This document shows, piece after piece, positions 1 through 64,000 of a DNA stretch of 64,000 bases. This stretch comes from Adenophora triphylla var. japonica (Eukaryota > Streptophyta > Magnoliopsida > Asterales > Campanulaceae): the NCBI GenBank assembly GCA_022495995.1, contig JAFEMH010002568.1, positions 186,001 through 250,000 of the forward strand, given 5' to 3'. The notes under the pieces are model-generated. The model had not been told where the DNA came from and ran no database searches. It saw only the letters and a program-made list of their open reading frames with translations. Made by a program: the position numbers and the translations under genes. The first letter of the stretch is position 1. Every line of letters starts with the position of its first letter.

Positions 1-31
1 CTCGCCGTTTGTTTCGACTCCGGGTTTCAGA

Positions 32-2972
32 ATGTCTGCGTCAGCCGGTAATGATAGGGATAACGTCACTCCGTCCTCCAAAATCCCTCAGACAGAACAA
101 TAGTGGAATCAGTTAGCAGAACAGATGAGGTTACGACAGGAAGCACAGCTAAATAGCCTTATGGAGGCTATTAAGAGCCATGGTCCGGCCGCCACCTCAA
201 TCCCGATGGCACCTTCACCGTGGAAGAAGACGAGGATGCGAACCCCACTCTCGCCGCCCGACTACACCAGGATGCCACCACCTACCTCCTATGGTGCCAC
301 TACCGTAACCCATGCTCCTCGATCTTCGGGTCACCAGCCTCCCAACCACGCATCATCGGATCCATGCAGCCCGACGGCACAAATCGGTTCACAGCTTCCT
401 CGGTGGGGACAAAGCCAAGACGAATGTCTTCTCATGGTTGGGGTTATCTCGGAATGCCCCAACAAATTGGAATGCCACCTCTGTTCGGAACCGATCAATC
501 CGGACCCTCACAGAATACCACAGTTCGGAATGCCGCCACAGCTTGGTTCTGGGCCACAGTCAGGAGCCCCTCCTCAGAATAGTACTAGTTCAGCTGCTCC
601 TCACACAAATCCGTTCCTCACTCAGACTTCTATGGGTTACCAAGCCTCCATCCCGGTGTCATCCGAATCACCAGGACCACAGTACCCCCCGGGTTATACA
701 CCATCGCCTCAGCCAGCCATGCAATTCAACAGTCAGGGACAGCAGCCTGCACCTAAGCCTACTTATGGGCCCCAGTCTGGAAATTCAAGTTATCCGGCTA
801 CATCGGGGCTGCCTCCACCTACTTTGCCAGTTGAAAATCAACAGCAGGCCGCAAGGTTCTATCCCTTCGCCCAGGCTCCTACTCATGCTCCCCCGGGCAA
901 TTTGGGCCAAGGACAGGTTTTCACCTACGTCCCCGGATCGGCCGTTCCCTCCACCAGTCTGCCGCCAGTGGTAGCTCCTCTCTCTAACTCAGCCACTAGC
1001 TTGAATGCCATGGTTTCGCCATAAAACCATCATCTGGCCTGGTTCATGGAGCAACACAAGGAAATGAAAGCGCAGATCGCCGAGTTGACCGCTAAGAAAT
1101 CTGCCTTCCGGCCTACGGACCCGGACTCCATTGTTCCTCTGCCCCACAAATTCATGATGCCTAACCTGGACCTCTTTGATGGTAACGCATGCTCGAAAAC
1201 CCATTTGGACACATATACCTTGGCGATGAAGGCCAAAGGATGTACCAATCAGCAGTTGGCTGACTATTTCAGTCTATCTTTGAAGTCCAGTGCTCTCAAA
1301 TGGTTCTTCCGTTTAAAACCCGAAGCCAGGGCTACGTGGGACCAGATTACCAATGCCTTCACAGAAAAATATAAGGCCAACTTGGAATGGGAAACAAATA
1401 GGGCAGCGTTCCGATGAGAATGTTGGGGACTTCTACAAGTGGTGGAATCTGAAACTCAGTGAAATGGCAATCCCTCCTTCTGAAGAGGAACAACTGGACA
1501 TCTTCCAGTCATGCCTGAAACCACATCTGAGAGCCTCCCTCAGTCACTTCCCGTACTCAGACTTACGGGCCATGGTTAACTCCGCAGCCAAGTTTGAAAA
1601 GGCTTACAATCAGCAACCGGCTGCTGCACCTGCCTACAGATATCGGGCTCCTCCTGCAAACACTGCCCCTGCTCCTGCTAAAGGCAAAGAAATGATTAAT
1701 TATACGGGGCAGGAATGTAATAACACAACTCCTTTTGCTCCCAGAAAACCAGCCGAGCCCAGACCACGAGTCATGAACCTCGAAAACTTTGGAATGCCTC
1801 TGAATGACATCTTTAGGGGACTGGTGAAGGAAGGCTTGCTGCGGCCTTTGGAGAATTTCCAACCTAGGAATCCGAATGCCCCCGTGGATACTACAAAGTA
1901 TTGTGCTTTTCATCAAGCTCATGGACATCTAACAGACAATTGCTTCACTTTGAAGAAGGCAATCCATGGGCTAATAGAGCAAGGAAAGTTGGAAGGCCCC
2001 GAGGGGCCTAATACAGTCAAAAATCCTCTGCCAAGGAACCATAATCAGGTAAACATGATTGAATGTGGAGAATCTTCGTATGCCCAGGAAGATGCTGATG
2101 AAGGTCCCCAAATACCTGTGGCCAACCTCGTCGAGGATCCTGAATTCGGATTCCCCCTCAGCCTTGAAGATATTGAACGAATCGACCCATCTTGGTCTCA
2201 TGTCAGAGACTCCTTGCAAGAATACGAGGCCCGCTATTTCTCGGATGAAGGGGTAGTTGATACCGAAGAACTGGGGCTGTTCCGGTCAAAACATGAAAGA
2301 ACCATTTACACAAGATGGTTAGAGCAGTCAAGAAAGATTGAGCAAGAAAGCTTCAGGCGGGCGCCCGTACTGGGGCTTATTAGCAAAGAAGCCGAAGAAC
2401 ATCTGGAGCTAGTACACTTCTGCAAACTGGCTATCGGAGAAGTCGAATACGATCCCGAAGGCAGTGAAACTGAAGAATCAGAGGAGGAAGAATCCTTCTA
2501 CATTCTGCCTGGTGTCAAATACGTGCCACCCCCTCTCACTCTTCCCCCGCAGTTTCTGGGAGGAGAAGCTGAGTCGCATCTATCACTTCCGGGAATGGGA
2601 GCATATGACAATTTCTGCGGCTGCACGCACCCATATTCCCCTAACGGGTTTGATCGGCGTTCCCTCTCCGCCGAAATCCCGATAGTATGGGAAGATGATT
2701 CCGATGACAGCGATGATGATGATGATGACGAGAGCGAAGAGTCAACCGAAGCCCCAGATCCGGAAACAATCTGGAACAATCATGCCGGAAATGAGCCCAT
2801 GGGAGCCAGGCACAATGGTTGGTTGTCAGCAAGCGACGACGAAGAAACTTCGGAAGACGAATATGAGACCGAGGACATGAAAGCCATGAAATTTCCTGGG
2901 GCTGAGTATGTGGAGGTCATAGAATTCAACACTGCCTACCATGCTTTAGGGAAAGGATTCTCAGACATCTGA
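32..2972 (+). pseudogene. gag: gag of element A, broken
   Basis: Capsid/nucleocapsid precursor. The likely start is the ATG at 32. An in-frame TAG follows at 101-103. A Pro/Gln-rich N-terminal region (about 125-1,021) ends at an in-frame TAA (1,022-1,024), after which the same frame continues into the conserved gag core (LDLFDG, ALKWFFRLKPEARATWDQI). Near 1,393-1,417 the frame changes, and from 1,353 another frame carries QRSDENVGDFYKWW and onward. A zinc-knuckle-like CAFHQAHGHLTDNC is encoded near 1,900-1,945. A very acidic stretch (poly Asp/Glu) lies near 2,690-2,750. The frame ends at TGA 2,970-2,972. Two nonsense codons and one indel inside the gene make it a pseudogene. Gag identity is firm; the exact start is inferred. 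Confidence 0.85.
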
Positions 2973-5250
2973 TCCAAGCGGATAGTTTAAGATTTGCTAG
3001 AAAGGGGGAGACTGGCTCACATTCTCCCAAATGAGAGAATAACCCTGGTCAGATCAAATCCGCCCGAAAGCAAGGTAACGATCCTTATCAGGGTTACCCA
3101 AGAAGAGGTCACCTTCCCCGAATGTATGTCAGCTTTCAGAGAAGTCCTAGAAACTGGCATGATACCGGATGCGCCTCCAACACAAAGTGCTATAATCATC
3201 TCCAACTCTGAATATTACAGAAAGGAACCAGAATGGCTGCACTATACCGGGGATGAGATCGAAAAGCCGCCGAGTCCCGACAATAGCGACTCTTGTTGTA
3301 TGATAACTATGAGCAAGGCAGGCTATGGGAACGAATCTGAGGACGCCCTAGCCCTGTGGGCCATCCAAGGGGCAACAACACGACCCCAGACTCAAAAGCC
3401 TGTGACTTGGGAAGCAGTCATAAGGGCCGCCCAGGAAGGAGCCAGTACAACTCAGCCCCTCACCGTTGCTAGACTCCGTCAGAACCAGTGGCCGATAGCC
3501 AAAAAGGCTCCCCCGTTGACATTGGCAGCCTTGAAGAAATCCAGTCAAGAGACAACTGAGGAGGAAGTTAACCTGTTGACCCGATCCGGGCAAATCTTCC
3601 AAGGGAATCCCAAGGCAGATAAGAAGGCCACAGATCAAGCACCGAAAGAAGATCGCCGCCCCTATGCTAAGACAGCTGAAATTCCAGACCCCGAAAAAGA
3701 AGATCCCGTGCTCACCCAGGTTAGCGGCACAGCCAACATTTCCCTCTGGTCTCTACTCACTTCGTCCTATCCCCATAAGCTGAAGCTGGAAGAAAGCCTG
3801 GCTCGCACTCTAGTGCCTATTGATGCTACTCCCGATGACGTGGTACAGTTGATTGGAAACATCCACTACGGGAATATAATCACTTTCACAGATCTCGACC
3901 TCCCTCAATTTGGGGCCGATCATAACGAGCCTCTCTTCATCACAGTCCAATTGGATGAACGACGCCTCCCTCGGGTCCTGGTTGATAATGGGTCCGGAAT
4001 GAACATTCTTCCGGCAAAGATCATGAGCCTGCTTGACATCAAGTCCACGGACTTAAAACCTTCCTCCCTCACAGTCAAAGCTTACGACTCGACATCCCGA
4101 GCAGTCCTTGGAGTTGCTACCTTGGACCTCTGGTTTGGCCAGAAATTGATACCTGTGGAATTCCAGGTTATCGACATCCCGATCACTTTTAATGCCTTAT
4201 TGGGAAGACCTTGGAAGCACCAGGTCAAGGGGGTCACCTCAAGCCTCCACCAGTGTGTGAAATTCATCTCGAATGGGGACCTGACGACCATTTACGGGGA
4301 TTTAGTCACCTTGGAGGGCACGGATACAGGTGGAATACCTATTCTGGAAATCAAACAAGACGAGGAAGGTCTCATGCTAACTGGCTTCACGGTCGAGCCT
4401 CCCAAAGCCCAAGTGTGCAACATAGATCTGACAATCACCCGGGATAAAATCCCCCCGGTCTTGAAAAATGATGAGAAAGAAGAGCTATCTACCTGGCCTC
4501 GGTCTGGGGAAGCACCAACAAGGAACTCACAAACTCATCGAGGTGAAAGGACAGAAAACTCGCCATGGCCTGGGATATGAGGCCTCCTCAGTGGACACTG
4601 CAAAAGGAAAAAGATTTGAAGCTGCCACAGGAAGGGTCCCGATCGACGACCCTAAATCTCTCCCCTTTAGTCCTAATTTGGCTGACTACTTTGTAAAGGG
4701 TCCCACACAACCGGGTAACATCACAGAGCCCACTCCTACAGAAGGATGGCTAAAGCTACAGGATAGCCTCAACAAGTTCAGGGGAGCCAAAGCTAACCCG
4801 GTCCGCAGAACGTTCCTGGACCTACCCAAGATACCCGGGGCCACCACTACCGTGAAGAGCGAGTACACCTTCAAAGGCGTGCCAAGCCTAGTGGAACAGT
4901 TCGAGAAGCTCACAACCACAATTCCTACTACCCAGGAAGGTCCGAAACCCGAGTTTGAATTGACCGTGCCGAAAGCCAAAGCCACAGAAGTCTTTTCAGA
5001 CGATTGGGATGGTCTGATCATGCAACAGTTATTCGGGGAAGAGATCCAGGTGCCAGACCTGATTGATTTCAGCTCAGTCAAAGAAATGGTAGCAATGATC
5101 GAGGAAGGAGCACAGTACAATTCCCGAGTCATGACGCCCCTGATAGCAATGCCGCTAAAGAATCGGGAAACTCTCTCAGGCCCGTCCGCGACCAAAGAAG
5201 AAATGATCACCAAGCCTGGATTGGTCCCCCGCCCATTTGTGTCAATCTAG
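2973..5250 (+). pseudogene. protease and G-patch-like region of element A polyprotein
   Basis: Continues the gag frame after stops at 2,970 and 2,988. The aspartic protease core is clear near 3,975-4,215: VLVDNGSGMNILPA contains the catalytic Asp in the D-N-G-S form common in this lineage, and GRPWKHQ closes the domain. Around 4,480 the frame shifts by one; the new frame encodes a glycine-rich G-patch-like segment (LPGLGLGKHQQGTHKL near 4,486-4,533), which Tat/Ogre polyproteins often carry between protease and RT. The frame ends at TAG 5,248-5,250. The protease motif is intact, but the frameshift and flanking stops would prevent a normal polyprotein. Confidence 0.8.
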
Positions 5251-5658
5251 GAAAGGTCCTCCGAGTCTTTCATTGTTAAGGTCGAGTCTCTATAGTCGTC
5301 CGACGGCCCTATGCCTGAAGACTACGAGTCTGTAGCAAATGCTGTACTTCCTTTTCGTTCCTAATGAAATGACGAACCTTTCTGAGTATCCCTTGATTGC
5401 CACTTTAACTAATGACGAATTAATTAATAAAAAAAAAACATTTAATAATAATTCATTAGATAAAGAAGCAGACACATTAAACAAAAAAAAATCAAACAAA
5501 AAAAAAATCTTTAAGCAGGTTGCCCGGAAAGAGGAAAATCGAGCCCAAGCTGCCGAAGAGGTTTTGACAAGTGTGAATTTGGGAACTGCGGAAGAGCCTA
5601 AAGAGACGCAGATTGGTGATTTCTTCGAAGGAACTGGAAAGGATGCCTTACGAAATCC
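5251..5658 (+). other. pol linker remnant and internal deletion junction
   Basis: An A-rich, low-complexity stretch (5,400-5,515) is followed by the short linker that normally precedes reverse transcriptase (VNLGTAEEPKETQI near 5,565-5,610). At about 5,620-5,658 the sequence jumps directly into the middle of integrase. Reverse transcriptase, RNase H, the zinc-binding part of integrase and the first catalytic Asp are therefore absent, a loss of several kilobases. Element B keeps the integrase part that is missing here, which supports a deletion. Confidence 0.7.
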
Positions 5659-6324
5659 TACAAAATCCTCAACTCAAGAAAAGTAGCCCTCTTCATCAAA
5701 GAGAACATCATATGCCGATACGGGTTGCCAGCCGAAATCATCTCAGATAATGGATCCCACTTCGAAGGGGAATGCGACAGGCTGCTGGCAGAATTCCGAA
5801 TAACCCGTCACAAGTCATCTCCTTACAGGCCCCAAACCAACGGAGCCGTCGAAGCAGCAAACAAGACTCTGGAAAACATTATCCGGAAAATGGCTGTCCA
5901 AGGTCGAGATTGGCCCGAGAAGCTACACCTGGCACTCTGGGGCTACAGAACATCAGTCAGGATGGCAACTGGGGAAACACCGTTTGCCCTCACATACGGA
6001 ATGGAAGCCGTACTCCCAATCGAGCTAGAAATCCCCTCGCTCCGTATACTGCTGGAAAGCCAGATCAACGAGGTCGAATGGCTCCAGAGTCGCCATGATG
6101 AATTGGCCCTGCTAGATGAACGCCGATTGAAAGCAATGGAACACATCCGAGCCTACCAAGGAAGAATGGCCAGAGCCTTTGACAAGAAAGTAAAGCATCG
6201 GGAGATCCGAGAAGGGGATCTCGTTTTGAAAGAAAAGCCTCCGGTCCGTGTCAACTCGCTAGGCAAATGGGAGCCTGTCTGGGTCGGGCCATACGTCGTC
6301 CAGAAGATCTTCTCCGGAGGAGCC
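5659..6324 (+). pseudogene. integrase of element A, C-terminal part, left piece
   Basis: Reads from a mid-integrase junction through ISDNGSHFEGE (second catalytic Asp), QTNGAVEAANKTLE (catalytic Glu, 35 residues on), and the GKWEPVWVGPYVV region typical of Tat integrase C termini. The first catalytic Asp (GIDVIG in element B) is deleted, so the enzyme could not work. The frame is open up to the Athila-like insertion after base 6,324 and resumes at 13,509-13,586. Confidence 0.9.
6320..6324. repeat. Target site duplication GAGCC, left copy
   Basis: Five bases directly before the TGATAAGTG start of the inner LTR. They are repeated exactly at 13,504-13,508 after the 3' LTR, and lie inside the integrase codons of element A. 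Confidence 0.95.
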
Positions 6325-7874
6325 TGATAAGTGACTATTATATAGTCAATTATCCTAGTTTTTATATACTTTTACATAAATAAATCATCACTTTTTATTT
6401 AGTTTTTTAGTACTTTTTCCTTACTTTTGTTATTTTATTAGATTTTACGTTTTTGGTTTGTTTTATACATTTTAGACAGGTTTTAGGGTCATTTTATATA
6501 TACAAAGGATACATGGACATCTTGGTCCAAAAAGATGAAGGAACACCAAGCAAATAAGCACTCCAAGCTGAAAATCAGTCGGAGCGGCCGTGCAGCAAAA
6601 CCAGGAGCGGCCGTGCAACTTAGGCCATGGCCGGCCATCTTGGCCCATGGAGTGGCCGAGCACTGAAAGGACCTGGCCGTGCTAACCTTGGAGCGGCCGT
6701 GCAGCTATATCTGGAGCGGCCGTGCAAGTCTTCAAATTCAAATCCAAATCTGGCGCCAAAGAGGACACGGCCGTGCAAAATCCTTGACACGGCCGTGTAA
6801 GTCGTGACTGCAGATGTAAAGGCACCTTTTGATGGCACCCAATTGAAAAGTCTCCTTCCATTTATAAATAGGACCCTTGTAATCAGTCTTATATAGGAAT
6901 TCTTAGAGAGAAATTACTGATATTAGATAGATAGAAGATACAAAGATTTGTAACAACAATTTTCCAAAGGAGTTTGAAGATCAAAGTCATTATTTGTTCT
7001 TGGAATCACTTTAGAGGAAAAGCAATAAAAGTGAAGCATTATTCTCAGCAATCATAAGTCTTTCTTACTCAATCTCTATTTATACTTTTATGTTATCAAT
7101 GGCTTGTGAGTAATCCCCCATATTCTTGGGGTTGGAAACTCAAAAGCATGCTTATTCATCATTCAAAAATGTTTAGTCTTGTCTTCTTTCTTCATCTAAA
7201 ACAATCTCTTTATATTATTCTCTAAATGCCTTACATTTTGGCGATATCCAATTTGTATGATTCAGTCAATTGAGAGAAGTACCTAGCGGAGAATCTCGAT
7301 TGACGGAACCATATAAAGAAACTAGGTTCATTGATCACGAGAGTAGTTCAATGGCCTAGGGATGTTCCTTTAATGGAAAGTATGTTGACTTCCGTCCTTA
7401 ATGGATTCTTACTAATTATGGTCAGCTAGAGATAAGCCGGAATGCCCGTTTGTGACAGGGCGGGGGGCAAACATAAACGGATTTCTCAAACAGTTAGGAC
7501 ATAATTAGTGAAGAATACAAACGCTATTGTCTTAGCCCGAAATAGCGTAGGCTTAACATACCATCCTTGCTTTTTATGAAAACCTTTTATTTCTAAGACA
7601 ATGACAATTTGATGAATAAGAATATGTGTATGATTTCCAATCCCGAGAATGCTTCGTTTTATAAGATTTCAATTAAAGTATTTTCTGTTTATGCTCTCTC
7701 TATTATTCTAAAACAAATTTTATCTACCCCCAATCTTTTCTATATTTTCTAAAGACAAAAATATCCCTTAAGTAAACCCTGTCTCTGTGGGATCGACTCG
7801 TACTTGCACCCGCTATATTACAATAGCCCGTGCGCTTGCGGATATAAAATAAACCGTTAGGTTTCGACCGAACA
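6325..7874 (+). repeat. 5' LTR of the Athila-like element
   Basis: Begins TGATAAGTGAC and ends CGACCGAACA. About 99% identical by eye to 11,955-13,503. Contains a motif cluster and TATA box (6,585-6,870). Example differences: one extra G in the G-run near 7,463, and substitutions near 6,420, 6,447 and 6,550. Confidence 0.95.
6585..6870 (+). promoter_or_regulatory. LTR promoter with repeated CGGCCGTG motifs and TATA box
   Basis: Seven copies of a CGGCCGTG-type motif start at 6,585, 6,608, 6,674, 6,694, 6,717, 6,768 and 6,790. The last two are the perfect palindrome CACGGCCGTG. Three pairs are spaced 22-23 bp. A TATA box (TTTATAAATA) lies at 6,861-6,870, about 65 bp after the last copy. The same layout repeats in the 3' LTR, shifted by 5,630 bp. 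Confidence 0.7.
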
Positions 7875-7880
7875 AGTTTT

Positions 7881-7898
7881 TGGCGCCGTTGCCGGGGA
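7881..7898 (+). other. Primer binding site, tRNA-Asp type
   Basis: TGGCGCCGTTGCCGGGGA starts six bases after the 5' LTR. It begins with the required TGG and matches the complement of the plant tRNA-Asp 3' end, the primer usual for Athila-type elements (family knowledge). Confidence 0.85.
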
Positions 7899-8029
7899 CA
7901 ACGGTTTACTTTTTATTTTTGTCTTTACTACAAAATTTTTTGTTTTTTTTATTTTATTTTTACTATTTTGCTTTCTTGTCCTATAATCTGTTACGTTTAA
8001 TTTTTCTTCAAGTGTTTTTCTTGTAGTTT

Positions 8030-9211
8030 ATGAAACGGTCTCGGACATTCGTTGACAACTTTGATCCGGAACCCGAAAGAAGCTTTCACGAAAGATTAAG
8101 AAGATTTAGAGAAACTCTACAAAAACACATGGACGGAGAACAGCAGACACCCGCTAGGACCCTACGGGACTTTGTTAATCCAAGTACCCCGGGAACTAGA
8201 TCCCCTATTGTTGTGCCGAATGCCGAAGCGGCACACTTTGAGATAAAGCCGCGACTTTTGCTTATGGTTATGAATAACCAATATTGCGGCACCGCTTTCG
8301 AAGATCCTCATCTCCACTTCCAAACATTCTTGGAATACTGTGATACCACACGTATTCAGAATGTCACCCCGGAAGCAATTCGGATGCGCCTTTTTCCTTT
8401 CTCTCTAAAGGATAAGGCGAAACAGTGGTTAATTTCAGTCCCACCCAACTCTTTTACAACTTGGGACCAAATTCAAGAAGCATTCCTTGGACGTTTCTTC
8501 CCTCCGAACAAGACTGCTCAAATTCGGACGAAGATTACAAATTTTAGCCAAACAGGAAGCGAATCACTGTATGACGCTTGGGAGCGATTCAAAGAGCTCC
8601 TAAGGACATGCCCTCACCACGGGCTTGAAAAGTGGTTAATTGTGCACACTTTCTACAATGGTCTCACATATAGAACAAGGGAGACAATTGATGCCGCCGC
8701 AGGAGGTGCACTAATGAATAAGACGGTGGATCAAGCATACGACTTGATAGAAAGCATAGCCCTGAATCACTATCAATGGTTCAATGAGAAGGAACAACCG
8801 CAGGGGATTCCAGGTAAGTATAATATTGATGTCATTACTACCTTATCTTCTAAAGTTGATATGCTTCTTAAAAAGTTTGAAAACTTTAATGTAAATCCCG
8901 TGGCCAACATTAATGTTGTTTGTGAACTATGTGGGTCAAACTCACATAGTACAGAATGTTGTGAATTGCTTGACACTACTTCTAGTGATCAAGTAAACTT
9001 TGTTAATTCTTATGGGGAAAAGGGTGGTATGTATTCAAACACATACAATCCCGAGTGGAGAAATCACCCAAATTTTTCCTATAAGAATAACAATATTTTA
9101 AACCCGCAATCTTCTACACAACCACCGGGATTCACAAAAAGAATTTCAATGGCAATTCTAGTGCTTTCCCTCCCCCTAAGTCTAAATTGGATCTTATTAT
9201 GGATTTTATGA
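8030..9211 (+). CDS. gag: Gag of the Athila-like element
   Basis: 393 codons from the ATG at 8,030, the first ATG after a long leader. Residues about 90-240 form the retrotransposon gag core (RMRLFPFSLKDKAKQWL, FTTWDQIQEAFLGRFFPP). A CCHC-like zinc knuckle CELCGSNSHSTECC follows near 8,926-8,967. After about 9,138 the frame loses similarity to gag, while the next frame continues the protein with a coiled-coil-like segment. A one-base change in the A-run at about 9,133-9,138 explains the split. Expected role: particle formation and RNA packaging in the cytoplasm. Confidence 0.85.
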   Translation: MKRSRTFVDNFDPEPERSFHERLRRFRETLQKHMDGEQQTPARTLRDFVNPSTPGTRSPIVVPNAEAAHFEIKPRLLLMVMNNQYCGTAFEDPHLHFQTFLEYCDTTRIQNVTPEAIRMRLFPFSLKDKAKQWLISVPPNSFTTWDQIQEAFLGRFFPPNKTAQIRTKITNFSQTGSESLYDAWERFKELLRTCPHHGLEKWLIVHTFYNGLTYRTRETIDAAAGGALMNKTVDQAYDLIESIALNHYQWFNEKEQPQGIPGKYNIDVITTLSSKVDMLLKKFENFNVNPVANINVVCELCGSNSHSTECCELLDTTSSDQVNFVNSYGEKGGMYSNTYNPEWRNHPNFSYKNNNILNPQSSTQPPGFTKRISMAILVLSLPLSLNWILLWIL

Positions 9212-10524
9212 TTGAAAGTAAGAATGAGCAAGAAAAGACCAATAATGAGTTAAGGGAATCCATAAAGTCATTGAATGCTAGGTTTGATAATTTAGCCGCC
9301 CACAATAGAATGCTTGAAAATCAACAAGCTCAACAAGCCGGTACCTCGCATAGACCACAAGGGAGTTTTCCCGGTCAATCGCAAAGGCCCGATGAGCATG
9401 TTAGTGCGGTAGAAACTAGGAGTGGAAAAGAAATTGTAGATCCCCTTCCTAAGGAAAATATCAAACCAAATAAGGAGAACGTTAGTCCGACCCCACCGAT
9501 GGTTGAGACTAATGAAGATATTGAAAATGGGACAGAATCCCCTAAGATTTCTAGAAATTTTGACCCTCCAATTCCATACCCCCAAAGGTTGGTAAGAGCC
9601 AAACTTGACAAACAATTTGCAAAATTTTTAGAAGTCTTAAAATCTATTTATATCAACATACCTTTTACCGATGCCCTTCAACAAATGCCCTCTTATGCTA
9701 AGTTCTTAAAGGATATTCTTGCAAATAAAAGAAAACTTGAGGAGCATGAAACTGTCGCTTTAACAGAAGAAGTAAGTGCCATTTTACAAAGAGAACTTCC
9801 TCCTAAATTAAAAGATCCCGGCACTTTCTCTATTCCTTGCAAAATAGGTAAATACAATGTTGATAATGCTTTGTTAGATCTTGGGGCAAGTGTGAGCCTC
9901 ATTCCGCTTTCAGTAGGTAAGAAACTAGGTGTGGGGGAAATGAAACCCACCACTATTTCTCTCCAACTTGCTGACCGTTCCATTAAATACCCAATGGGTA
10001 TTATGGAAGATGTCCCTTGCCAAATCGGGAAATTGATCATCCCGGTCGACTTTGTAGTCCTTGAGATGGAGGAAGATCACCAAATTCCAATTATTCTAGG
10101 AAGACCTTTTCTTGCCACCGCTGCAGTAATAGATGTAAGGAATGGCACTCTTTCTCTAAACATTGGAAATAAGAAAGTCGAATTTAAAGACTTAAATCTC
10201 AAGAAACCGTGCCATGAAATCAACACTCCTGAGAATGATAGCAAAAAGGGTGAAAAATTGCAAGCCAAGGACTCAAAAATAATAATTAAAAAACCCTTAG
10301 ATCATAGAGGTGAAAAAAATGTGCACCCTAAAAAGCCTAATAAAATTGAAAAATCAAAGGGTAGGGGGCCTAAGAAAAAAAGCACACCGGGATGTCGTAT
10401 GTGCATCAATCATAAGAGCTCAATCACGCCAAAGGGGAAGGAATGGCGAGTTGTTAAGGATAAGAGACCATTACAATACCACTCACCGTCCATTGTCACT
10501 GATGGAAAGGGGTCGAGCTTATGA
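9187..10524 (+). CDS. Gag C-terminal segment plus aspartic protease, Athila-like
   Basis: Frame shifted by one base from gag and overlapping it by 25 bp. A Glu/Lys/Asn-rich, coiled-coil-like N-terminal part precedes a protease domain: YNVDNALLDLGASVSLIP (catalytic Asp in D-L-G-A-S), then IPIILGRPFLAT near 10,083-10,118. Usual relatives have D-T/S-G or D-L-G-A, so the site may be active. A Lys-rich tail ends at TGA 10,522-10,524. No RT motif follows in any frame. The true product may be a fusion if the frameshift is sequence error or recoding; I consider mutation likeliest. Confidence 0.8.
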   Translation: MDLIMDFMIESKNEQEKTNNELRESIKSLNARFDNLAAHNRMLENQQAQQAGTSHRPQGSFPGQSQRPDEHVSAVETRSGKEIVDPLPKENIKPNKENVSPTPPMVETNEDIENGTESPKISRNFDPPIPYPQRLVRAKLDKQFAKFLEVLKSIYINIPFTDALQQMPSYAKFLKDILANKRKLEEHETVALTEEVSAILQRELPPKLKDPGTFSIPCKIGKYNVDNALLDLGASVSLIPLSVGKKLGVGEMKPTTISLQLADRSIKYPMGIMEDVPCQIGKLIIPVDFVVLEMEEDHQIPIILGRPFLATAAVIDVRNGTLSLNIGNKKVEFKDLNLKKPCHEINTPENDSKKGEKLQAKDSKIIIKKPLDHRGEKNVHPKKPNKIEKSKGRGPKKKSTPGCRMCINHKSSITPKGKEWRVVKDKRPLQYHSPSIVTDGKGSSL

Positions 10525-11954
10525 CCTTAAACAAGCATCATCGGAATAGTAAACCGATGGATTATATTACTATTTATCATAATTTTGTTTACCACCGCAT
10601 GCTTACCTTTTTACTCTTTGTTCCTTGAAACATTGAGGACAATGTTCATTTCAAGTGTGGGGGGGTATATCTATCCATTTTATTTTTCGCTTTCTAGTCT
10701 TAAAATTTTTACTTGCTTTCTAGGATAGATTTAATCGCTTTCTAGTAAAATTTTTCTTTTTAATTTAGTGGCATTTTTCTTTTATGCATGTATAATAGTA
10801 TATAAAAAAAAAAAAATTCCTATGATGATCAAAAATCATTATCATTATGCTTGCCATTTGCCCTAGTATAAATGTCTTTATCTTTCCTCTCATATTTTCT
10901 ATACACTTAGAAATCTATAAAAAGGAAAAATATAAGGGATCTTTTTAGGAAATAATTGAAAGCCTCATAAGTTGGTATAGCACAATATAGAATCTCATCA
11001 AGAAAAATGCATTTGATTAGAAGGAATTCTTTTATGCTTGGTCATTTATGCAAACTTTGAATATATTCCTTTAAGATTGTACATTTTTTATCTTTATTAG
11101 ATATTTATTCCCTTTTTAGAAGCACCTTTTTGTTTGCATCCCTTGAATCACACCCTTTCATAATTTCCATCCTTCCATTTTTTCAAATCAAGTCGAAGTA
11201 AAACACTTCTATCTTATTGCTAAAAAGAGTGACAATTGTCACCAAGCCTTAAAAGCAAAAAGAAACATATTATCTCCTAAGTAACTCGGGGCACGGCGTT
11301 CGCTGCGACGATGCTTCCTTGCCAAAACGGAAATAATATCCAAAAGTATTCTTGATCTAAGTATTAGGAACATGGGGCTCGCGACCACAATGTCTCCTAC
11401 TTGAAAGGATCAAAAATAACTTAGGTCTTTTGCAAAAATATAACACGTACAAAAATAAGATAAATTTGTTTGACTTTGACGAGATTTTTCCACTACCATC
11501 ATCCATTCTTCACCCTTGTGATTCAAGAATGTAATACAATTCTTCGGAACTTCTAAATTGTGAATAAATGTTTATACCTTCTCTTGTACATCTTAAAGAA
11601 ATAAAATTCATCTTTTCTAAAAAAAAATCACTCTAAAAAGTGACAGCTTTTTCTACCAAGAAATAAATCTAAAGATTCTTCCTTCTAGCATGCTTTACTT
11701 GGTCAAAATTCTATATATGCTATATTAGGTTATTGTCTTGCATTTTATCTCTTTAAAAATATCCCTAAAATATTTCTTCCTAAAATAAATTTTTAAAGGT
11801 ATTCAAAATATGATTAGATAGATAAAGGCATTATCTACAAGGCATTTAAGGGCTTGCTACTTTATTTCTGAGGGATCAATCGTGTTTTTCTCCCTCTCCG
11901 TATTTCATTCTAAGTTTGCTTGGGGACAAGCAAAGGCTTAAGTGTGGGGGAGTT
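10525..11954 (+). other. Non-coding 3' region of the Athila-like element with two PPT-like tracts
   Basis: AT-rich with no coding potential in either strand. A polypurine-like tract (AAGTGTGGGGGGG) sits at 10,653-10,665 and a second one (AGTGTGGGGGAGTT) at 11,941-11,954 directly before the 3' LTR. The second is in the correct place to prime plus-strand synthesis. In full-length Athila elements pol would lie in this interval. Confidence 0.75.
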
Positions 11955-13503
11955 TGATAAGTGACTATTATATAGTCAATTATCCTAGTTTTTATATACT
12001 TTTACATAAATAAATCATCACTTTTTATTTAGTTTTTTAGTACTTTTTACTTACTTTTGTTATTTTATTAGATTTTACGTTTTTGGTATGTTTTATACAT
12101 TTTAGACAGGTTTTAGGGTCATTTTATATATACAAAGGATACATGGACATCTTGGTCCAAAAAGATGAAGGAACACATAGCAAATAAGCACTCCAAGCTG
12201 AAAACCAGTCGGAGCGGCCGTGCAGCAAAACCAGAAGCGGCCGTGCAACTTAGGCCATGGCCGGCCATCTTGGCCCATGGAGTGGCCGAGCACTGAAAGG
12301 ACCTGGCCGTGCTAACCTTGGAGCGGCCGTGCAGCTATATCTGGAGCGGCCGTGCAAGTCTTCAAATTCAAATCCAAATCTGGCGCCAAAGAGGACACGG
12401 CCGTGCAAAATCCTTGACACGGCCGTGCAAGTCGTGACTGCAGATGTAAAGGCACCTTTTGATGGCACCCAATTGAAGAGTCTCCTTCCATTTATAAATA
12501 GGACCCTTGTAATCAGTCTTATATAGGAATTCTTAGAGAGAAATTACTGATATTAGATAGATAGAAGATACAAAGATTTGTAACAACAATTTTCCAAAGG
12601 AGTTTGAAGATCAAAGTCATTATTTGTTCTTGGAATCACTTTAGAGGAAAAGCAATAAAAGTGAAGCATTATTCTCAGCAATTATAAGTCTTTCTTACTC
12701 AATCTCTATTTATACTTTTATGTTATCAATGGCTTGTGAGTAATCCCCCATATTCTTGGGGTTGGAAACTCAAAAGCATGCTTATTCATCATTCAAAAAT
12801 GTTTAGTCTTGTCTTCTTTCTTCATCTAAAACAATCTCTTTATATTATTCTCTAAATGCCTTACATTTTGGCGATATCCAATTTGTATGATTCAGTCAAT
12901 TGAGAGAAGTACCTAGCGGAGAATCTCGATTGACGGAACCATATAAAGAAACTAGGTTCATTGATCACGAGAGTAGTTCAATGGCCTAGGGATGTTCCTT
13001 TAATGGAAAGTATGTTGACTTCCGTCCTTAATGGATTCTTACTAATTATGGTCAGCTAGAGATAAGCCGGAATGCCCGTTTGTGACAGGGCGGGGGCAAA
13101 CATAAACGGATTTCTCAAACAGTTAGGACATAATTAGTGAAGAATACAAACGCTATTGTCTTAGCCCGAAATAGCGTAGGCTTAACATACCATCCTTGCT
13201 TTTTATGAAAACCTTTTATTTCTAAGACAATGACAATTTGATGAATAAGAATATGTGTATGATTTCCAATCCCGAGAATGCTTCGTTTTATAAGATTTCA
13301 ATTAAAGTATTTTCTGTTTATGCTCTCTCTATTATTCTAAAAGAAATTTTATCTACCCCCAATCTTTTCTATATTTTCTAAAGACAAAAATATCCCTTAA
13401 GTAAATCCTGTCTCTGTGGGATCGACTCGTACTTGCACCCGCTATATTACAATAGCCCGTGCGCTTGCGGATATAAAATAAACCGTTAGGTTTCGACCGA
13501 ACA
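11955..13503 (+). repeat. 3' LTR of the Athila-like element
   Basis: 1,549 bp, TGATAAGTG...CCGAACA, nearly identical to 6,325-7,874, including the CGGCCGTG cluster and TATA box. Confidence 0.95.
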
Positions 13504-13508
13504 GAGCC
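13504..13508. repeat. Target site duplication GAGCC, right copy
   Basis: Exact repeat of 6,320-6,324 directly after the 3' LTR. Confidence 0.95.
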
Positions 13509-13586
13509 ATGCAACTTGCAGACCTCGACGGGAATCCCTTTGTACACCCAGTGAATGGTGACAAGCTGCGCAGATACTACGCGTAA
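13509..13586 (+). pseudogene. integrase of element A, last 25 codons
   Basis: Continues in frame from 6,324 once the insertion is removed (QLADLDGNPFVHPVNGDKL) and ends at TAA 13,584-13,586. The matching end of element B's integrase reads QLVDLDGDQLPKPVNMDKL. Confidence 0.9.
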
Positions 13587-13688
13587 AACAAAAAAAAAGA
13601 AGAAACAAAAAAAAAGAAGTGCTAAAAGAGTAATACCCAACTAGGTTGAAAACCCGAAAAGGGCGGCCTAGGTAAAAACAGGGTTGCA

Positions 13689-13728
<40 letters not shown>

Positions 13729-14057
13729 AACAAAAAAAAAAAAAAAAAAAAACAAAAAAATCGGGTTGAACTACGAAAACCTGAGCTCCTCAAAATGAGG
13801 GGAACGTAGGCAGCCGGAGACGGTTCGGTCTAAAACACAAATAAAAGTCATACTTTGACATCAATACACCGATCGTACCATGAAAGCGTCTCGAAAAACT
13901 CTGAAGCAATTCAAATATTCATTACAAGTTAAAAACTTTTTGATGAGTCTAAGCCCGATTCATTCCTACAACTGGCAACCTGCTAAAAGAAATTAAGATA
14001 CATAATCAAACTAATGTGTCTGCCATGACAAGAAAGGGATACTCGGAAACCTCAAAG
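13587..14057 (+). other. Spacer after integrase: A-rich tracts and type 2 hairpin
   Basis: Contains poly-A tracts (13,690-13,756), a unit near 13,619-13,688 that recurs in reverse orientation at 49,905-50,095 and 56,935-57,055, and hairpin module 13,768-13,815. No gene seen in the rest. Confidence 0.6.
13768..13815 (+). other. Hairpin module, type 2
   Basis: GAACTACG ... GAGCTCCTC / GAGGGG ... ACGTAGGCAGCC. Outer stem CTACG/CGTAG and inner stem CCTC/GAGG. It sits just downstream of integrase. Confidence 0.6.
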
Positions 14058-15557
14058 TCACTCCAAGCCACTCGTACTGGCCTCTCCCCTCTTCTTCCCC
14101 CTTCGAGTCTTCTTCTTTTGAACAGGAAAAATGTCGGTCTTCCTCCTACCAAGCTCTGGTATAGGAACAGGATCTATCAAACCAGCCTCTGTCAGGGCCT
14201 TAGTAGCCCTAGCGTCGTCTCTCATCTCCTGTAGCCTAGCTGGTAGCATAGGAGCCCTCCTCTCCTGCCTCTTGACATAAGCCTCATAGTCGGTCACAGC
14301 GTCTCCGCTCCTGTCATGAGGGTTGGCCCTCGCCTCGGCCCTCCTCCTCTCGGAAACTGTCAGGTCCTCCGCACCCACAATGGCCTCACGCCGTCTCAAA
14401 ATAGCCATCTGAGTCTCTCCGAAATGCCTCTCATACCAATCCAGGTACCAAGTGGTCAGGAACACAGGTCTCGGACGCCTGAGGATAACCCGAGGAGGAA
14501 AGACGTCATACCTCCATGCTCGGGACAGAAAAGAAAACACCGAAGGATCATCCATAGAAGCGGAAGCCACCATCCTGGTGGCTATATCATCAAAGTCCTC
14601 CAAAGGAACCTGCTCTAAACCGAACTGTCTCAGAACCAAGGACGGAATATAGAAGCTGGACTTAGAAAGCCCCGGAAGCATAACCACGGGAGATCCATCC
14701 TGAAGTACCCTCCGAGTCTCCACCTGCCAACAAGGCACTGACCATCTGATATCTTCTGTCCCGCGACCAGCCATCCAACGCTCCCATGAACCCTAATCAT
14801 CAAAATCTACAGCAACCCCCCTCCTGGCAAATGTCCAAGGCTTGATCATGTCAGGAGTTTCCCGAAGAATCCCCAAGCGCTCCATCAGCCACAGGGTCAA
14901 GAGGAACGGGCTGCCCCCGTGCATATACCGCTTCCGTAGCTTGCCTCTATCGAGAGCATGGAAAGTCTCCCCCAGGATCAGAGGTACAACATCTCTGCCC
15001 AAGCGACAATGAACGACTACATCCAGCAGAGACCGATGACAGATCCCAAAAGAATAGACCATGAACAAGGTCCCGAACATGCAAAGTGCAAAGGCATCCC
15101 AATAGGCATCGTCGAGCAAGCCTAAGCCCCTAAATCTATCAGGGAGACTGGAAATATCAAAATGATCGGGACCACGGATCATACCTTGTGCTTCCTCCGG
15201 GAAAGATGAAGGAGGATGCACAATCTGTCAACGAAAGAAGCCCCTCCGGCAAAGGAACCGCTATCTCTTCCACCTCCCACCACCAAGCAAGGCCCGAAAT
15301 TCTTCGACGGTTGGGACCATCTCGTTGAAGGAAAGGCAAAAGACATGCCTTCTAGTATCCTAAAATGAGGAAGAAGCCCTCGAAGATCGTAGTCCGAATC
15401 AATTCCTTGAGAGACCATAAGCACTTCACCTTGTACCTTTCTTCAAAGAAGGACCTCCTCTCATGCATAATCTCCTAGACCAATCCTTGAATTTGTTAAA
15501 GAATGACATTTGGGATTCTTGGGACAATTTTGATGGAGCTTTTCTAAGGTTTTCCAT
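14058..15557 (-). pseudogene. Antisense accessory gene, DUF7745-like, broken (element A)
   Basis: Homologous along its length to the gene at 55,077-56,602. Shared blocks include MVPTVEEF (near 15,310-15,330), VVPLILGETFHALDRG and GSPFLLTLWLMERLGI (14,870-14,995), and SSFYIPSLVLRQFG (14,615-14,660). I place the start at the ATG of 15,555-15,557, upstream of a KDWSRRL block that matches B's N-terminal part. The frame changes several times between 15,150 and 15,470, and an in-frame TAG lies at 14,793-14,795. The C terminus is Lys/Arg-rich, perhaps nuclear-targeting. The family is related to plant mobile domain proteins; its molecular function is unknown. It runs opposite to the element, like the additional antisense ORFs known from Tat elements. 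Confidence 0.75.
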
Positions 15558-15639
15558 GAATTTTCTCTCTTTCTCCCCGAAAATGGATGTTTGGACTAGA
15601 GGTTGAAGAGGATATTTGAATTTGAAATAAAGGGAGACC

Positions 15640-15697
15640 AGATCTGAAGCAAAATTAAAGGACAGTGTCAGATTTCTGTCCTATCCACGCGGACAAG
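15640..15697 (-). promoter_or_regulatory. Palindrome and TATA-like site upstream of the DUF7745-like gene (A)
   Basis: TATCCACGCGGACA at 15,682-15,695 is a two-mismatch version of the LTR A palindrome. A TATA-like CTTTAATTTT follows downstream on the minus strand near 15,650-15,660. The gene start lies about 100 bp further on. Confidence 0.55.
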
Positions 15698-16088
15698 TTT
15701 GTTCTCCATCAGAAAAAATCTGCAACAGTCCAAACTGCTGAACCAAAGAGGAATATTCCGTCCCGGTTGCTTGAAACCTTTGCAAAAAAAAAAAAACTTC
15801 CCCAAACCAGTCCATATACCAAACACTAACACCCTTGCCAAAAAACCAAGGCTCATGCAACATTGCATTCATACTGCATTGCATTCATAAAAATAAAATC
15901 CTAAATTATTACATTCCAAAATAAAGGGAGTGTGTAAAAAAAAAATCAAATAAAAAAAAAAGTAGGTAACAATAATCCTAAATTATTACATCTAAAAAAA
16001 AAAAAGAGAAAAAAAAATGTGCATAAGATGTACAAATCTCAATCCCAGTCACAAATCTCAATCTCAGAAAAACAGTCTAAAAGAGAAA
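15698..16088. other. Intergenic spacer, no feature
   Basis: A-rich sequence with several A-runs (15,783-15,795, 15,936-16,015) between the two antisense genes. I see no coding signal; it should hold the 3' end of the PMD transcript. Confidence 0.5.
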
Positions 16089-19016
16089 TCAATCAGAATC
16101 CCTAGCACCCGACGTCTGTCCCCGGTCCCTCTTGCGACTCGGGCCCGCCTCCTCAGGAGCCCTGAAGATCTCGGGCTCAGAATTGTCCTCGTCTCCAGAA
16201 AGAGGCTCGTCAGGACCAACCGGCACGCTCTGATTGGGCAAGCCAAGATCTGCGAAAAAATCATATCCGAAGGTGAAGGCGTCGGATTCCTGAACGTACG
16301 AAGACGACCCACCATGCTGCCAAACGTGTCCCTGCCCGTGTGGATCCCCAAGAATGACGTGATCCGAAGGCAGCACCGCGCGGGGATCAATGAGAGGAGA
16401 CAGAGGAGTCTCTGAAGAGGTCTCTGAACGAATAGGGGAAGCCTCCCGCCTGACAGGCGCCGGCCGTGGTCGCCTCGCTCTAGCCTGAGGAGCCCCGCAA
16501 GCGACCATCCTCCTGATAAATCTCTTAGCTCCAATCACTTGCTTCGTCAGCTTCTCGACGACCACCTCCGAAAACTGCACAGAAGTCAAAGCGTCAAAAA
16601 AAGGAAGTGATGCTAAAAATGATGAAGCAAAAGGAAGAAAGAAAAGACAAAAGCAAAAAAAAAAAAGAAAGGTGGGAAGGAGAAGCCATACCTTCATACC
16701 CGGACGAGGCCGGAAAGCTCGTGGAAGCCGCTCAGGCTGAGGGATCTGCACCCTCAATCGGACCCCATCCTGGACATATGAAAAATCCGTCCGAGGGTAC
16801 CGCGGGACCCCTAACCCCTCTCTATCCAGAACCTGGGGCATCCTCAGCCTCCTCAAAACAAATACGGGGTACGGCTCAATCGCCACAAATGTCGAGAAGT
16901 GCTGGCCGGCTCGGTAATCATCCCAGGTCGCAGATCTGTCACTCGGGTGCATCATATCGGCGGGAGGCTCCACCGGTGTCATCAAAGGCGAATTCACGCC
17001 ATGCTGGCGCGTCACCCTCTCTCCCAGATAATAGGCATCGCAGTCGGACCTCTCGTAATCCTCCGCTGCACAGTCCAAATCTCAGCGCCATTCAGCTGCG
17101 CCACCTCGAAACGATCCCAGGGATAGAATATCATCCTCTCATCCGTCTCAGCCTCCGTCAAAGGATGGCAATCCGCGTATCTGAGAATCGTACGCCCCCT
17201 GGAGCTTATCTTCTCTCGGGCATGCTTGGACCAGGAGCGCATGGCCGGATACGCCCCGACGTACTCCGCCGGCTGTCGCCACATCGTGACGTGGAAAAAC
17301 TCCAACGCCCATACCTGCGAAAGGTAAAAATCAAATCAATCCAGTGCAAAAGAAAAGTGTGTGCTCAAGAAAAAAGGAAAAGCAAAAAGAAAGCTTATAC
17401 CTCCAGGGCAAACTCAAAGCAGTACAAGGAGCTCACAGCCTTCCGGCTGTACCTATTAAGAGCAAAGTAAAGCTCTGCCAGCCCGGCTTCTCCCCAGGAG
17501 ACGTCTCCAGCCATCTCCATGTCCTCCAAGGACCTCAATAAGGCAAAGACTGCCGTCCCCTCAGCATGTCCAAAAAGGGTGCTCGAAAAAGCAAACCATA
17601 AGAAGGCCCTAGCAATCTGCTCAGCGCCTATCCTCTCCTCCCCAGCCTCGTAGCTCACAATGGTCTCCACAATCTTCCCATAGACCACGGCATACTCCAT
17701 CCCCATCCCCTTTTTGGGAATAGGGAAAATCCCGAAGAGCTCGCAGTCCGCGTCGCTATAGCCGTCCCGCCACTCAATGCTGCGTCCATTGAAGGACAGA
17801 CCCGTGATCGCAGCATAGTCAGAAGGCGTAACCGTAGCCTCGCCCCAGAAGAAGTGAAACGTGTGGGTCGCATCCCACCAGTGCTACGCCAAAGCAAACA
17901 TCAGGCCCTTGCTCTTAGGGAACTTGACCAACCCCCTTAAGCACTCAATGAACTCCCAAAGCCCGGTCTCAACAACAATCTGTCTCGGACTCGGCAAAGC
18001 TCCTCGGCCCGCATTCGGAAGCCGGTCCCACAAATCAACTACAGACTCCACCGATCCTCGAGTCTTCATCTTGTTCAGCTGCTCCGTAACGTAGTTGTTT
18101 CCGCCCTGCAATAAAAAAAAAGAGAGAAAATGTCAAAAAAATTTTGCATTTGCATTTGCACAAAAAAAAAAAGAAAAGCATATACATGGATCATGCAACA
18201 CAAAAGTTTTGAAGAAAATTAGGCAGCATAACGGCATACAATGAACCCAGCCCCATTTTTCTCAAAAAAGAAGCAGTTTTCACCAAATCCCAATCGACAA
18301 AATTCATACAAGGAGTCAACGGAAACAGAAAAAAAAAAACTCCGTCCCATTTTTCATAAGACATGCATACATGCATTCATCAAAAAAAAATGCATTCCTA
18401 CGGAAGTAAAAACTTCGTCCCGTTTTCATAAAATAACATGCATTCAATCAACGGGAGGAAAAATCCGTCCCACTTTTCAAAAAAAATCATACATAACATC
18501 ATCTCATGTTGGCAAAATGCCAATTCTTTTCTCAAGCAAAATGCACATTTTGGAACACCAACAAATTCATTGCAACATGCATATCATCAAGATCAATATT
18601 CAAATTTCAAAAAGAAAAATCACAATTTTCGAATTTACAAAAAAAAAATGGCGAAAATGCCAATTCTTTTTCCAAGCAAAATGCACATTTTGAGTTACCC
18701 ATATACTCATTACAACATGCAAAGCATCAAAATCAAAATCCAAGGCCATGAACATTGCATAATTTTCGAAAAAAAAATAGAGAAAAATCATCCAAAAATC
18801 AATTTCAAGCAAAAATCGACAAAGGAATCAAAAGGATTCGAAGGATACCGTTCGGAGACTCGGATCAGAAGCCCAATGTTGCCAAGCATCGGGGTAGGGC
18901 TCCTCCGCGATCGATTGCGAAAGAGTATAGTGCCTCCTCATTCGGACAAGCGCCAATCGTCTCTCCGCCACTGGGCCACGTCCTTGGCCTTGAAAAGCAC
19001 CTTCCCCGTGTTCCAT
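16089..19016 (-). pseudogene. Antisense plant mobile domain (PMD) gene, four exons, broken (element A)
   Basis: Inferred exons on the minus strand: 19,016-18,849 (56 codons), 18,105-17,401, 17,314-16,692 and 16,574-16,089. All introns are GT...AG and phase 0. Exon 2 holds the PMD core: MKTRGSVESVVDLWDRLPN, HWWDATHTFHF, VTPSDYAAITGLSFNG, and FLWFAFSSTLFGHAEG. Exon 3 includes YYLGERVTRQHG, matching YLGERVFPQHG in the B copy. Damage: in-frame TAG at 17,884-17,886, and a frameshift near 17,040-17,080 (exon 3 length is not a multiple of three). Intron 3 (16,691-16,575) is 117 bp without stops, so it reads as if coding. Exon 4 has an Arg-rich segment and a polar tail. PMD proteins MAIN and MAIL1 of Arabidopsis act in transposon silencing (family knowledge); the role here is unknown. 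Confidence 0.78.
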
Positions 19017-19159
19017 TGCTTGAAAATCGAAGAAAAACGGAAGAATTTTCAAGCTTTTTGGCCTTCAATGGCTTCCTCCCTCGGCTCTCTCTTTCTCTCT
19101 CTCGTAATTGCAGAAAATTTGAAAAAACTGAATGGGGAAGAGGAAGGGCGTTGGCCCCT

Positions 19160-19201
19160 CATTAAAACCCTCTGGAATACGCTCCTATCCGCGCGGATAG
19201 G
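19160..19201 (-). promoter_or_regulatory. Perfect palindrome and TATA-like site of the PMD gene (A)
   Basis: CCTATCCGCGCGGATAGG at 19,184-19,201 is an 18-bp perfect palindrome. On the minus strand CAGAGGG and a weak TTTTAATG follow about 15-20 bp downstream, mirroring CAGAGGGCTATAAAT of LTR A. The PMD start is at 19,016. Confidence 0.7.
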
Positions 19202-19323
19202 GTTGCAAGGGTCAAAATGACCCTTTTGCCCTTTAAAAATCCGGGACTCTGCAGTTTAGTCCCAAACTTGACAAAGTTAACCAAAGTTAACCAAAGTCAA
19301 CCCCCTTTCAAGGAAATCATTCC

Positions 19324-20820
19324 CGGCAGTCAAACGTAAGACCGATTTCCCCGAGAAAGATAACGAGATCCCGTATCTTTCATCAAAATCATTCCCGGCA
19401 GTCAAACGTAAGACCGATCTCCCTGAGAAAGATAACGAGGTCCCGTATCTTTCATCAAAATCGTCAAACGGCAGTCAAACGTAAGACCGATTTCCCCGAG
19501 AAAGATAACGGAATCCCGTATCTTTCATCAAAATTACCCCCGGCAGTCAAACGTAAGACCGATTTCCCCGAGAAAGATAACGAGATCCCGTATCTTTCAT
19601 CAAAATCATCAAACGGCAGTCAAACGTAAGACCGATTTCCCCGAGAAAGATAACGGAATCCCGTTTCTTTCATCAAAATCATTCCCGGCAGTCAAACGTA
19701 AGACCGATTTCCCCGAGAAAGATAACGGAATCCCGTTTCTTTCATCAAAATCATTCCCGGCAGTCAAACGTAAGACCGATTTCCCCGAGAAAGATAACGA
19801 GATCCCGTATCTTTCATCAAAATCATCAAACGGCAGTCAAACGTAAGACCGATTTCTCCGAGAAAGATAACGGAATCCCGTATCTTTCATCAAAATTACC
19901 CCCGACAGTCAAACGTAAGACCGATTTCCCCGAGAAAGATAACGGAATCCCGTTTCTTTCATCAAAATCATTCCCGGCAGTCAAACATAAGACCGATTTC
20001 CCCGAGAAAGATAACGGAATCCCGTTTCTTTCATCAAAATCATTCCCGGCAGTCAAACGTAAGACCGATCTCCCCGAGAAAGATAACGGGATCCCGTAAC
20101 TTTCATCAAAATCATTCACCGGCAGTCAAACGTAAGACCGATTTCCCCGAGAAAGATAACGGGATCCCGTATCTTTCATCAAAATCATCCCTGGCAGTCA
20201 AACGTAAGTCCGATTTCCCCGAAAAAGATAACGAAATCCCGTATCTTTCATCAAAATTACCCCCGACAGTCAAACGTAAGTCCGATTTCCCCGAGAAAGA
20301 TAACGGAATCCCGTATCTTTCATCAAAATTATTCCCCGGCAGTAAAACGTAAGACCGATTTCCCCTACAAATACGTCCGATTTTTCCCCAGCAAAGGCTA
20401 ACGAAATCCCCAGCGAAGCTAACGAGGTCCCGTATCTTTCATCAAAATCGTCAAATGGCAGTCAAACGTAAGACCGATTTCTCCGAGAAAGATAACGGAA
20501 TCCCGTATCTTTCATCAAAATTACCCCCGGCAGTCAAACGTAAGACCGATTTCCCCGAGAAAGATAACGAGATCCCGTATCTTTCATCAAAATCATCAAA
20601 CGGCAGTAAAACGTAAGACCGATTTCCCCGAGAAAGATAACGGGATCCCGTATCTTTCATCAAAATCATCCCCGGCAGTCAAACGTAAGTCCGATTTCCC
20701 CGAGAAAGATAACGGAATCCCGTATCTTTCATCAAAATTATTCCCCGGCAGTAAAACGTAAGACCGATTTCCCCTACAAATACGTTCGATTTTTCCCCAG
20801 CAAAGGCTAACGAAATCCCC
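19324..20820. repeat. 72-bp tandem repeat array, about 20 units
   Basis: Units begin GGCAGTCAAACGTAAGACCG and contain CCCCGAGAAAGATAACG and CCCGTATCTTTCATC. Spacing is 72-73 bp (for example 19,324, 19,396, 19,469). Two diverged units with CCCCAGCAAAGGCTAACG appear near 20,360-20,440 and 20,770-20,850. Open frames across it are repeat artefacts. Arrays between pol and the 3' LTR are typical of Tat elements. Confidence 0.9.
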
Positions 20821-20870
20821 AGCGAAGCTAACGAAATCCCAAAAGCCAACGGAATCTCGAGTAGATCTCG

Positions 20871-20914
20871 AACTACGAAAGGGCTTGATTCCCACTAGGG
20901 ATACGTAGGTAGCC
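20871..20914 (+). other. Hairpin module, type 1
   Basis: AACTACG ... GGGCTTGATTCCC, loop ACTA, GGGATACGTAGGTAGCC. Outer stem CTACG/CGTAG, inner stem TCCC/GGGA. Confidence 0.65.
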
Positions 20915-20997
20915 TATCATTAGGTCCAGCCCCTCAACCAAAACGGTCACCCAATCCTTCGACAGCAGACGAAGTCCACCGAAAGGCCTTTTCAAAT

Positions 20998-21275
20998 TAA
21001 GGTTCGAGGCACCTAAAACGCCATCATCATCCACGTCCGAGGCACCTAAAACGCCATCATCATCAAGGTCCGAGGCACCTAAAAAGCCATCACCATCCAG
21101 GTTCGAGGCACCTAAAATGCCATCATCAAGGTCCGAGGCACCTAAAAAGCCATCATCAAGGTCCGAGGCACCTAAAATGCCATCATCAAGGTTCAAGGCA
21201 CCTAAAACGCCATCTCCAAGGTTCGAGGCACCTAAAACGCCATCTCCAAGGTTCGAGGCACCAAAGACGCTATCA
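20998..21275. repeat. Short tandem repeat, about 30-40 bp unit, 8-9 copies
   Basis: Units of the form GTTCGAGGCACCTAAAACGC followed by CATCATC variants. One further isolated unit lies near 21,452-21,484. Confidence 0.85.
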
Positions 21276-21497
21276 CACACAACACTAGGAAAACGATAAA
21301 TCACAATCATCCCCAGCAGAGCGGATAGCCATCAGACCAAAAATGGTCATTCCTATCCCCAGCAGAGCGGATAGCCATCAGACCGAAAATGGTCATCTCT
21401 TATCCCCAACAGAGTTTCTCTCCAGCAACCGACTGCAGAACTCGCTCATCAGGTTCGAGGCACCTAAAACGCCATCATCTCCAGGGTCAAAGACCCG

Positions 21498-21540
21498 AAC
21501 TACGACTGGCTTGATTCCCATTCGGGATACGTAGGTAGCC
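21498..21540 (+). other. Hairpin module, type 1, next to the 3' LTR
   Basis: GAACTACG ... GGCTTGATTCCC, loop ATTC, GGGATACGTAGGTAGCC; about 105 bp before the LTR. Confidence 0.65.
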
Positions 21541-21630
21541 TATCATTAGGTTCAGCCACCCGATTACTCGATCATCCCGCCAAATATGGAGCCTTACTCT
21601 TATCGACGACCCCGCTTCCTTCGAAAGTGC

Positions 21631-21647
21631 CGTCGCCGAGGGGCTAC
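21631..21647 (+). other. Polypurine tract region of element A
   Basis: GTCGCCGAGGGGCTAC lies directly before the LTR start TGTAAGTGCTCC. The same tract borders the LTRs of B, C and D in reverse orientation. Confidence 0.75.
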
Positions 21648-23415
21648 TGTAAGTGCTCCAATTTGAGCTTGTTAGAATTTTTGTTAGAAAATTAATGAAA
21701 GTTATAATATTTCTAACAATTCCTAACATTCCTAACATTTCTAACCAAGTAAGGGTAGATTAGAGATTGCCAAAAAAAGATAAACCAAGGAAAGGAATCA
21801 AAAAAGCAAAAGAAATAAGAAAAACCAAAAAAAGAAATGGCTGGAAACAAAAAATGGCTGATTAATTTGAATTTTGAAAAGATTATTCCTTGTATCCAAA
21901 GCCTGAAGCTGCATTTAATGAACAGTGCACGCTGAAGGGTCCTATCCGCGCGGATACCTTTGTAAAATTCAGAGGGCTATAAATTGAGCCCTCCAGTCAC
22001 AAAAATAAGAAAGGAAGAACACAATTCACAGTTGCACCTTGGCGAAAATACTTGAGAAAATAGTGAGAATTCCCTTGAATTGTCACTCTTTTCTCTTGAT
22101 TATCTTCCCAAATCTCACTCACTCACCATCATATTCAAAGCCTCAAACACTCATACATTCAAGCCAAAGTCCCAAAACACAAAGAAGATAGGTATAACCT
22201 CCCTCTTCTCACCCTAAATCTCTCATCCATGCATGCATTTTCAAGCTACAAAATGTAGTTCATTCATCTTCTTGTCTTAGATCCAAGAAGATCACCAAGG
22301 AAGTTCATCTCCATGGATGATCTTCTACAAGGATCAACATTATTTTCAAGTTCTCTTACTTTCTTGCAAAGAAAACACATTTTCAAAACCCTAAAAACCA
22401 TTTTCAAGCAACAAATCTTGATTTCAAAGGATAAAATTCCCCTTCCCAAGCAAATGAAGTGCTTAGTCCTAATGTACCCCAAGGATGGTTTGGTATAGTT
22501 GATTCACCACTAAAATGTCAAGTGATCACTAACCAAAACCTAGGGAAATGGGGACAAGCATGGATGCAAAAAACCCCCTTTTAAATCATTTTTCCTTTCT
22601 TGAGAAGTTGCTGTCCAGTAGCAATTTTCCAAGACCCCAGTCCATTGTCTTAATTTTTGGACACAGATAAACTTGGAATTTGGTGTTTACTACAAAACAC
22701 TTTTTGTAGCCAACATCCAGAGATTTACAGATATATTTTTACTTTATTTTTTGGGTGAGTAAAACTCCTCTTTTCAAAATTTCTTTTAGAGGCCAGTTCA
22801 TCAGCTTCTGGAAATCCAGATTGCATGTCTGAGATTTCCAGAAGGTTTTGACCCCTCAAATCTTCTCCAAAATGGAAAATTCATTCGCACAAATCTTATT
22901 TAAGATGTCTGGAACAACTTTCATTCTCTGAGTTTATCCAGATTATGAAGTTTTAAGGCCCTTGAATTCATTTCAAAATCAAAGGTCCACTCCCTTTTTC
23001 ATTCTGGCAGAAGTGACTCTCAACTTCAAAAGGTCTTTTGAGTACCAAATCTCAAGCCAAAAATCTTCCGAAAAATCATGGGATCAGCTTAAAGTCTTAA
23101 AAAGATATCCCAATTTTTACTTTTCTGAGTTTCAACTTATTTTGGCCAAAACACACACACACACACCCACTAATGATTTTCAGCTTGGAAGACTCATTTT
23201 ACGAGGCATTCCGGGTGCACACTAACGTCCTTCCCGACGTGTAACATGACCTCCGAACCCAAATCTCTAATCTCGGGCATTTTTCAAAGTTTTGGCCCTT
23301 AAAACAAAAATGGCGTGGCGACTCCGTTCTTTTTCCGGGTTTTATTTGGTTTTTTCAAAGAAACGCAAAAAATCGAATTCCCTCCCGCGAGAAATTTTAG
23401 GTGGGCACATCATCA
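21648..23415 (+). repeat. 3' LTR of element A
   Basis: Starts TGTAAGTGCTCC. The end is placed at about 23,415 by comparison with the solo LTR at 42,378-44,327, whose boundaries are fixed by a target duplication. Same family as the LTR at 57,976-59,674. Contains the palindrome and TATA box at 21,943-21,985, a CA microsatellite near 23,150-23,166, and AATGGCGTGGCGACTCC near 23,309. Confidence 0.85.
21943..21985 (+). promoter_or_regulatory. LTR promoter of A: palindrome plus TATA box
   Basis: TATCCGCGCGGATA (21,943-21,956) is a perfect 14-bp palindrome. CTATAAATT (21,977-21,985) follows about 21 bp later. Confidence 0.75.
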
Positions 23416-23543
23416 AAAGTCTCGAAGACCCGTGACACTCAAAAACCTCAAAACCCCCAAACAAACCAAGGGAGGGACCTTTCTGGGACAAAAGAGCACA
23501 AAAGGACCTCAGAGGAATTTTTTAGAAACTGGAAAAACATATA

Positions 23544-23684
23544 AGGTCCGTACGGACCTCTTTGTTGCCATGATTACTGAATCCTATTAAAGTTCAAGAT
23601 ATTCAAATCCCGAAAGTAATAATTACTCAGCTACATGGGAGGTCCGTACGACCTTTATGCATGCAAGGTTGGTCCGTACGGACC
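23544..23684. promoter_or_regulatory. Three GGTCCGTACGGACC palindromes in LTR F
   Basis: AGGTCCGTACGGACCT at 23,544-23,559 (perfect, 16 bp), a one-base-deleted copy at 23,640-23,654, and GGTCCGTACGGACC at 23,671-23,684. I see no clear TATA box nearby. Confidence 0.6.
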
Positions 23685-23732
23685 TTCTTGCCTGGTCTTT
23701 CCCGAGGCGTCCCGGCTCTTTCCGAGTCAAAC

Positions 23733-23890
23733 CGGCAACTCGGACGCACGCCGAAACTCTGCCCGAGTGACCCCTGCCATCAAAACACACGCCGAACCTC
23801 TGCCCAAGTGATCCCTGCGATCCCAACGCACGCCGAACCTATGCCCGAGTGATCCCTGCGATCTCAACGCACTCTGAAACTCTGTCCGCA
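23733..23890. repeat. Short tandem repeat, about 46 bp, 3-4 copies
   Basis: Units of the form GCACGCCGAACCTCTGCCC followed by GAGTGATCCCTGCGATC. Confidence 0.75.
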
Positions 23891-24074
23891 GACAACCGGC
23901 TCATCCCGAAGCAATCTCGATCCGTACCAGAACACTATTCCAACCTCAAACGCTATTCCCTAGCGGAAGACAGACACGAAACAACATTGGTAAGGCTTCC
24001 TTCCTACACTATTTCAATACATTTCAATAAAGCTGTGTACAATGTAGACATCCGATACAGCATGCATTTTTAAA

Positions 24075-24075
24075 A

Positions 24076-24108
<33 letters not shown>

Positions 24109-24109
24109 A
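24075..24109. repeat. (CA)n microsatellite
   Basis: About 16 CA units. CA runs sit at the matching LTR position in A (23,150), the solo LTR (44,053) and C (58,172). Confidence 0.9.
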
Positions 24110-24319
24110 CAGTTAAAGAATATAAGGGGTATCGAAAGACTCGTTTTTACGAGACGACTCGGGTGAGCTCTAATATTCTAATATTCTCTTCCCGAGGAGT
24201 CATCTGACCTTCGAACTCAAAAATCTCATCACACAAAAATAGTTTATTTTTAAACTGATGCCCTTTTCAATATTTTGGGCTTAATAAAAACGGCGTGGCG
24301 ACTCTACAAAGCGAAAACA

Positions 24320-25335
24320 CAGCGAGACACCTCCAACCGCAAAACGGAATAAGCCAGATGCCGGGGCACGATCGCACTGCCTATCGGATCCGGGCGACTT
24401 CCTGAAGCGACGCAACAAGTGCAAAATGCCAGGGCTCCGCGCGCGAGCCGGATCCGGGTAATTTCACATTCGACGCCCAATATTCGCAAAAGCGAAGAAA
24501 CACCTCCTCGGTCATCCAAGGAGGTGTCAAGGGATGTAATTTCGCCTCGAGCCGCTTAATAAAATATTGCTTCTTCGTGTAACCTATAAAAATATGAATA
24601 TCTCGTAAACATATAATGATGACATTATAAAATTAAAGAGTATAATCATTGTTAATTAAACTAATTAAGGATAGATAAATAGGTTACCAATATGATTCTG
24701 AAATAACTTCTGAGCCTGTTTCTTGAAAACAAATCTAGCCGTCTCCTCGTCGATATCCCCCCTCCATGTAAGTTTCCCCTACAACATATAATGATAAGAT
24801 TACAAAACTAAAAGAGTATAATCATTATTAATTATAACATTTTAATAACAAACTAACATTTAAGTCTTAAATAAAAACCAATAACACATTACCTTAAACT
24901 CCTCCCAAGCATTCTCCCTCTCCTCCAGTGGCAATGATTTCCAGTTGGGCCAAAACTCTGACATGACCCGAGACCGCCAATACATCCCAATCTTTGTCCC
25001 TGGGGTAGGGTATTCACCTACAAACCTGTCAAGTATATTTATACAATAACATTTTAACTTAAATAATGAATTATATATAAAACAAAAAGGAACCAACTTA
25101 TATCAAATTAATGAAGAGTTACTTACTGGTCATAAAGTGGCGATATCTGGACATATATCCTCCCCTCAGAATCGATAGGAGAAGGAGTATCGGCCCTTGA
25201 GGTGGAGCTGGCACTACTAAGTAAAGGGTCAACATCATCACTACCGGCAGCACCTGTACTGGATCGGGACGGTTGCGTCCCAGTAATAGATGTGTATAAC
25301 GGGCGGGTCTTCCTGCCAGCTCTACTAGTACTCAT
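24320..25335 (-). pseudogene. CACTA second-gene remnant (Ptta/En/Spm plant transposase-like)
   Basis: Exon-like pieces on the minus strand. The first starts at ATG 25,333-25,335 (MSTSRAGRKTRPLYTSITG, Ser/Thr-rich). Next comes a segment near 24,900-25,030 with GMYWRSRVMSEFWPNWKSL and LPLEERENAWEEFK. A third near 24,688-24,780 reads GDIDEETARFVFKKQAQKLF. A last piece near 24,390-24,565 reads TKKQYFIKRLEAK and LRFCEYW. The order and style match the small DNA-binding protein gene of plant CACTA elements. The 3' part is cut by LTR F. Splice sites were not all resolved, so the family call is moderate. Confidence 0.5.
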
Positions 25336-25369
25336 ATCTAAACTAAAACAATCGTTGACAAATTTTAAT

Positions 25370-25635
25370 AATATAAAGCATTCACAATACATATAAAACT
25401 TTAAAGTTCTAATAATATAAAGCATTCACAATACATATAAAACTTTAAACTATTAATAATAATATAAAGCATTCACAATACATATAAAACTTTAAAGTTC
25501 TAATAATCTAAAGCATTCACAATACATATAAAACTTTAAACTATTAATAATATAAAGCATTCACAATACATATAAAACTTTAAAGTTCTAATAATCTAAA
25601 GCATTCACAATACATATATAACTTTAAACTATTAT
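25370..25635. repeat. AT-rich tandem repeat, about 6 copies
   Basis: Units contain AAAGCATTCACAATACATAT and AAAACTTTAAA. It lies between the two CACTA coding remnants. Confidence 0.85.
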
Positions 25636-26760
25636 TAATCTTCGTCCCCATCATCATCACTAGACTCTGAATTACTACAAAACTCGAGTTCTTCATTTTC
25701 ATCTTCGGACTCTGATGAATCAAACTCTGGTTCGACGTCCTCTTCCTCTTCCTCTTCCTCTTCCTCTTCCTCTTCCTCTTCCTCTGATTCATCAACATTT
25801 TGAGGAGTATGAGTGACATCATCTAATGGATGATTAGCTGATGAAACGTTAGGTGGCATTGGCATTTCATCCTCTTGATAGGGTGTTTGTAATGATGACT
25901 CTGTAGTTGTCGATGAGGGTAGGTTGTCAATAATGCTCCTAGCCTTGGTCATCCAGACAGCCCACCATTCGTCGGGTCACGGACGAGGGTAGGGAGTCAT
26001 GTATACCTGTTGTGCTTGAGATGCTAAGATGAAGACGTTGTCGCCATAATGTCTGGACGAGTCCTTTACATAGACGAGGTCAAATATGGCGTGCTTCTTA
26101 ACACCTCGCACAGCATCTCGCCAATCACAATTGAACAAGACAACATTGTTTCCACGCAAATACTCCACCTCGACTACTTCTTTCAGGATGCCATAATAAT
26201 CAAGGTTTCCTTTAAGCTTCACACCGCTATTCCACTTTAATTTAGAGCCCCCGTAAGCTTTGGTATGAAACACATAGCCATTCACGAAATAACCGTTGTA
26301 TAAATTAATGTTCAAGTATGGAGTTGCTGCTAAACGTCTTAACCTCGCAGTTTTGGCATCACCCAGATGTTCAGCTATCTATAAGACAATATGTAACCAA
26401 TTTAATACAATTTTAAGAATGAATGTTTAAAAAAGTGTATAGAATAAATTTGAATGAAACGAAATATTTACATATTTCCTTAGCCAGTTTGGAAATTCTC
26501 TGTCTGTCCTAGTTGCGATGAGTTCTGGAGATAAATTTTGAGCTAAATCTTCAAACATTCTGTAATAGGGTTAAAAAAGGTATTTCATATGCAGGTATTT
26601 AAACATGCATAATTTAATCGACGAGGCGTAAACATAACATCAATGACTTACTTGATATATTCCCCAACCTCGTCACAGTTAAGAAGAACATAGATGTTCC
26701 TAAACTCTTTCATCCACAGTTTTCTTACTTGTTTGTTTGTAACTGAAGCAAATAAACCAT
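25636..26760 (-). pseudogene. CACTA transposase C-terminal region with DUF4216, copy 1
   Basis: Minus-strand exons: 26,760 to 26,652 (MKEFRNIYVLLNCDEVGEYI), 26,559-26,472 (MFEDLAQNLSPELIATRTD), and 26,378-25,636. The last exon carries DUF4216: GYFVNGYVFHTKAYGGSK, VEVEYLRGNNVVLFNCDW, and FILASQAQQVYMTPYPRP. An in-frame TGA at 25,977-25,979 interrupts it just before WWAVWMTKARS; the frame then continues to an acidic tail with about 15 Glu from a CTTCCT microsatellite (25,738-25,788). The TGA fits a CGA to TGA change. Transposase catalytic domain missing. Confidence 0.78.
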
Positions 26761-28504
26761 AAAGAGTATCTATGTAAAGCCATTTCAAATATGACATAAG
26801 CGAAGTTCCTAAACTCTTTCATCCATAGTTATTTACTAGATGTAAGAATCATGGTGCTGCTAAATAGCTCTTTATCAATTATTTTTGTGATTTTCATAGA
26901 TACTCTGTATTCTCAGTTATGGTTCTCAAAGCACATTTTATGATTTCAGGTACTACACCTTAAATGTTGGTTTACTTATTTACGCGACACGTATATACAG
27001 AAACTGTATCCTAGTTTGTTTCATATAAATGGATTTACACAAATTTTAAAAATGTCTTTGACTTCAGATGCTTTTCCTTTAATGCCCTAATATGTATCCT
27101 GTATTGGTTTCTCTACCTCATCAAAAAAAAAATTGATAAGAAAAGAAGTGTATATATTATCTCTACCTCAACAATTAAAACCTAACTCGTCAATCACAAA
27201 CTAAGTTATAACACGGATGTTGGGGAAGTTAGGAAGAAATCCCCTCATATTTCTTAACCAGACCATGGCCTACTCTATTTCAGACAAAACAGCTCAACTA
27301 ACCAAAATTTTTGTGAAGTTAAGCACAGCACAAGTTAGCGCATCCTGAAACTAACAATTCAAAGTAAAAACCCACAAAAGAAGTGGTAAGAACCCATATA
27401 AGATTTTCAAAACTATAATCAATTTAAGTCCAAAAAAATGGAAAATAAACTTAATTAAGAATTCATAATCAATTCTACTATCATGGATAAAGGCCATAGC
27501 ACACAGCAAAACTCAAACAAAAAACTTTTTTGTAACTAAAAACTTAAAAAAAAAAAAAAATCATCTCCACCCCCAAATTTAAATTAAGCAATGTCTTCAT
27601 TGTCCAACACATAAAGTAATAGGAGCATAAAAAGAACAAGGATTAAGTGCTCTCAAATATCATATTACTCTCTATGTAACCTCTTGAAACTTTCATCAAA
27701 CACATTGTGGGCAACCAAAATTACAAAGATAAAAGGCACCCACAACAATCCAATAACATCCCATAAAGGAATAATCTCTTGGTAATAGCACATGATGTAC
27801 ACAACACACCAAAGTCCCACCACAAATCAAAAATCAACAAATCTAACATGTATATCAACCGAAATACCATACTATACTGCAGTAATAATATGAGCATGAT
27901 GATAAACAAAGTAACATATTGCACATTATGATAAATAACTTTTTTCATACTGAGGTGTTCAACAGTCAGCAAATCCAATTTGTTCTCTCTTGACCAGTAA
28001 TTGCTCTTGTTTGAATGAATTTTTGCACATCAAATTGACTTGTCCCCCTTTTTTCAATACTACTTGTCCCCCTTTAAAATTAGGTTTTGAATCATTTAGG
28101 CAAGAACAGACATAAAATCAAAAACCCAGAACAGAAATCGAAATAGGTCGTGCAAAATCAGGAAGAAATCACATTCACAACAAATTAGCACCCTATCCTC
28201 GAATTAGAACTACGTATTTGAAAGAAATCGAAACATTTACCTTGATTAGAGCAAGAGAGAGAAACACGGTGGAAGCAGGGGCTGGACGCCGGTGTGCGAG
28301 TGAGACGGCGGCAGCAGCTCGAGACGGAGACGGTGGAGAGGTGGACGGACGGCAAAGCTTAAAGGTGGTGTGGAGAGGCTGGACGGCGGCGTGTGAGAGC
28401 GAGGGAAGAGAGAGAGATGAGCTCGCCGGGTAGAGAGAGATAGCGGGAAGAGAGAGAGGGAAATAAGGGCGTAAATGATTTCAGAAAGGGGAAATTAGTA
28501 TTTA
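26761..28504 (-). other. CACTA 5' region, intron-like, no conserved gene
   Basis: AT-rich sequence with no domain I recognise. Near 28,245-28,440 a purine-rich, G-rich block looks like a 5' leader; on the minus strand it ends in a possible splice donor (TCAAGGTAAATG near 28,236-28,247). A Leu/Ile-rich frame at 27,721-27,978 is partly kept in copy 2 but resembles nothing I know. Confidence 0.45.
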
Positions 28505-28612
28505 TATTTAACACCAGCGACGGAATATTCCGCCGCTAAATATTAATTATAGCGGCGGAATTTAAATTCCAACGCTAGAATCAATATTTAGCGGCGGAAT
28601 ATTCTGTCGCTG
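28505..28612. repeat. Palindromic sub-terminal repeats (GCGACGGAAT type), copy 1
   Basis: Inverted units GCGACGGAATATTCCGCCGC and related forms at four places. Such arrays near CACTA ends are transposase-accessory binding sites in known elements. Confidence 0.7.
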
Positions 28613-29070
28613 AGGTTAATTAATTTTAATTTAATATAAAACATGAAAATTATTTTAAATATCATTATTTTTATTTATATAAAACATGAAAATTATTTTA
28701 AATTACTCTCAAAAAAATAAATATGAGTCAATAAATATTATTTTTGAAAAAAAATAAATAAATCATAAATATTAATTAATTTTAATTTAATAAATATCAT
28801 TATTTATATTTATATCAAACATGAAAATTATTTTAAATTAATGTCAAAAAATAAGTATGAGTCAATAAATACTATTTTTGAAAAAAATAAATAAATCATG
28901 AATATTAATTAATTTTAATTTAATAAATATCATTGTTTTTAAATATATAAAACATGAGAGTAATTTAAAATAAAATTATTTTAAATTACTCTCAAAAAAA
29001 TAAATATGAGTCAATAAATATTATTTTTGAAAAATAAATAAATCATAAATTAAAATAAAATAAAAATAGA
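28613..29070. other. AT-rich spacer with repeated blocks
   Basis: Three or four related blocks with AATAAATATTATTTTTGAAA and AAAACATGAAAATTATTTT. No gene. The same sequence is at 39,746-40,210. Confidence 0.6.
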
Positions 29071-29253
29071 GCTAACCCCTAAACCCTAAACCCTAAACCC
29101 TAAACCCTAAACTTTAAACCTTAAACCCTACACCCTAGACCCTAACCCCTAACCCCTAAACCCTAACCCCTAAACCCTAAACCCTACACCCTAAACCCTA
29201 AACCCTAAACCCTAAACCCTAACCCTTAAACCCTACACCCTAAACCCTAAAGG
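29071..29253. repeat. Telomere-like CCCTAAA array, left part of the first array
   Basis: Mostly CCCTAAA heptamers with CCCCTAA, CCCTACA and CCTTAAA variants. It is interrupted at about 29,254 by the LINE and resumes at 34,959. Confidence 0.9.
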
Positions 29254-29262
29254 TATGCTTTT

Positions 29263-30234
29263 TTGGAATATATTGGGAATATGTTTGGTCATTTTTTGAG
29301 GGCGGATGACAGATCGGTGGGCTTTACTCATCATGGTTGTGCAAGAATGTGTGTGGAGGTGGATGTGTCCCAGCCATTACCTAAACATGTTTTTTTGGGG
29401 ACGTCAAAGGAGAATGCTTTTATTCAAGAGATTGAATTTGAAGGTAATGTGACATTTTGCGAGGGCTGCGGTTTATTGTGGCATACCAAAGGTAATTGTA
29501 GAAAAGGGAAGATGAAACCTAAAGTTAGGTTTGCGGAGAAGGGCCCTAAGGTTCAACAAACCAGTTGGAATAAGGAGGCTCCTAAATCTACTAATAAAGA
29601 GTGGCAAGTTAAGGTAGGGAAGGGTAAACAGGTGGTTCAACAGGGGACTTCAGAGGGTAATATTGGGTTTAATATTAAGGAAGGACAGAAAGATAAAACA
29701 ACTCAGCTGGAATATGGGAAGGTGGAGATTTTGAAAAACGCTGATGGTGCGGGTACTTCGAATGGGGGTGATAATGGGAAGATGGTTAAGGGGGATGTTC
29801 CATCTGCTAAGCAAGACAAGGTAAAGACATCTAATGCTTTTGCAGTTTTAGTGGACATTGATGATGAAGGAAAGGTAGGGGAAGTTTGCGCCTTAAATAC
29901 TGAAGCTTCTTTGAGTGCTAGTGTGGGTAAAGAGGATGAGCAGGGATGCGAGGACCCAGTTAGCTCGTCGAAAAAGGATATTGTTGGTGGTGAGCAAATG
30001 AAGGAGCCAGTGGAGGATTTTGGCCATTGCTATATGGGAGGTGTCGACATTTCGTCTGATCCTTTGGAGGATGATATTGTTGACAAGGTGGATAAAATGG
30101 GGAAATTTGAGGATCTAACATGTGGGAAGAATACAGCTGATGGTGCTCCGTCGGGAGATATTGTTCCGGTACAGGGAATTGAGGTGAGTCACTCGTCTGA
30201 TGAGGAGGAGAATTCTCAAGATTCGACATTTTAA
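29263..30234 (+). pseudogene. LINE ORF1 remnant with CCHC zinc knuckle
   Basis: Open frame of about 323 codons with no natural start; the 5' part of ORF1 is lost. CEGCGLLWHTKGNC (near 29,461-29,502) is a C-x2-C-x4-H-x4-C knuckle as in plant LINE ORF1 proteins, which bind RNA. The rest is Lys/Gly-rich and then acidic, with low conservation. Ends at TAA 30,232-30,234. Confidence 0.75.
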
Positions 30235-30348
30235 GGGGAAGAGATTTCCTGCATCGAGGGTATTAAAAATGGCCAGCGAAAGGCTTCTCCTCGGGTGACC
30301 CGGAGCAAGCTTAAGGGGGTGACTTCTTCCGTGTCTAGTTACCAAGAT

Positions 30349-33300
30349 GGTTATAATATGGAATGCGAGGGGGGTTGGAAATATAGCCAAAATGGATGCA
30401 TTAAAGCTTTTCTCAGCATAAGCCGTGGTGCTTAGCAATTCTAGAACCCAAAATCCTAGGGGATAGACTTGCTAAAATTGCGAGGAAGTTGGGTTTTGGG
30501 AATTATTTGCATGGAAATCCGGTTAATACTCATATTTGGATTATGTGGAGTTCGGGTTTTGAAATGAGTTTAGTGTCTTATTCTAATCAACAGATTACTG
30601 TGCGGGTTACGACTGCTGGTGAAGCTTGCGGGTTATTTTCTTTTGTTTATGCCAGTTGTGATAGGGTGGATAGGCATCCTTTATGGGCAGTTTTGACTCA
30701 GATTTCAATTCAGTATGATGAGCCTTGGTTAGTGGGTGGTGATTTCAATATTATTGCTCAGCCATCAGAAAAGCTGGGTGGTAATGGTTGGGATTTTGCG
30801 GGTATGGATGATTTTAATCGCTTTTCGGTTGCTGCTGGTCTTTCCGAGATTGATTTTGAGGGAAGCATTTACACTTGGTGTAATGGCCATGACGGGACTA
30901 GGCGGATTTGGGAGCATTTGGATAGAGTTTTTGTTAATGGAGCTTTCTTCTCGAAACATGTTAATGTGTCTGTTACTCATCTTCCTCGGGATAAGTCGGA
31001 CCACTCTCCATTGAAGGTAAACTTTTTGTCGATTTCAAAGCCGATTCATGTTTTTAAATTTCAGCGTATGTGGCTTGATCATGTGGATTGCAAACGTCTT
31101 GTTGCTGAGATTTGGAATAAGTGGTATGGGGGGAATGCTCTTGAACGGCTTCATAGGAAATTACATGCCCTGGGCAAAGCTCTTCGTCGGTGGAACTGGG
31201 AGGTTTTTGGTAATATATTCAGGAAAATCAATAAGTTGCAGGATGAGATTTTTGGTTTGGACGTACAATTGCAGCAGGGATGGGATGATAGTGTTGGTTT
31301 ATTGCTGAAACAGAAGAAGGCTGATTTAGCTCAGGTCTTGAGGTGGGGAAATGAGATGAAACAGCAGCAGTCTAGGCAGTTATGGGTGCAAGATGGAGAT
31401 AGAAATTTTGCTTTCTTTCATGCGAGTATGAAGGAAAGGCGTAGAATGAATGCATTGAAGCTTCAGTTGGTGGATGGATCGTGGTGCATCAATGAGATAG
31501 TATTGGGCAATCTGGGAGCGGCTTATTTTGAGGATATTTTCAGATCTTCTCCGCATGTGATCGAGGATAGTCTTTTTGAGGGAATTAGGGAAGATATAAC
31601 AGAGGCTGACAATCTTGTTATGACGGCTATTCCGAGTGAAGAAGAGGTTTGGGAGGCTATTAAATCTTTGAACGCCGATAGTGCTCCAGGAGTGGATGGC
31701 TTTACGGGTCAGTTTTTTCGGGGTTGTTGATCTATTATAAAGGAGGATGTGGTGGCAGCGGTTCAGGCTTTTTATAATGGGGTGGCGTTTCCTAGGGGTT
31801 TATCTTCTAATGTCCTTATTCTTTTGCCTAAGGTGGATAAGCCATCGGGTTTTAAGGATTTACGGCCTATTAGTTTATCGACATTTTTGAATAAGGTTAT
31901 TTCTAAAATCCTTACTCTTCGGATGGCTTCGGTAATTCATAAGGTGATATCTACGGAGCAAACAGGCTTTATCAAGGGAAGAGGTATTCAAGAGAATATT
32001 GCTTTGGCTCATGAGCTTGTGCATAGGGTGGATCAGAAAGTGGTAGGAGGCAATGTCCTTTTTAAGCTGGATATGTCTAAAGCCTATGACCATCTTGAGT
32101 GGAATTTTCTGTTTTGTGCTATGGCTGCGTTTGGGTTAAATAGCAGATGCAGGGATTTGGTGTGGCATTTGGTGCAGGGCAACTGGTATTAGGTAAGGCT
32201 GGGAGGTGTTTCTCATGGTTTCTTTGCTTCTTCTAGGGGAGTGAAACAGGGTGACCCTCTATCCCCTTTATTATTCATCATTGCGCAAGAGGTTTTATCA
32301 AGAGCCATGCACAGAGCGCTTCGGAAGAATACGTTCCGTCCCTTTGAGCATGGGCGAGGTGGGGTCCATATTTCTCATCTTTTTTATGCAGATGATATAT
32401 TGATCTTTTGCAATGGCCAGAGGGGTTCGATAGAAGGTCTGCGGGGTGTTTTGTCTAGATATGAGCGGGCATCCGGGCAGCTTATAAACCTAGAGAAAAG
32501 TGGTTTTTATTTAGGGAAGAAGTTGAGAAACTTTGAGATTGAGAACATCCAGAGGTGGTCAGGGTGCACGCATCAACAGTTTCCGTTGAAGTATCTTGGT
32601 GTTCCCCTGTTCAAAGGAAGGATTCAACGTGTGCATTTTACGGAGTTGGAGGCTAAGGTTATGAAGCGAGTTAACGGATGGAAAGCTCGACTTTTATCTT
32701 TTGGAGGTAAGCTAACGTTATTGAAATCTGTTCTTTCTAGCATTCCAATATATTCCATGGGAGATTTAAAGGTTCCTAAGAGTGTGATAAGGAATTTAGA
32801 GAGTATTATGGCAAATTTCCTATGGAGTAATGGGGGCGAGAAACGTCCGCAATGGGTGGCTTGGCAGGAGGTGTGCAAACCATATCAGGAAGGTGGTTTG
32901 GGGGTTAGATCGTTAAAGGAGGTTAATGATATGATGCTTGCCAAGTTGGCTTGGGCGGCTGTTTATGGCAATTCTCTATGGTCTACTTTCATTCGTGAGA
33001 AGTATGGGTGGAAGGCAGCGGAATCCAGTTCTCATGTTTGGAAAGCAGCAGCTTGTTTTCTGCCACAGATAGAGGATTGTAGTAGATGGATTGTTGGTAA
33101 GGGAGACATCAGCTTTTGGGTGGATAATTGGTGTGGTGAGCAGCTTGGGGGTCCTCGTCCGGTCGATCATGGTTTAATAGTTCGTGATGGGCTGATGGTG
33201 TTAGATGATTTGCTTCCTCATATTCCTGTTCATTTGCATGATAACATAAGGAGGGTGTCTATTGATGAGAATGAGGTTGATAAGATATCATGTATTTTGA

Positions 33301-34408
33301 CTCGGTCTGGGGCTTTTGAATCTGCAGCTTGGTGGGAGCATCATAGGATTCGCAGCCCGTTGGTAGATTGGGGTGCAAATATTTGGCATAAGCATATCCC
33401 CACTAAGGTTAGTGGATTCTGGTGGAGGCTTATGCACAATGGCCTTCCGGTGGATGCTCGGTTGGAGGAAAGGGGGTTTAGCATTCCTTCCCGTTGTGTA
33501 TGTTGTCAATCTGGGGGTAACAGGGAGACTAGGGAGCATTTATATCTTCATTCAACCATGGCTATTTCCCTGTGGCAGCATTGGTCATCCTACTTTGGGT
33601 TCGGTTTCCACTATACTAATTTCCAACATTTATGGGAGGTTTGGTGTGGGGGACAATCAAAAAGAGCTCAAATAGGGATGGTTCGAATGGGAATAATAAT
33701 GTTTGTTTGCTGGGAATTATGAAAGGCGCAATGTAAATTGATTTTTGATGGCAAACAGATGGAGTGCGGGGTCATTATTGATGGGGTTAAGAATGCTTTA
33801 ATGGATATGTGTTCATTTATGGTTCCCAAGGTCAAAACTACAGCTGCAAATCGTTTGATTTTGGTCAATATGGGTTTAAGGGTAGCTAAGGTTAAGATGA
33901 GGAGGAATCGAACATTGAGATGGGAGTCTTCGTGCGATTATAGTTATACTCTCAACACGGATTGTTCTTCGGTTCATGGAGAGTGTTCGGGAGGAGGGGT
34001 ATTAGAGATTGGAGGGGTGGCTTCATTTGTGCTTTTTCTAATTTCTATGGGATGGGCACAAACATGCAAGCGGAGATTTTTTCACTCCGTGATGGTTTGA
34101 AGCTATGTCGGGATCTGCAGTTAATTTCGGTTTAGGCAGAGTCTGATTCGTTGGTGGCAGTGGGAATATTGAGAGGTCAGTTTTCGGGCCCATGGCGTTA
34201 CACTTATGAGCTTCGGGAGTGTAGAAGTTTAATGGGTGGTTTCGGTGTTAGACACGTTTTAAGGGAGGCAATTGGTGTGGCGGATAAGCTTGCAGCGAGT
34301 ACTCATGTTCTTCGTCAACATATGAGGTTTGACACGGTTTTTGCTTTGCCGAGGGATGTGATTAAGGCTTTGAGATTTGATGAGTTGGGCATTTATTCGG
34401 TTCGGAGT
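30349..34408 (+). pseudogene. LINE ORF2: endonuclease, reverse transcriptase, RNase H-like
   Basis: The endonuclease start IIWNARGVGN is near 30,352-30,381. A frameshift near 30,420 precedes ILEPKILG. Endonuclease motifs VGGDFNII, LDRVFVN and SDHSPLKV follow. RT motifs are PKVDKPSGFKDLRPISL, KLDMSKAYD, GVKQGDPLSPLLF and FYADDILIF (the Y-A-D-D catalytic pair). In-frame stops lie at about 31,728 (TGA), 32,190 (TAG) and 33,720 (TGA); the frame itself is kept across all three. After 33,930 an RNase H-like part appears in mixed frames (MQAEIFSLRDGLKLC, AESDSLVAVG near 34,062-34,165). Role of the intact family: target-primed reverse transcription in the nucleus. Confidence 0.88.
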
Positions 34409-34913
34409 TGATATGGGGAATTTTTCATGGGTATTAATGGTTGTTTATATGGGTATTCATGCATTGGAAAAATGGTTGATGTTTTGAAAATGGGTGTGAA
34501 ATGCATTGCTGGTGTTTGTTTTGGTTTGCAGATGTTTTCAAATTTTTTGCAAAGCTGTGTTCATTCGTACGACACAATTGGATTTACTGGTCACGACTCG
34601 TGCAATTCAGGACGAATCGTCCCCATCTTTGCTGAAGTTGCTGTAATATTGGAGCGTCTGCTCCCTTCAAGGTGGAGCGTCCGCTCCCCTTCCAGTTTGG
34701 GCTTGGTTTCTTGGGACAGTGGGCCGGCTTGGAGGAACAGTTTGGGGCCAACTTTGGCCGGAATTGTGGAGCTTTTTGGGGCCAAGCTCGGCTAGTTCTG
34801 CAGTGGGTATGGCTTTAATCTTCTTGGGATAACATTCGGTTCGTATTTTAATTACGATGGATTTAGAGTTGGGCTTTTTAATACCCGCTCATTGATGTAA
34901 TAATTTTATTTTT

Positions 34914-34919
34914 TTAATA
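34914..34919 (+). terminator. LINE polyadenylation signal AATAAA
   Basis: About 30 bp before the short A-tail at 34,950-34,958. Confidence 0.7.
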
Positions 34920-34958
34920 AAAGCTCCCAGGTGTCATCATGGTTCTTATAAAAAAAAA

Positions 34959-36108
34959 CCCTAAACCCTACACTCTACACCCTAAATCCTAAACCCTAAA
35001 CCCTAAACCCTAAACCCTAACCCCTAACCCCTAAACTCTACACCCTACACCCTACACCCTAAACCCTAAACCCTAACCCCTAACCCCTATACCCTATACA
35101 CTATACACTATACCCTATATCCTATACACTATACCCTATACCCTATAAGGTATAGGGTATAGTGTAGTGTATAGGGTGTAGGGTATAGTGTATAGGGTAT
35201 ATAGTATAGGGTATAGTGTATAGTGCATATGGTATAGTGTATAGGGTATAGGGTATATGGTATAGGGTATAGGGTATAGGATATAGGGTATAGAGTATAG
35301 TGTATAGGGTATAGGGTATAGGGTATAGTGTATAGGGGGTATAGGGAATAGGGTATAGGGTATAGGGTATAGGGTATAGGGTATAGGGTATAGGGTATAG
35401 TGTATAGGATATAGGGTATAGGGTATAGTGTATAGGGTATAGGGTATAGGGTATAGAGTATAAGGTATATGGTATAGGGTATAGGGTATAGGGTAAAGTG
35501 TATAGGGTATAGGGTAATAGTTTATAGGGTATAGGGTATAGGGTATAGTGTTTAGTGTATAGGGTATAATGTATATGGTATAGGGTATAGGGTATAGTGT
35601 ATAGGGTATAGGGTAGTGTATAGGTTATAGGGTATAGTGTATAGGGTATAGGGTATAGTGTATAAGGTATAGGGTATAGGGTATAGGGTATAGTGTATAG
35701 GGTGTAGAGTGTAGGGTATAGGGTATAGGGTATAGTGTATAGGGTATATTGTATAGGGTCTAGGGTATAGGGTATAGTGTATAGTGTATAGGGTATAGTG
35801 TATAGGATATAAGGTATAGGGTATAGGGTATAGGGTATAGTGTATAGGGTATAGGGTATAGTGTATAGGGTATAGTGTATAGTGTATAGGGTATAGGGTA
35901 TAGTGTATAAGGTATAGGGTATAGGGTATAGTGTACAGGGAATAGGGTATTGGGTATAAAGTATAGGGTATAGGGTATAGGGTATAGGATAAAGTGTATA
36001 GGGTATATGGTATAGTGTGTAGGGTATGATGTATAGAATTTAGGGTTTAGGGTTTAGGGTATAGTGTATAGTGTATAGGGTATAGTATATAGTATATGGT
36101 ATAGGGTA
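34959..36108. repeat. Telomere-like array with strand switch (CCCTAAA/CCCTATA then TATAGGG)
   Basis: Starts as CCCTAAA, passes into CCCTATA/CACTATA, and at about 35,140-35,160 flips through a small palindrome (CCTATAAGG) into TATAGGG/TATAGTG repeats that run for about 950 bp. True TTTAGGG units reappear near 36,035-36,058. The same flip is present in the second array at about 40,610. Confidence 0.9.
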
Positions 36109-36320
36109 TAACATTTTCAGTTAGTTTTTTGAAATTTCAGTAAGTTTTTTAACGTTTCCAGTTTGTTTTTTAGAATTTCAGTCAATTTGTTAACGTTTCC
36201 AGTTAGTTTTTTAACGTTTTCAGTTAGTTTTTCAAAATTTCAGTTAGTTTTTTGAAATTCTAGTCAATTTTCTAACGTTTCAGTTAAATTTTTTAATGTT
36301 TCCAGTTAGTTATTTTGTTA
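36109..36320. repeat. Short T-rich tandem repeats
   Basis: Units such as TTTCAGTTAGTTTTTT with AACGTTTCC, about 20-28 bp, roughly nine copies. Confidence 0.75.
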
Positions 36321-36917
36321 ATTAGTTCTAAAAATAATTAAAAATTAAATTTTATAATCACCGACGGAATATTTCCATCGCTGATAAATTAAAAAAAATT
36401 AATCACCGACGGAATTATTCCGTCGGTGATTAATTAAAAATAATTAAAAATTAAATTTTATAATCAGCAATGGAATATTTCCGTCGGTGATTAATTAAAA
36501 AAAATTAATTAATCACCGACGAAAATATTCCGTCGCTGGTTTTATTTAAAAAAACAAAAAATATTTAATTTTTACCGACGGAATTATTCCGTCGCTGATT
36601 AATTAAAAATAATTAAAAATTAAATATTGTAATCACCGACGGAATAATTACGTCCCTGATTAAAAAAAAATAAAAAAATAATAACTTTTCACCGACGGAA
36701 TAATTCGGTTGCTGATATAGAGATAGCGACGGAATATTCCGTCGGTAAAGTTGACACCAATTTAGTGGCGGTAAATAAACGAATATTCTTTGAATATTCG
36801 TTTTAGCGACGGAATTTAGCGACAGAAGCATTCCGTCGCTAAATAGCGATGGAAAGTATGCTATAGCAACGGAATAATTTAAGCGTCAAATTTACCGACG
36901 GAATTTATTTCAGTCGG
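36321..36917. repeat. Palindromic CACTA sub-terminal repeats, 3' side of copy 2
   Basis: Repeated CACCGACGGAATATTTCC and TTCCGTCGGTGATTAATTA blocks separated by AT-rich spacers, about twelve half-sites. They match in style the repeats at 28,505 and 39,655. Confidence 0.75.
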
Positions 36918-37890
36918 GTTCATCAACATTTTGAGGAGTATGAGTGACATCATCTAATGGATGATTAGCTGATGCAACGTTAGGTGGCACTGGCATTTCA
37001 TCCTCTTGATAGGGTGTTTCTAATGACGACTCTGTACTTGTCGACGAGGGTAGGTTGTCAATCATGCTCCTAGCCTTGGTCATCCAGACAGCCCACCATC
37101 CGTCGGGTCGCGGAGACGAGGGTAGGGAGTCATGTATACCTGTTGTGCTTGAGATGCTAAGATGAAGACGTCGTCGCCATTATGTCTAGACGAGTCCTTT
37201 ACATTGACGAGGTCAAATATGGCGTGCTTCTTAACACCTCGCACAACATCTCGCCAATCACAATTGAACAAGACAACATTGTTTCCACCCAAATACTCCA
37301 CCTCGACTACTTCTTTCAGGATGCCATAATAATCAAGGTTTCCTTTAAGCTTCACACCGCTATTCCACGTTAATTTAGAGCCCCCGTAAGCTTTGGTATG
37401 AAACACATAGCCATTCACGAAATAACCGTTGTATAAATTAATGTTCAAGTACGGAGTTGCTGCTAAACGTCTTAACCTCGCAGCTTTGGCATCACCCGGA
37501 TATTCAGCTATCTATAAGACAATATGTAACCAATTTAATACAATTTTAAGATTGAATGTTTAAAAAAGTGTATAGAATAAATTTGAATGAAACGAAATAT
37601 TTACATATTTCCTTAGCCAGTTTGGAATTTCTCTGTCTGTCCTAGTTGCGATGAGTTCTGGAGATAAATCCTGAGCTAAATCTTCAAACATTCTGCAATA
37701 GGGTTAAACAAGGCATTTCATATGCAGGTATTTAAACATGCATAATTTAATCGACGAGGCGTAAACATAACATCAATGACTTACTTGATATATTCCCCAA
37801 CCTCGTCACAGTTAAGAAGAACATAGATGTTCCTAAACTCTTTCATCCACAGTTTTCTTACTAATTTGTTTGTAACTGAAGCAAATAAAC
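36918..37890 (-). pseudogene. CACTA transposase C-terminal region with DUF4216, copy 2
   Basis: Same exons as 25,789-26,760. DUF4216 motifs VEVEYLGGNNVVLFNCDW and FILASQAQQVYMTPYPR are intact. After YPR the frame differs from copy 1: extra bases near 37,110-37,115 move WWAVW out of frame, and the open frame ends at 37,080. Copy 1 instead has a nonsense codon here, so the two copies were damaged independently. Confidence 0.75.
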
Positions 37891-39654
37891 CATAAAGAGT
37901 ATCTATATAAAGCCATTTCAATTATGACATAAGCGAAGTTCCTAAACTCTTTCATCCATAGTTATTTTCTAGATGTAAGAATCATGGTGCTGTTAAATAG
38001 CTCTTTATCAATTATTTTTGTGATTTTCATAGATACTCTTTATTCTCAGTTATGGTTCTCAAAGCACATTTTATGATTTCAGGTACTACACCTTAAATGT
38101 TGGTTTACTTATTTACGCGACACGTATATACAGAAACTGTATCCTAGTTTGTTTCATATAAATGGATTTACACAAATTTTAAAAATGTCTTTGACTTCAG
38201 ATGCTTTTCCTTTAATGCCCTAATATGTATCCTGTATTGGTTTCTCTACCTCATCAAAAAAAAAATTGATAAGAAAAGAAGTGTATATATTATCTCTACC
38301 TCAACAATTAAAACCTAACTCGTCAATCACAAACTAAGTTATAACACGGATGTTGGGGAAGTTAGGAAGAAATCCCCTCATATTTCTTAACCAGACCATG
38401 GCCTACTCTATTTCAGACAAAACAGCTCAACTAACCAAAATTTTTGTGAAGTTAAGCACAACATAAGTTAGCGCATCCTGAAACTAACAATTCAAAGTAA
38501 AAACCCACAAAAGAAGTGGTCAGAACCCATATAAGATTTTCAAAACTATAATCCATTTAAGTCCAAAAAAATGGAAAATAAACCTAATTAAGAATTCATA
38601 ATCAATTCTACTATCATGGATAAAGGCCAGAGCACACAGCAAAACTCAAACAAAAAACTTTTTTGTAACTAAAAACTTAAAGAAAAAAAAAAAAGCATTT
38701 CCACCCCCGAATTTAAATTAAGCAATGTCTTCATTGTCCAACACATAAAGTAATAGGAGCATAAAAAGAACAAGGATTAAGTGCTCTCAAATATCATATT
38801 ACTCTCTATGTACCCTCTTGAAACTTTCATCAAACACATTGTGGGCAACCAAAATTACAAAGATAAAAGGCACCCACAACAATCCAATAACATCCCATAA
38901 AGGAATAATCTCTTGGTAACAACACATGATGTACACAACACACCAAAGTCCCACCACAAATCAAAAATCAACAAATCTAACATGTATATCAACCGAAATA
39001 CCATACTATACTGCAGTAATAATATGAGCATGATGATAAACAAAGTAACATATTGCACATTATGATAAATAACTTTTTCATACTGAGGTGTTCAATAGTC
39101 AGCAAATCCAATTTGTTCTCTCTTGACCAGTAACTGCTCTTGTTTGAATGAATTTTTGCACATCAAATTGACTTGTCCCCCTTTTTTCAATACTACTTGT
39201 CCCCTTTTAAAATTAGGTTTTGAATCATTTAGGCAAGAACAGACGTAAAATCAAAAACCCAGAACAGAAATCGAAATAGGTCGTGCAAAATCAGGAAGAA
39301 ATTACATTCACAAAAAATTAACACCCTATCCTCGAATTAGAACTACGTATTTGAAAGAAATCGAAACATTTACCTTGATTAGAGGAAGAGAGAGAAACAC
39401 GGTGGAAGCAAGGGCTGTGCGGACGGACGCCGGTGTGCGAGTGAGACGGCGGCAGCAGCTCGAGGCGGAGACGGTGGAGAGGTGGACGGACGGCGAAGCT
39501 TAAAGGTGATGTGGAGAGGGTGGACGATGGCGTGTGAGAGCGAGGGAAGAGAGAGAGATGAGCTCGCCGGGTAGAGAGAGATAGCGGGAAGAGAGAGAGG
39601 GAAATAAGGGCGTAAATGATTTCAGAAAGGGGAAATTAGTATTTATATTTAACA
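37891..39654 (-). other. CACTA 5' region, copy 2
   Basis: Counterpart of 26,761-28,504, including the purine-rich leader-like block near 39,385-39,605. No gene recognised. Confidence 0.5.
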
Positions 39655-39745
39655 ACAGCGACGGAATATTCCGCCGCTAAATATTAATTATAACGGCGGA
39701 ATTTAAATTCCAACGCTATAATCAATATTTAGCGGCGGAATATTC
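39655..39745. repeat. Palindromic sub-terminal repeats, copy 2 5' side
   Basis: GCGACGGAATATTCCGCCGC and related inverted units, as at 28,505-28,612. Followed by AT-rich spacer to 40,210. Confidence 0.7.
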
Positions 39746-40210
39746 CGTCGCTGAGGTTAATTAATTTTAATTTAATATAAAACATGAAAATTATTTTAAA
39801 TATCATTATTTTTATTTATATAAAACATGAAAATTATTTTAAATTACTCTCAAAAAAATAAATATGAGTCAATAAATATTATTTTTGAAAAAAATAAATA
39901 AATCATAAATATTAATTAATTTTAATTTAATAAATATCATTATTTTTATTTCTATAAAACATGAAACTTATTTTAAAATAATGTCAAAAAATAAGTATGA
40001 GTCAATAAATATTATTTTTGAAAAAAATAAATAAATCATAAATATTAATTAATTTTAATTTAATAAATATCATTGTTTTTAATTATATAAAACATGAGAG
40101 TAATTTAAAATAAAATTATTTTAAATTACTCTCAAAAAAATAAATATGAGTCAATAAATATTATTTTTGAAAAATAAATAAATCATAAATTAAAATAAAA
40201 TAAAAATAGA

Positions 40211-41100
40211 GCTAACCCCTAAACCCTAAACCCGAAACCCTAAATCCTACACCCTAAACCCTAACCCCTAACCCCTAACCCCTAACCCCTAAACCCTACA
40301 CCCTAAACCCTAAACCCTAAACCTTAAACCCTAACCCCTAAACCCTAACCCTTAAACCCTATACCCTAAACCCTAAACCCTAACCCCTAACCCCTAAACC
40401 CTAAACCCTACATTCTACACCCTAAATCCTAAATCCTAAACCCTAAACCCTAACCCCTAAACCCTAAACCCTATTCCCTACACCCTAAACCCTAAACCCC
40501 AAACCCTAACCCCTAACCCCTAACCCCTAACCCCTATACCCTATACACTATACACTATACCCTATATCCTATACACTATACCTTATACCCTATACCCTAT
40601 ACCCTATAAGGTAAAGGGTATAGTGTATAGTGTATAGGGTGTAGGGTATAGTGTATAGGGTATAGGGTATAGTGTATAGTGCATAGGGTATAGTGTATAG
40701 GGTATAGGGTATAGGGTATAGGATATAGGGTATAGAGTATAGTGTATAGGGTATAGGGTATAGGGTATATTGTATAGGGTATAGGAAATAGGGTATATGG
40801 TATAGGGTATATGGTATAGGGTATAGGGTATAGGGTATAGGGTATAGTGTATAGGATATAGGATATAGGGTATAGGGTATAGTGTATAGGGTATAGTGTA
40901 TAGGTTATAGGGTATAGGGTATAGAATATAGGATATAGGGTATAGGGTAAAGTGATTAGGGTATAGTGTATAGTGTATAGGGTATAGGGTATAGGGTATA
41001 GTATATAGTGTATAGGGTATAATGTATATGATATAGGGTATAGGGTATAGTGTATAGGGTATAGGGTATAGGGTATAGTGTATAGGGTATAGGGTATAGG
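40211..41100. repeat. Second telomere-like array with the same strand switch
   Basis: CCCTAAA-type repeats to about 40,540, CCCTATA to about 40,608, then TATAGGG. Ends abruptly at the LTR of element D. Confidence 0.9.
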
Positions 41101-42273
41101 TGTGAATGTATGCCCAAATTCTAAATTTTTGTTTTTAGATCGGATTCACGCGAGTTTGAAAACATCCAGTTTAATTTGAAAAACGGAGTCGCCACGCCAT
41201 TTTGATTTCCTCAAAACTTTGAAAAAAATGATTTTAGGGTTCGGAGGTTAAGTTACCCCTTGGGAAGAACGGATCGTCGTTCTCCCAAGGTGCCTTGCCG
41301 TAGCAAGTCTCCCTAGATTCCATTTTTCGTGCTTGCTTGCATGCTTTCTTGTGTGCATGTGTTTGAAAAGAGAGGGGGGAATGTCCCAAGTTGTCTTCCG
41401 GACGTACAAACCATTTAATTGGTTATCGCTCGGGATTCCTTGGATTTTTATGTGTTCGGGACTTTGATCCCGTCCTCATCTTGGACTTGTGATCATCGCC
41501 ATTTAACCCTTGGACTTGCGTGATCGAGAGAAGGACTCTCTTTTACAGTCCAAAATGGGGTTCTTTAGGAAAGGAGTGACCTTAGCCCATCAATCCTACG
41601 CCTTGAGACGATTGAGCTTATATGGGAGCTATCATGCTCGTCTCAAGCGATAATCGGAGATATAGGTTCAAGGTTTATCTCTTTCTAAAGAGATTGTGGC
41701 ACCTTTAATGGAAGAAACGATGTAAAGATAGGATCTTTACACCGGTCCATTCCGAAGGTTGCATCAAGTACCAATTGGGGACTAGGGGAATGCATATAAA
41801 AATGACATTTTTAGCGAAAAGATGACATTTTTGGGTGCAAATGATGCTATTTGTTTGCAAATGATGCTTTTTATGTAAAGAAATGATTTTTATGAAAATG
41901 ATGCATCTTTATGTGGAAAAATAGTGTTTTGTATGCAAAATGATGCATAAAGAAGTTATTTTGAAAGCAAAGGATGCTACTTTGATGTGAAGAAATGATT
42001 TTTAATGCAAATGATGCACCTTTAATATAAAAAAGAGATTTTAATGCAAAGGATGCTAATTTGAATGCAAAGGAATGATTTTTAATGCATGAAAATGGGT
42101 TTTAGGTGCAAAGGATGCACCTTTATGTATGAAAATGGCATTTTAATGAAATGATGATATTTTTATGTACAAAGATACTATTTAAATTGCAGATTAACAT
42201 CAGATTATAGCATGGTGAGGGTTAAAATCAGATTACAAACTGGACAGATGAAGGTTTTGCAAACTGGCCAAAG

Positions 42274-42334
42274 TTGTCGCGTGACGTAGGTTGCCTATGT
42301 CGCGTGACATAGGTTGCCTATGTCGCGTGACATA
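42274..42334. promoter_or_regulatory. Three TATGTCGCGTGACATA sites, 22-23 bp apart
   Basis: Sites at 42,274-42,288 (weaker), 42,296-42,311 and 42,319-42,334, in the downstream part of LTR D. Confidence 0.6.
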
Positions 42335-42372
42335 CTTAGCCACTTGCAGAGACCTTAACAGCTGGGATCTAC

Positions 42373-42377
42373 AGAGG
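42373..42377. repeat. Target site duplication AGAGG, left
   Basis: Repeated exactly at 44,328-44,332 around the solo LTR. Confidence 0.9.
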
Positions 42378-44327
42378 TGTAAGTGCTCCAATTTGAGTTG
42401 TTAGAATTTTCGTTAGAAAATTAACGAAAGTTTTAACATTTCTAACATTTCTAACATTTCTAACAATTCCTAACATTCCTAACAAAGTGAGGGTAGATTA
42501 GGGATTGCCATTTAAAGATAAACCATGGAAAGGAATCAAAAAAGCAAAAGAAATTGGAAAAATCCGAATTGGGCAAGTTGAAAAACATAAACTGCTGGAT
42601 TTTTGAATTTTATTCTTCCTGTCCAAAGCCTGGAGCTGCATTTAATGAACAGTGCACGTTTACATAACCCTCCGCGCGGATCTGTTTGTTTCTCACAGTG
42701 GCCTATAAATTGAACCCTCCTCTCTCAGTCTACACAACACAATTGGCTCATAGAAGCTGTATTCTGGCGAAAAATAGAGAGAAAACAGTGGGAATTCACT
42801 AGAATTGCCACCATTTTCTCTTCAATCTTTCCCAAACCCCACTCACTCAAAATACTTTCAAAACAATCTCATACATACTCTCATACATACACCAATCCAA
42901 GCTCAAATCACCCCTTAGGAGGAGGATTAGAGAGAAAACATAGAGGACTTAAGTGTTATCTACTTGTTTTCTCTTTGACCAACTCTATCATCAAACCCTA
43001 AACACATTCAAGCCTTGAATCCACCCAAACACAAATCCAAACACCAAATCTTGATACTCCTCAAGTCAAACACCAAATCTTGATACTCCTCAAGTCAAAT
43101 TCCAAGCCTAAGAAGATAGGGTGTCACTATTGGTAAAGCCCTCCTTCTCTAAACCCTAAAACTCCCTTTTAACTTCTTGTTCATCTTGTTCTTCTTACTT
43201 TAATTTACTTTATGTCTAGTTTAACTTAAATCTTGACCTAAGATGGTCATCTTGAAGTTCATCTTCATGAATGACCATCTCAAATGGTCCACATTTTAAA
43301 TCTCTAGTTGATTTTTCTCTTTAATTTCATCTCTACAAAATTCCCCTTCCCAAGCAAATGAAATGCTTAAGTCCTAATGTACCCCAAGGATGGTTTGATA
43401 TAGTAGATCACCACTAAAATGTCTAGTGACTACTAATCAAAACCTATGGAAATGGGGACAAGCATGGATGCAAAACCCCCTTTTAAATCACATTTCCGTC
43501 TTGAGAATGTTGCTGTCCAGTAGCATTTCTCTAAGACCTCAGTCCATTGTCTAAATTTTTGGACACCTATAAACATAGAATTTGGTGTTGACTACAAAAT
43601 ACTTTTTGTAGCCAACATCCATATATTTATAGACATATTTTTACTTTATTTTTTGCATGAGTAAAACTCTCTTTTTCAAATTTTCTTTTAAAGGTCAGTT
43701 CATCAGTCTCTGGAAATCCAGATTTCATATCTGAGATTTCCAGAAGGTTTTAGGTCCTAAAATCATCTCCAAAATGAAAAGATATTTTACATAAACCTTA
43801 TTTAAGGTGTTTTGAACATTTTTCATTCTCGTACTTTTCCCAGATTCTGGAGTTTTCAAGCCTTAAAGTCCATTTCAAAATCAAGTGTCCACTGCCTTCT
43901 TCATTCTGGCAGAAATGGTTTCCAACTTCCAAAAATCTTTTGAGTACCAAAACTCAACCCAAAAATGACACCAAAAATCATGGGATCATTTTAAAGTCTT
44001 AAAAAGAGTTCCCAATTTTTACTACCCTCAGTTTCAACTTATTTTGGCCAAAGTAATATACACACACACACACACACACAACAAATGGTTTTTAGCTTGG
44101 AAGACTCGTTTTACGAGGCATTCCGGGTGCACACTAACGTCCTTCCCGGCATGTAACGTGACCTCCGAACCCAAATCTCTAATCTCGGCCATTTTTCAAA
44201 GTTTTGGCCCTTAAAATAAAAATGGCGTGGCGACTCCGGTCTTTTTTTCGATTGGTTTTTCAAAGAAACGAAAAATTTCAAAGTTAAACCTTTTTCGGAA
44301 AATAAATTTTGGCGGCACATCGTCACA
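42378..44327 (+). mobile_element. Solo LTR of the A/C family
   Basis: 1,950 bp, TGTAAGTGCTCC...CATCGTCACA, flanked by AGAGG on both sides, with no internal region. Related over its whole length to the LTRs at 21,648 and 57,976. Most likely formed by recombination between two LTRs. Confidence 0.92.
42671..42712 (+). promoter_or_regulatory. Solo LTR palindrome and TATA box
   Basis: Core TCCGCGCGGA at 42,671-42,680, then CTATAAATTGAACCC from 42,703. The outer bases of the palindrome are eroded. Confidence 0.6.
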
Positions 44328-44332
44328 AGAGG
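44328..44332. repeat. Target site duplication AGAGG, right
   Basis: Matches 42,373-42,377. Confidence 0.9.
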
Positions 44333-44904
44333 CAACAAGGCATTAATACATCCAAATTACTTCACAAATAGGTCTCAGAGAGCAAGTATTTCATTAGTGA
44401 ACACTTCAAGAGGGTGTGGATATGAGGGATCCACACTCATCTCAAGTGTTCATGCAAAACAATGTCAAGCCGGAGCTATTACATGAAATGGTATGCAATC
44501 AGATATGGATCCAAGCAATATGATACTTAAAGCATGCAACTTTAATCAGGACACATCATTATTAACACATTTAACATATAGATCTCATGTATAAGGAAGA
44601 TAGGGAAAACAAAAGGGGTAGAAAATCGTTACCCTTGAAGACCACGACTTCCTATATCAAGTTAGATATAGGAGCCTTCAAACAGCAACCACCGAGGACT
44701 GATATCAAGCCTTGGTTCAATGAGAACCATTGGTTCTTGATGAGTATAGGAAGTGGTGTTGATTTGATTGAATGGTAAGTGATTTTAGGGGATTAATGTG
44801 GTTTTGGGTGTATATGGGAAGAGAGAATAGGCTCCTGGGTGTATTCTTGATAGAGTGGCACTGAGGGATGAGAGAGGCCCCCCTAAAATGAGAGCTGCAG
44901 GCCT

Positions 44905-45119
44905 CTATTTATAGGCTGCATGGCAGTGGCTTAGTATGTCGCACGACATAACAAGCCATAACCGCTTTCCTTCTAGAAACATGCAAGGTGGCAGATTCTA
45001 GAACTTACCATGGCATGGTATGTCGTACGACATAAGTAGCCTCATCCAGTTTCCTTCTAGAAATATGCAAGGTGGCAGTCTTCTAGAAGTCTTCATGGCA
45101 TGTTATGTTGCACGACATA
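44905..45119 (-). promoter_or_regulatory. LTR D promoter: TATA box and three palindromes at 84-85 bp spacing
   Basis: On the minus strand CTATAAATAGAGG (about 44,904-44,915) is the TATA box. Palindromes start at 44,935, 45,019 and 45,104; the middle one, TATGTCGTACGACATA, is perfect. The nearest is about 20 bp upstream of the TATA box. Confidence 0.75.
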
Positions 45120-45333
45120 ACAAGCCTTATCCATTTACTTTCTAGAATCATGCAAGGTGGCACTTCTAGAAGGTTTTTGGTATTAAGAAAAATGTGTTTC
45201 TTTAATTCCAATTAATCTTTTCATCCCTTAAAAGGTTCGGAACAGTTCCGGAATTGTTCTGGAACTTTAGGAAAGTCCGGGGAATTGCCGGGAAAATTAA
45301 CCGGAAGGCATGAGCCAGATTTGGGTACTTAGA

Positions 45334-45350
45334 GAAGCCCCTCGGCAACG
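45334..45350 (-). other. Polypurine tract region of element D
   Basis: Minus strand CGTTGCCGAGGGGCTTC next to the LTR. Confidence 0.65.
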
Positions 45351-45453
45351 TCACTTGCAGGGCGAGTGGGGTTGTCGATAGAAAAGGATCCGATCTGGCG
45401 AATGCCGAGACGGATTGGGTGACCAAAGTGGTCGAGTGGCTGAACCTTTGGAA

Positions 45454-45498
45454 GGCTACCTACGTATCCCGGAGGAATCAAGCCATAATCGTAGTTCG
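45454..45498 (-). other. Hairpin module, type 1 (D, first)
   Basis: Minus strand GAACTACG ... GGCTTGATTCCTCC / GGGATACGTAGGTAGCC. Confidence 0.65.
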
Positions 45499-45556
45499 GA
45501 AATGATCCGCTGGGGAATGGGGTGTCATATGTGACGAATTGGCTGAACCTAAGGTA

Positions 45557-45600
45557 GGCTACCTACGTATCCCGGAGGAATCAAGCCAGATCGTAGTTCG
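45557..45600 (-). other. Hairpin module, type 1 (D, second)
   Basis: Near-identical to the copy at 45,454. Confidence 0.65.
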
Positions 45601-45614
45601 AACCTTTACTGGAT

Positions 45615-46545
45615 CGAAATGTTATTCCTTCATTTAGGAATAACGGAGATCGAAAAGAGATAGCGAAATGTTATTCCTTCATTCGGGAATAACGGAGATC
45701 GAAAAAGGGTAGCGAAATGTTATTTCTTCATTCGGGAATAACGGAGATCGCGAGAGAGGTCGAAATGTTATTCCTTCCTTCGGGAATAACGGAGATCGAA
45801 AAAGGTCGAAATGTTATTCCTTCATTCGAGAATAACGGAGATCGAAAAAGGTCGAAATGTTATTCCTTCATTCTGGAATAACGGAGATCGAAAGAGATAG
45901 CGAAATGTTATTCCTTCACTCTGGAATAACGGAGATCGCGAAAGAGGTCGAAATGTTATTCCTTCATTCTGGAATAACGGAGATCGAAAGAGAGCGAAAT
46001 GTTATTCCTACATTCGGGAATAACGGAGATCGCGAGAGAGGTCGAAATGTTATTCCTTCCTTCGGGAATAACGGAGATCGAAAAAGGTCGAAATGTTATT
46101 CCTTCATTCGAGAATAACGGAGATCGAAAAAGAGCGAAATGTTATTCCTTCATTATGGAATAACGGAGATCGCGAGAGAGTGAAATGTTATTCCTTCATC
46201 TTGGAATAACGGAGATCGAAAGAGAGAGAAATGTCATTCCTTCATCCTGGAATAACGGAGATCGCGAGAGAGGTCGAAATGTTATTCCTTCATCTTGGAA
46301 TAATAGAGATCGAAAGAGAGCGAAATGTTATTCCTTCATTCTGGAATAACGGAGATCGCGAGAGAGCGAAATGTTATTCCTTCATTTGGGAATAACGGAG
46401 ATCGCGAGAGAGCGAAATGTTATTCCTTCATCTTGGAATAACAGAGATCGAAAGAGAGCGAAATGTTATTCCTTCATTCTGGAATAACGGAGATCGCGAG
46501 AGAGCGAAATGTTATTCCTTCATTCGGGAATAACGGAGATCGCGA
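45615..46545. repeat. Tandem repeat array, 43-48 bp unit, about 20 copies
   Basis: Units GAAATGTTATTCCTTCATTC, then GGGAATAACGGAGATCG. GTTATTCC and GGAATAAC form an inverted repeat inside each unit. Confidence 0.9.
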
Positions 46546-46554
46546 GAAAGAATG

Positions 46555-46920
46555 GATTTTGTAAAGAAGTGGGAAGGACCCGATAATTTTTGTAAAGAAA
46601 GTGGGACGTACCCGATAATTTTTTGTAAAGAAAGTGGGACGTACCCGATAATTTTTTTGTAAAAAAGTGGGAGGGACCCGATAACTTTTGTAAAGAAACG
46701 GGAAGGACCCGATAATTTTGAGAGATAGGATTGAAAATACCAGGGGCAAAATTAATAAAACGAGCCATGGGGGTATATATATAAAATAGGCCACGGGGGC
46801 ACTAGAAGGAAAATTTGATTGATATGATTGGAAATGCCAGGGGCACAAAGGGTAAAACAGGCCTATGGGGGACAAAATTGTAAAATTGAGCCTTCAGGGG
46901 CAAAATTGTAAAAACTAGCC
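46555..46920. repeat. Two further short repeat families
   Basis: 46,555-46,720: TTTGTAAAGAAGTGGGA with GGACCCGATAATTT, five copies. 46,735-46,920: AGGGGCAAAATTG with AAACGAGCC, about five copies. Confidence 0.8.
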
Positions 46921-46932
46921 ACATGGGCTAAG

Positions 46933-46977
46933 TATGTCGCACGACATAAGAAGCCATGTGGACAGATTCTTTAAAAA
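46933..46977 (+). promoter_or_regulatory. Promoter of the PMD gene fragment in D
   Basis: TATGTCGCACGACATA at 46,933-46,948 matches the LTR D motif. A TATA-like CTTTAAAAATT follows about 20 bp later. The PMD start is at 47,121. Confidence 0.65.
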
Positions 46978-47120
46978 TTTGCACAGTCGTCATTTGAAAC
47001 TCAATTAAAATTGAAATTGAGAGGGAAACAAAAACGAGAAGAGAGAGAGAGTAGACATCAGAGGGAAATTAAGAGGAATCGAGAGAAACCAAACATTTTG
47101 AGTCCGATTCAATTGGGGAA

Positions 47121-47690
47121 ATGCCTCCTAGATTGCGTCCTACCAAGAGGGCTCCACGACACGCCAAGTTGGCTACTCGACGGAAGGGGGTTCAGAGGAA
47201 CCTAAGGCCATTCATTTCGCAAGCTCAAAGAGGGGATTTCTATCCACAGCTTGATGAACACACCTCGGATGTCGGGAAGAAAAATGTGGTAAGTAACCCT
47301 TGCTAGGTTTTAAAAAATTTTGATTTGGGTGAAATTGATTGGAACTAGATTTTCCAGACTGCAATGAGTTAACACGAATTTGCATGTGAACATGGATTGA
47401 ACTAGGAAATGTGATGCTAAATGCATGTTCTTCATTGATAGATTTTGACCTATTTTCTGCTGGGGATAATTTCAAGAAACAGCACGAGATATTTATACAT
47501 GTGCTATGTTTACTTGCAGGGATTGCGCACCCGAGGTTCTCCGGAGGTGATTGGTAGGCTATGGCAGATCTTGCCGGGCAGCCAGGAGCAGATACATTCA
47601 CCTAAGGGCATGGTCTACGCCGTTGGGCTGGGGCAATTTTTTGAGATGGCGAAGGCCATCGGAGACACCCAGAGGAGTGTGGATTTGGGT
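47121..47690 (+). pseudogene. PMD gene, first two exons only (element D, antisense)
   Basis: Exon 1 47,121-47,288 (56 codons, the same length as in A): Arg/Lys-rich MPPRLRPTKRAPRHAK, then FYPQLDEHTSDVGK. Donor GTAAGT at 47,289; acceptor TTGCAG ends at 47,519. Exon 2 starts LRTRGSPEVIGRLWQILPG and reaches VYAVGLGQFFEMAKAIG, aligning with the start of exon 2 in A (MKTRGSVESVVDLWDRLPN). Homology stops near 47,690, before the TW/HTFHF and AITGL blocks, where a 3' region of another element begins. Truncated gene. Confidence 0.72.
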
Positions 47691-47859
47691 GACCAAAGAG
47701 GTCAAACGGTCAATCCTGCTAGGAATGTGCCATATAAAAGGGGGGGGGGTGACCAATGTGGTCATAAAGTTGGACTTTTATGAAAAGCTTACGCACCATT
47801 GAGGAATGGGGAAAGAAAAAAGGTGACCAATGTGGTCGGATGGCTGGACCTTCATGAAA

Positions 47860-47904
47860 GGCTACCTACGTATCCCGGAGGAATCAAGCCTTGGTCGTAG
47901 TTCA
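47860..47904 (-). other. Hairpin module, type 1 (E)
   Basis: GGCTACCTACGTATCCC, GGAGGAATCAAGCC, then CGTAGTTC on the plus strand. Confidence 0.65.
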
Positions 47905-49379
47905 AGCATCACTAGGTAGTTAGGAACGGTGTCTAGGATTCTTGAGGTTTTGACGATTCATGGAGGAGTCACCTAATTGACAATTAATGGAGGTTGTCAC
48001 CTGAGGAAGCTAAATCTTACGTCACTATCGAGTAGATAGGCGGCTATTTGGCAAACTTGAGCTTACTTCTCAATCTGTGATAGAGGCAGCTTAAGTTGGA
48101 TTTTTGACAATTAGGAAACTGTCACCTGGCGTTATCTCGTTATAACGGAAGTAACGGAGGCGCTTTTGGGAGAAAATGTTATCATTAGCAATTGGCACGT
48201 TACTTGAGCCTAGGGGTGATTTTTTTTCTTGGAAACATGGTAGGGACTGGGTCTGGATGTACATATGGAATGTGTTTGGAAATTGTTTAAGACGGGTTTC
48301 AAGCAGGTGGGGTCGTTTCCCTTGGGTGCGGGTGAGCTACATTGTTCTTTGAGATGTTGTCAACGTGGACTAGAATTCCCTCTTGGGTGAGGCCAGGTTT
48401 AAACCTCGGGTCTCAATGAATGTTCCTTTCTCACACTCTGGCATTTGAAGCTGATGCTGACAGGCTTTTACAACCAAAGACTAAAGCAGATGTCGAAGTG
48501 ACAAAACCTCTCTTCGAGGGGTGGATGCGACTTATCGAAGCCCCGGTCTAAGGAAAAACTTTCGGCAAAGCCCCATGTCTTATTAAAGCAAGGAAAGATC
48601 CTTTCATTTGGCAAAGCCCCGGTTGGATGAACTGAGTAGGCGAAGTTTTAGGTTACGAACAAGTGACTTGGTGAAGCCCCAGTCTGGTGACCTAGCAAAA
48701 ATCCCAATCTGATTGGTACTGTGAAAGTGATCCTGAGGTTGATCTGACCAAGACTGGATCCATCTTGTGACATGGTGAGGAACCCGATGCGGACCCCAAA
48801 ATGACTAAAGAAGCCCCAGTCTAAAGAAACGGCTTGGCAAAGCCCCCAATCTTGAAGAGTTTCAAGGCAGCCCTAATGCGAATTGTAGCAGAAGGGGGAA
48901 GACCTATCCTTTCGTACTTACTTTCTTGTTTCCTTTAGTCTCTTAGTCAACCTTAAGAAGATGTGGACGAAGAGAATTTTAGAAATTTATACATGCAGGG
49001 GCATATTTTTTGAAAGGTGGGAATAGATCCCGATTTTGTGTTATTTTGATGGCCTTATTCGACGTAGGCACAAAGACTCGCTTTGGGTTTGACTCTTTTG
49101 GGAGAGAATAAGCGTAGAAAGGTTTGTAAAAGTGTATGGAAGCCCCTGCTGACAGAAAATCTGTGTTTAGTACTATTTTTCCTAAGATGTAGAAAGAGAA
49201 GACTTGTCAAGACATCTGAAAACATGTTTTATTTACAATGATCACAAGATTGCTTAAAACCCTTTATTAATGTTCGAGTTATTCAACCACTAATCTCGAT
49301 ATGAACAAACATTTTTGATTAATCATGAGGAGAAAGTCAACCGATGTCGCGGATCAAGGTTGGCTGGTGTGAAAGAAAG

Positions 49380-49535
49380 GTTTGTGTATAGGGAGGTCAT
49401 TGATGAGACCGGGTTTTCTGGGATTTGACTGTGTCTATGGGAGAGGTCATTTGATGAGACCAAATTTTCTGGGATTTGACTATGTCTATGAGAGAGGTCA
49501 TTTGATGAGACCGAATTCTCTGGGATTTGAATATG
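49380..49535. repeat. Short tandem repeat, about 53 bp, three copies
   Basis: Units GGGATTTGACTGTGTCTATG with AGAGGTCATTTGATGAGACC. Confidence 0.8.
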
Positions 49536-49556
49536 CTTATGACCGGACCATTTCTG

Positions 49557-49604
49557 GTTGCCTACGTTCCCCTCATTGTGAGGAGCTCAGGTCGCCGTAG
49601 TTCG
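49557..49604 (-). other. Hairpin module, type 2 (E)
   Basis: Plus strand GGTTGCCTACGTTCC, CCTCATTGTGAGG, AGCTCAGG, CGTAGTTCGG. Inner stem CCTCA/TGAGG is perfect. Confidence 0.65.
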
Positions 49605-49894
49605 GCCTTGGCCGGATTGTATTTGGCTTTGGGAAATGGGATTTGTGGTTCCTTTAGTGAAAAGGCTCGGATGAGAAGATTGGATGATGAGGCGTGGGCC
49701 TCGGGATGATTCCTTGACCAAGTCATTTTGGACGGTTGCTTCTGATTTTCATCTTTCATTGGGGGAGAAAGGATTTCCACGTGCCTAAAGGCTTATGAAA
49801 TGCTTCTGGCTTTGCTTCGACCGCCCCATTGTTATCGACAACTTTCATTCTCTAAGCTTTTGATGGGCGGTGCTGGGTCCTTGGCCTCATTTTT

Positions 49895-50110
49895 TTTCTT
49901 TTATTTTTATGTGCAACCTTGTTTTTTTTTTTTTTTGCCTAGACCGTCCTTTTTTGGGATTTTCAGACTAGCTAGGCATTACTCTTTTTGCACTAAGATT
50001 TTTTTCTTCTTTTTTTATGTGCAACCCTGTTTTTTGCCTAGACTGCCCTTTTTTGGGATTTTCAGCCTAGCTGGGTATTACTCTTTTTGCACTACATTTT
50101 TTTTCTCTTT
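49895..50110 (-). repeat. Duplicated unit with T-runs, shared with A and B
   Basis: Two copies of a unit with TATGTGCAACC, TTTTGCCTAGACCG and TTTTTGGGATTTTCAG. In A the same unit lies just after integrase. Confidence 0.75.
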
Positions 50111-50194
50111 TTTTTTTCTGGAGCACCTGAGGGCCAAGGCGAGCCCCTGCTTGAACATTCTTGATACCCTTGAGGTCTAAGCCAAGCTCCTAGG

Positions 50195-51178
50195 TGTAGC
50201 GTTGTGAGAAAGAATTTTATCTTTTTGTTTGAGTCGCCACCTATATTATTCGATTGGAAACATAGAAAAACCATTTTGAAAGAGATTTGGGTTCGGGGCT
50301 TAGGTTATGAAATGGGTAGGTCAAGGAGCATCCATTTCACCCAATCCGGAGATCGGTCTTGCTAAAGAAAAGAGAGGTTTTTAAAAGAAGAGAAAAGACG
50401 ATTTTAAATATTACAAATAAAGATCCATTTAACGGGGTTAAACGGAATGTAGGATCAATTGCTTCGAGACCGTCTCCATGATTTGGAGAGGCTCTAGGCC
50501 GATCCTAGATTCTATGGACTTATACCACTCTAACAATCAATTAGAAAGGGATTTAGAGGTTACCTTGCGTGAGGTGATTTGGGCAGAGTTTCGACTCATG
50601 TTTTAGAATCGACTCTCGATATGGACAGAGCTTCGCCTCGATCCTTGACTTGGATCTTGATGTTTGTTTATCAACAAGGTTGACAAACAAACTTTGAGGT
50701 GATTTTTAGGGTGATTTTGTAGGATTCTTTCAGGGAAAGAAGCCAACAAAATGTGTGTGAATTGTGGAATTCCGGACCTCTTGAACCTTGGAAGTCACCA
50801 AGTATTTATAGGGGTTGGAAATGAAGAAGTGGAGAGGTAAAACCCTATCAGGAGGTTCTGGACTCCAAATCCCATTGGTTGGCCGGATGGATAAAGTTTT
50901 ATCCCGAAAAGAGGTTGAAATCGACGAGGAAACTGTCTTCTGCATGCTACAGAGGGAGGATATCTCGCGCAAGACACGCCATCTCACGGCGAGATATTGC
51001 TCCTGTGGACAGTCTTGTCCTTTCCTCGTTATCTCGTATATAGTTTAGTCCCAAACTAATGGTGGTTAGTCAAAACTTAACGAAACATGACGAAATGGTG
51101 GATTTCTACTTCTTGACTCAAAGCGAGACTTAGAGTGGTATAAGTATGATCCGATGTGTTCAGAATGGGGTGTCTACA
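50195..51178 (-). repeat. 3' LTR of element B
   Basis: 984 bp; plus-strand ends TGTAGCGTTG and GGTGTCTACA. Different family from A/C. The lineage mark GAGTCGCCACC is at 50,232. Confidence 0.8.
50804..50996 (-). promoter_or_regulatory. LTR B promoter: two palindromes and TATA box
   Basis: TATCTCGCGCAAGACA (50,961-50,976) and ATCTCACGGCGAGAT (50,981-50,995), centres about 19 bp apart. Minus-strand TATA box CTATAAATACTTGG lies near 50,802-50,815, about 150 bp downstream. Confidence 0.65.
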
Positions 51179-51194
51179 GAGCCCCTCGGCGACA
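51179..51194 (-). other. Polypurine tract region of element B
   Basis: Minus strand TTGTCGCCGAGGGGCTC next to the LTR. Confidence 0.7.
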
Positions 51195-51265
51195 AGTCTT
51201 ATGGAAGAAGTCATGTCGACGATAGAAAAGATATCATTCTGAACATCAGGATGGTCGGGCCGCAC

Positions 51266-51312
51266 GGCTTCCTACGTATCTCTATCGGAGAATCAGACCA
51301 TGACGTAGTTCG
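51266..51312 (-). other. Hairpin module, type 1 (B)
   Basis: Minus strand CGAACTACG ... CTGATTCTCCGATAGAG, then ATACGTAGGAAGCC. Inner stem is TCTC/GAGA here, instead of TCCC/GGGA in A. Confidence 0.65.
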
Positions 51313-51535
51313 ACTCCAAAACACGAAAAGGCTGATTTAGGTATTTTGAAAATCATTTGAAAATCGTGGAGATTTTGTTTTGAAAGATAAATTCATACTG
51401 AGGAATCAAATCAAGACCCAATTCTGCATATACCTGTCCGTTTGAAGATTCGCCTGTCTGGGCTCCGAACCTGCGGGAAATATGTTAGAAAACAAAGGCT
51501 TACCTTTCCGGTCCTCTGAGTCCTGTCGGTTTTGT

Positions 51536-51875
51536 GACGATTCGCCTTTCTGGGCTCCGAATCGGGCTTTTTTTTGTTGTTGAGGATGACGATTCACCTG
51601 TTTGGGCGTTGAATCGGGCTTTTGGTTTTGACGATCCACTTGTTTGGGCATTGGATCGGGCTTTTCTTTGACGATCCACCTGTTTAGGCATTGGATCGGG
51701 CTTTTCTTTTGACGATCCACCTGTTTGGGCGTTGGACCGAACTTTTATGTTGACGATCCACCTGTTTGGGCGTTGGACCGGGCTTTTCTGATGACGATCC
51801 ACCTGTTTGGGCGTTGGATCGGTCTTTTTGTTGATGACGATCCACCTTTCTGGGTTCTGAATCATGTGGATTGAG
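51536..51875. repeat. Tandem repeat, about 40-50 bp, eight copies
   Basis: Units GACGATCCACCTGTTTGGGC, then GTTGGATCGGGCTTTT. Long open frames on the minus strand here are repeat artefacts. Confidence 0.85.
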
Positions 51876-52089
51876 TTGATCTTTGGACCACTCGGTTTTC
51901 GGGCGACTGGTTCCGTACCGGGCGATCGTGCGTATGTCACGTTTGGCTCGTTCCGTGACTTGTGGTGCCGATTTTTCCACGTTTCCTTGCTAGTTTATCA
52001 TTTCCAAGGGTAAATGTGTCAAAATTTTGAATTTTGACGTTGCGTAGACGCTTATTGTCGAGGATAATTTCGTAACTGTCCAGAAGGTA

Positions 52090-52147
52090 TATCTCGCCGC
52101 GAGATAAGGTATACCGCGCGAGACTTGCACTGTCGGGGCATATAAAT
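52090..52147 (+). promoter_or_regulatory. Promoter of the PMD gene in B
   Basis: TATCTCGCCGCGAGATA (52,090-52,106; one extra base in the centre) and a weaker GTATACCGCGCGAGAC (52,109-52,124). TATA box CATATAAATC at 52,139-52,148. Start codon at 52,294. Confidence 0.75.
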
Positions 52148-52293
52148 CAGCAGCTCTTGCTTATTTTGAAAACACCCTTTTCAAAATTCCCTCCCTAGCT
52201 CGAGCCAAGGTCGTTTTCCTTGCAATTTTTTGTGGATTTGCTTGGTGTTTCTTCCTTCCAATCAATTCTCAATCCCTTCTCCCTCCATAATCA

Positions 52294-54565
52294 ATGGCTC
52301 AAGAGAAAAGGAATCCGATTTTGGGGAGCTATTTTCTAGGGAAGGATTATCCTCGCGATGATCTCACCTTCGATAGGCACGCGCATATCTCCATCGCTGT
52401 TCGGGAGGGCTTGGTAAGAACTTCTTCTTCACCTCTTGTTTCTCATATTGCATTGAGTTTGAATCCCCTTTCTCTTGAATTCAAAATTCCATCAATGGCT
52501 TTTGTTCTTGTCTATGCTTAGAACTAGGTTCTTTCTTACATGCGTTGATCTTGTGCATTTCTTTGGGTGATTGTTGTTGCATTGTGTGCGTATGAACCTC
52601 CAACACATCATGGATTGTAGGAGAGGTTGATTCGGATCATGAATGACATTCTTGGGCAAGCTTTTCTTGTACGCACGCCAAGTGTTTGATGAAATGCCCC
52701 AATGAAAATTTTCTTCTATTTCATTGATTTCTTGACATGGAATGATTTCTAATGTTGTTGCCCTTTTTGCTTTTCCTCCGTTTTGCAGTCGTATAAGCCA
52801 ACGAAGAATTGCCGAGGAAGCCCGAAAATGGCTAAAGCGGTTTGGGACAAGATCAAGGATCTTGATGGCGTTCGGGATAGAGTGGCCCAAACGGGTCTTC
52901 TGACTTTTGTTGACAATCTCCGGGGAATAAGGCGGACTCCCCAAGTTCTTCAGGCTATTCGGGAAAGGTGGTGGGATACTACCCATACCGTTCACTTGCG
53001 CTTCGGGGAAGTGACCATGACTCCGACTGATTTTCTTGCCATCACGGGGTTAGAGTTCATTGGCGATCCTCTGCCGAAGATTTTGGGTTATAAGCCTGCG
53101 GGTCCAGCTGCGTGGAGGCAGCTGATCGGTTTCTCCCCTAACAAGGTTAAGGGGTTTGCTGCTGAGTTGACACCCCTCCGACGTCAAATTGAGGAGTATG
53201 CGGAGAAGCCGAATGCAGTCACTGATCGACTGGTGAGGGGGGCCCTCTGGTATATTCTTTCCGAGACCATCTTCGCGAACCACTCTTCTACGGCTCGTCT
53301 TTCTTTGTTACGTTTGTTGGTGAATCTGGATGAGGTGAGTGGATATGATTGGGGCTCAGCGAGGCTGGCCTTCTGCTACCACGCCATGGATGAGGCGTGT
53401 AGGAGTACCAAGGATTCCCTGTCAGGGTATTCTTATGCCTGGGAGGTATGCCCTTTAACTTTGTTTCTGTTTTCTGTCTGTATGCTCTGTCTGTGTTTCA
53501 TACTGAATTTGCTCTGTTTTCTTTGTGCAGATATGGGGCTACACTGTCCTTGGGCTGTACAAGTTTGAGTTGGAGAGCCGGACCCCTTTGTTCCCGGATA
53601 TCAGGAGGTGGAGCCACCCTAATCGGAGCGTTGATGAGGAGGAGGACCAGGAGTAGACCCTGACGGTCGCGGAGGCGCGGGCCATGCTGGATACTTTCGA
53701 GTATGAGAGGCTGGGCCTATATCCCTGGACCTTGTTGGCGCGGGAGGTGCATCATGCTTGGGATGCTACTGGGATGCAGAGGATGCTGGCATCTTTGGAG
53801 GGAGATACCATGTATCTTGGTGAGCGGGTCTTCCCACAGCATGGCCAGGGTAGATTGCCATACAGCGTGCAAGCAGATCCACCGAGGGCGATGTATCCCA
53901 CCCACTCTATTCCGGATGATGACTATGTAGGTCTTCTGGTGGGTGATGTGGCGACGGCTTGTGTGATCCCCGGGGCCTCTTATGCGGAGTTCCTGCCTCG
54001 ATTGATGGGTCCCCTCCTAGTGGGTGATAGGCGATCACATGCTCGTGGCTCTGTCTCTGCTTCTGCTTCAGGTTCCTCAGCCCCTAGCACTTCTTCCCAG
54101 TATGCTGGTTCTCTGCCTTTTGCCCCGGATTTCAGTCCTCTGAGCTACACGTATATGATGGGGAGCATGTCGATGATGGGGCACATCCCGTCTCTTGATC
54201 AGATTCCCGAGGTTTACTGCCTCCCGGCTGATGTCTCTTCGGTATGTTTCTGTTCATATTATATCTCGTATTCGTCCATATAAGTGTATATGTCCGACTT
54301 CATCTGAGCATCTCTCTTCTTTTTCTTTGGTTGTCAGGTCACCATATCCGCGGCTGATTATAACCATGGAGCGACCAAGATGGCGGGACTGATGGCCCTG
54401 GTGTCGAATCTGTCCGAGAGGCTGTTTCACAAGGCTTCTTTGGCGGCCTCGACAGTGGCCTCGGCGGTGACCCCTACTTGCGGAGCCAAGAGGACGAGGA
54501 GGGATGGTAGCCCCCGTGGTGGAGATGGCAGAGGTGCCGGCGGCTCGAGCAACTTGATGGCGTGA
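52294..54565 (+). pseudogene. Plant mobile domain (PMD) gene, four exons, one in-frame TAG (element B)
   Basis: Exons 52,294-52,413, 52,789-53,445, 53,531-54,241 and 54,338-54,565, all with GT...AG introns and phase 0, giving 571 codons. Exon 2 carries the PMD core: WWDTTHTVHLRFGEVTMTP, DFLAITGLEFIGDPLP, ALWYILSETIFANHSS, and YDWGSARLAFCYHAMDEA. Exon 3 includes YLGERVFPQHGQGRLPY. Exon 4 ends Lys/Arg/Gly-rich. The only visible lesion is TAG at 53,654-53,656 (codon 42 of exon 3); the frame is otherwise open, so the loss may be recent. Exon layout equals that of the A copy. Related to the MAIN/MAIL1 family of Arabidopsis; the transposon-encoded form has no proven function. It is transcribed against the element and should start from the palindrome/TATA promoter at 52,090. 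Confidence 0.82.
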
Positions 54566-54906
54566 TCCCCTCCCTTTCTCTTTATCTGATTTCTGGTGAT
54601 TTGTATATATTGGCCGTGTGAGCCCAGACAATTTTTTTCTTTGGTACCTGTTAGGAACAAGTAGGTAGCACAAAAACAATGGTTTTTTTTTTCTTAACCC
54701 CTAATCCTAGGTCTAAGTAGTTAATTAACTTTCTCGACTTTCCATGTTTTCGGAAATGGGATGGCTGTTAGGCCACAATTTTGAGCTTGATCTTGGTGTT
54801 TTACTGCATGTTATGAACTGTACACGCAGGTTTTTTCGAGACTTGCTTCGTCAAGTCGGGGCTAGATTGCTGTTTGAGCAGAACTGTTGCTGTTTTGCCG
54901 TAGGGA
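54566..54906. other. Spacer between the two accessory genes
   Basis: No coding signal. Presumably PMD 3' UTR; no AATAAA seen. Confidence 0.5.
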
Positions 54907-55005
54907 TATCTCGCGCGAGATAAGGTGTCTCGTACGAGACACGCTACCCAGGCAGAGGTCTCTTCCTTTTTCGAACAGGATTTTGTCAGTTTTCCCTATA
55001 AAATC
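54907..55005 (+). promoter_or_regulatory. Promoter of the DUF7745-like gene in B: two perfect palindromes and TATA box
   Basis: TATCTCGCGCGAGATA (54,907-54,922) and GTGTCTCGTACGAGACAC (54,925-54,942) are both perfect; their centres are 19 bp apart. CTATAAAATC at 54,996-55,005 is the TATA box, 70-100 bp before the first ATGs. Confidence 0.8.
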
Positions 55006-55076
55006 ACCCCGTAGTCCGGCCAGATATCTTATTCTATCCTTTCAAACTCTAGAGATATTCTGTTAGGGTTAAACTC

Positions 55077-56602
55077 TTGGCTTCTTTTCTAACCCTACGA
55101 TCCATGGCTTCCAAGGAGATTGCCCCAACGTCCATGATTGTCGATGATTTTTCTCTGTCTTCTGATGTGATCGAATCTTTCAAGCAAGCATCAAGGGATT
55201 TTGTGAGGTCGTTTCGCAACCGGTCTCGAAATAGGTTTATTGCAGAATTTGGATTCAGAATTCTTTTCACTTTGAAGAACCTCCAACCGGATTGGAATCT
55301 CTTGCAGGGTGCTGCTCAATTTTGGGATTCCTCTATCCATCTTTTCAATTTTTCTTTGAATGAGATGGTGCCTACTGTGGAGGAATTTGCCATTATCTTG
55401 GATATGCCTTTAACTGGCGAGATTGCTGTTCCTAAGTACCATAGGATTCACTCGGAGGCTTTGAATGAGTTGTTAGGGATCCCCCTTGATACTTGCTACG
55501 AGTTGGTTCAACGCAAGTGGGTTGATTGCTCTTCTTTTCCGGGACGCTTCAGCGGTGATTCAGATGAAGACGCTTTTCATGTCTATAAGCGGAACTTTCT
55601 GGATCTTTCTCTTTTCGGAGATGTTCTGTTTACATGCAGGGACGGCTTGGTTGACTCCCAACTGGTGGAAATTGTTCTGCAGGCTAGAAAACGTTCTAGG
55701 AACATTATTCCGCTAATCTTGGGTGAGACCCTGCATGGTCTTGATGAGCTGCATAGGACCGGTGCCATGACTCAAGGGAGTCCTCTTCTGTTGACCATTT
55801 GGCTTAGGGAGCATCTCAAGTTGGTAGGTCCCCCATTGGAATATTCCCCTTTCACATATCATACGCGAAAGTTATTGATCAAGGATCTTTCAGCGGATGA
55901 ATGAAATTTGAGTCGATTGCGAAGACCGAAACTGCTGATATTCTTTGGTGTCCACCTTATTGGAGGTTGAACAAGTATGTTGCCAATACCAAGGGTTTTG
56001 ACAGGGTCGTTCTTCTGGGTTTGCGAGATTCCTCCTTTTATTTTCCCAAGCGGGTGCTCCGTCAGCTTGGTCAGCAACAGGACACTTATCTTTTCGAAGG
56101 AGCTTCTCGTGAAGTGTCTTATATTGGTGTAGAGTTTGCGCAGGCGCTAGCTCAAGCATGGGGTGAAGGAACTAGTCGGGACCGCTGGTCGAACCTTCGG
56201 ACCTTTAATGCAAGCATCTTCTTATCTGATAAGTATTTGGATTGGTTCCTTCATACCGGTCACCCTAGTGCGGAGAAGATTGACGATCTGCGGCTTTCAC
56301 TGCTAGGAGACTCTTTTGTGGCTAGCAGTATTTTGCGGAGGAGTGAGGCTCAGTCTGATCCTGCTAATGTACGAACTGATCCAACTCAGGATTTTCTCGA
56401 TGGGGATTGGTACGAGAGGCGAGGCAAAGGGATGCCTGGAAAGACGCAAGCTTTAGATAGGCCCAGTGTCTTTAAGAGTCTTTCGGAAACTGTCTTTGAT
56501 TACCTCGAGGGATGCTCTGCTTTGAGGGGCTCAAAGCGCAAGAAGGATCGCGAAGACGGTGGTGACCATGTCCGCCGGCCTACCAAGTCAATGAAAGGCT
56601 AG
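55077..56602 (+). pseudogene. DUF7745-like accessory gene (element B), one frame change
   Basis: Start is ATG 55,077 or, more likely, 55,104. The first frame runs to TGA 55,902-55,904 with MVPTVEEFAIILDMPL, IVLQARKRSRNIIPLILGE and GSPLLLTIWLREHLKLVG. The second frame (55,901-56,602) continues the same protein: ADILWCPPYWRLNKY, SSFYFPKRVLRQLGQQ, and a basic tail GSKRKKDREDGG. The A copy reads through this point in one frame apart from a TAG (14,793), so a one-base indel near 55,890-55,905 is the best reading. The two frames meet in an ATGA overlap. The domain is common in plant retroelements and distantly PMD-like; function unknown. Confidence 0.78.
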
Positions 56603-56722
56603 ATCTTAGGGAGTACCAAGAGATTGCTTTGATAGATCAATTGTTTTGCTTTATTAGTATTTTTTTTCAAGGTTGTTAGCTTAGCAAATTAGTCGTTGTG
56701 GTTAGGATTTCCCTTTTGTCTT

Positions 56723-56728
56723 TAATAA
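56723..56728 (+). terminator. Polyadenylation signal AATAAA of the DUF7745-like gene
   Basis: About 120 bp after the stop codon at 56,602. Confidence 0.55.
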
Positions 56729-56790
56729 AATGCATTCGATTAATGAAAGGACAAAATTGGATTTATTTATTTGATTAGACCGAACCCGGA

Positions 56791-56843
56791 GGCTGCCCAC
56801 GTTCCTCTTTTACAGCAATTAAATAAGAGGCTCAGTTCTAAAG
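56791..56843 (-). other. Hairpin module, type 2 (B, divergent)
   Basis: GGCTGCCCACGTTCCTCTT ... AAGAGGCTCAG on the plus strand. The inner stem CCTCTT/AAGAGG is perfect with a longer loop, but the outer CTACG arm is eroded. Confidence 0.5.
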
Positions 56844-56880
56844 TAATTCATTTTTGAGAAAAGGACAAAATACGGCTTCC

Positions 56881-56932
56881 TGCCGAGGGGTAATCTCACG
56901 CGAGATAAGGCCTTTTTTATATATATATTTCA
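56881..56932 (+). promoter_or_regulatory. Extra palindrome with TATA-like run between integrase and the accessory genes (B)
   Basis: ATCTCACGCGAGAT (56,893-56,906) is a one-mismatch copy of the B palindrome. A PPT-like GCCGAGGGG precedes it, and TTTATATATATATTT (56,916-56,930) follows. Confidence 0.5.
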
Positions 56933-57075
56933 TGCACACCCTTTCTTCTGCCTAGACCGCCCCTTCGGGTTTTCAATCTAGCGGGCTTCTTTTCTTGTGC
57001 TAGCTCTAATTTTTGCCTAGGCCGTCCTTTTCGGGATTTTCAACCTAGCGAGCGATTTTTTTTTAGGAGGCCAAG
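56933..57075 (-). other. Spacer after integrase, shared unit
   Basis: Two copies of the TTTTGCCTAGGCCGTCC-type unit also seen at 13,619-13,688 and 49,895-50,110. No gene. Confidence 0.6.
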
Positions 57076-57975
57076 TCACGCGAAGTACTTCTTGAGCTTG
57101 TCCATGTTGACCGGCTTCGGTAGTTGATCTCCGTCTAAGTCCACCAGCTGAAGGGCTCCCCCAGAGAATATCTTCTTCACAATGTAGGGTCCTATCCATC
57201 TTGGTCCCCACTTGCCTAGAGGGTTGAAAGGTCCAGGACGGTGCTCGCGGAGAACCAGGTCACCTACTCTGATGTTCCTTGTCTTGACCTTTTTGTTGAA
57301 AGCTCTTGCCATTCTTCTTTGGTAAGCTTGAGTGTGTTCGGCTGCTTTCAACCTTCTTTCGTCCAACAGGGCCAAATCTTCGTATCTGCTTCCAGTCGAC
57401 TTCGTTCACTTGGTTTTCTAGGAGAACCCGTAGTGATGGTATTTCCAATTCTATCGGTAAGACAGCCTCCATTCGGAATGTGAGGGCATAGGGAGTCTCT
57501 CCTGTAGCTATTCGGACTGAAGTGCGGTATCCCCACAGTGCGAATGGTAACTTGTCGGGCCAGTCTTTTCCAGTGACTGCCATTTTTCTGATGATAGTCT
57601 CGATTGTTTTGTTCGCGGCTTCAACTGCTCCGTTCGTTTGAGGCCTGTAAGGAGACGACTTGTGCCTCGTGATTTTGTATTCGATTAGGAGGCGATCAGT
57701 TTCCTTCTCGAAGTGGGACCCATTATCGGATATCATCTCTTGCGGAACTCCATACCGGCAGATGATGTTGTGCTTGATGAATTCTGCAACCTTTTTGGAA
57801 TTCAGAACTTTGTAGGAGGCGGCCTCAACCCATTTAGTGAAATAGTCGATGGCTACTAGGATGAAGCAATGTCCGTTGACTCCTACGGGTGTGACCTTTC
57901 CAATCACGTCTATCCCCCACGTAGAGAATGGCCAAGGAGAAATCATAGGGTACAGCAAGGAAGGCAGTGCGTGCT
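57076..57975 (-). pseudogene. Integrase of element B, catalytic core and C terminus
   Basis: Minus strand. The core has the complete triad: GIDVIGKV (Asp near 57,914), ISDNGSHF (Asp near 57,726) and VEAANKTI (Glu near 57,620), with about 35 residues between the last two. YRPQTNGAVEAAN and WGYRTSVRIATGETP are strong Tat-type integrase marks. A one-base frameshift near 57,370-57,385 separates the core from the C-terminal part (LALLDERRLKAAEHT to KPVNMDKLKKYFA, stop at 57,076). Upstream the gene is cut at 57,975 by the LTR of element C, so the zinc-binding domain is outside. No chromodomain. Confidence 0.9.
57971..57975. repeat. Expected target duplication of element C (GTGCT), left copy
   Basis: Five bases next to the LTR start. 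The partner copy should lie beyond the right edge of the window. Confidence 0.4.
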
Positions 57976-59674
57976 TGTGATGTACCCGATTTTTTTTTTT
58001 GAAAATCAAACGGAGTCGCCACGCCATTTTTGTTTTAAGGGCCAAAACTTTGAAAAAAGCCCGAGATCAGAGATTTAGGTTCGGAGGTCACGTTACGTGC
58101 CGGGAAGGACGTTAGTGTGCACCCGGAACGCCTCGTAAAAACGAGTCTTCCAAACATTCAAAATCCTTTGTTGTGTGTGTGTGGGTGTGTGTGTTGGCCA
58201 AAATAAGTTGAAACTGAGGTAAGTAAAAATTGGGAGCTCTTTTTAAGGCTTTAAACTGATCTCATGATTTTTTGGGTGATTTTTGGGTTGAGATTTGGCA
58301 CTCAAAAGATTTTCGGAAGTTGAAAACCATTTCTGCCAGAATGAAAAAGGCAGTTGACCCTTGACTTTGAAATGGACTTTAGGGCTTGAAAACTCCAGAA
58401 TATGGGAAAAGTCCGGGAATGAAAAATGTTCAAAACACCTTAAAAAAGGTTTCTGTTAAAGAACTTTTCATTTTGGAGATGATTTGAGGGGTCAAAACCT
58501 TCTGGAAATCTCAGATCTGAAATCTGGATTTCCAGAAGCTGATGAACTGGCCTCTAAAAGAAAAATTGAAAAGAGGAGTTTTACTCACGCAAAAAATAAA
58601 TTAAAAATATTTCTGGAAATCTCTAGATGTTGGCTACAAAAAGTGTTTTGTAGTCAACATCCAATTCCAAGTTTTACTGGGTCCAAAAAATAGGAAAATG
58701 GACTGAGGTCTCAGAACAATGCTACTGGACAGCAAGATGTTATTGAGGGAAAATGTGATTTTTGGGGGATTTGCATCTATGTTCACCCCATTTTCATCCC
58801 TAGACTTGATACCACTACTTTTTGTTAAGTGGTTATCATATTCAAGTCATCCTTGGGGAATTTATGGGGTTGAAACATGTCCTTTGCAAAGGGAAAGGGG
58901 ATGTTTTGTAGAAATGAAATTTAAGAGAAAAATCAACTAGAGATCTAAAATGTGGACCATTTGAGATGGTCATTCATGAAGATGAACTTCAAGATGACCA
59001 TCTTGGGTCAAAACTTAAGTTAAAATAGACATCAAAAAGACCCAAGTAAGAAGAACAAGATGAACAAGAAGTTAAAAGAGAATTTTAGGGTTTTGAGAAG
59101 GAGGGCTTTACCAATGGTGACACCCTATCTTCCTAGGCTTGGAATTTGACTTGAGGAGTATCAAGATTTGGTGTTTGGCTTGAGGAGTATCAAGGTTTGG
59201 TGTGTTTGGTATTTGATTGGGAAAGATTCAAGAGAAAATGGTGACAATCTAAGGATTCCCACTGTTTTCTCTCTATATTTCGCCAGAACTTCGTTGCTGT
59301 GAGTAAGTTGTGTTGTGTAAACTGAGAGAGGAGGGTTCAATTTATAACCCCCTGTGAGAGTCAAACATATCCGCGCGGACAAGGTTGGTCGCGTGCACTG
59401 TTCATTAATTACAGCTTCAGGCTTTGGACAGGAAGAATAATCTTTTCAAAATTCAAATTAATCAGCCAGTTTTTGTTCCAGCCATTTCTATTTAGGGTTT
59501 TTCTTATTTCTTTTGCTTTTTTGATTCCTTTTCTTGGTTTATCTTTTTTTGGCAATCCCTAATCTACCCTTACTTGGTTAGAAATGTTAGGAATGTTAGG
59601 AATTGTTAGAAATGTTATAACTTTCGTTAATTTTCTAACGAAAATGCTAACAAGCTCAAATTGGAGCACTTACA
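57976..59674 (-). repeat. 3' LTR of element C
   Basis: 1,699 bp; plus-strand ends TGTGATGTACCC and GAGCACTTACA. Collinear in reverse with 21,648-23,415 and with the solo LTR at 42,378. TG microsatellite at 58,172. Confidence 0.88.
59338..59381 (-). promoter_or_regulatory. LTR C promoter: palindrome and TATA box
   Basis: TATCCGCGCGGACA (59,368-59,381; one arm mismatched) with minus-strand TTATAAATTG near 59,337-59,346, about 22 bp downstream. Confidence 0.7.
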
Positions 59675-59692
59675 GTAGCCCCTCGGCGACGG
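59675..59692 (-). other. Polypurine tract region of element C
   Basis: Minus strand CCGTCGCCGAGGGGCTAC, identical to the tract of A. Confidence 0.75.
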
Positions 59693-59782
59693 CGCTTTCG
59701 AAGGAAGCGGGGTCGTCGATAAGAGTAAGGCTCCATATTTGGCAGGATGATCAAGTGATCGAGTGGCTGAACCTATTTAATA

Positions 59783-59828
59783 GGCTACCTACGTATCCTT
59801 AAAAGGAATCAAGCCAGTCGTAGTTCGG
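59783..59828 (-). other. Hairpin module, type 1 (C)
   Basis: Minus strand GAACTACG ... GGCTTGATTCCTTTTAAGG, then ATACGTAGGTAGCC. Inner stem TCCTT/AAGGA. Confidence 0.68.
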
Positions 59829-59869
59829 GTCTTTCGACTATCTTTAGTCGTCGACCCTACTGCTTTAGG

Positions 59870-61065
59870 AAGGTCGCCCTAAGATTTGACTATTTTTGGG
59901 AAGTCACTCTATGGTCTGACTATTTTGGGGAAGTCACCCTATGGTTTGACTATTTTGGGGAAGTCACCCTGTGATCTGACTGTTTTGGGGAAGTCACCCT
60001 AAGGTTTTGACTGTTTTGGGGAAGTCGCCCTAAGGTTTTGACTATTTTCGGGAAGTCACCCTAAGGTTTTGACTATTTTGGGGAAGTCGCCCTATGATTT
60101 GACTATTTTGGGGAAGTCGCCCTAAGGTTTTGACTATTTTCGGGAAGTCACCCTAAGGTTTTGACTGTTTTGGGGAAGTCGCCCTATGGTTTGACTATTT
60201 TGGGGAAGTCACCCTGAGGTTTTGACTATTTTCGGGAAGTCACCCTAAGGTTTTGACTGTTTTGGGGAAGTCGCCCTAAGGTTTTGACTATTTTCGGGAA
60301 GTCACCCGTGATCGACTATTTGGGAAGTCACCCTAAGGTTTGACTGTTTTGGGAAGTCGCCCTAAGGTTTTGACTATTTTCGGGAAGTCACCCTAAGGTT
60401 TGACTATTTTGGGGAAGTCGCCCTATGGTTTGACTATTTTGGGGAAGTCGCCACTAAGGTTTTGACTATTTTCGGAAGTCACCCTAAGGTTTTGGCTGTT
60501 TTGGGGGAAGTCGCCCTATGGTTTGACTATTTTGGGGAAGTCACCCTGAGGTTTTGACTATTTTCGGGAAGTCACCCTAAGGTTTTGACTGTTTTGGGGA
60601 AGTCGCCCTAAGGTTTTGACTATTTTCGGGAAGTCACCCTAAGGTTTTGACTGTTTTGGGGAAGTCGCCCTAAGGTTTTGACTGTTTTCGGGAAGTCACC
60701 CTAAGGTTTTGACTGTTTTGGGGAAGTCGCCCTAAGGTTTTGACTGTTTTGGGGAAGTCACCCTGTGATCTGACTGTTTTGGGGAAGTCACCCTAAGGTT
60801 TTGACTGTTTTGGGGAAGTCGCCCTAAGGTTTTGACTATTTTCGGGAAGTCACCCTAAGGTTTTGACTGTTTTGGGGAAGTCGCCCTAAGGTTTTGACTG
60901 TTTTGGGGAAGTCGCCCTAAGATCTGACTATTTTGGGAAGTCGCCCTATGGTTAGACTATTTTGGGGAAGTCGCCCTATGGTTTGACTATTTTTGGGAAG
61001 TCGCCCTGTAATCTGACTGTTTTTGGGAAGTCACCCTAAGGTTTTGACTGTTTTGGGGAAGTCTC
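59870..61065. repeat. 33-34-bp tandem repeat array, about 35 copies
   Basis: GGGGAAGTCGCCCTAAGG, TTTTGACTATTTT units alternating between GTCGCCC and GTCACCC versions, so a higher-order period of about 67 bp is visible over long parts. Confidence 0.92.
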
Positions 61066-61337
61066 CCTAAGATTTGATGATAATGTTCTTTTAGAAAAGT
61101 AGTTGACTAAGATATGCTTTCATACTGTCTTTGTGCTTACCCGTAGCCGCCGGAAGGACCGAGGCTTCGGTGATGTTGATGAAGAGTTGTTAGGTTGCCG
61201 TTCGTGGGACGGTTTCTGCCGACGATTTGCTGTCTTTGGAGGCATTTTGACCTGAAGGAGGAGTCTGGTTGAGTCTGTATCTTGCTGGTGATCGTTAACC
61301 TTGTAGAGTTTGTTGAGCTTGTCTTCACATTGGGACT

Positions 61338-61642
61338 TTTTGCTTTTGAGAATTTGGTGTCTCTGACCGCATTGTATTTGAGAATTTGGCGTCTCTGACC
61401 GATTTGTATTTGAGAACTTGGCGTCTCGACCGATTTGTATTTTGAGAACTTGGCATCTCGGACCGAATTGTATTTTGAGAACTTGGCATCTCGACCGAAT
61501 TGTATTTGAGAACTTGGCGTCTCGACCGTATTTGAGAACTTGGCGTCTCGACCGATTTGTATTTGAGAACTTGGCGTCTGTATTTGAGAACTTGGCGTCT
61601 CGACCGATTTGTATTTTGAGAACTTGGCGTCTCGACCGAGCA
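61338..61642. repeat. Tandem repeat, about 32 bp, nine copies
   Basis: Units TTTGTATTTGAGAACTTGG with CGTCTCGACCGA. Confidence 0.88.
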
Positions 61643-61659
61643 GAGTGTAGACCTTTGGA

Positions 61660-61810
61660 GGTGGTCTTCATTGGGGCTGTTTTCATCCATTTGTGGACAT
61701 TGGAGGTCGTCTTTAGCAAGTTGCGACGCCGGAGCTTGTCTTTGCCAAGCTGTAGATGCCGGAGGCCTGTCTTCATCCATTTGTGGACATTGGAGGTCGT
61801 CTTTGGTGAA
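61660..61810. repeat. Short repeat, about 40-60 bp, three copies
   Basis: Units TTCATCCATTTGTGGACATT with GGAGGTCGTCTTTG. Confidence 0.75.
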
Positions 61811-63195
61811 GATCATCCTTGTCGAAAAGGGGGATTTGATTTCACGTTTGAATTCCTGCATTCGTTAGTGAAGAGGAAGATGCATATATGACATTCATGA
61901 TGACAGATGCATGCATGGAACCAAAAATGATTATGGGATGATGCATTTACTTGCTTTCGAAGATGCATTTAGCCTAAGCTTCTGACAGGAAAATTATGAT
62001 TTATGATCTTCGATGATTTAGGATTATTCCTATTGACTCAAGTTTTGTGCATGCTACATGAGCCCTTGGGAGATTTTTAGTGGGGATGCATGGGTATGGA
62101 GACTGCTTGGAACAGATTTTGATCAAGTGGGGGATGAGAACCCTTGATCGCGATTTAAACAAATGGCGGTTGTTGGTGAGGTTTTGTCGGCAATATCACA
62201 TGGACCTCAATCTTGATGAGATTGGATTCGGATCCGGGTCTTGATTGAAACTTTCCCTATCGTTCTTGGTCATTTGAAGCCGTCTTTGACGGACTTTAGG
62301 GCCAACGTTGATACGAGTGAAGCTTCTTTCATTTGGATGAGGCTGTGACCTTGGCGAAACCTTGTCAGGAGGATGATTTGATGGAATTGCTAATGCGGGA
62401 GAAACCACGATCTTGAATTCCGATGCTACGGGAAAGGCTGCCATGTACCAAGTTCAAGCTGAAATTCTTTCTTGCGACTTGATAAAATTCGGGTCCAAAA
62501 GACCATCTTGACAAAGCCCGGATCCTGAGTAGGCAAAGTCCAGATTTTGAAGAAGCGATTTGGCGAGTCTATCTCGTGGTGAAGAACCCAACGTGGACCC
62601 AAAGATGACTATATAAGCCCCGGCTTGAAGAGGCTGCTACAGGAGAACACAGGAGAACCGCTTAGCAAGCCCCGGCATGAAGAAATTCAGAGTAGTCTTA
62701 CGGAGGGGAACCCATCTTTTCGAGACCTTAGTCAACCGATTCTTGGACAAGACTCGTAAATGTTTACGTGCGGGGGCATATCTTTTGAAAGATGGGAATA
62801 TCTCCCGAATTTGTGTATGACACTCTCGCTTTTGGTTTGACTCTTTTGAGAGAGTATAAGCATCACAAGGTGTGGAAAAGTGTATGGAAGCCCCTGCATG
62901 ACGAAGACAAGATGTTTGGCTCTATTTCCCTATGATGGAGAGAGAAGACTTGTCGAGACACTTGAAAACTTGTCTTATTCATGATGATCACAAGGCTGCT
63001 TAAAACCCTTTGTTAATGTTCGGGTTATTCAATCCCTAAATCGATATGAACAAATATTTTGATTAATCACAAGGAGAAAACCAAGCGATATCGAAAATCA
63101 AGCTTGGAAGGGCGGAAAGTGTATAGGGACGATCCTTGATGAGACCGGATTTTTTTTTTTGAGATTTGTTTGTGATTTCGGCCAGGACCAATTAT
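61811..63195 (-). other. Long non-coding region of element C
   Basis: No gene recognised on either strand. 62,460-62,700 has scattered AAGCCCCGG-type repeats; 62,750-63,180 matches 48,960-49,540 in fragment E. Confidence 0.6.
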
Positions 63196-63245
63196 GGTTG
63201 CCTACGTTCCCTCCATTATGAAGAGCTCGGGTCGCCGTAGTTCGG
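63196..63245 (-). other. Hairpin module, type 2 (C)
   Basis: Plus strand GGTTGCCTACGTTCC, CTCCATTATGAAGAG, then CGCCGTAGTTCGGG. Confidence 0.6.
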
Positions 63246-63626
63246 GCCTATCCCGAATGAAAAGAGAATGAATGTTGAAATTCGAGGGTCCGAGGACCTT
63301 TGGGGATTTTGAGGATTTGGAGGATTGAATAACATATCCCCTTAGAGTGTCCATGAAAGACACGGATGCGAAGCTTGATGGGACATCCACGGCAAGTGTT
63401 TGTGAGGAGAAATGAAATATGCTCACATGAAGGGAAGGGTTGAATTTGCACAATCTTTGATTGGTAATTTTGAACCAAAATGGATTAGATTCCAATTTAA
63501 GCAAGCAATGAAGCATTAATTTGATCCCGACATCGAGGATATTAGAATGAAAGCGCTATCCGGTAGGAGGGCTGTAGTTGGGTTTCCGGCTTCGATCGGC
63601 TATCGGGTGATTTGGGAGATTATGAC

Positions 63627-63813
63627 CTCTTGAGATGAGAGGTCGGCTAGGCCTTTGCGGCGAACCTCTAAAGATGAGAGGTTGGCTCGCGGGGATGTGT
63701 TTGGGAAATCTATGGCGAGGAAGATTGATTGCCTCCAAGAATGAGAGGTCGGATTTTGACTTGGCCAAGGGCAAGGGTAATGGTGATGGGAGTATCCTCT
63801 AAAATTGAGAGGA
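63627..63813. repeat. Four short inverted repeats CCTCT...AGAGG
   Basis: At 63,627, 63,667, 63,732 and 63,797, of the form CCTCTAAAGATGAGAGG. Spacing is 40, 65 and 65 bp. Confidence 0.65.
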
Positions 63814-64000
63814 TGGCTTGGGATTGGTTTAAGGTAATGATAAGAGGAAGTCAGAGCGGCGACAACTTTTGCGATCTTGCGAGAATTCAAGCTCCTTTTT
63901 GATCATTGGAGAGCTTCTTGAGATGTCGGGGACTTTTGAGTTCTTGTTTTTTTTTTTGTTTTTGGAAGGCTTCTGAGGAGCTTGGAATTATATCCGAGAT
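63814..64000. other. End of window, no feature
   Basis: Non-coding sequence of element C with a T-run near 63,947-63,957. Confidence 0.5.

Follow-up and report, generated by a model that had tools for sequence, protein, structure and literature searches.

The LTR retrotransposons of this locus raise the question of whether the palindromes at their promoters are operators that place the LTR and the antisense genes of one element under common control, and which protein would read them. The window, the whole 64-kb stretch of DNA that was analysed, holds our entire evidence base: three elements (A, B, and D), each with an LTR and a PPT-like sequence, and two further A-family LTRs (Table 1). Each of the three elements has its own distinct palindromic site, which recurs at the LTR and at the promoters of the antisense PMD or DUF7745 genes. 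This confirms what an earlier note on this DNA had described, and all palindrome sites quoted there are present, to within 1-2 bp of the positions given. The interpretation attached to them, in which a PMD or DUF7745-like product of the element binds the palindrome, is partly supported; judging from the sequence, we consider it probable (roughly 0.58) that each element encodes a nuclear PMD-superfamily protein that binds the operator of that element and regulates the LTR as well as the protein's own gene, in a manner similar to VANC.

In A and B, an antisense PMD ORF lies between pol and the 3' LTR, with the PF10536 match (67.2 and 71.3 bits, respectively, versus a gathering score of 34.9) opposite the strand of the integrase or, in A, of an integrase-like stretch that is 80% identical to the B integrase and has no Pfam match of its own. 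Reverse transcriptase was not matched among the five A ORFs scanned (E ≤ 1e-3). The two PMD proteins show 33% in tblastn; the B exons were read from the sequence, with a final part in one frame through to 54565, and the A copy is damaged, as indicated by an in-frame stop at 17884-17886. The B DUF7745 protein also resembles PMD (E = 3.6e-7, 30.1 bits, under the PMD cut-off), and the DUF7745-like gene of A has no Pfam DUF7745 match of its own and a weak PMD match (E = 0.19). In D, neither DUF7745 nor pol was seen, and 47520-47690 of the PMD-like remnant gave no Pfam match. No DNA-binding domain was identified in PMD or DUF7745 in this analysis; AlphaFold models from two-row alignments (pLDDT 38.7 and 44.3) were too poor for use, and no solved structure matched a fragment of the B PMD (E ≤ 1). 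The viral contigs and genome contigs searched and a first protein search returned no independent relatives; later protein searches retrieved 8 DUF7745 and 32 PMD proteins, some named from Vaccinium, Rhododendron, Prunus, Parasponia, Macleaya, and Fagus. The A 3' LTR is homologous to 42378-44327 and 59674-~57981, its right end being set by the solo LTR in D, and the B 3' LTR has a U5-like GAGTCGCCAC near 50230. A repeat-flanked unit at 25.8-41.1 kb was considered as an Ogre-like LTR element and rejected; its Pfam domains are LINE-like (endonuclease, RVT_1, zf-RVT), and its GACGGAATATTCCGTC palindromes were set aside for that reason.

Table 1 Positions in the window of the elements, their antisense genes, and the palindromic sites.
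Feature	Position	Strand	Description
A antisense DUF7745-like gene	14061..15509	-	interrupted by stop codons and of uncertain start; 29-32% in tblastn with B DUF7745
A weak operator, DUF7745-like promoter	15682..15695	-	2 mismatches; distance to the ATG 125, 173, or 214 bp, depending on the candidate
A antisense PMD gene	16092..19016	-	several ORFs; PF10536 E = 2e-18 in 17398-17883
A operator, PMD promoter	19184..19201	-	18-bp perfect palindrome; 19186-19199 exact motif match; 170 bp (from 19186) to presumed ATG 19016
A 3' LTR	21648..23415	+	TGTAAG start after PPT-like GCCGAGGGGCTAC; right end approximate
A operator, LTR	21943..21956	+	exact, TATCCGCGCGGATA, 21 bp before TATAAATT
D 3' LTR	41100..45335	-	ends approximate; from sequence reading and homology
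D distal LTR array	42273..42334	-	three sites, 23-bp spacing; 42273 degenerate (4/8 pairs)
A-family solo LTR inside D LTR	42378-44327		AGAGG on both sides (TSD)
A-type operator, A-family solo LTR	42669..42682	+	3 mismatches, core CCGCGCGG intact; 21 bp before TATAAATT
D operators, LTR U3	44935..45119	-	45104, 45019, 44935; last 21 bp before TATAAATA
D operator, PMD promoter	46933..46948	+	weak TATA-like box 21 bp downstream, presumed ATG (47121) 173 bp downstream
D antisense PMD-like gene remnant	47121..47690	+	5' part only; A PMD 34% over 50 aa, E = 3e-5
B 3' LTR	50230..51178	-	TGTAGA start beside PPT-like GCCGAGGGGCTC; left end approximate
B double operator, LTR	50961..50996	-	50961-50976 and 50980-50996, imperfect, 6/8 pairs each; 150 bp before TATAAATA
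B double operator, PMD promoter	52090..52125	+	52090-52106 perfect 17-mer; 52110-52125 degenerate (4/8 pairs); TATAAATC 15 bp downstream, presumed ATG (52294) 169 bp downstream
B antisense PMD gene	52294..54565	+	ORFs 52753-53565, 53657-54280; PF10536 E = 1.8e-19
B double operator, DUF7745 promoter	54907..54941	+	both palindromes perfect; 54907 exact motif match; TATAAAAT 55 bp downstream, presumed ATG (55104) 163 bp downstream
B antisense DUF7745 gene	55104..56602	+	two overlapping ORFs; PF24924 E = 6e-13 and 0.005
B-type single operator, downstream of DUF7745	56892..56907	+	2 mismatches; 10 bp before TATATATA
B integrase ORF	57263..58066	-	PF00665 E = 9e-11; pol strand of B; cut by A2 insertion
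A-type operator, LTR of A2 (second A-family element)	59368..59381	-	1 mismatch; 21 bp before TATAAATT

The operators of the three families have a common TAT...CG...ATA form, with a spacer between TAT and CG that is characteristic of each family (C, CT, or GT), and the architecture differs by element: single, double, or a 30-bp composite. The double palindrome of B is found at all three of its promoters, with centres 19.5 (LTR), 19.5 (PMD), and 19.0 bp (DUF7745) apart. In D, TATGTC-N4-GACATA occurs exactly at 42296, 42319, 44935, 45019, and 46933; of the six LTR sites claimed earlier, four are among these, a fifth (45104) has one mismatch, and the sixth, presumably 42273, is degenerate. The distal array lies downstream of the LTR TATA box. 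GGCT/AGCC arms around the 46933 operator form the composite GGCT-N3-TATGTCG-N2-CGACATA-N3-AGCC, which has no mismatches at the PMD promoter and at 44935 in the LTR and 1-2 at the remaining U3 sites (45019 and 45104), when scored with a consensus built from these same sites. The A-type site is kept in both further A-family LTRs of the window, with 13/14 positions in A2 (77% across the LTR and 90% in the site-bearing BLAST segment) and 11/14 in the solo LTR (78% across the whole LTR); the 14 bp of the site do not stand out clearly from the sequence around them. The three operator CpGs are retained in all three aligned copies; since 11 further CpG columns, out of 33, are equally kept, this lends weak support to selection. 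On the visible antisense side of A2, there is no A-type site (≤3 mismatches) and no PMD gene was recognised.

Eight promoters of A, B, and D were then compared without using the motif, through best pairwise alignments and 560 label arrangements. All 7 within-element pairs align best on the palindrome, and the within-minus-between score of 8.02 is equalled by 2 of the 560 labelings, the lowest count possible because the A and B labels are interchangeable; the lowest within-element score ties with the highest between-element score (both 13.0). Nearest-neighbour classification placed 19 of 19 sites in the correct family, and all 8 when each promoter was represented by a single site, a result that is partly circular since family patterns were used to collect the sites. 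For these three elements, both approaches agree with the claim that the motif is alike within an element and unlike between elements. Between elements, 3 of 21 pairs align on palindromes (scores 9.5-10.5), as one host family would allow.

An unlikely, but by no means negligible, alternative is that one or more host factors, possibly paralogous, read CpG-rich palindromes, each family having recruited one site everywhere for joint firing. Paralogous host specificities could read the common form of the three operators as well as the few between-element alignments, a placement upstream of TATA is ordinary for host activators, and binding of the operator by an element protein is a prediction only. 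However, if one host factor were responsible, all three families should have the same site, whereas the inner bases and the architecture are family-specific and the sites agree within an element. Two known types of host site were also considered: auxin response elements have the motif TGTCTC/TGTCGG, and CAMTA factors recognise CGCG boxes. TGTCTC is present on both strands of the second DUF7745 palindrome of B, and TGTCG in D; since the exact A sites contain neither, auxin response elements were rejected as an explanation for all three families. CGCG boxes would suit A only.

With the operators masked, the within-minus-between score drops to 0.07, and 262 of the 560 labelings do as well. The promoters of one element are therefore not simply copies of each other, simple promoter duplication was rejected as the source of their similarity, and the conclusion that the palindrome is the sole similarity detected between LTR and antisense-gene promoters is supported. 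It is correspondingly improbable that the antisense promoters arose long ago as copies of the LTR promoter, by template switching or gene conversion, and share the palindrome for that reason and not through co-regulation. Long shared stretches with mismatches do exist (32 bp between LTR and PMD promoters in D, 40 bp between PMD and DUF7745 promoters in B), yet the masked promoters are no more alike within than between elements, and a copy old enough to leave only the operator would itself require selection on the operator.

The palindromes had been described as usually sitting just upstream of a TATA box. This holds for 6 of 10 promoters, where a canonical box lies 15-55 bp downstream of the operator; the box of the B LTR is 150 bp away, and in the A PMD, A DUF7745-like, and D PMD promoters only a weak TATA-like box is present, 19-22 bp away. 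The imperfect B LTR operator and its distance from TATA count against the proposal. From the operator end to the TATA or weak TATA-like box, the spacing is 19-22 bp in five A and D promoters and in the two further A-family LTRs, and from the operator to the presumed ATG it is 163-173 bp in four of the five antisense genes of the three elements, the fifth being ambiguous. Similar distances to TATA (in A and D) and to the ATG, combined with a family-specific sequence, are not demanded by structure alone, and transcription presumably starts downstream of the U3 sites; we thus find it very unlikely that the palindromes are structural or epigenetic features (cruciform, RNA hairpin, methylation seed, or integration target) and not factor-binding sites, even though they are perfect or near-perfect inverted repeats carrying several CpGs and LTR retrotransposons reportedly target palindromes (title cited in PMC11963269).

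Allowing ≤2 mismatches, the A pattern has four matches in the window (shuffle mean 0.06) and the D pattern 10 (shuffle mean 1.96; 6 in D, 4 elsewhere); allowing ≤3, the B pattern has 7 (shuffle mean 0.14; 3 in B, the other 4 being D sites). Raw near-palindromes number 135 versus a shuffle mean of 58.4. Those with at least 2 CpGs number 24, of which 8 fall inside ten promoter segments (2.5 kb; binomial 2e-6, ignoring the non-independence of tandem copies) that were defined by a single rule, ~250 bp upstream of ATG or TATA, once the sites were already known. Four of the ten segments (the B, A2, and A-solo LTRs and the A DUF7745-like promoter) have no site at this threshold, and the 16 CpG-rich near-palindromes outside the segments are distributed among the LINE-like repeat (7), the D distal array (2), LTR remnant F (2), and other places (5). 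Chance, helped by a reader choosing striking motifs in a repeat-rich window, could draw on this window-wide excess, on those 16, and on the post hoc segments, but is hardly credible against the A pattern counts and the permutation and masking test.

The reading that we prefer, control by an element-encoded protein, would involve a family-specific palindromic operator upstream of the core promoter in the LTR and at the antisense genes. It would be bound by a dimer acting on initiation, as suggested by the symmetry of the palindrome and, in A and D, by a distance to the TATA-like box that hardly varies. The likeliest binder would be the antisense-encoded PMD-superfamily protein, PMD or the related DUF7745, which would carry a basic, NLS-like tail and re-enter the nucleus. 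Located on its own promoter and on the LTR, a single protein would determine how much of itself and of the genomic RNA is made. Activation or anti-silencing seems somewhat favoured over repression, because the sites are placed upstream of TATA instead of covering it and, being rich in CpG, could be targets of methylation. The operator and its protein would diverge jointly between families, insulating these from one another. The proposal is drawn from three elements whose copies are damaged or partial, and the A DUF7745 site is weak. If true, it would give PMD-type accessory proteins a concrete, testable target in the shared LTR/PMD operator and hint at how several families coexist without cross-activation. 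It is possible, although we put this forward tentatively, that the transposon-encoded members of the PMD superfamily, comprising PMD, DUF7745, and perhaps also VANC through its DUF1985, form a fast-evolving class of sequence-specific DNA-binding regulators, such that giant Tat-type families would each have a private operator of fixed geometry to the core promoter and a self-controlling circuit that links LTR transcription to the expression of the antisense accessory genes and by which co-resident families are kept apart.

VANDALs are DNA transposons of the MULE type. Their VANC proteins, which counteract silencing in Arabidopsis, carry DUF1985 and are described as binding family-specific motifs (PMC5735166), short sequences (YAGTATTAY, AGTTGTCC) that lie in tandem repeats and for which binding was demonstrated by ChIP and EMSA (PMC5735166, PMC10398659). 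As these papers present it, that system likewise combines an element-encoded accessory protein with a short family-specific motif in non-coding DNA; here too, in three elements only, the motif differs between families and recurs in the non-coding DNA of its own element. Joint change of motif and protein between related families, described for VANDALs, is proposed here. In contrast to VANDALs, A, B, and D are LTR elements, B with an integrase. The VANC motifs are not palindromic as written and accumulate in tandem repeats, whereas ours are single or paired palindromes at promoters, known from sequence alone; six tandem arrays contained no operator match (≤3 mismatches for A, ≤4 for B and D), and tandem arrays were rejected as operator carriers. 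DUF1985 is matched below threshold in the B PMD (E = 0.006-0.008, 17 bits versus a cut-off of 35.1) and not in the A PMD (Pfam), and neither element has a DUF1985 protein by this measure. If our proposal is true, VANC-like logic would reach from DNA transposons to large plant LTR retrotransposons.

PMD is reported in 57% of Ogre elements (PMC6317226), and Ogre/Tat elements with this extra ORF also have the PMD gene beside pol, a gene that is here antisense and between pol and the 3' LTR; in the literature on them available to us, no promoter motif common to antisense genes and LTR was found. Retand has antisense TRP28 ORFs with PF04195, for which the author proposed a DNA-binding regulatory role (PMC11963269, PMC7264820), and it resembles our elements in that the region from pol to the 3' LTR holds antisense genes as well as tandem arrays. 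Its protein domain differs, PF04195 being absent among the matches for the antisense ORFs scanned in A, B, and D, and no operator or cis-site was found in the available text on Retand (PMC11963269). HTLV-1 HBZ, described with other retroviral antisense regulators (PMC11963269, PMC7264820), is a nuclear regulator antisense to gag-pol, a nuclear role being likewise presumed here; HTLV has its antisense promoter within the 3' LTR, whereas those of A, B, and D are internal.

Host PMD proteins provide the remaining parallel. MAIN and MAIL1 are reported to affect transcription of genes with a promoter motif (PMC7156037, PMC9899485), the DOWN motif, which is CATGCAGTTT in the MORC1 promoter, and are likewise linked to TE silencing (PMC7156037, PMC9899485, PMC5418596). 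As in our elements, PMD proteins are associated with a promoter motif, but MAIN and MAIL1 are host genes of clade PMD-C and their motif, as printed, is non-palindromic, unlike the three operators. Given the literature on MAIN/MAIL1 and VANC, a regulatory role for the PMD-type proteins of these elements is plausible; a family-specific operator common to LTR and PMD promoters, if real, would also bear on how the host MAIN/MAIL1 proteins locate promoters.

The window is made up of nested elements and, judging from its PMD and DUF7745 genes, is DNA of plant type. They belong to LTR retrotransposons (A, B and D) as antisense accessory genes, lying in A and B between pol and the 3' LTR; searches of viral and prokaryote collections turned up no relatives. 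The A integrase stretch gave no match in its own Pfam scan and was recognised through 80% identity to the B integrase, and tblastn with B proteins as queries located A counterparts of B PMD (33%) and B DUF7745 (29-32%), the A PMD exceeding the Pfam cut-off; D retains no more than the beginning of a PMD-like gene. Because the B DUF7745 protein also matches PMD (E=3.6e-7, under the Pfam cut-off), the two accessory genes are probably members of one superfamily. The DUF7745 frame is broken in both A (an in-frame stop) and B (a stop and an overlapping ORF), at roughly equivalent positions of the homologous sequence; decay, an intron or recoding are each possible causes. One A sense ORF carries a G-patch domain, and since the five A sense ORFs scanned contained no RT, this copy may lack RT/RNase H. 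A Ty3-type element with gag/protease, apparently inserted directly past the A integrase region, is a recent insertion with terminal repeats 99% identical. A second A-family element (A2) sits inside the B integrase ORF, and the D LTR is broken by an A-family solo LTR with AGAGG at either side. Elsewhere, LINE-like ORFs are flanked by two 3.47-kb direct repeats (97% identical) in a region also holding minisatellites and GACGGAATATTCCGTC palindromes. In A, A2, D and B, a conserved GGCTACCTACGTATCCC...GGAATCAAGCC...CGTAGTTCG sequence, with predicted hairpins of variable fold, adjoins the element on its PPT side. Near the pol-side end of the region with the antisense genes stands a related block, GGYTGCCTACGTTCC..., which finishes close to CGTAGTTC and is weaker in B; jointly the two blocks seem to bracket the accessory genes.

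Positions of elements, genes and sequence blocks in the window.
Feature	Position	Strand	Remark
A 3' LTR	21648-~23415		A pol on +; antisense genes on -, between pol and LTR
B 3' LTR	~50230-51178	read on -	antisense genes on +
D 3' LTR	~41100-45335	read on -	antisense genes on +
B integrase	57263-58066	-	PF00665
B PMD gene		+	PF10536, E=1.8e-19
B DUF7745 gene		+	PF24924, E=8e-13
A integrase stretch	5656-6093		
G-patch domain in A ORF	4465-5247		sense
DUF7745 frame break, A	14793-14795	-	
DUF7745 frame break, B	55902-55904	+	
Ty3-type element	6316-13503		
LINE-like region	25788-41103		ORFs 29251-33719
PPT-side block	20882-20914, 21508-21540	-	
PPT-side block	59783-59815	+	
PPT-side-like block	near 45460, 45560, 51265		likeness by eye
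Pol-side block	13765-13830	-	
Pol-side block	49556-49605; 56785-56840; 63195-63245		
B-type operator with TATATATA, 3' of B DUF7745 gene	56892-56930		
F, remnant LTR	23416-24340		
F palindromes	23545; 23641; 23671		23641 imperfect

The palindromic operators described in an earlier note were recovered in all three elements. In A, TATCCGCGCGGATA stands in the LTR and in the PMD promoter, where it forms an 18-bp palindrome, and the copy at the DUF7745-like promoter is weak. The B type, TATCTCGC(C)GCGAGATA, occurs at the LTR, PMD and DUF7745 promoters, paired at each (centre spacing 19.5, 19.5 and 19.0 bp, respectively), the second palindrome of the PMD pair being poor (4/8 pairs). D carries TATGTCG-N2-CGACATA in its LTR and PMD promoter, with outer arms GGCT-N3-...-N3-AGCC that bring the site to 30 bp overall. 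Relative to a D consensus of 22 fixed bases, derived from the same sites later scored, the PMD site matched in full, as did 44935 in the LTR; mismatches numbered 1 at 45019, 2 at 45104 and 42319, 3 at 42296, and 6 at 42273. A B-type operator 3' of the B DUF7745 gene, with TATATATA 10 bp on, is possibly a further promoter, without a recognised gene. F, a remnant LTR adjoining the A 3' LTR, has its own palindrome type, GGTCCGTACGGACC, three times; it has the half-site TCCG in common with the A operator and differs in centre and flanks, and the window showed no recognisable antisense gene belonging to F.

We compared eight promoters (LTR, PMD and DUF7745 of A and B; LTR and PMD of D) by pairwise local alignment with no motif named, using 220 bp upstream of the TATA or ATG (252 bp for A DUF7745, so that the known site falls inside); as the regions were fixed with the sites already known, the comparison is motif-free, not blind. 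The best alignment fell on the palindrome in 7/7 within-element pairs (scores 13.0-27.0) versus 3/21 between-element pairs (9.5-10.5), the top between-element score tying with the bottom within-element score at 13.0. The within-between difference of 8.02 was matched by 2/560 labelings, the minimum attainable with A and B exchangeable, in agreement with the claim that the motif agrees within an element and differs between families. Masking the operators reduced the difference to 0.07 (reached by 262/560 labelings), so within-element promoter similarity is confined to the operator. Nearest-neighbour classification was correct for 19/19 sites, and for 8/8 with one site per promoter, a partly circular result because family patterns were used to collect the sites.

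The A pattern (up to 2 mismatches) matched the window at 4 places, where shuffled sequence gave 0.06 on average, and every match was in an A-family promoter. For the B pattern (up to 3) there were 7 matches (shuffle mean 0.14), of which 3 fell within B and 4 within D; for the D pattern (up to 2) there were 10 (shuffle mean 1.96), of which 6 fell within D (five exact) and 4 elsewhere. Of 24 CpG-rich near-palindromes returned by a motif-free scan, 8 lay within ten promoter segments (2.5 kb), of which 4 had none at the scan threshold. The remaining 61.5 kb contained 16: 7 belonging to a LINE-like repeat family, 2 to the D distal array and 2 to a further LTR remnant, with 5 elsewhere. The binomial value for promoter enrichment is 2e-6, computed over tandem copies that are not independent and segments drawn with the sites known.

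The operator edge lies 21 bp from the TATA or TATA-like box in the A, A2, A-solo and D LTRs and in D PMD, 19 bp in A PMD and 22 bp in A DUF7745; the boxes of D PMD, A PMD and A DUF7745 are all weak, and of little weight alone. B departs from this spacing, with 15 (PMD), 55 (DUF7745) and 150 bp (LTR). Presumed ATGs, read from the sequence, stand 170 (A PMD), 169 (B PMD), 163 (B DUF7745) and 173 bp (D PMD) from the nearer operator edge, and A DUF7745 offers three candidates, at 125, 173 and 214 bp.

The symmetry of the operator and its set position ahead of the core promoter suggest binding by a dimeric regulator, which would contact the basal machinery. Since both the letters and the architecture of the site are constant inside each element and vary from one element to the next, the factor is likely to be one carried along by the element itself. 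The site pattern could also arise from one family of host factors whose paralogues vary; the evidence base is three elements, and among A-family LTR copies the operator is not markedly better kept than its surroundings. For an element-borne factor, the simplest circuit would have an antisense product autoregulating its own gene and controlling the LTR, because the antisense genes are the sole recognised accessory genes and themselves bear the operator. Basic, NLS-like C-terminal stretches occur in the PMD and DUF7745 proteins of both A and B. Activation or anti-silencing would be our preferred sign of effect over repression. The palindrome observation is confirmed and sharpened; the proposal built on it, that a PMD or DUF7745-like product would bind the operator and control both its own gene and the LTR, with a logic comparable to that of VANC proteins, is plausible.

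For Grande, a related element, the antisense protein GENE23 has been described as nuclear and as having its own promoter (PMC7264820). PMD clades A1 and A2 are described as Gypsy-encoded, and PMD function is stated there to be undetermined (PMC5418596); 57% of Ogre elements are reported to have PMD (PMC6317226), and for the host PMD proteins MAIN/MAIL1 direct recognition is among the authors' hypotheses (PMC7156037, PMC9899485). Titles and abstract beginnings among the matches listed in open-licence PMC yielded no report of an operator common to LTR and antisense-gene promoters. VANC proteins of VANDAL transposons are described as carrying DUF1985 and binding short family-specific motifs in tandem repeats, as tested by ChIP and EMSA (PMC5735166), whereas B PMD matches DUF1985 at sub-threshold level only, and because of this its likeness would be a lead, not membership. 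An element-encoded regulator with a cognate motif is already known; what would be new here is such a system in LTR retrotransposons.
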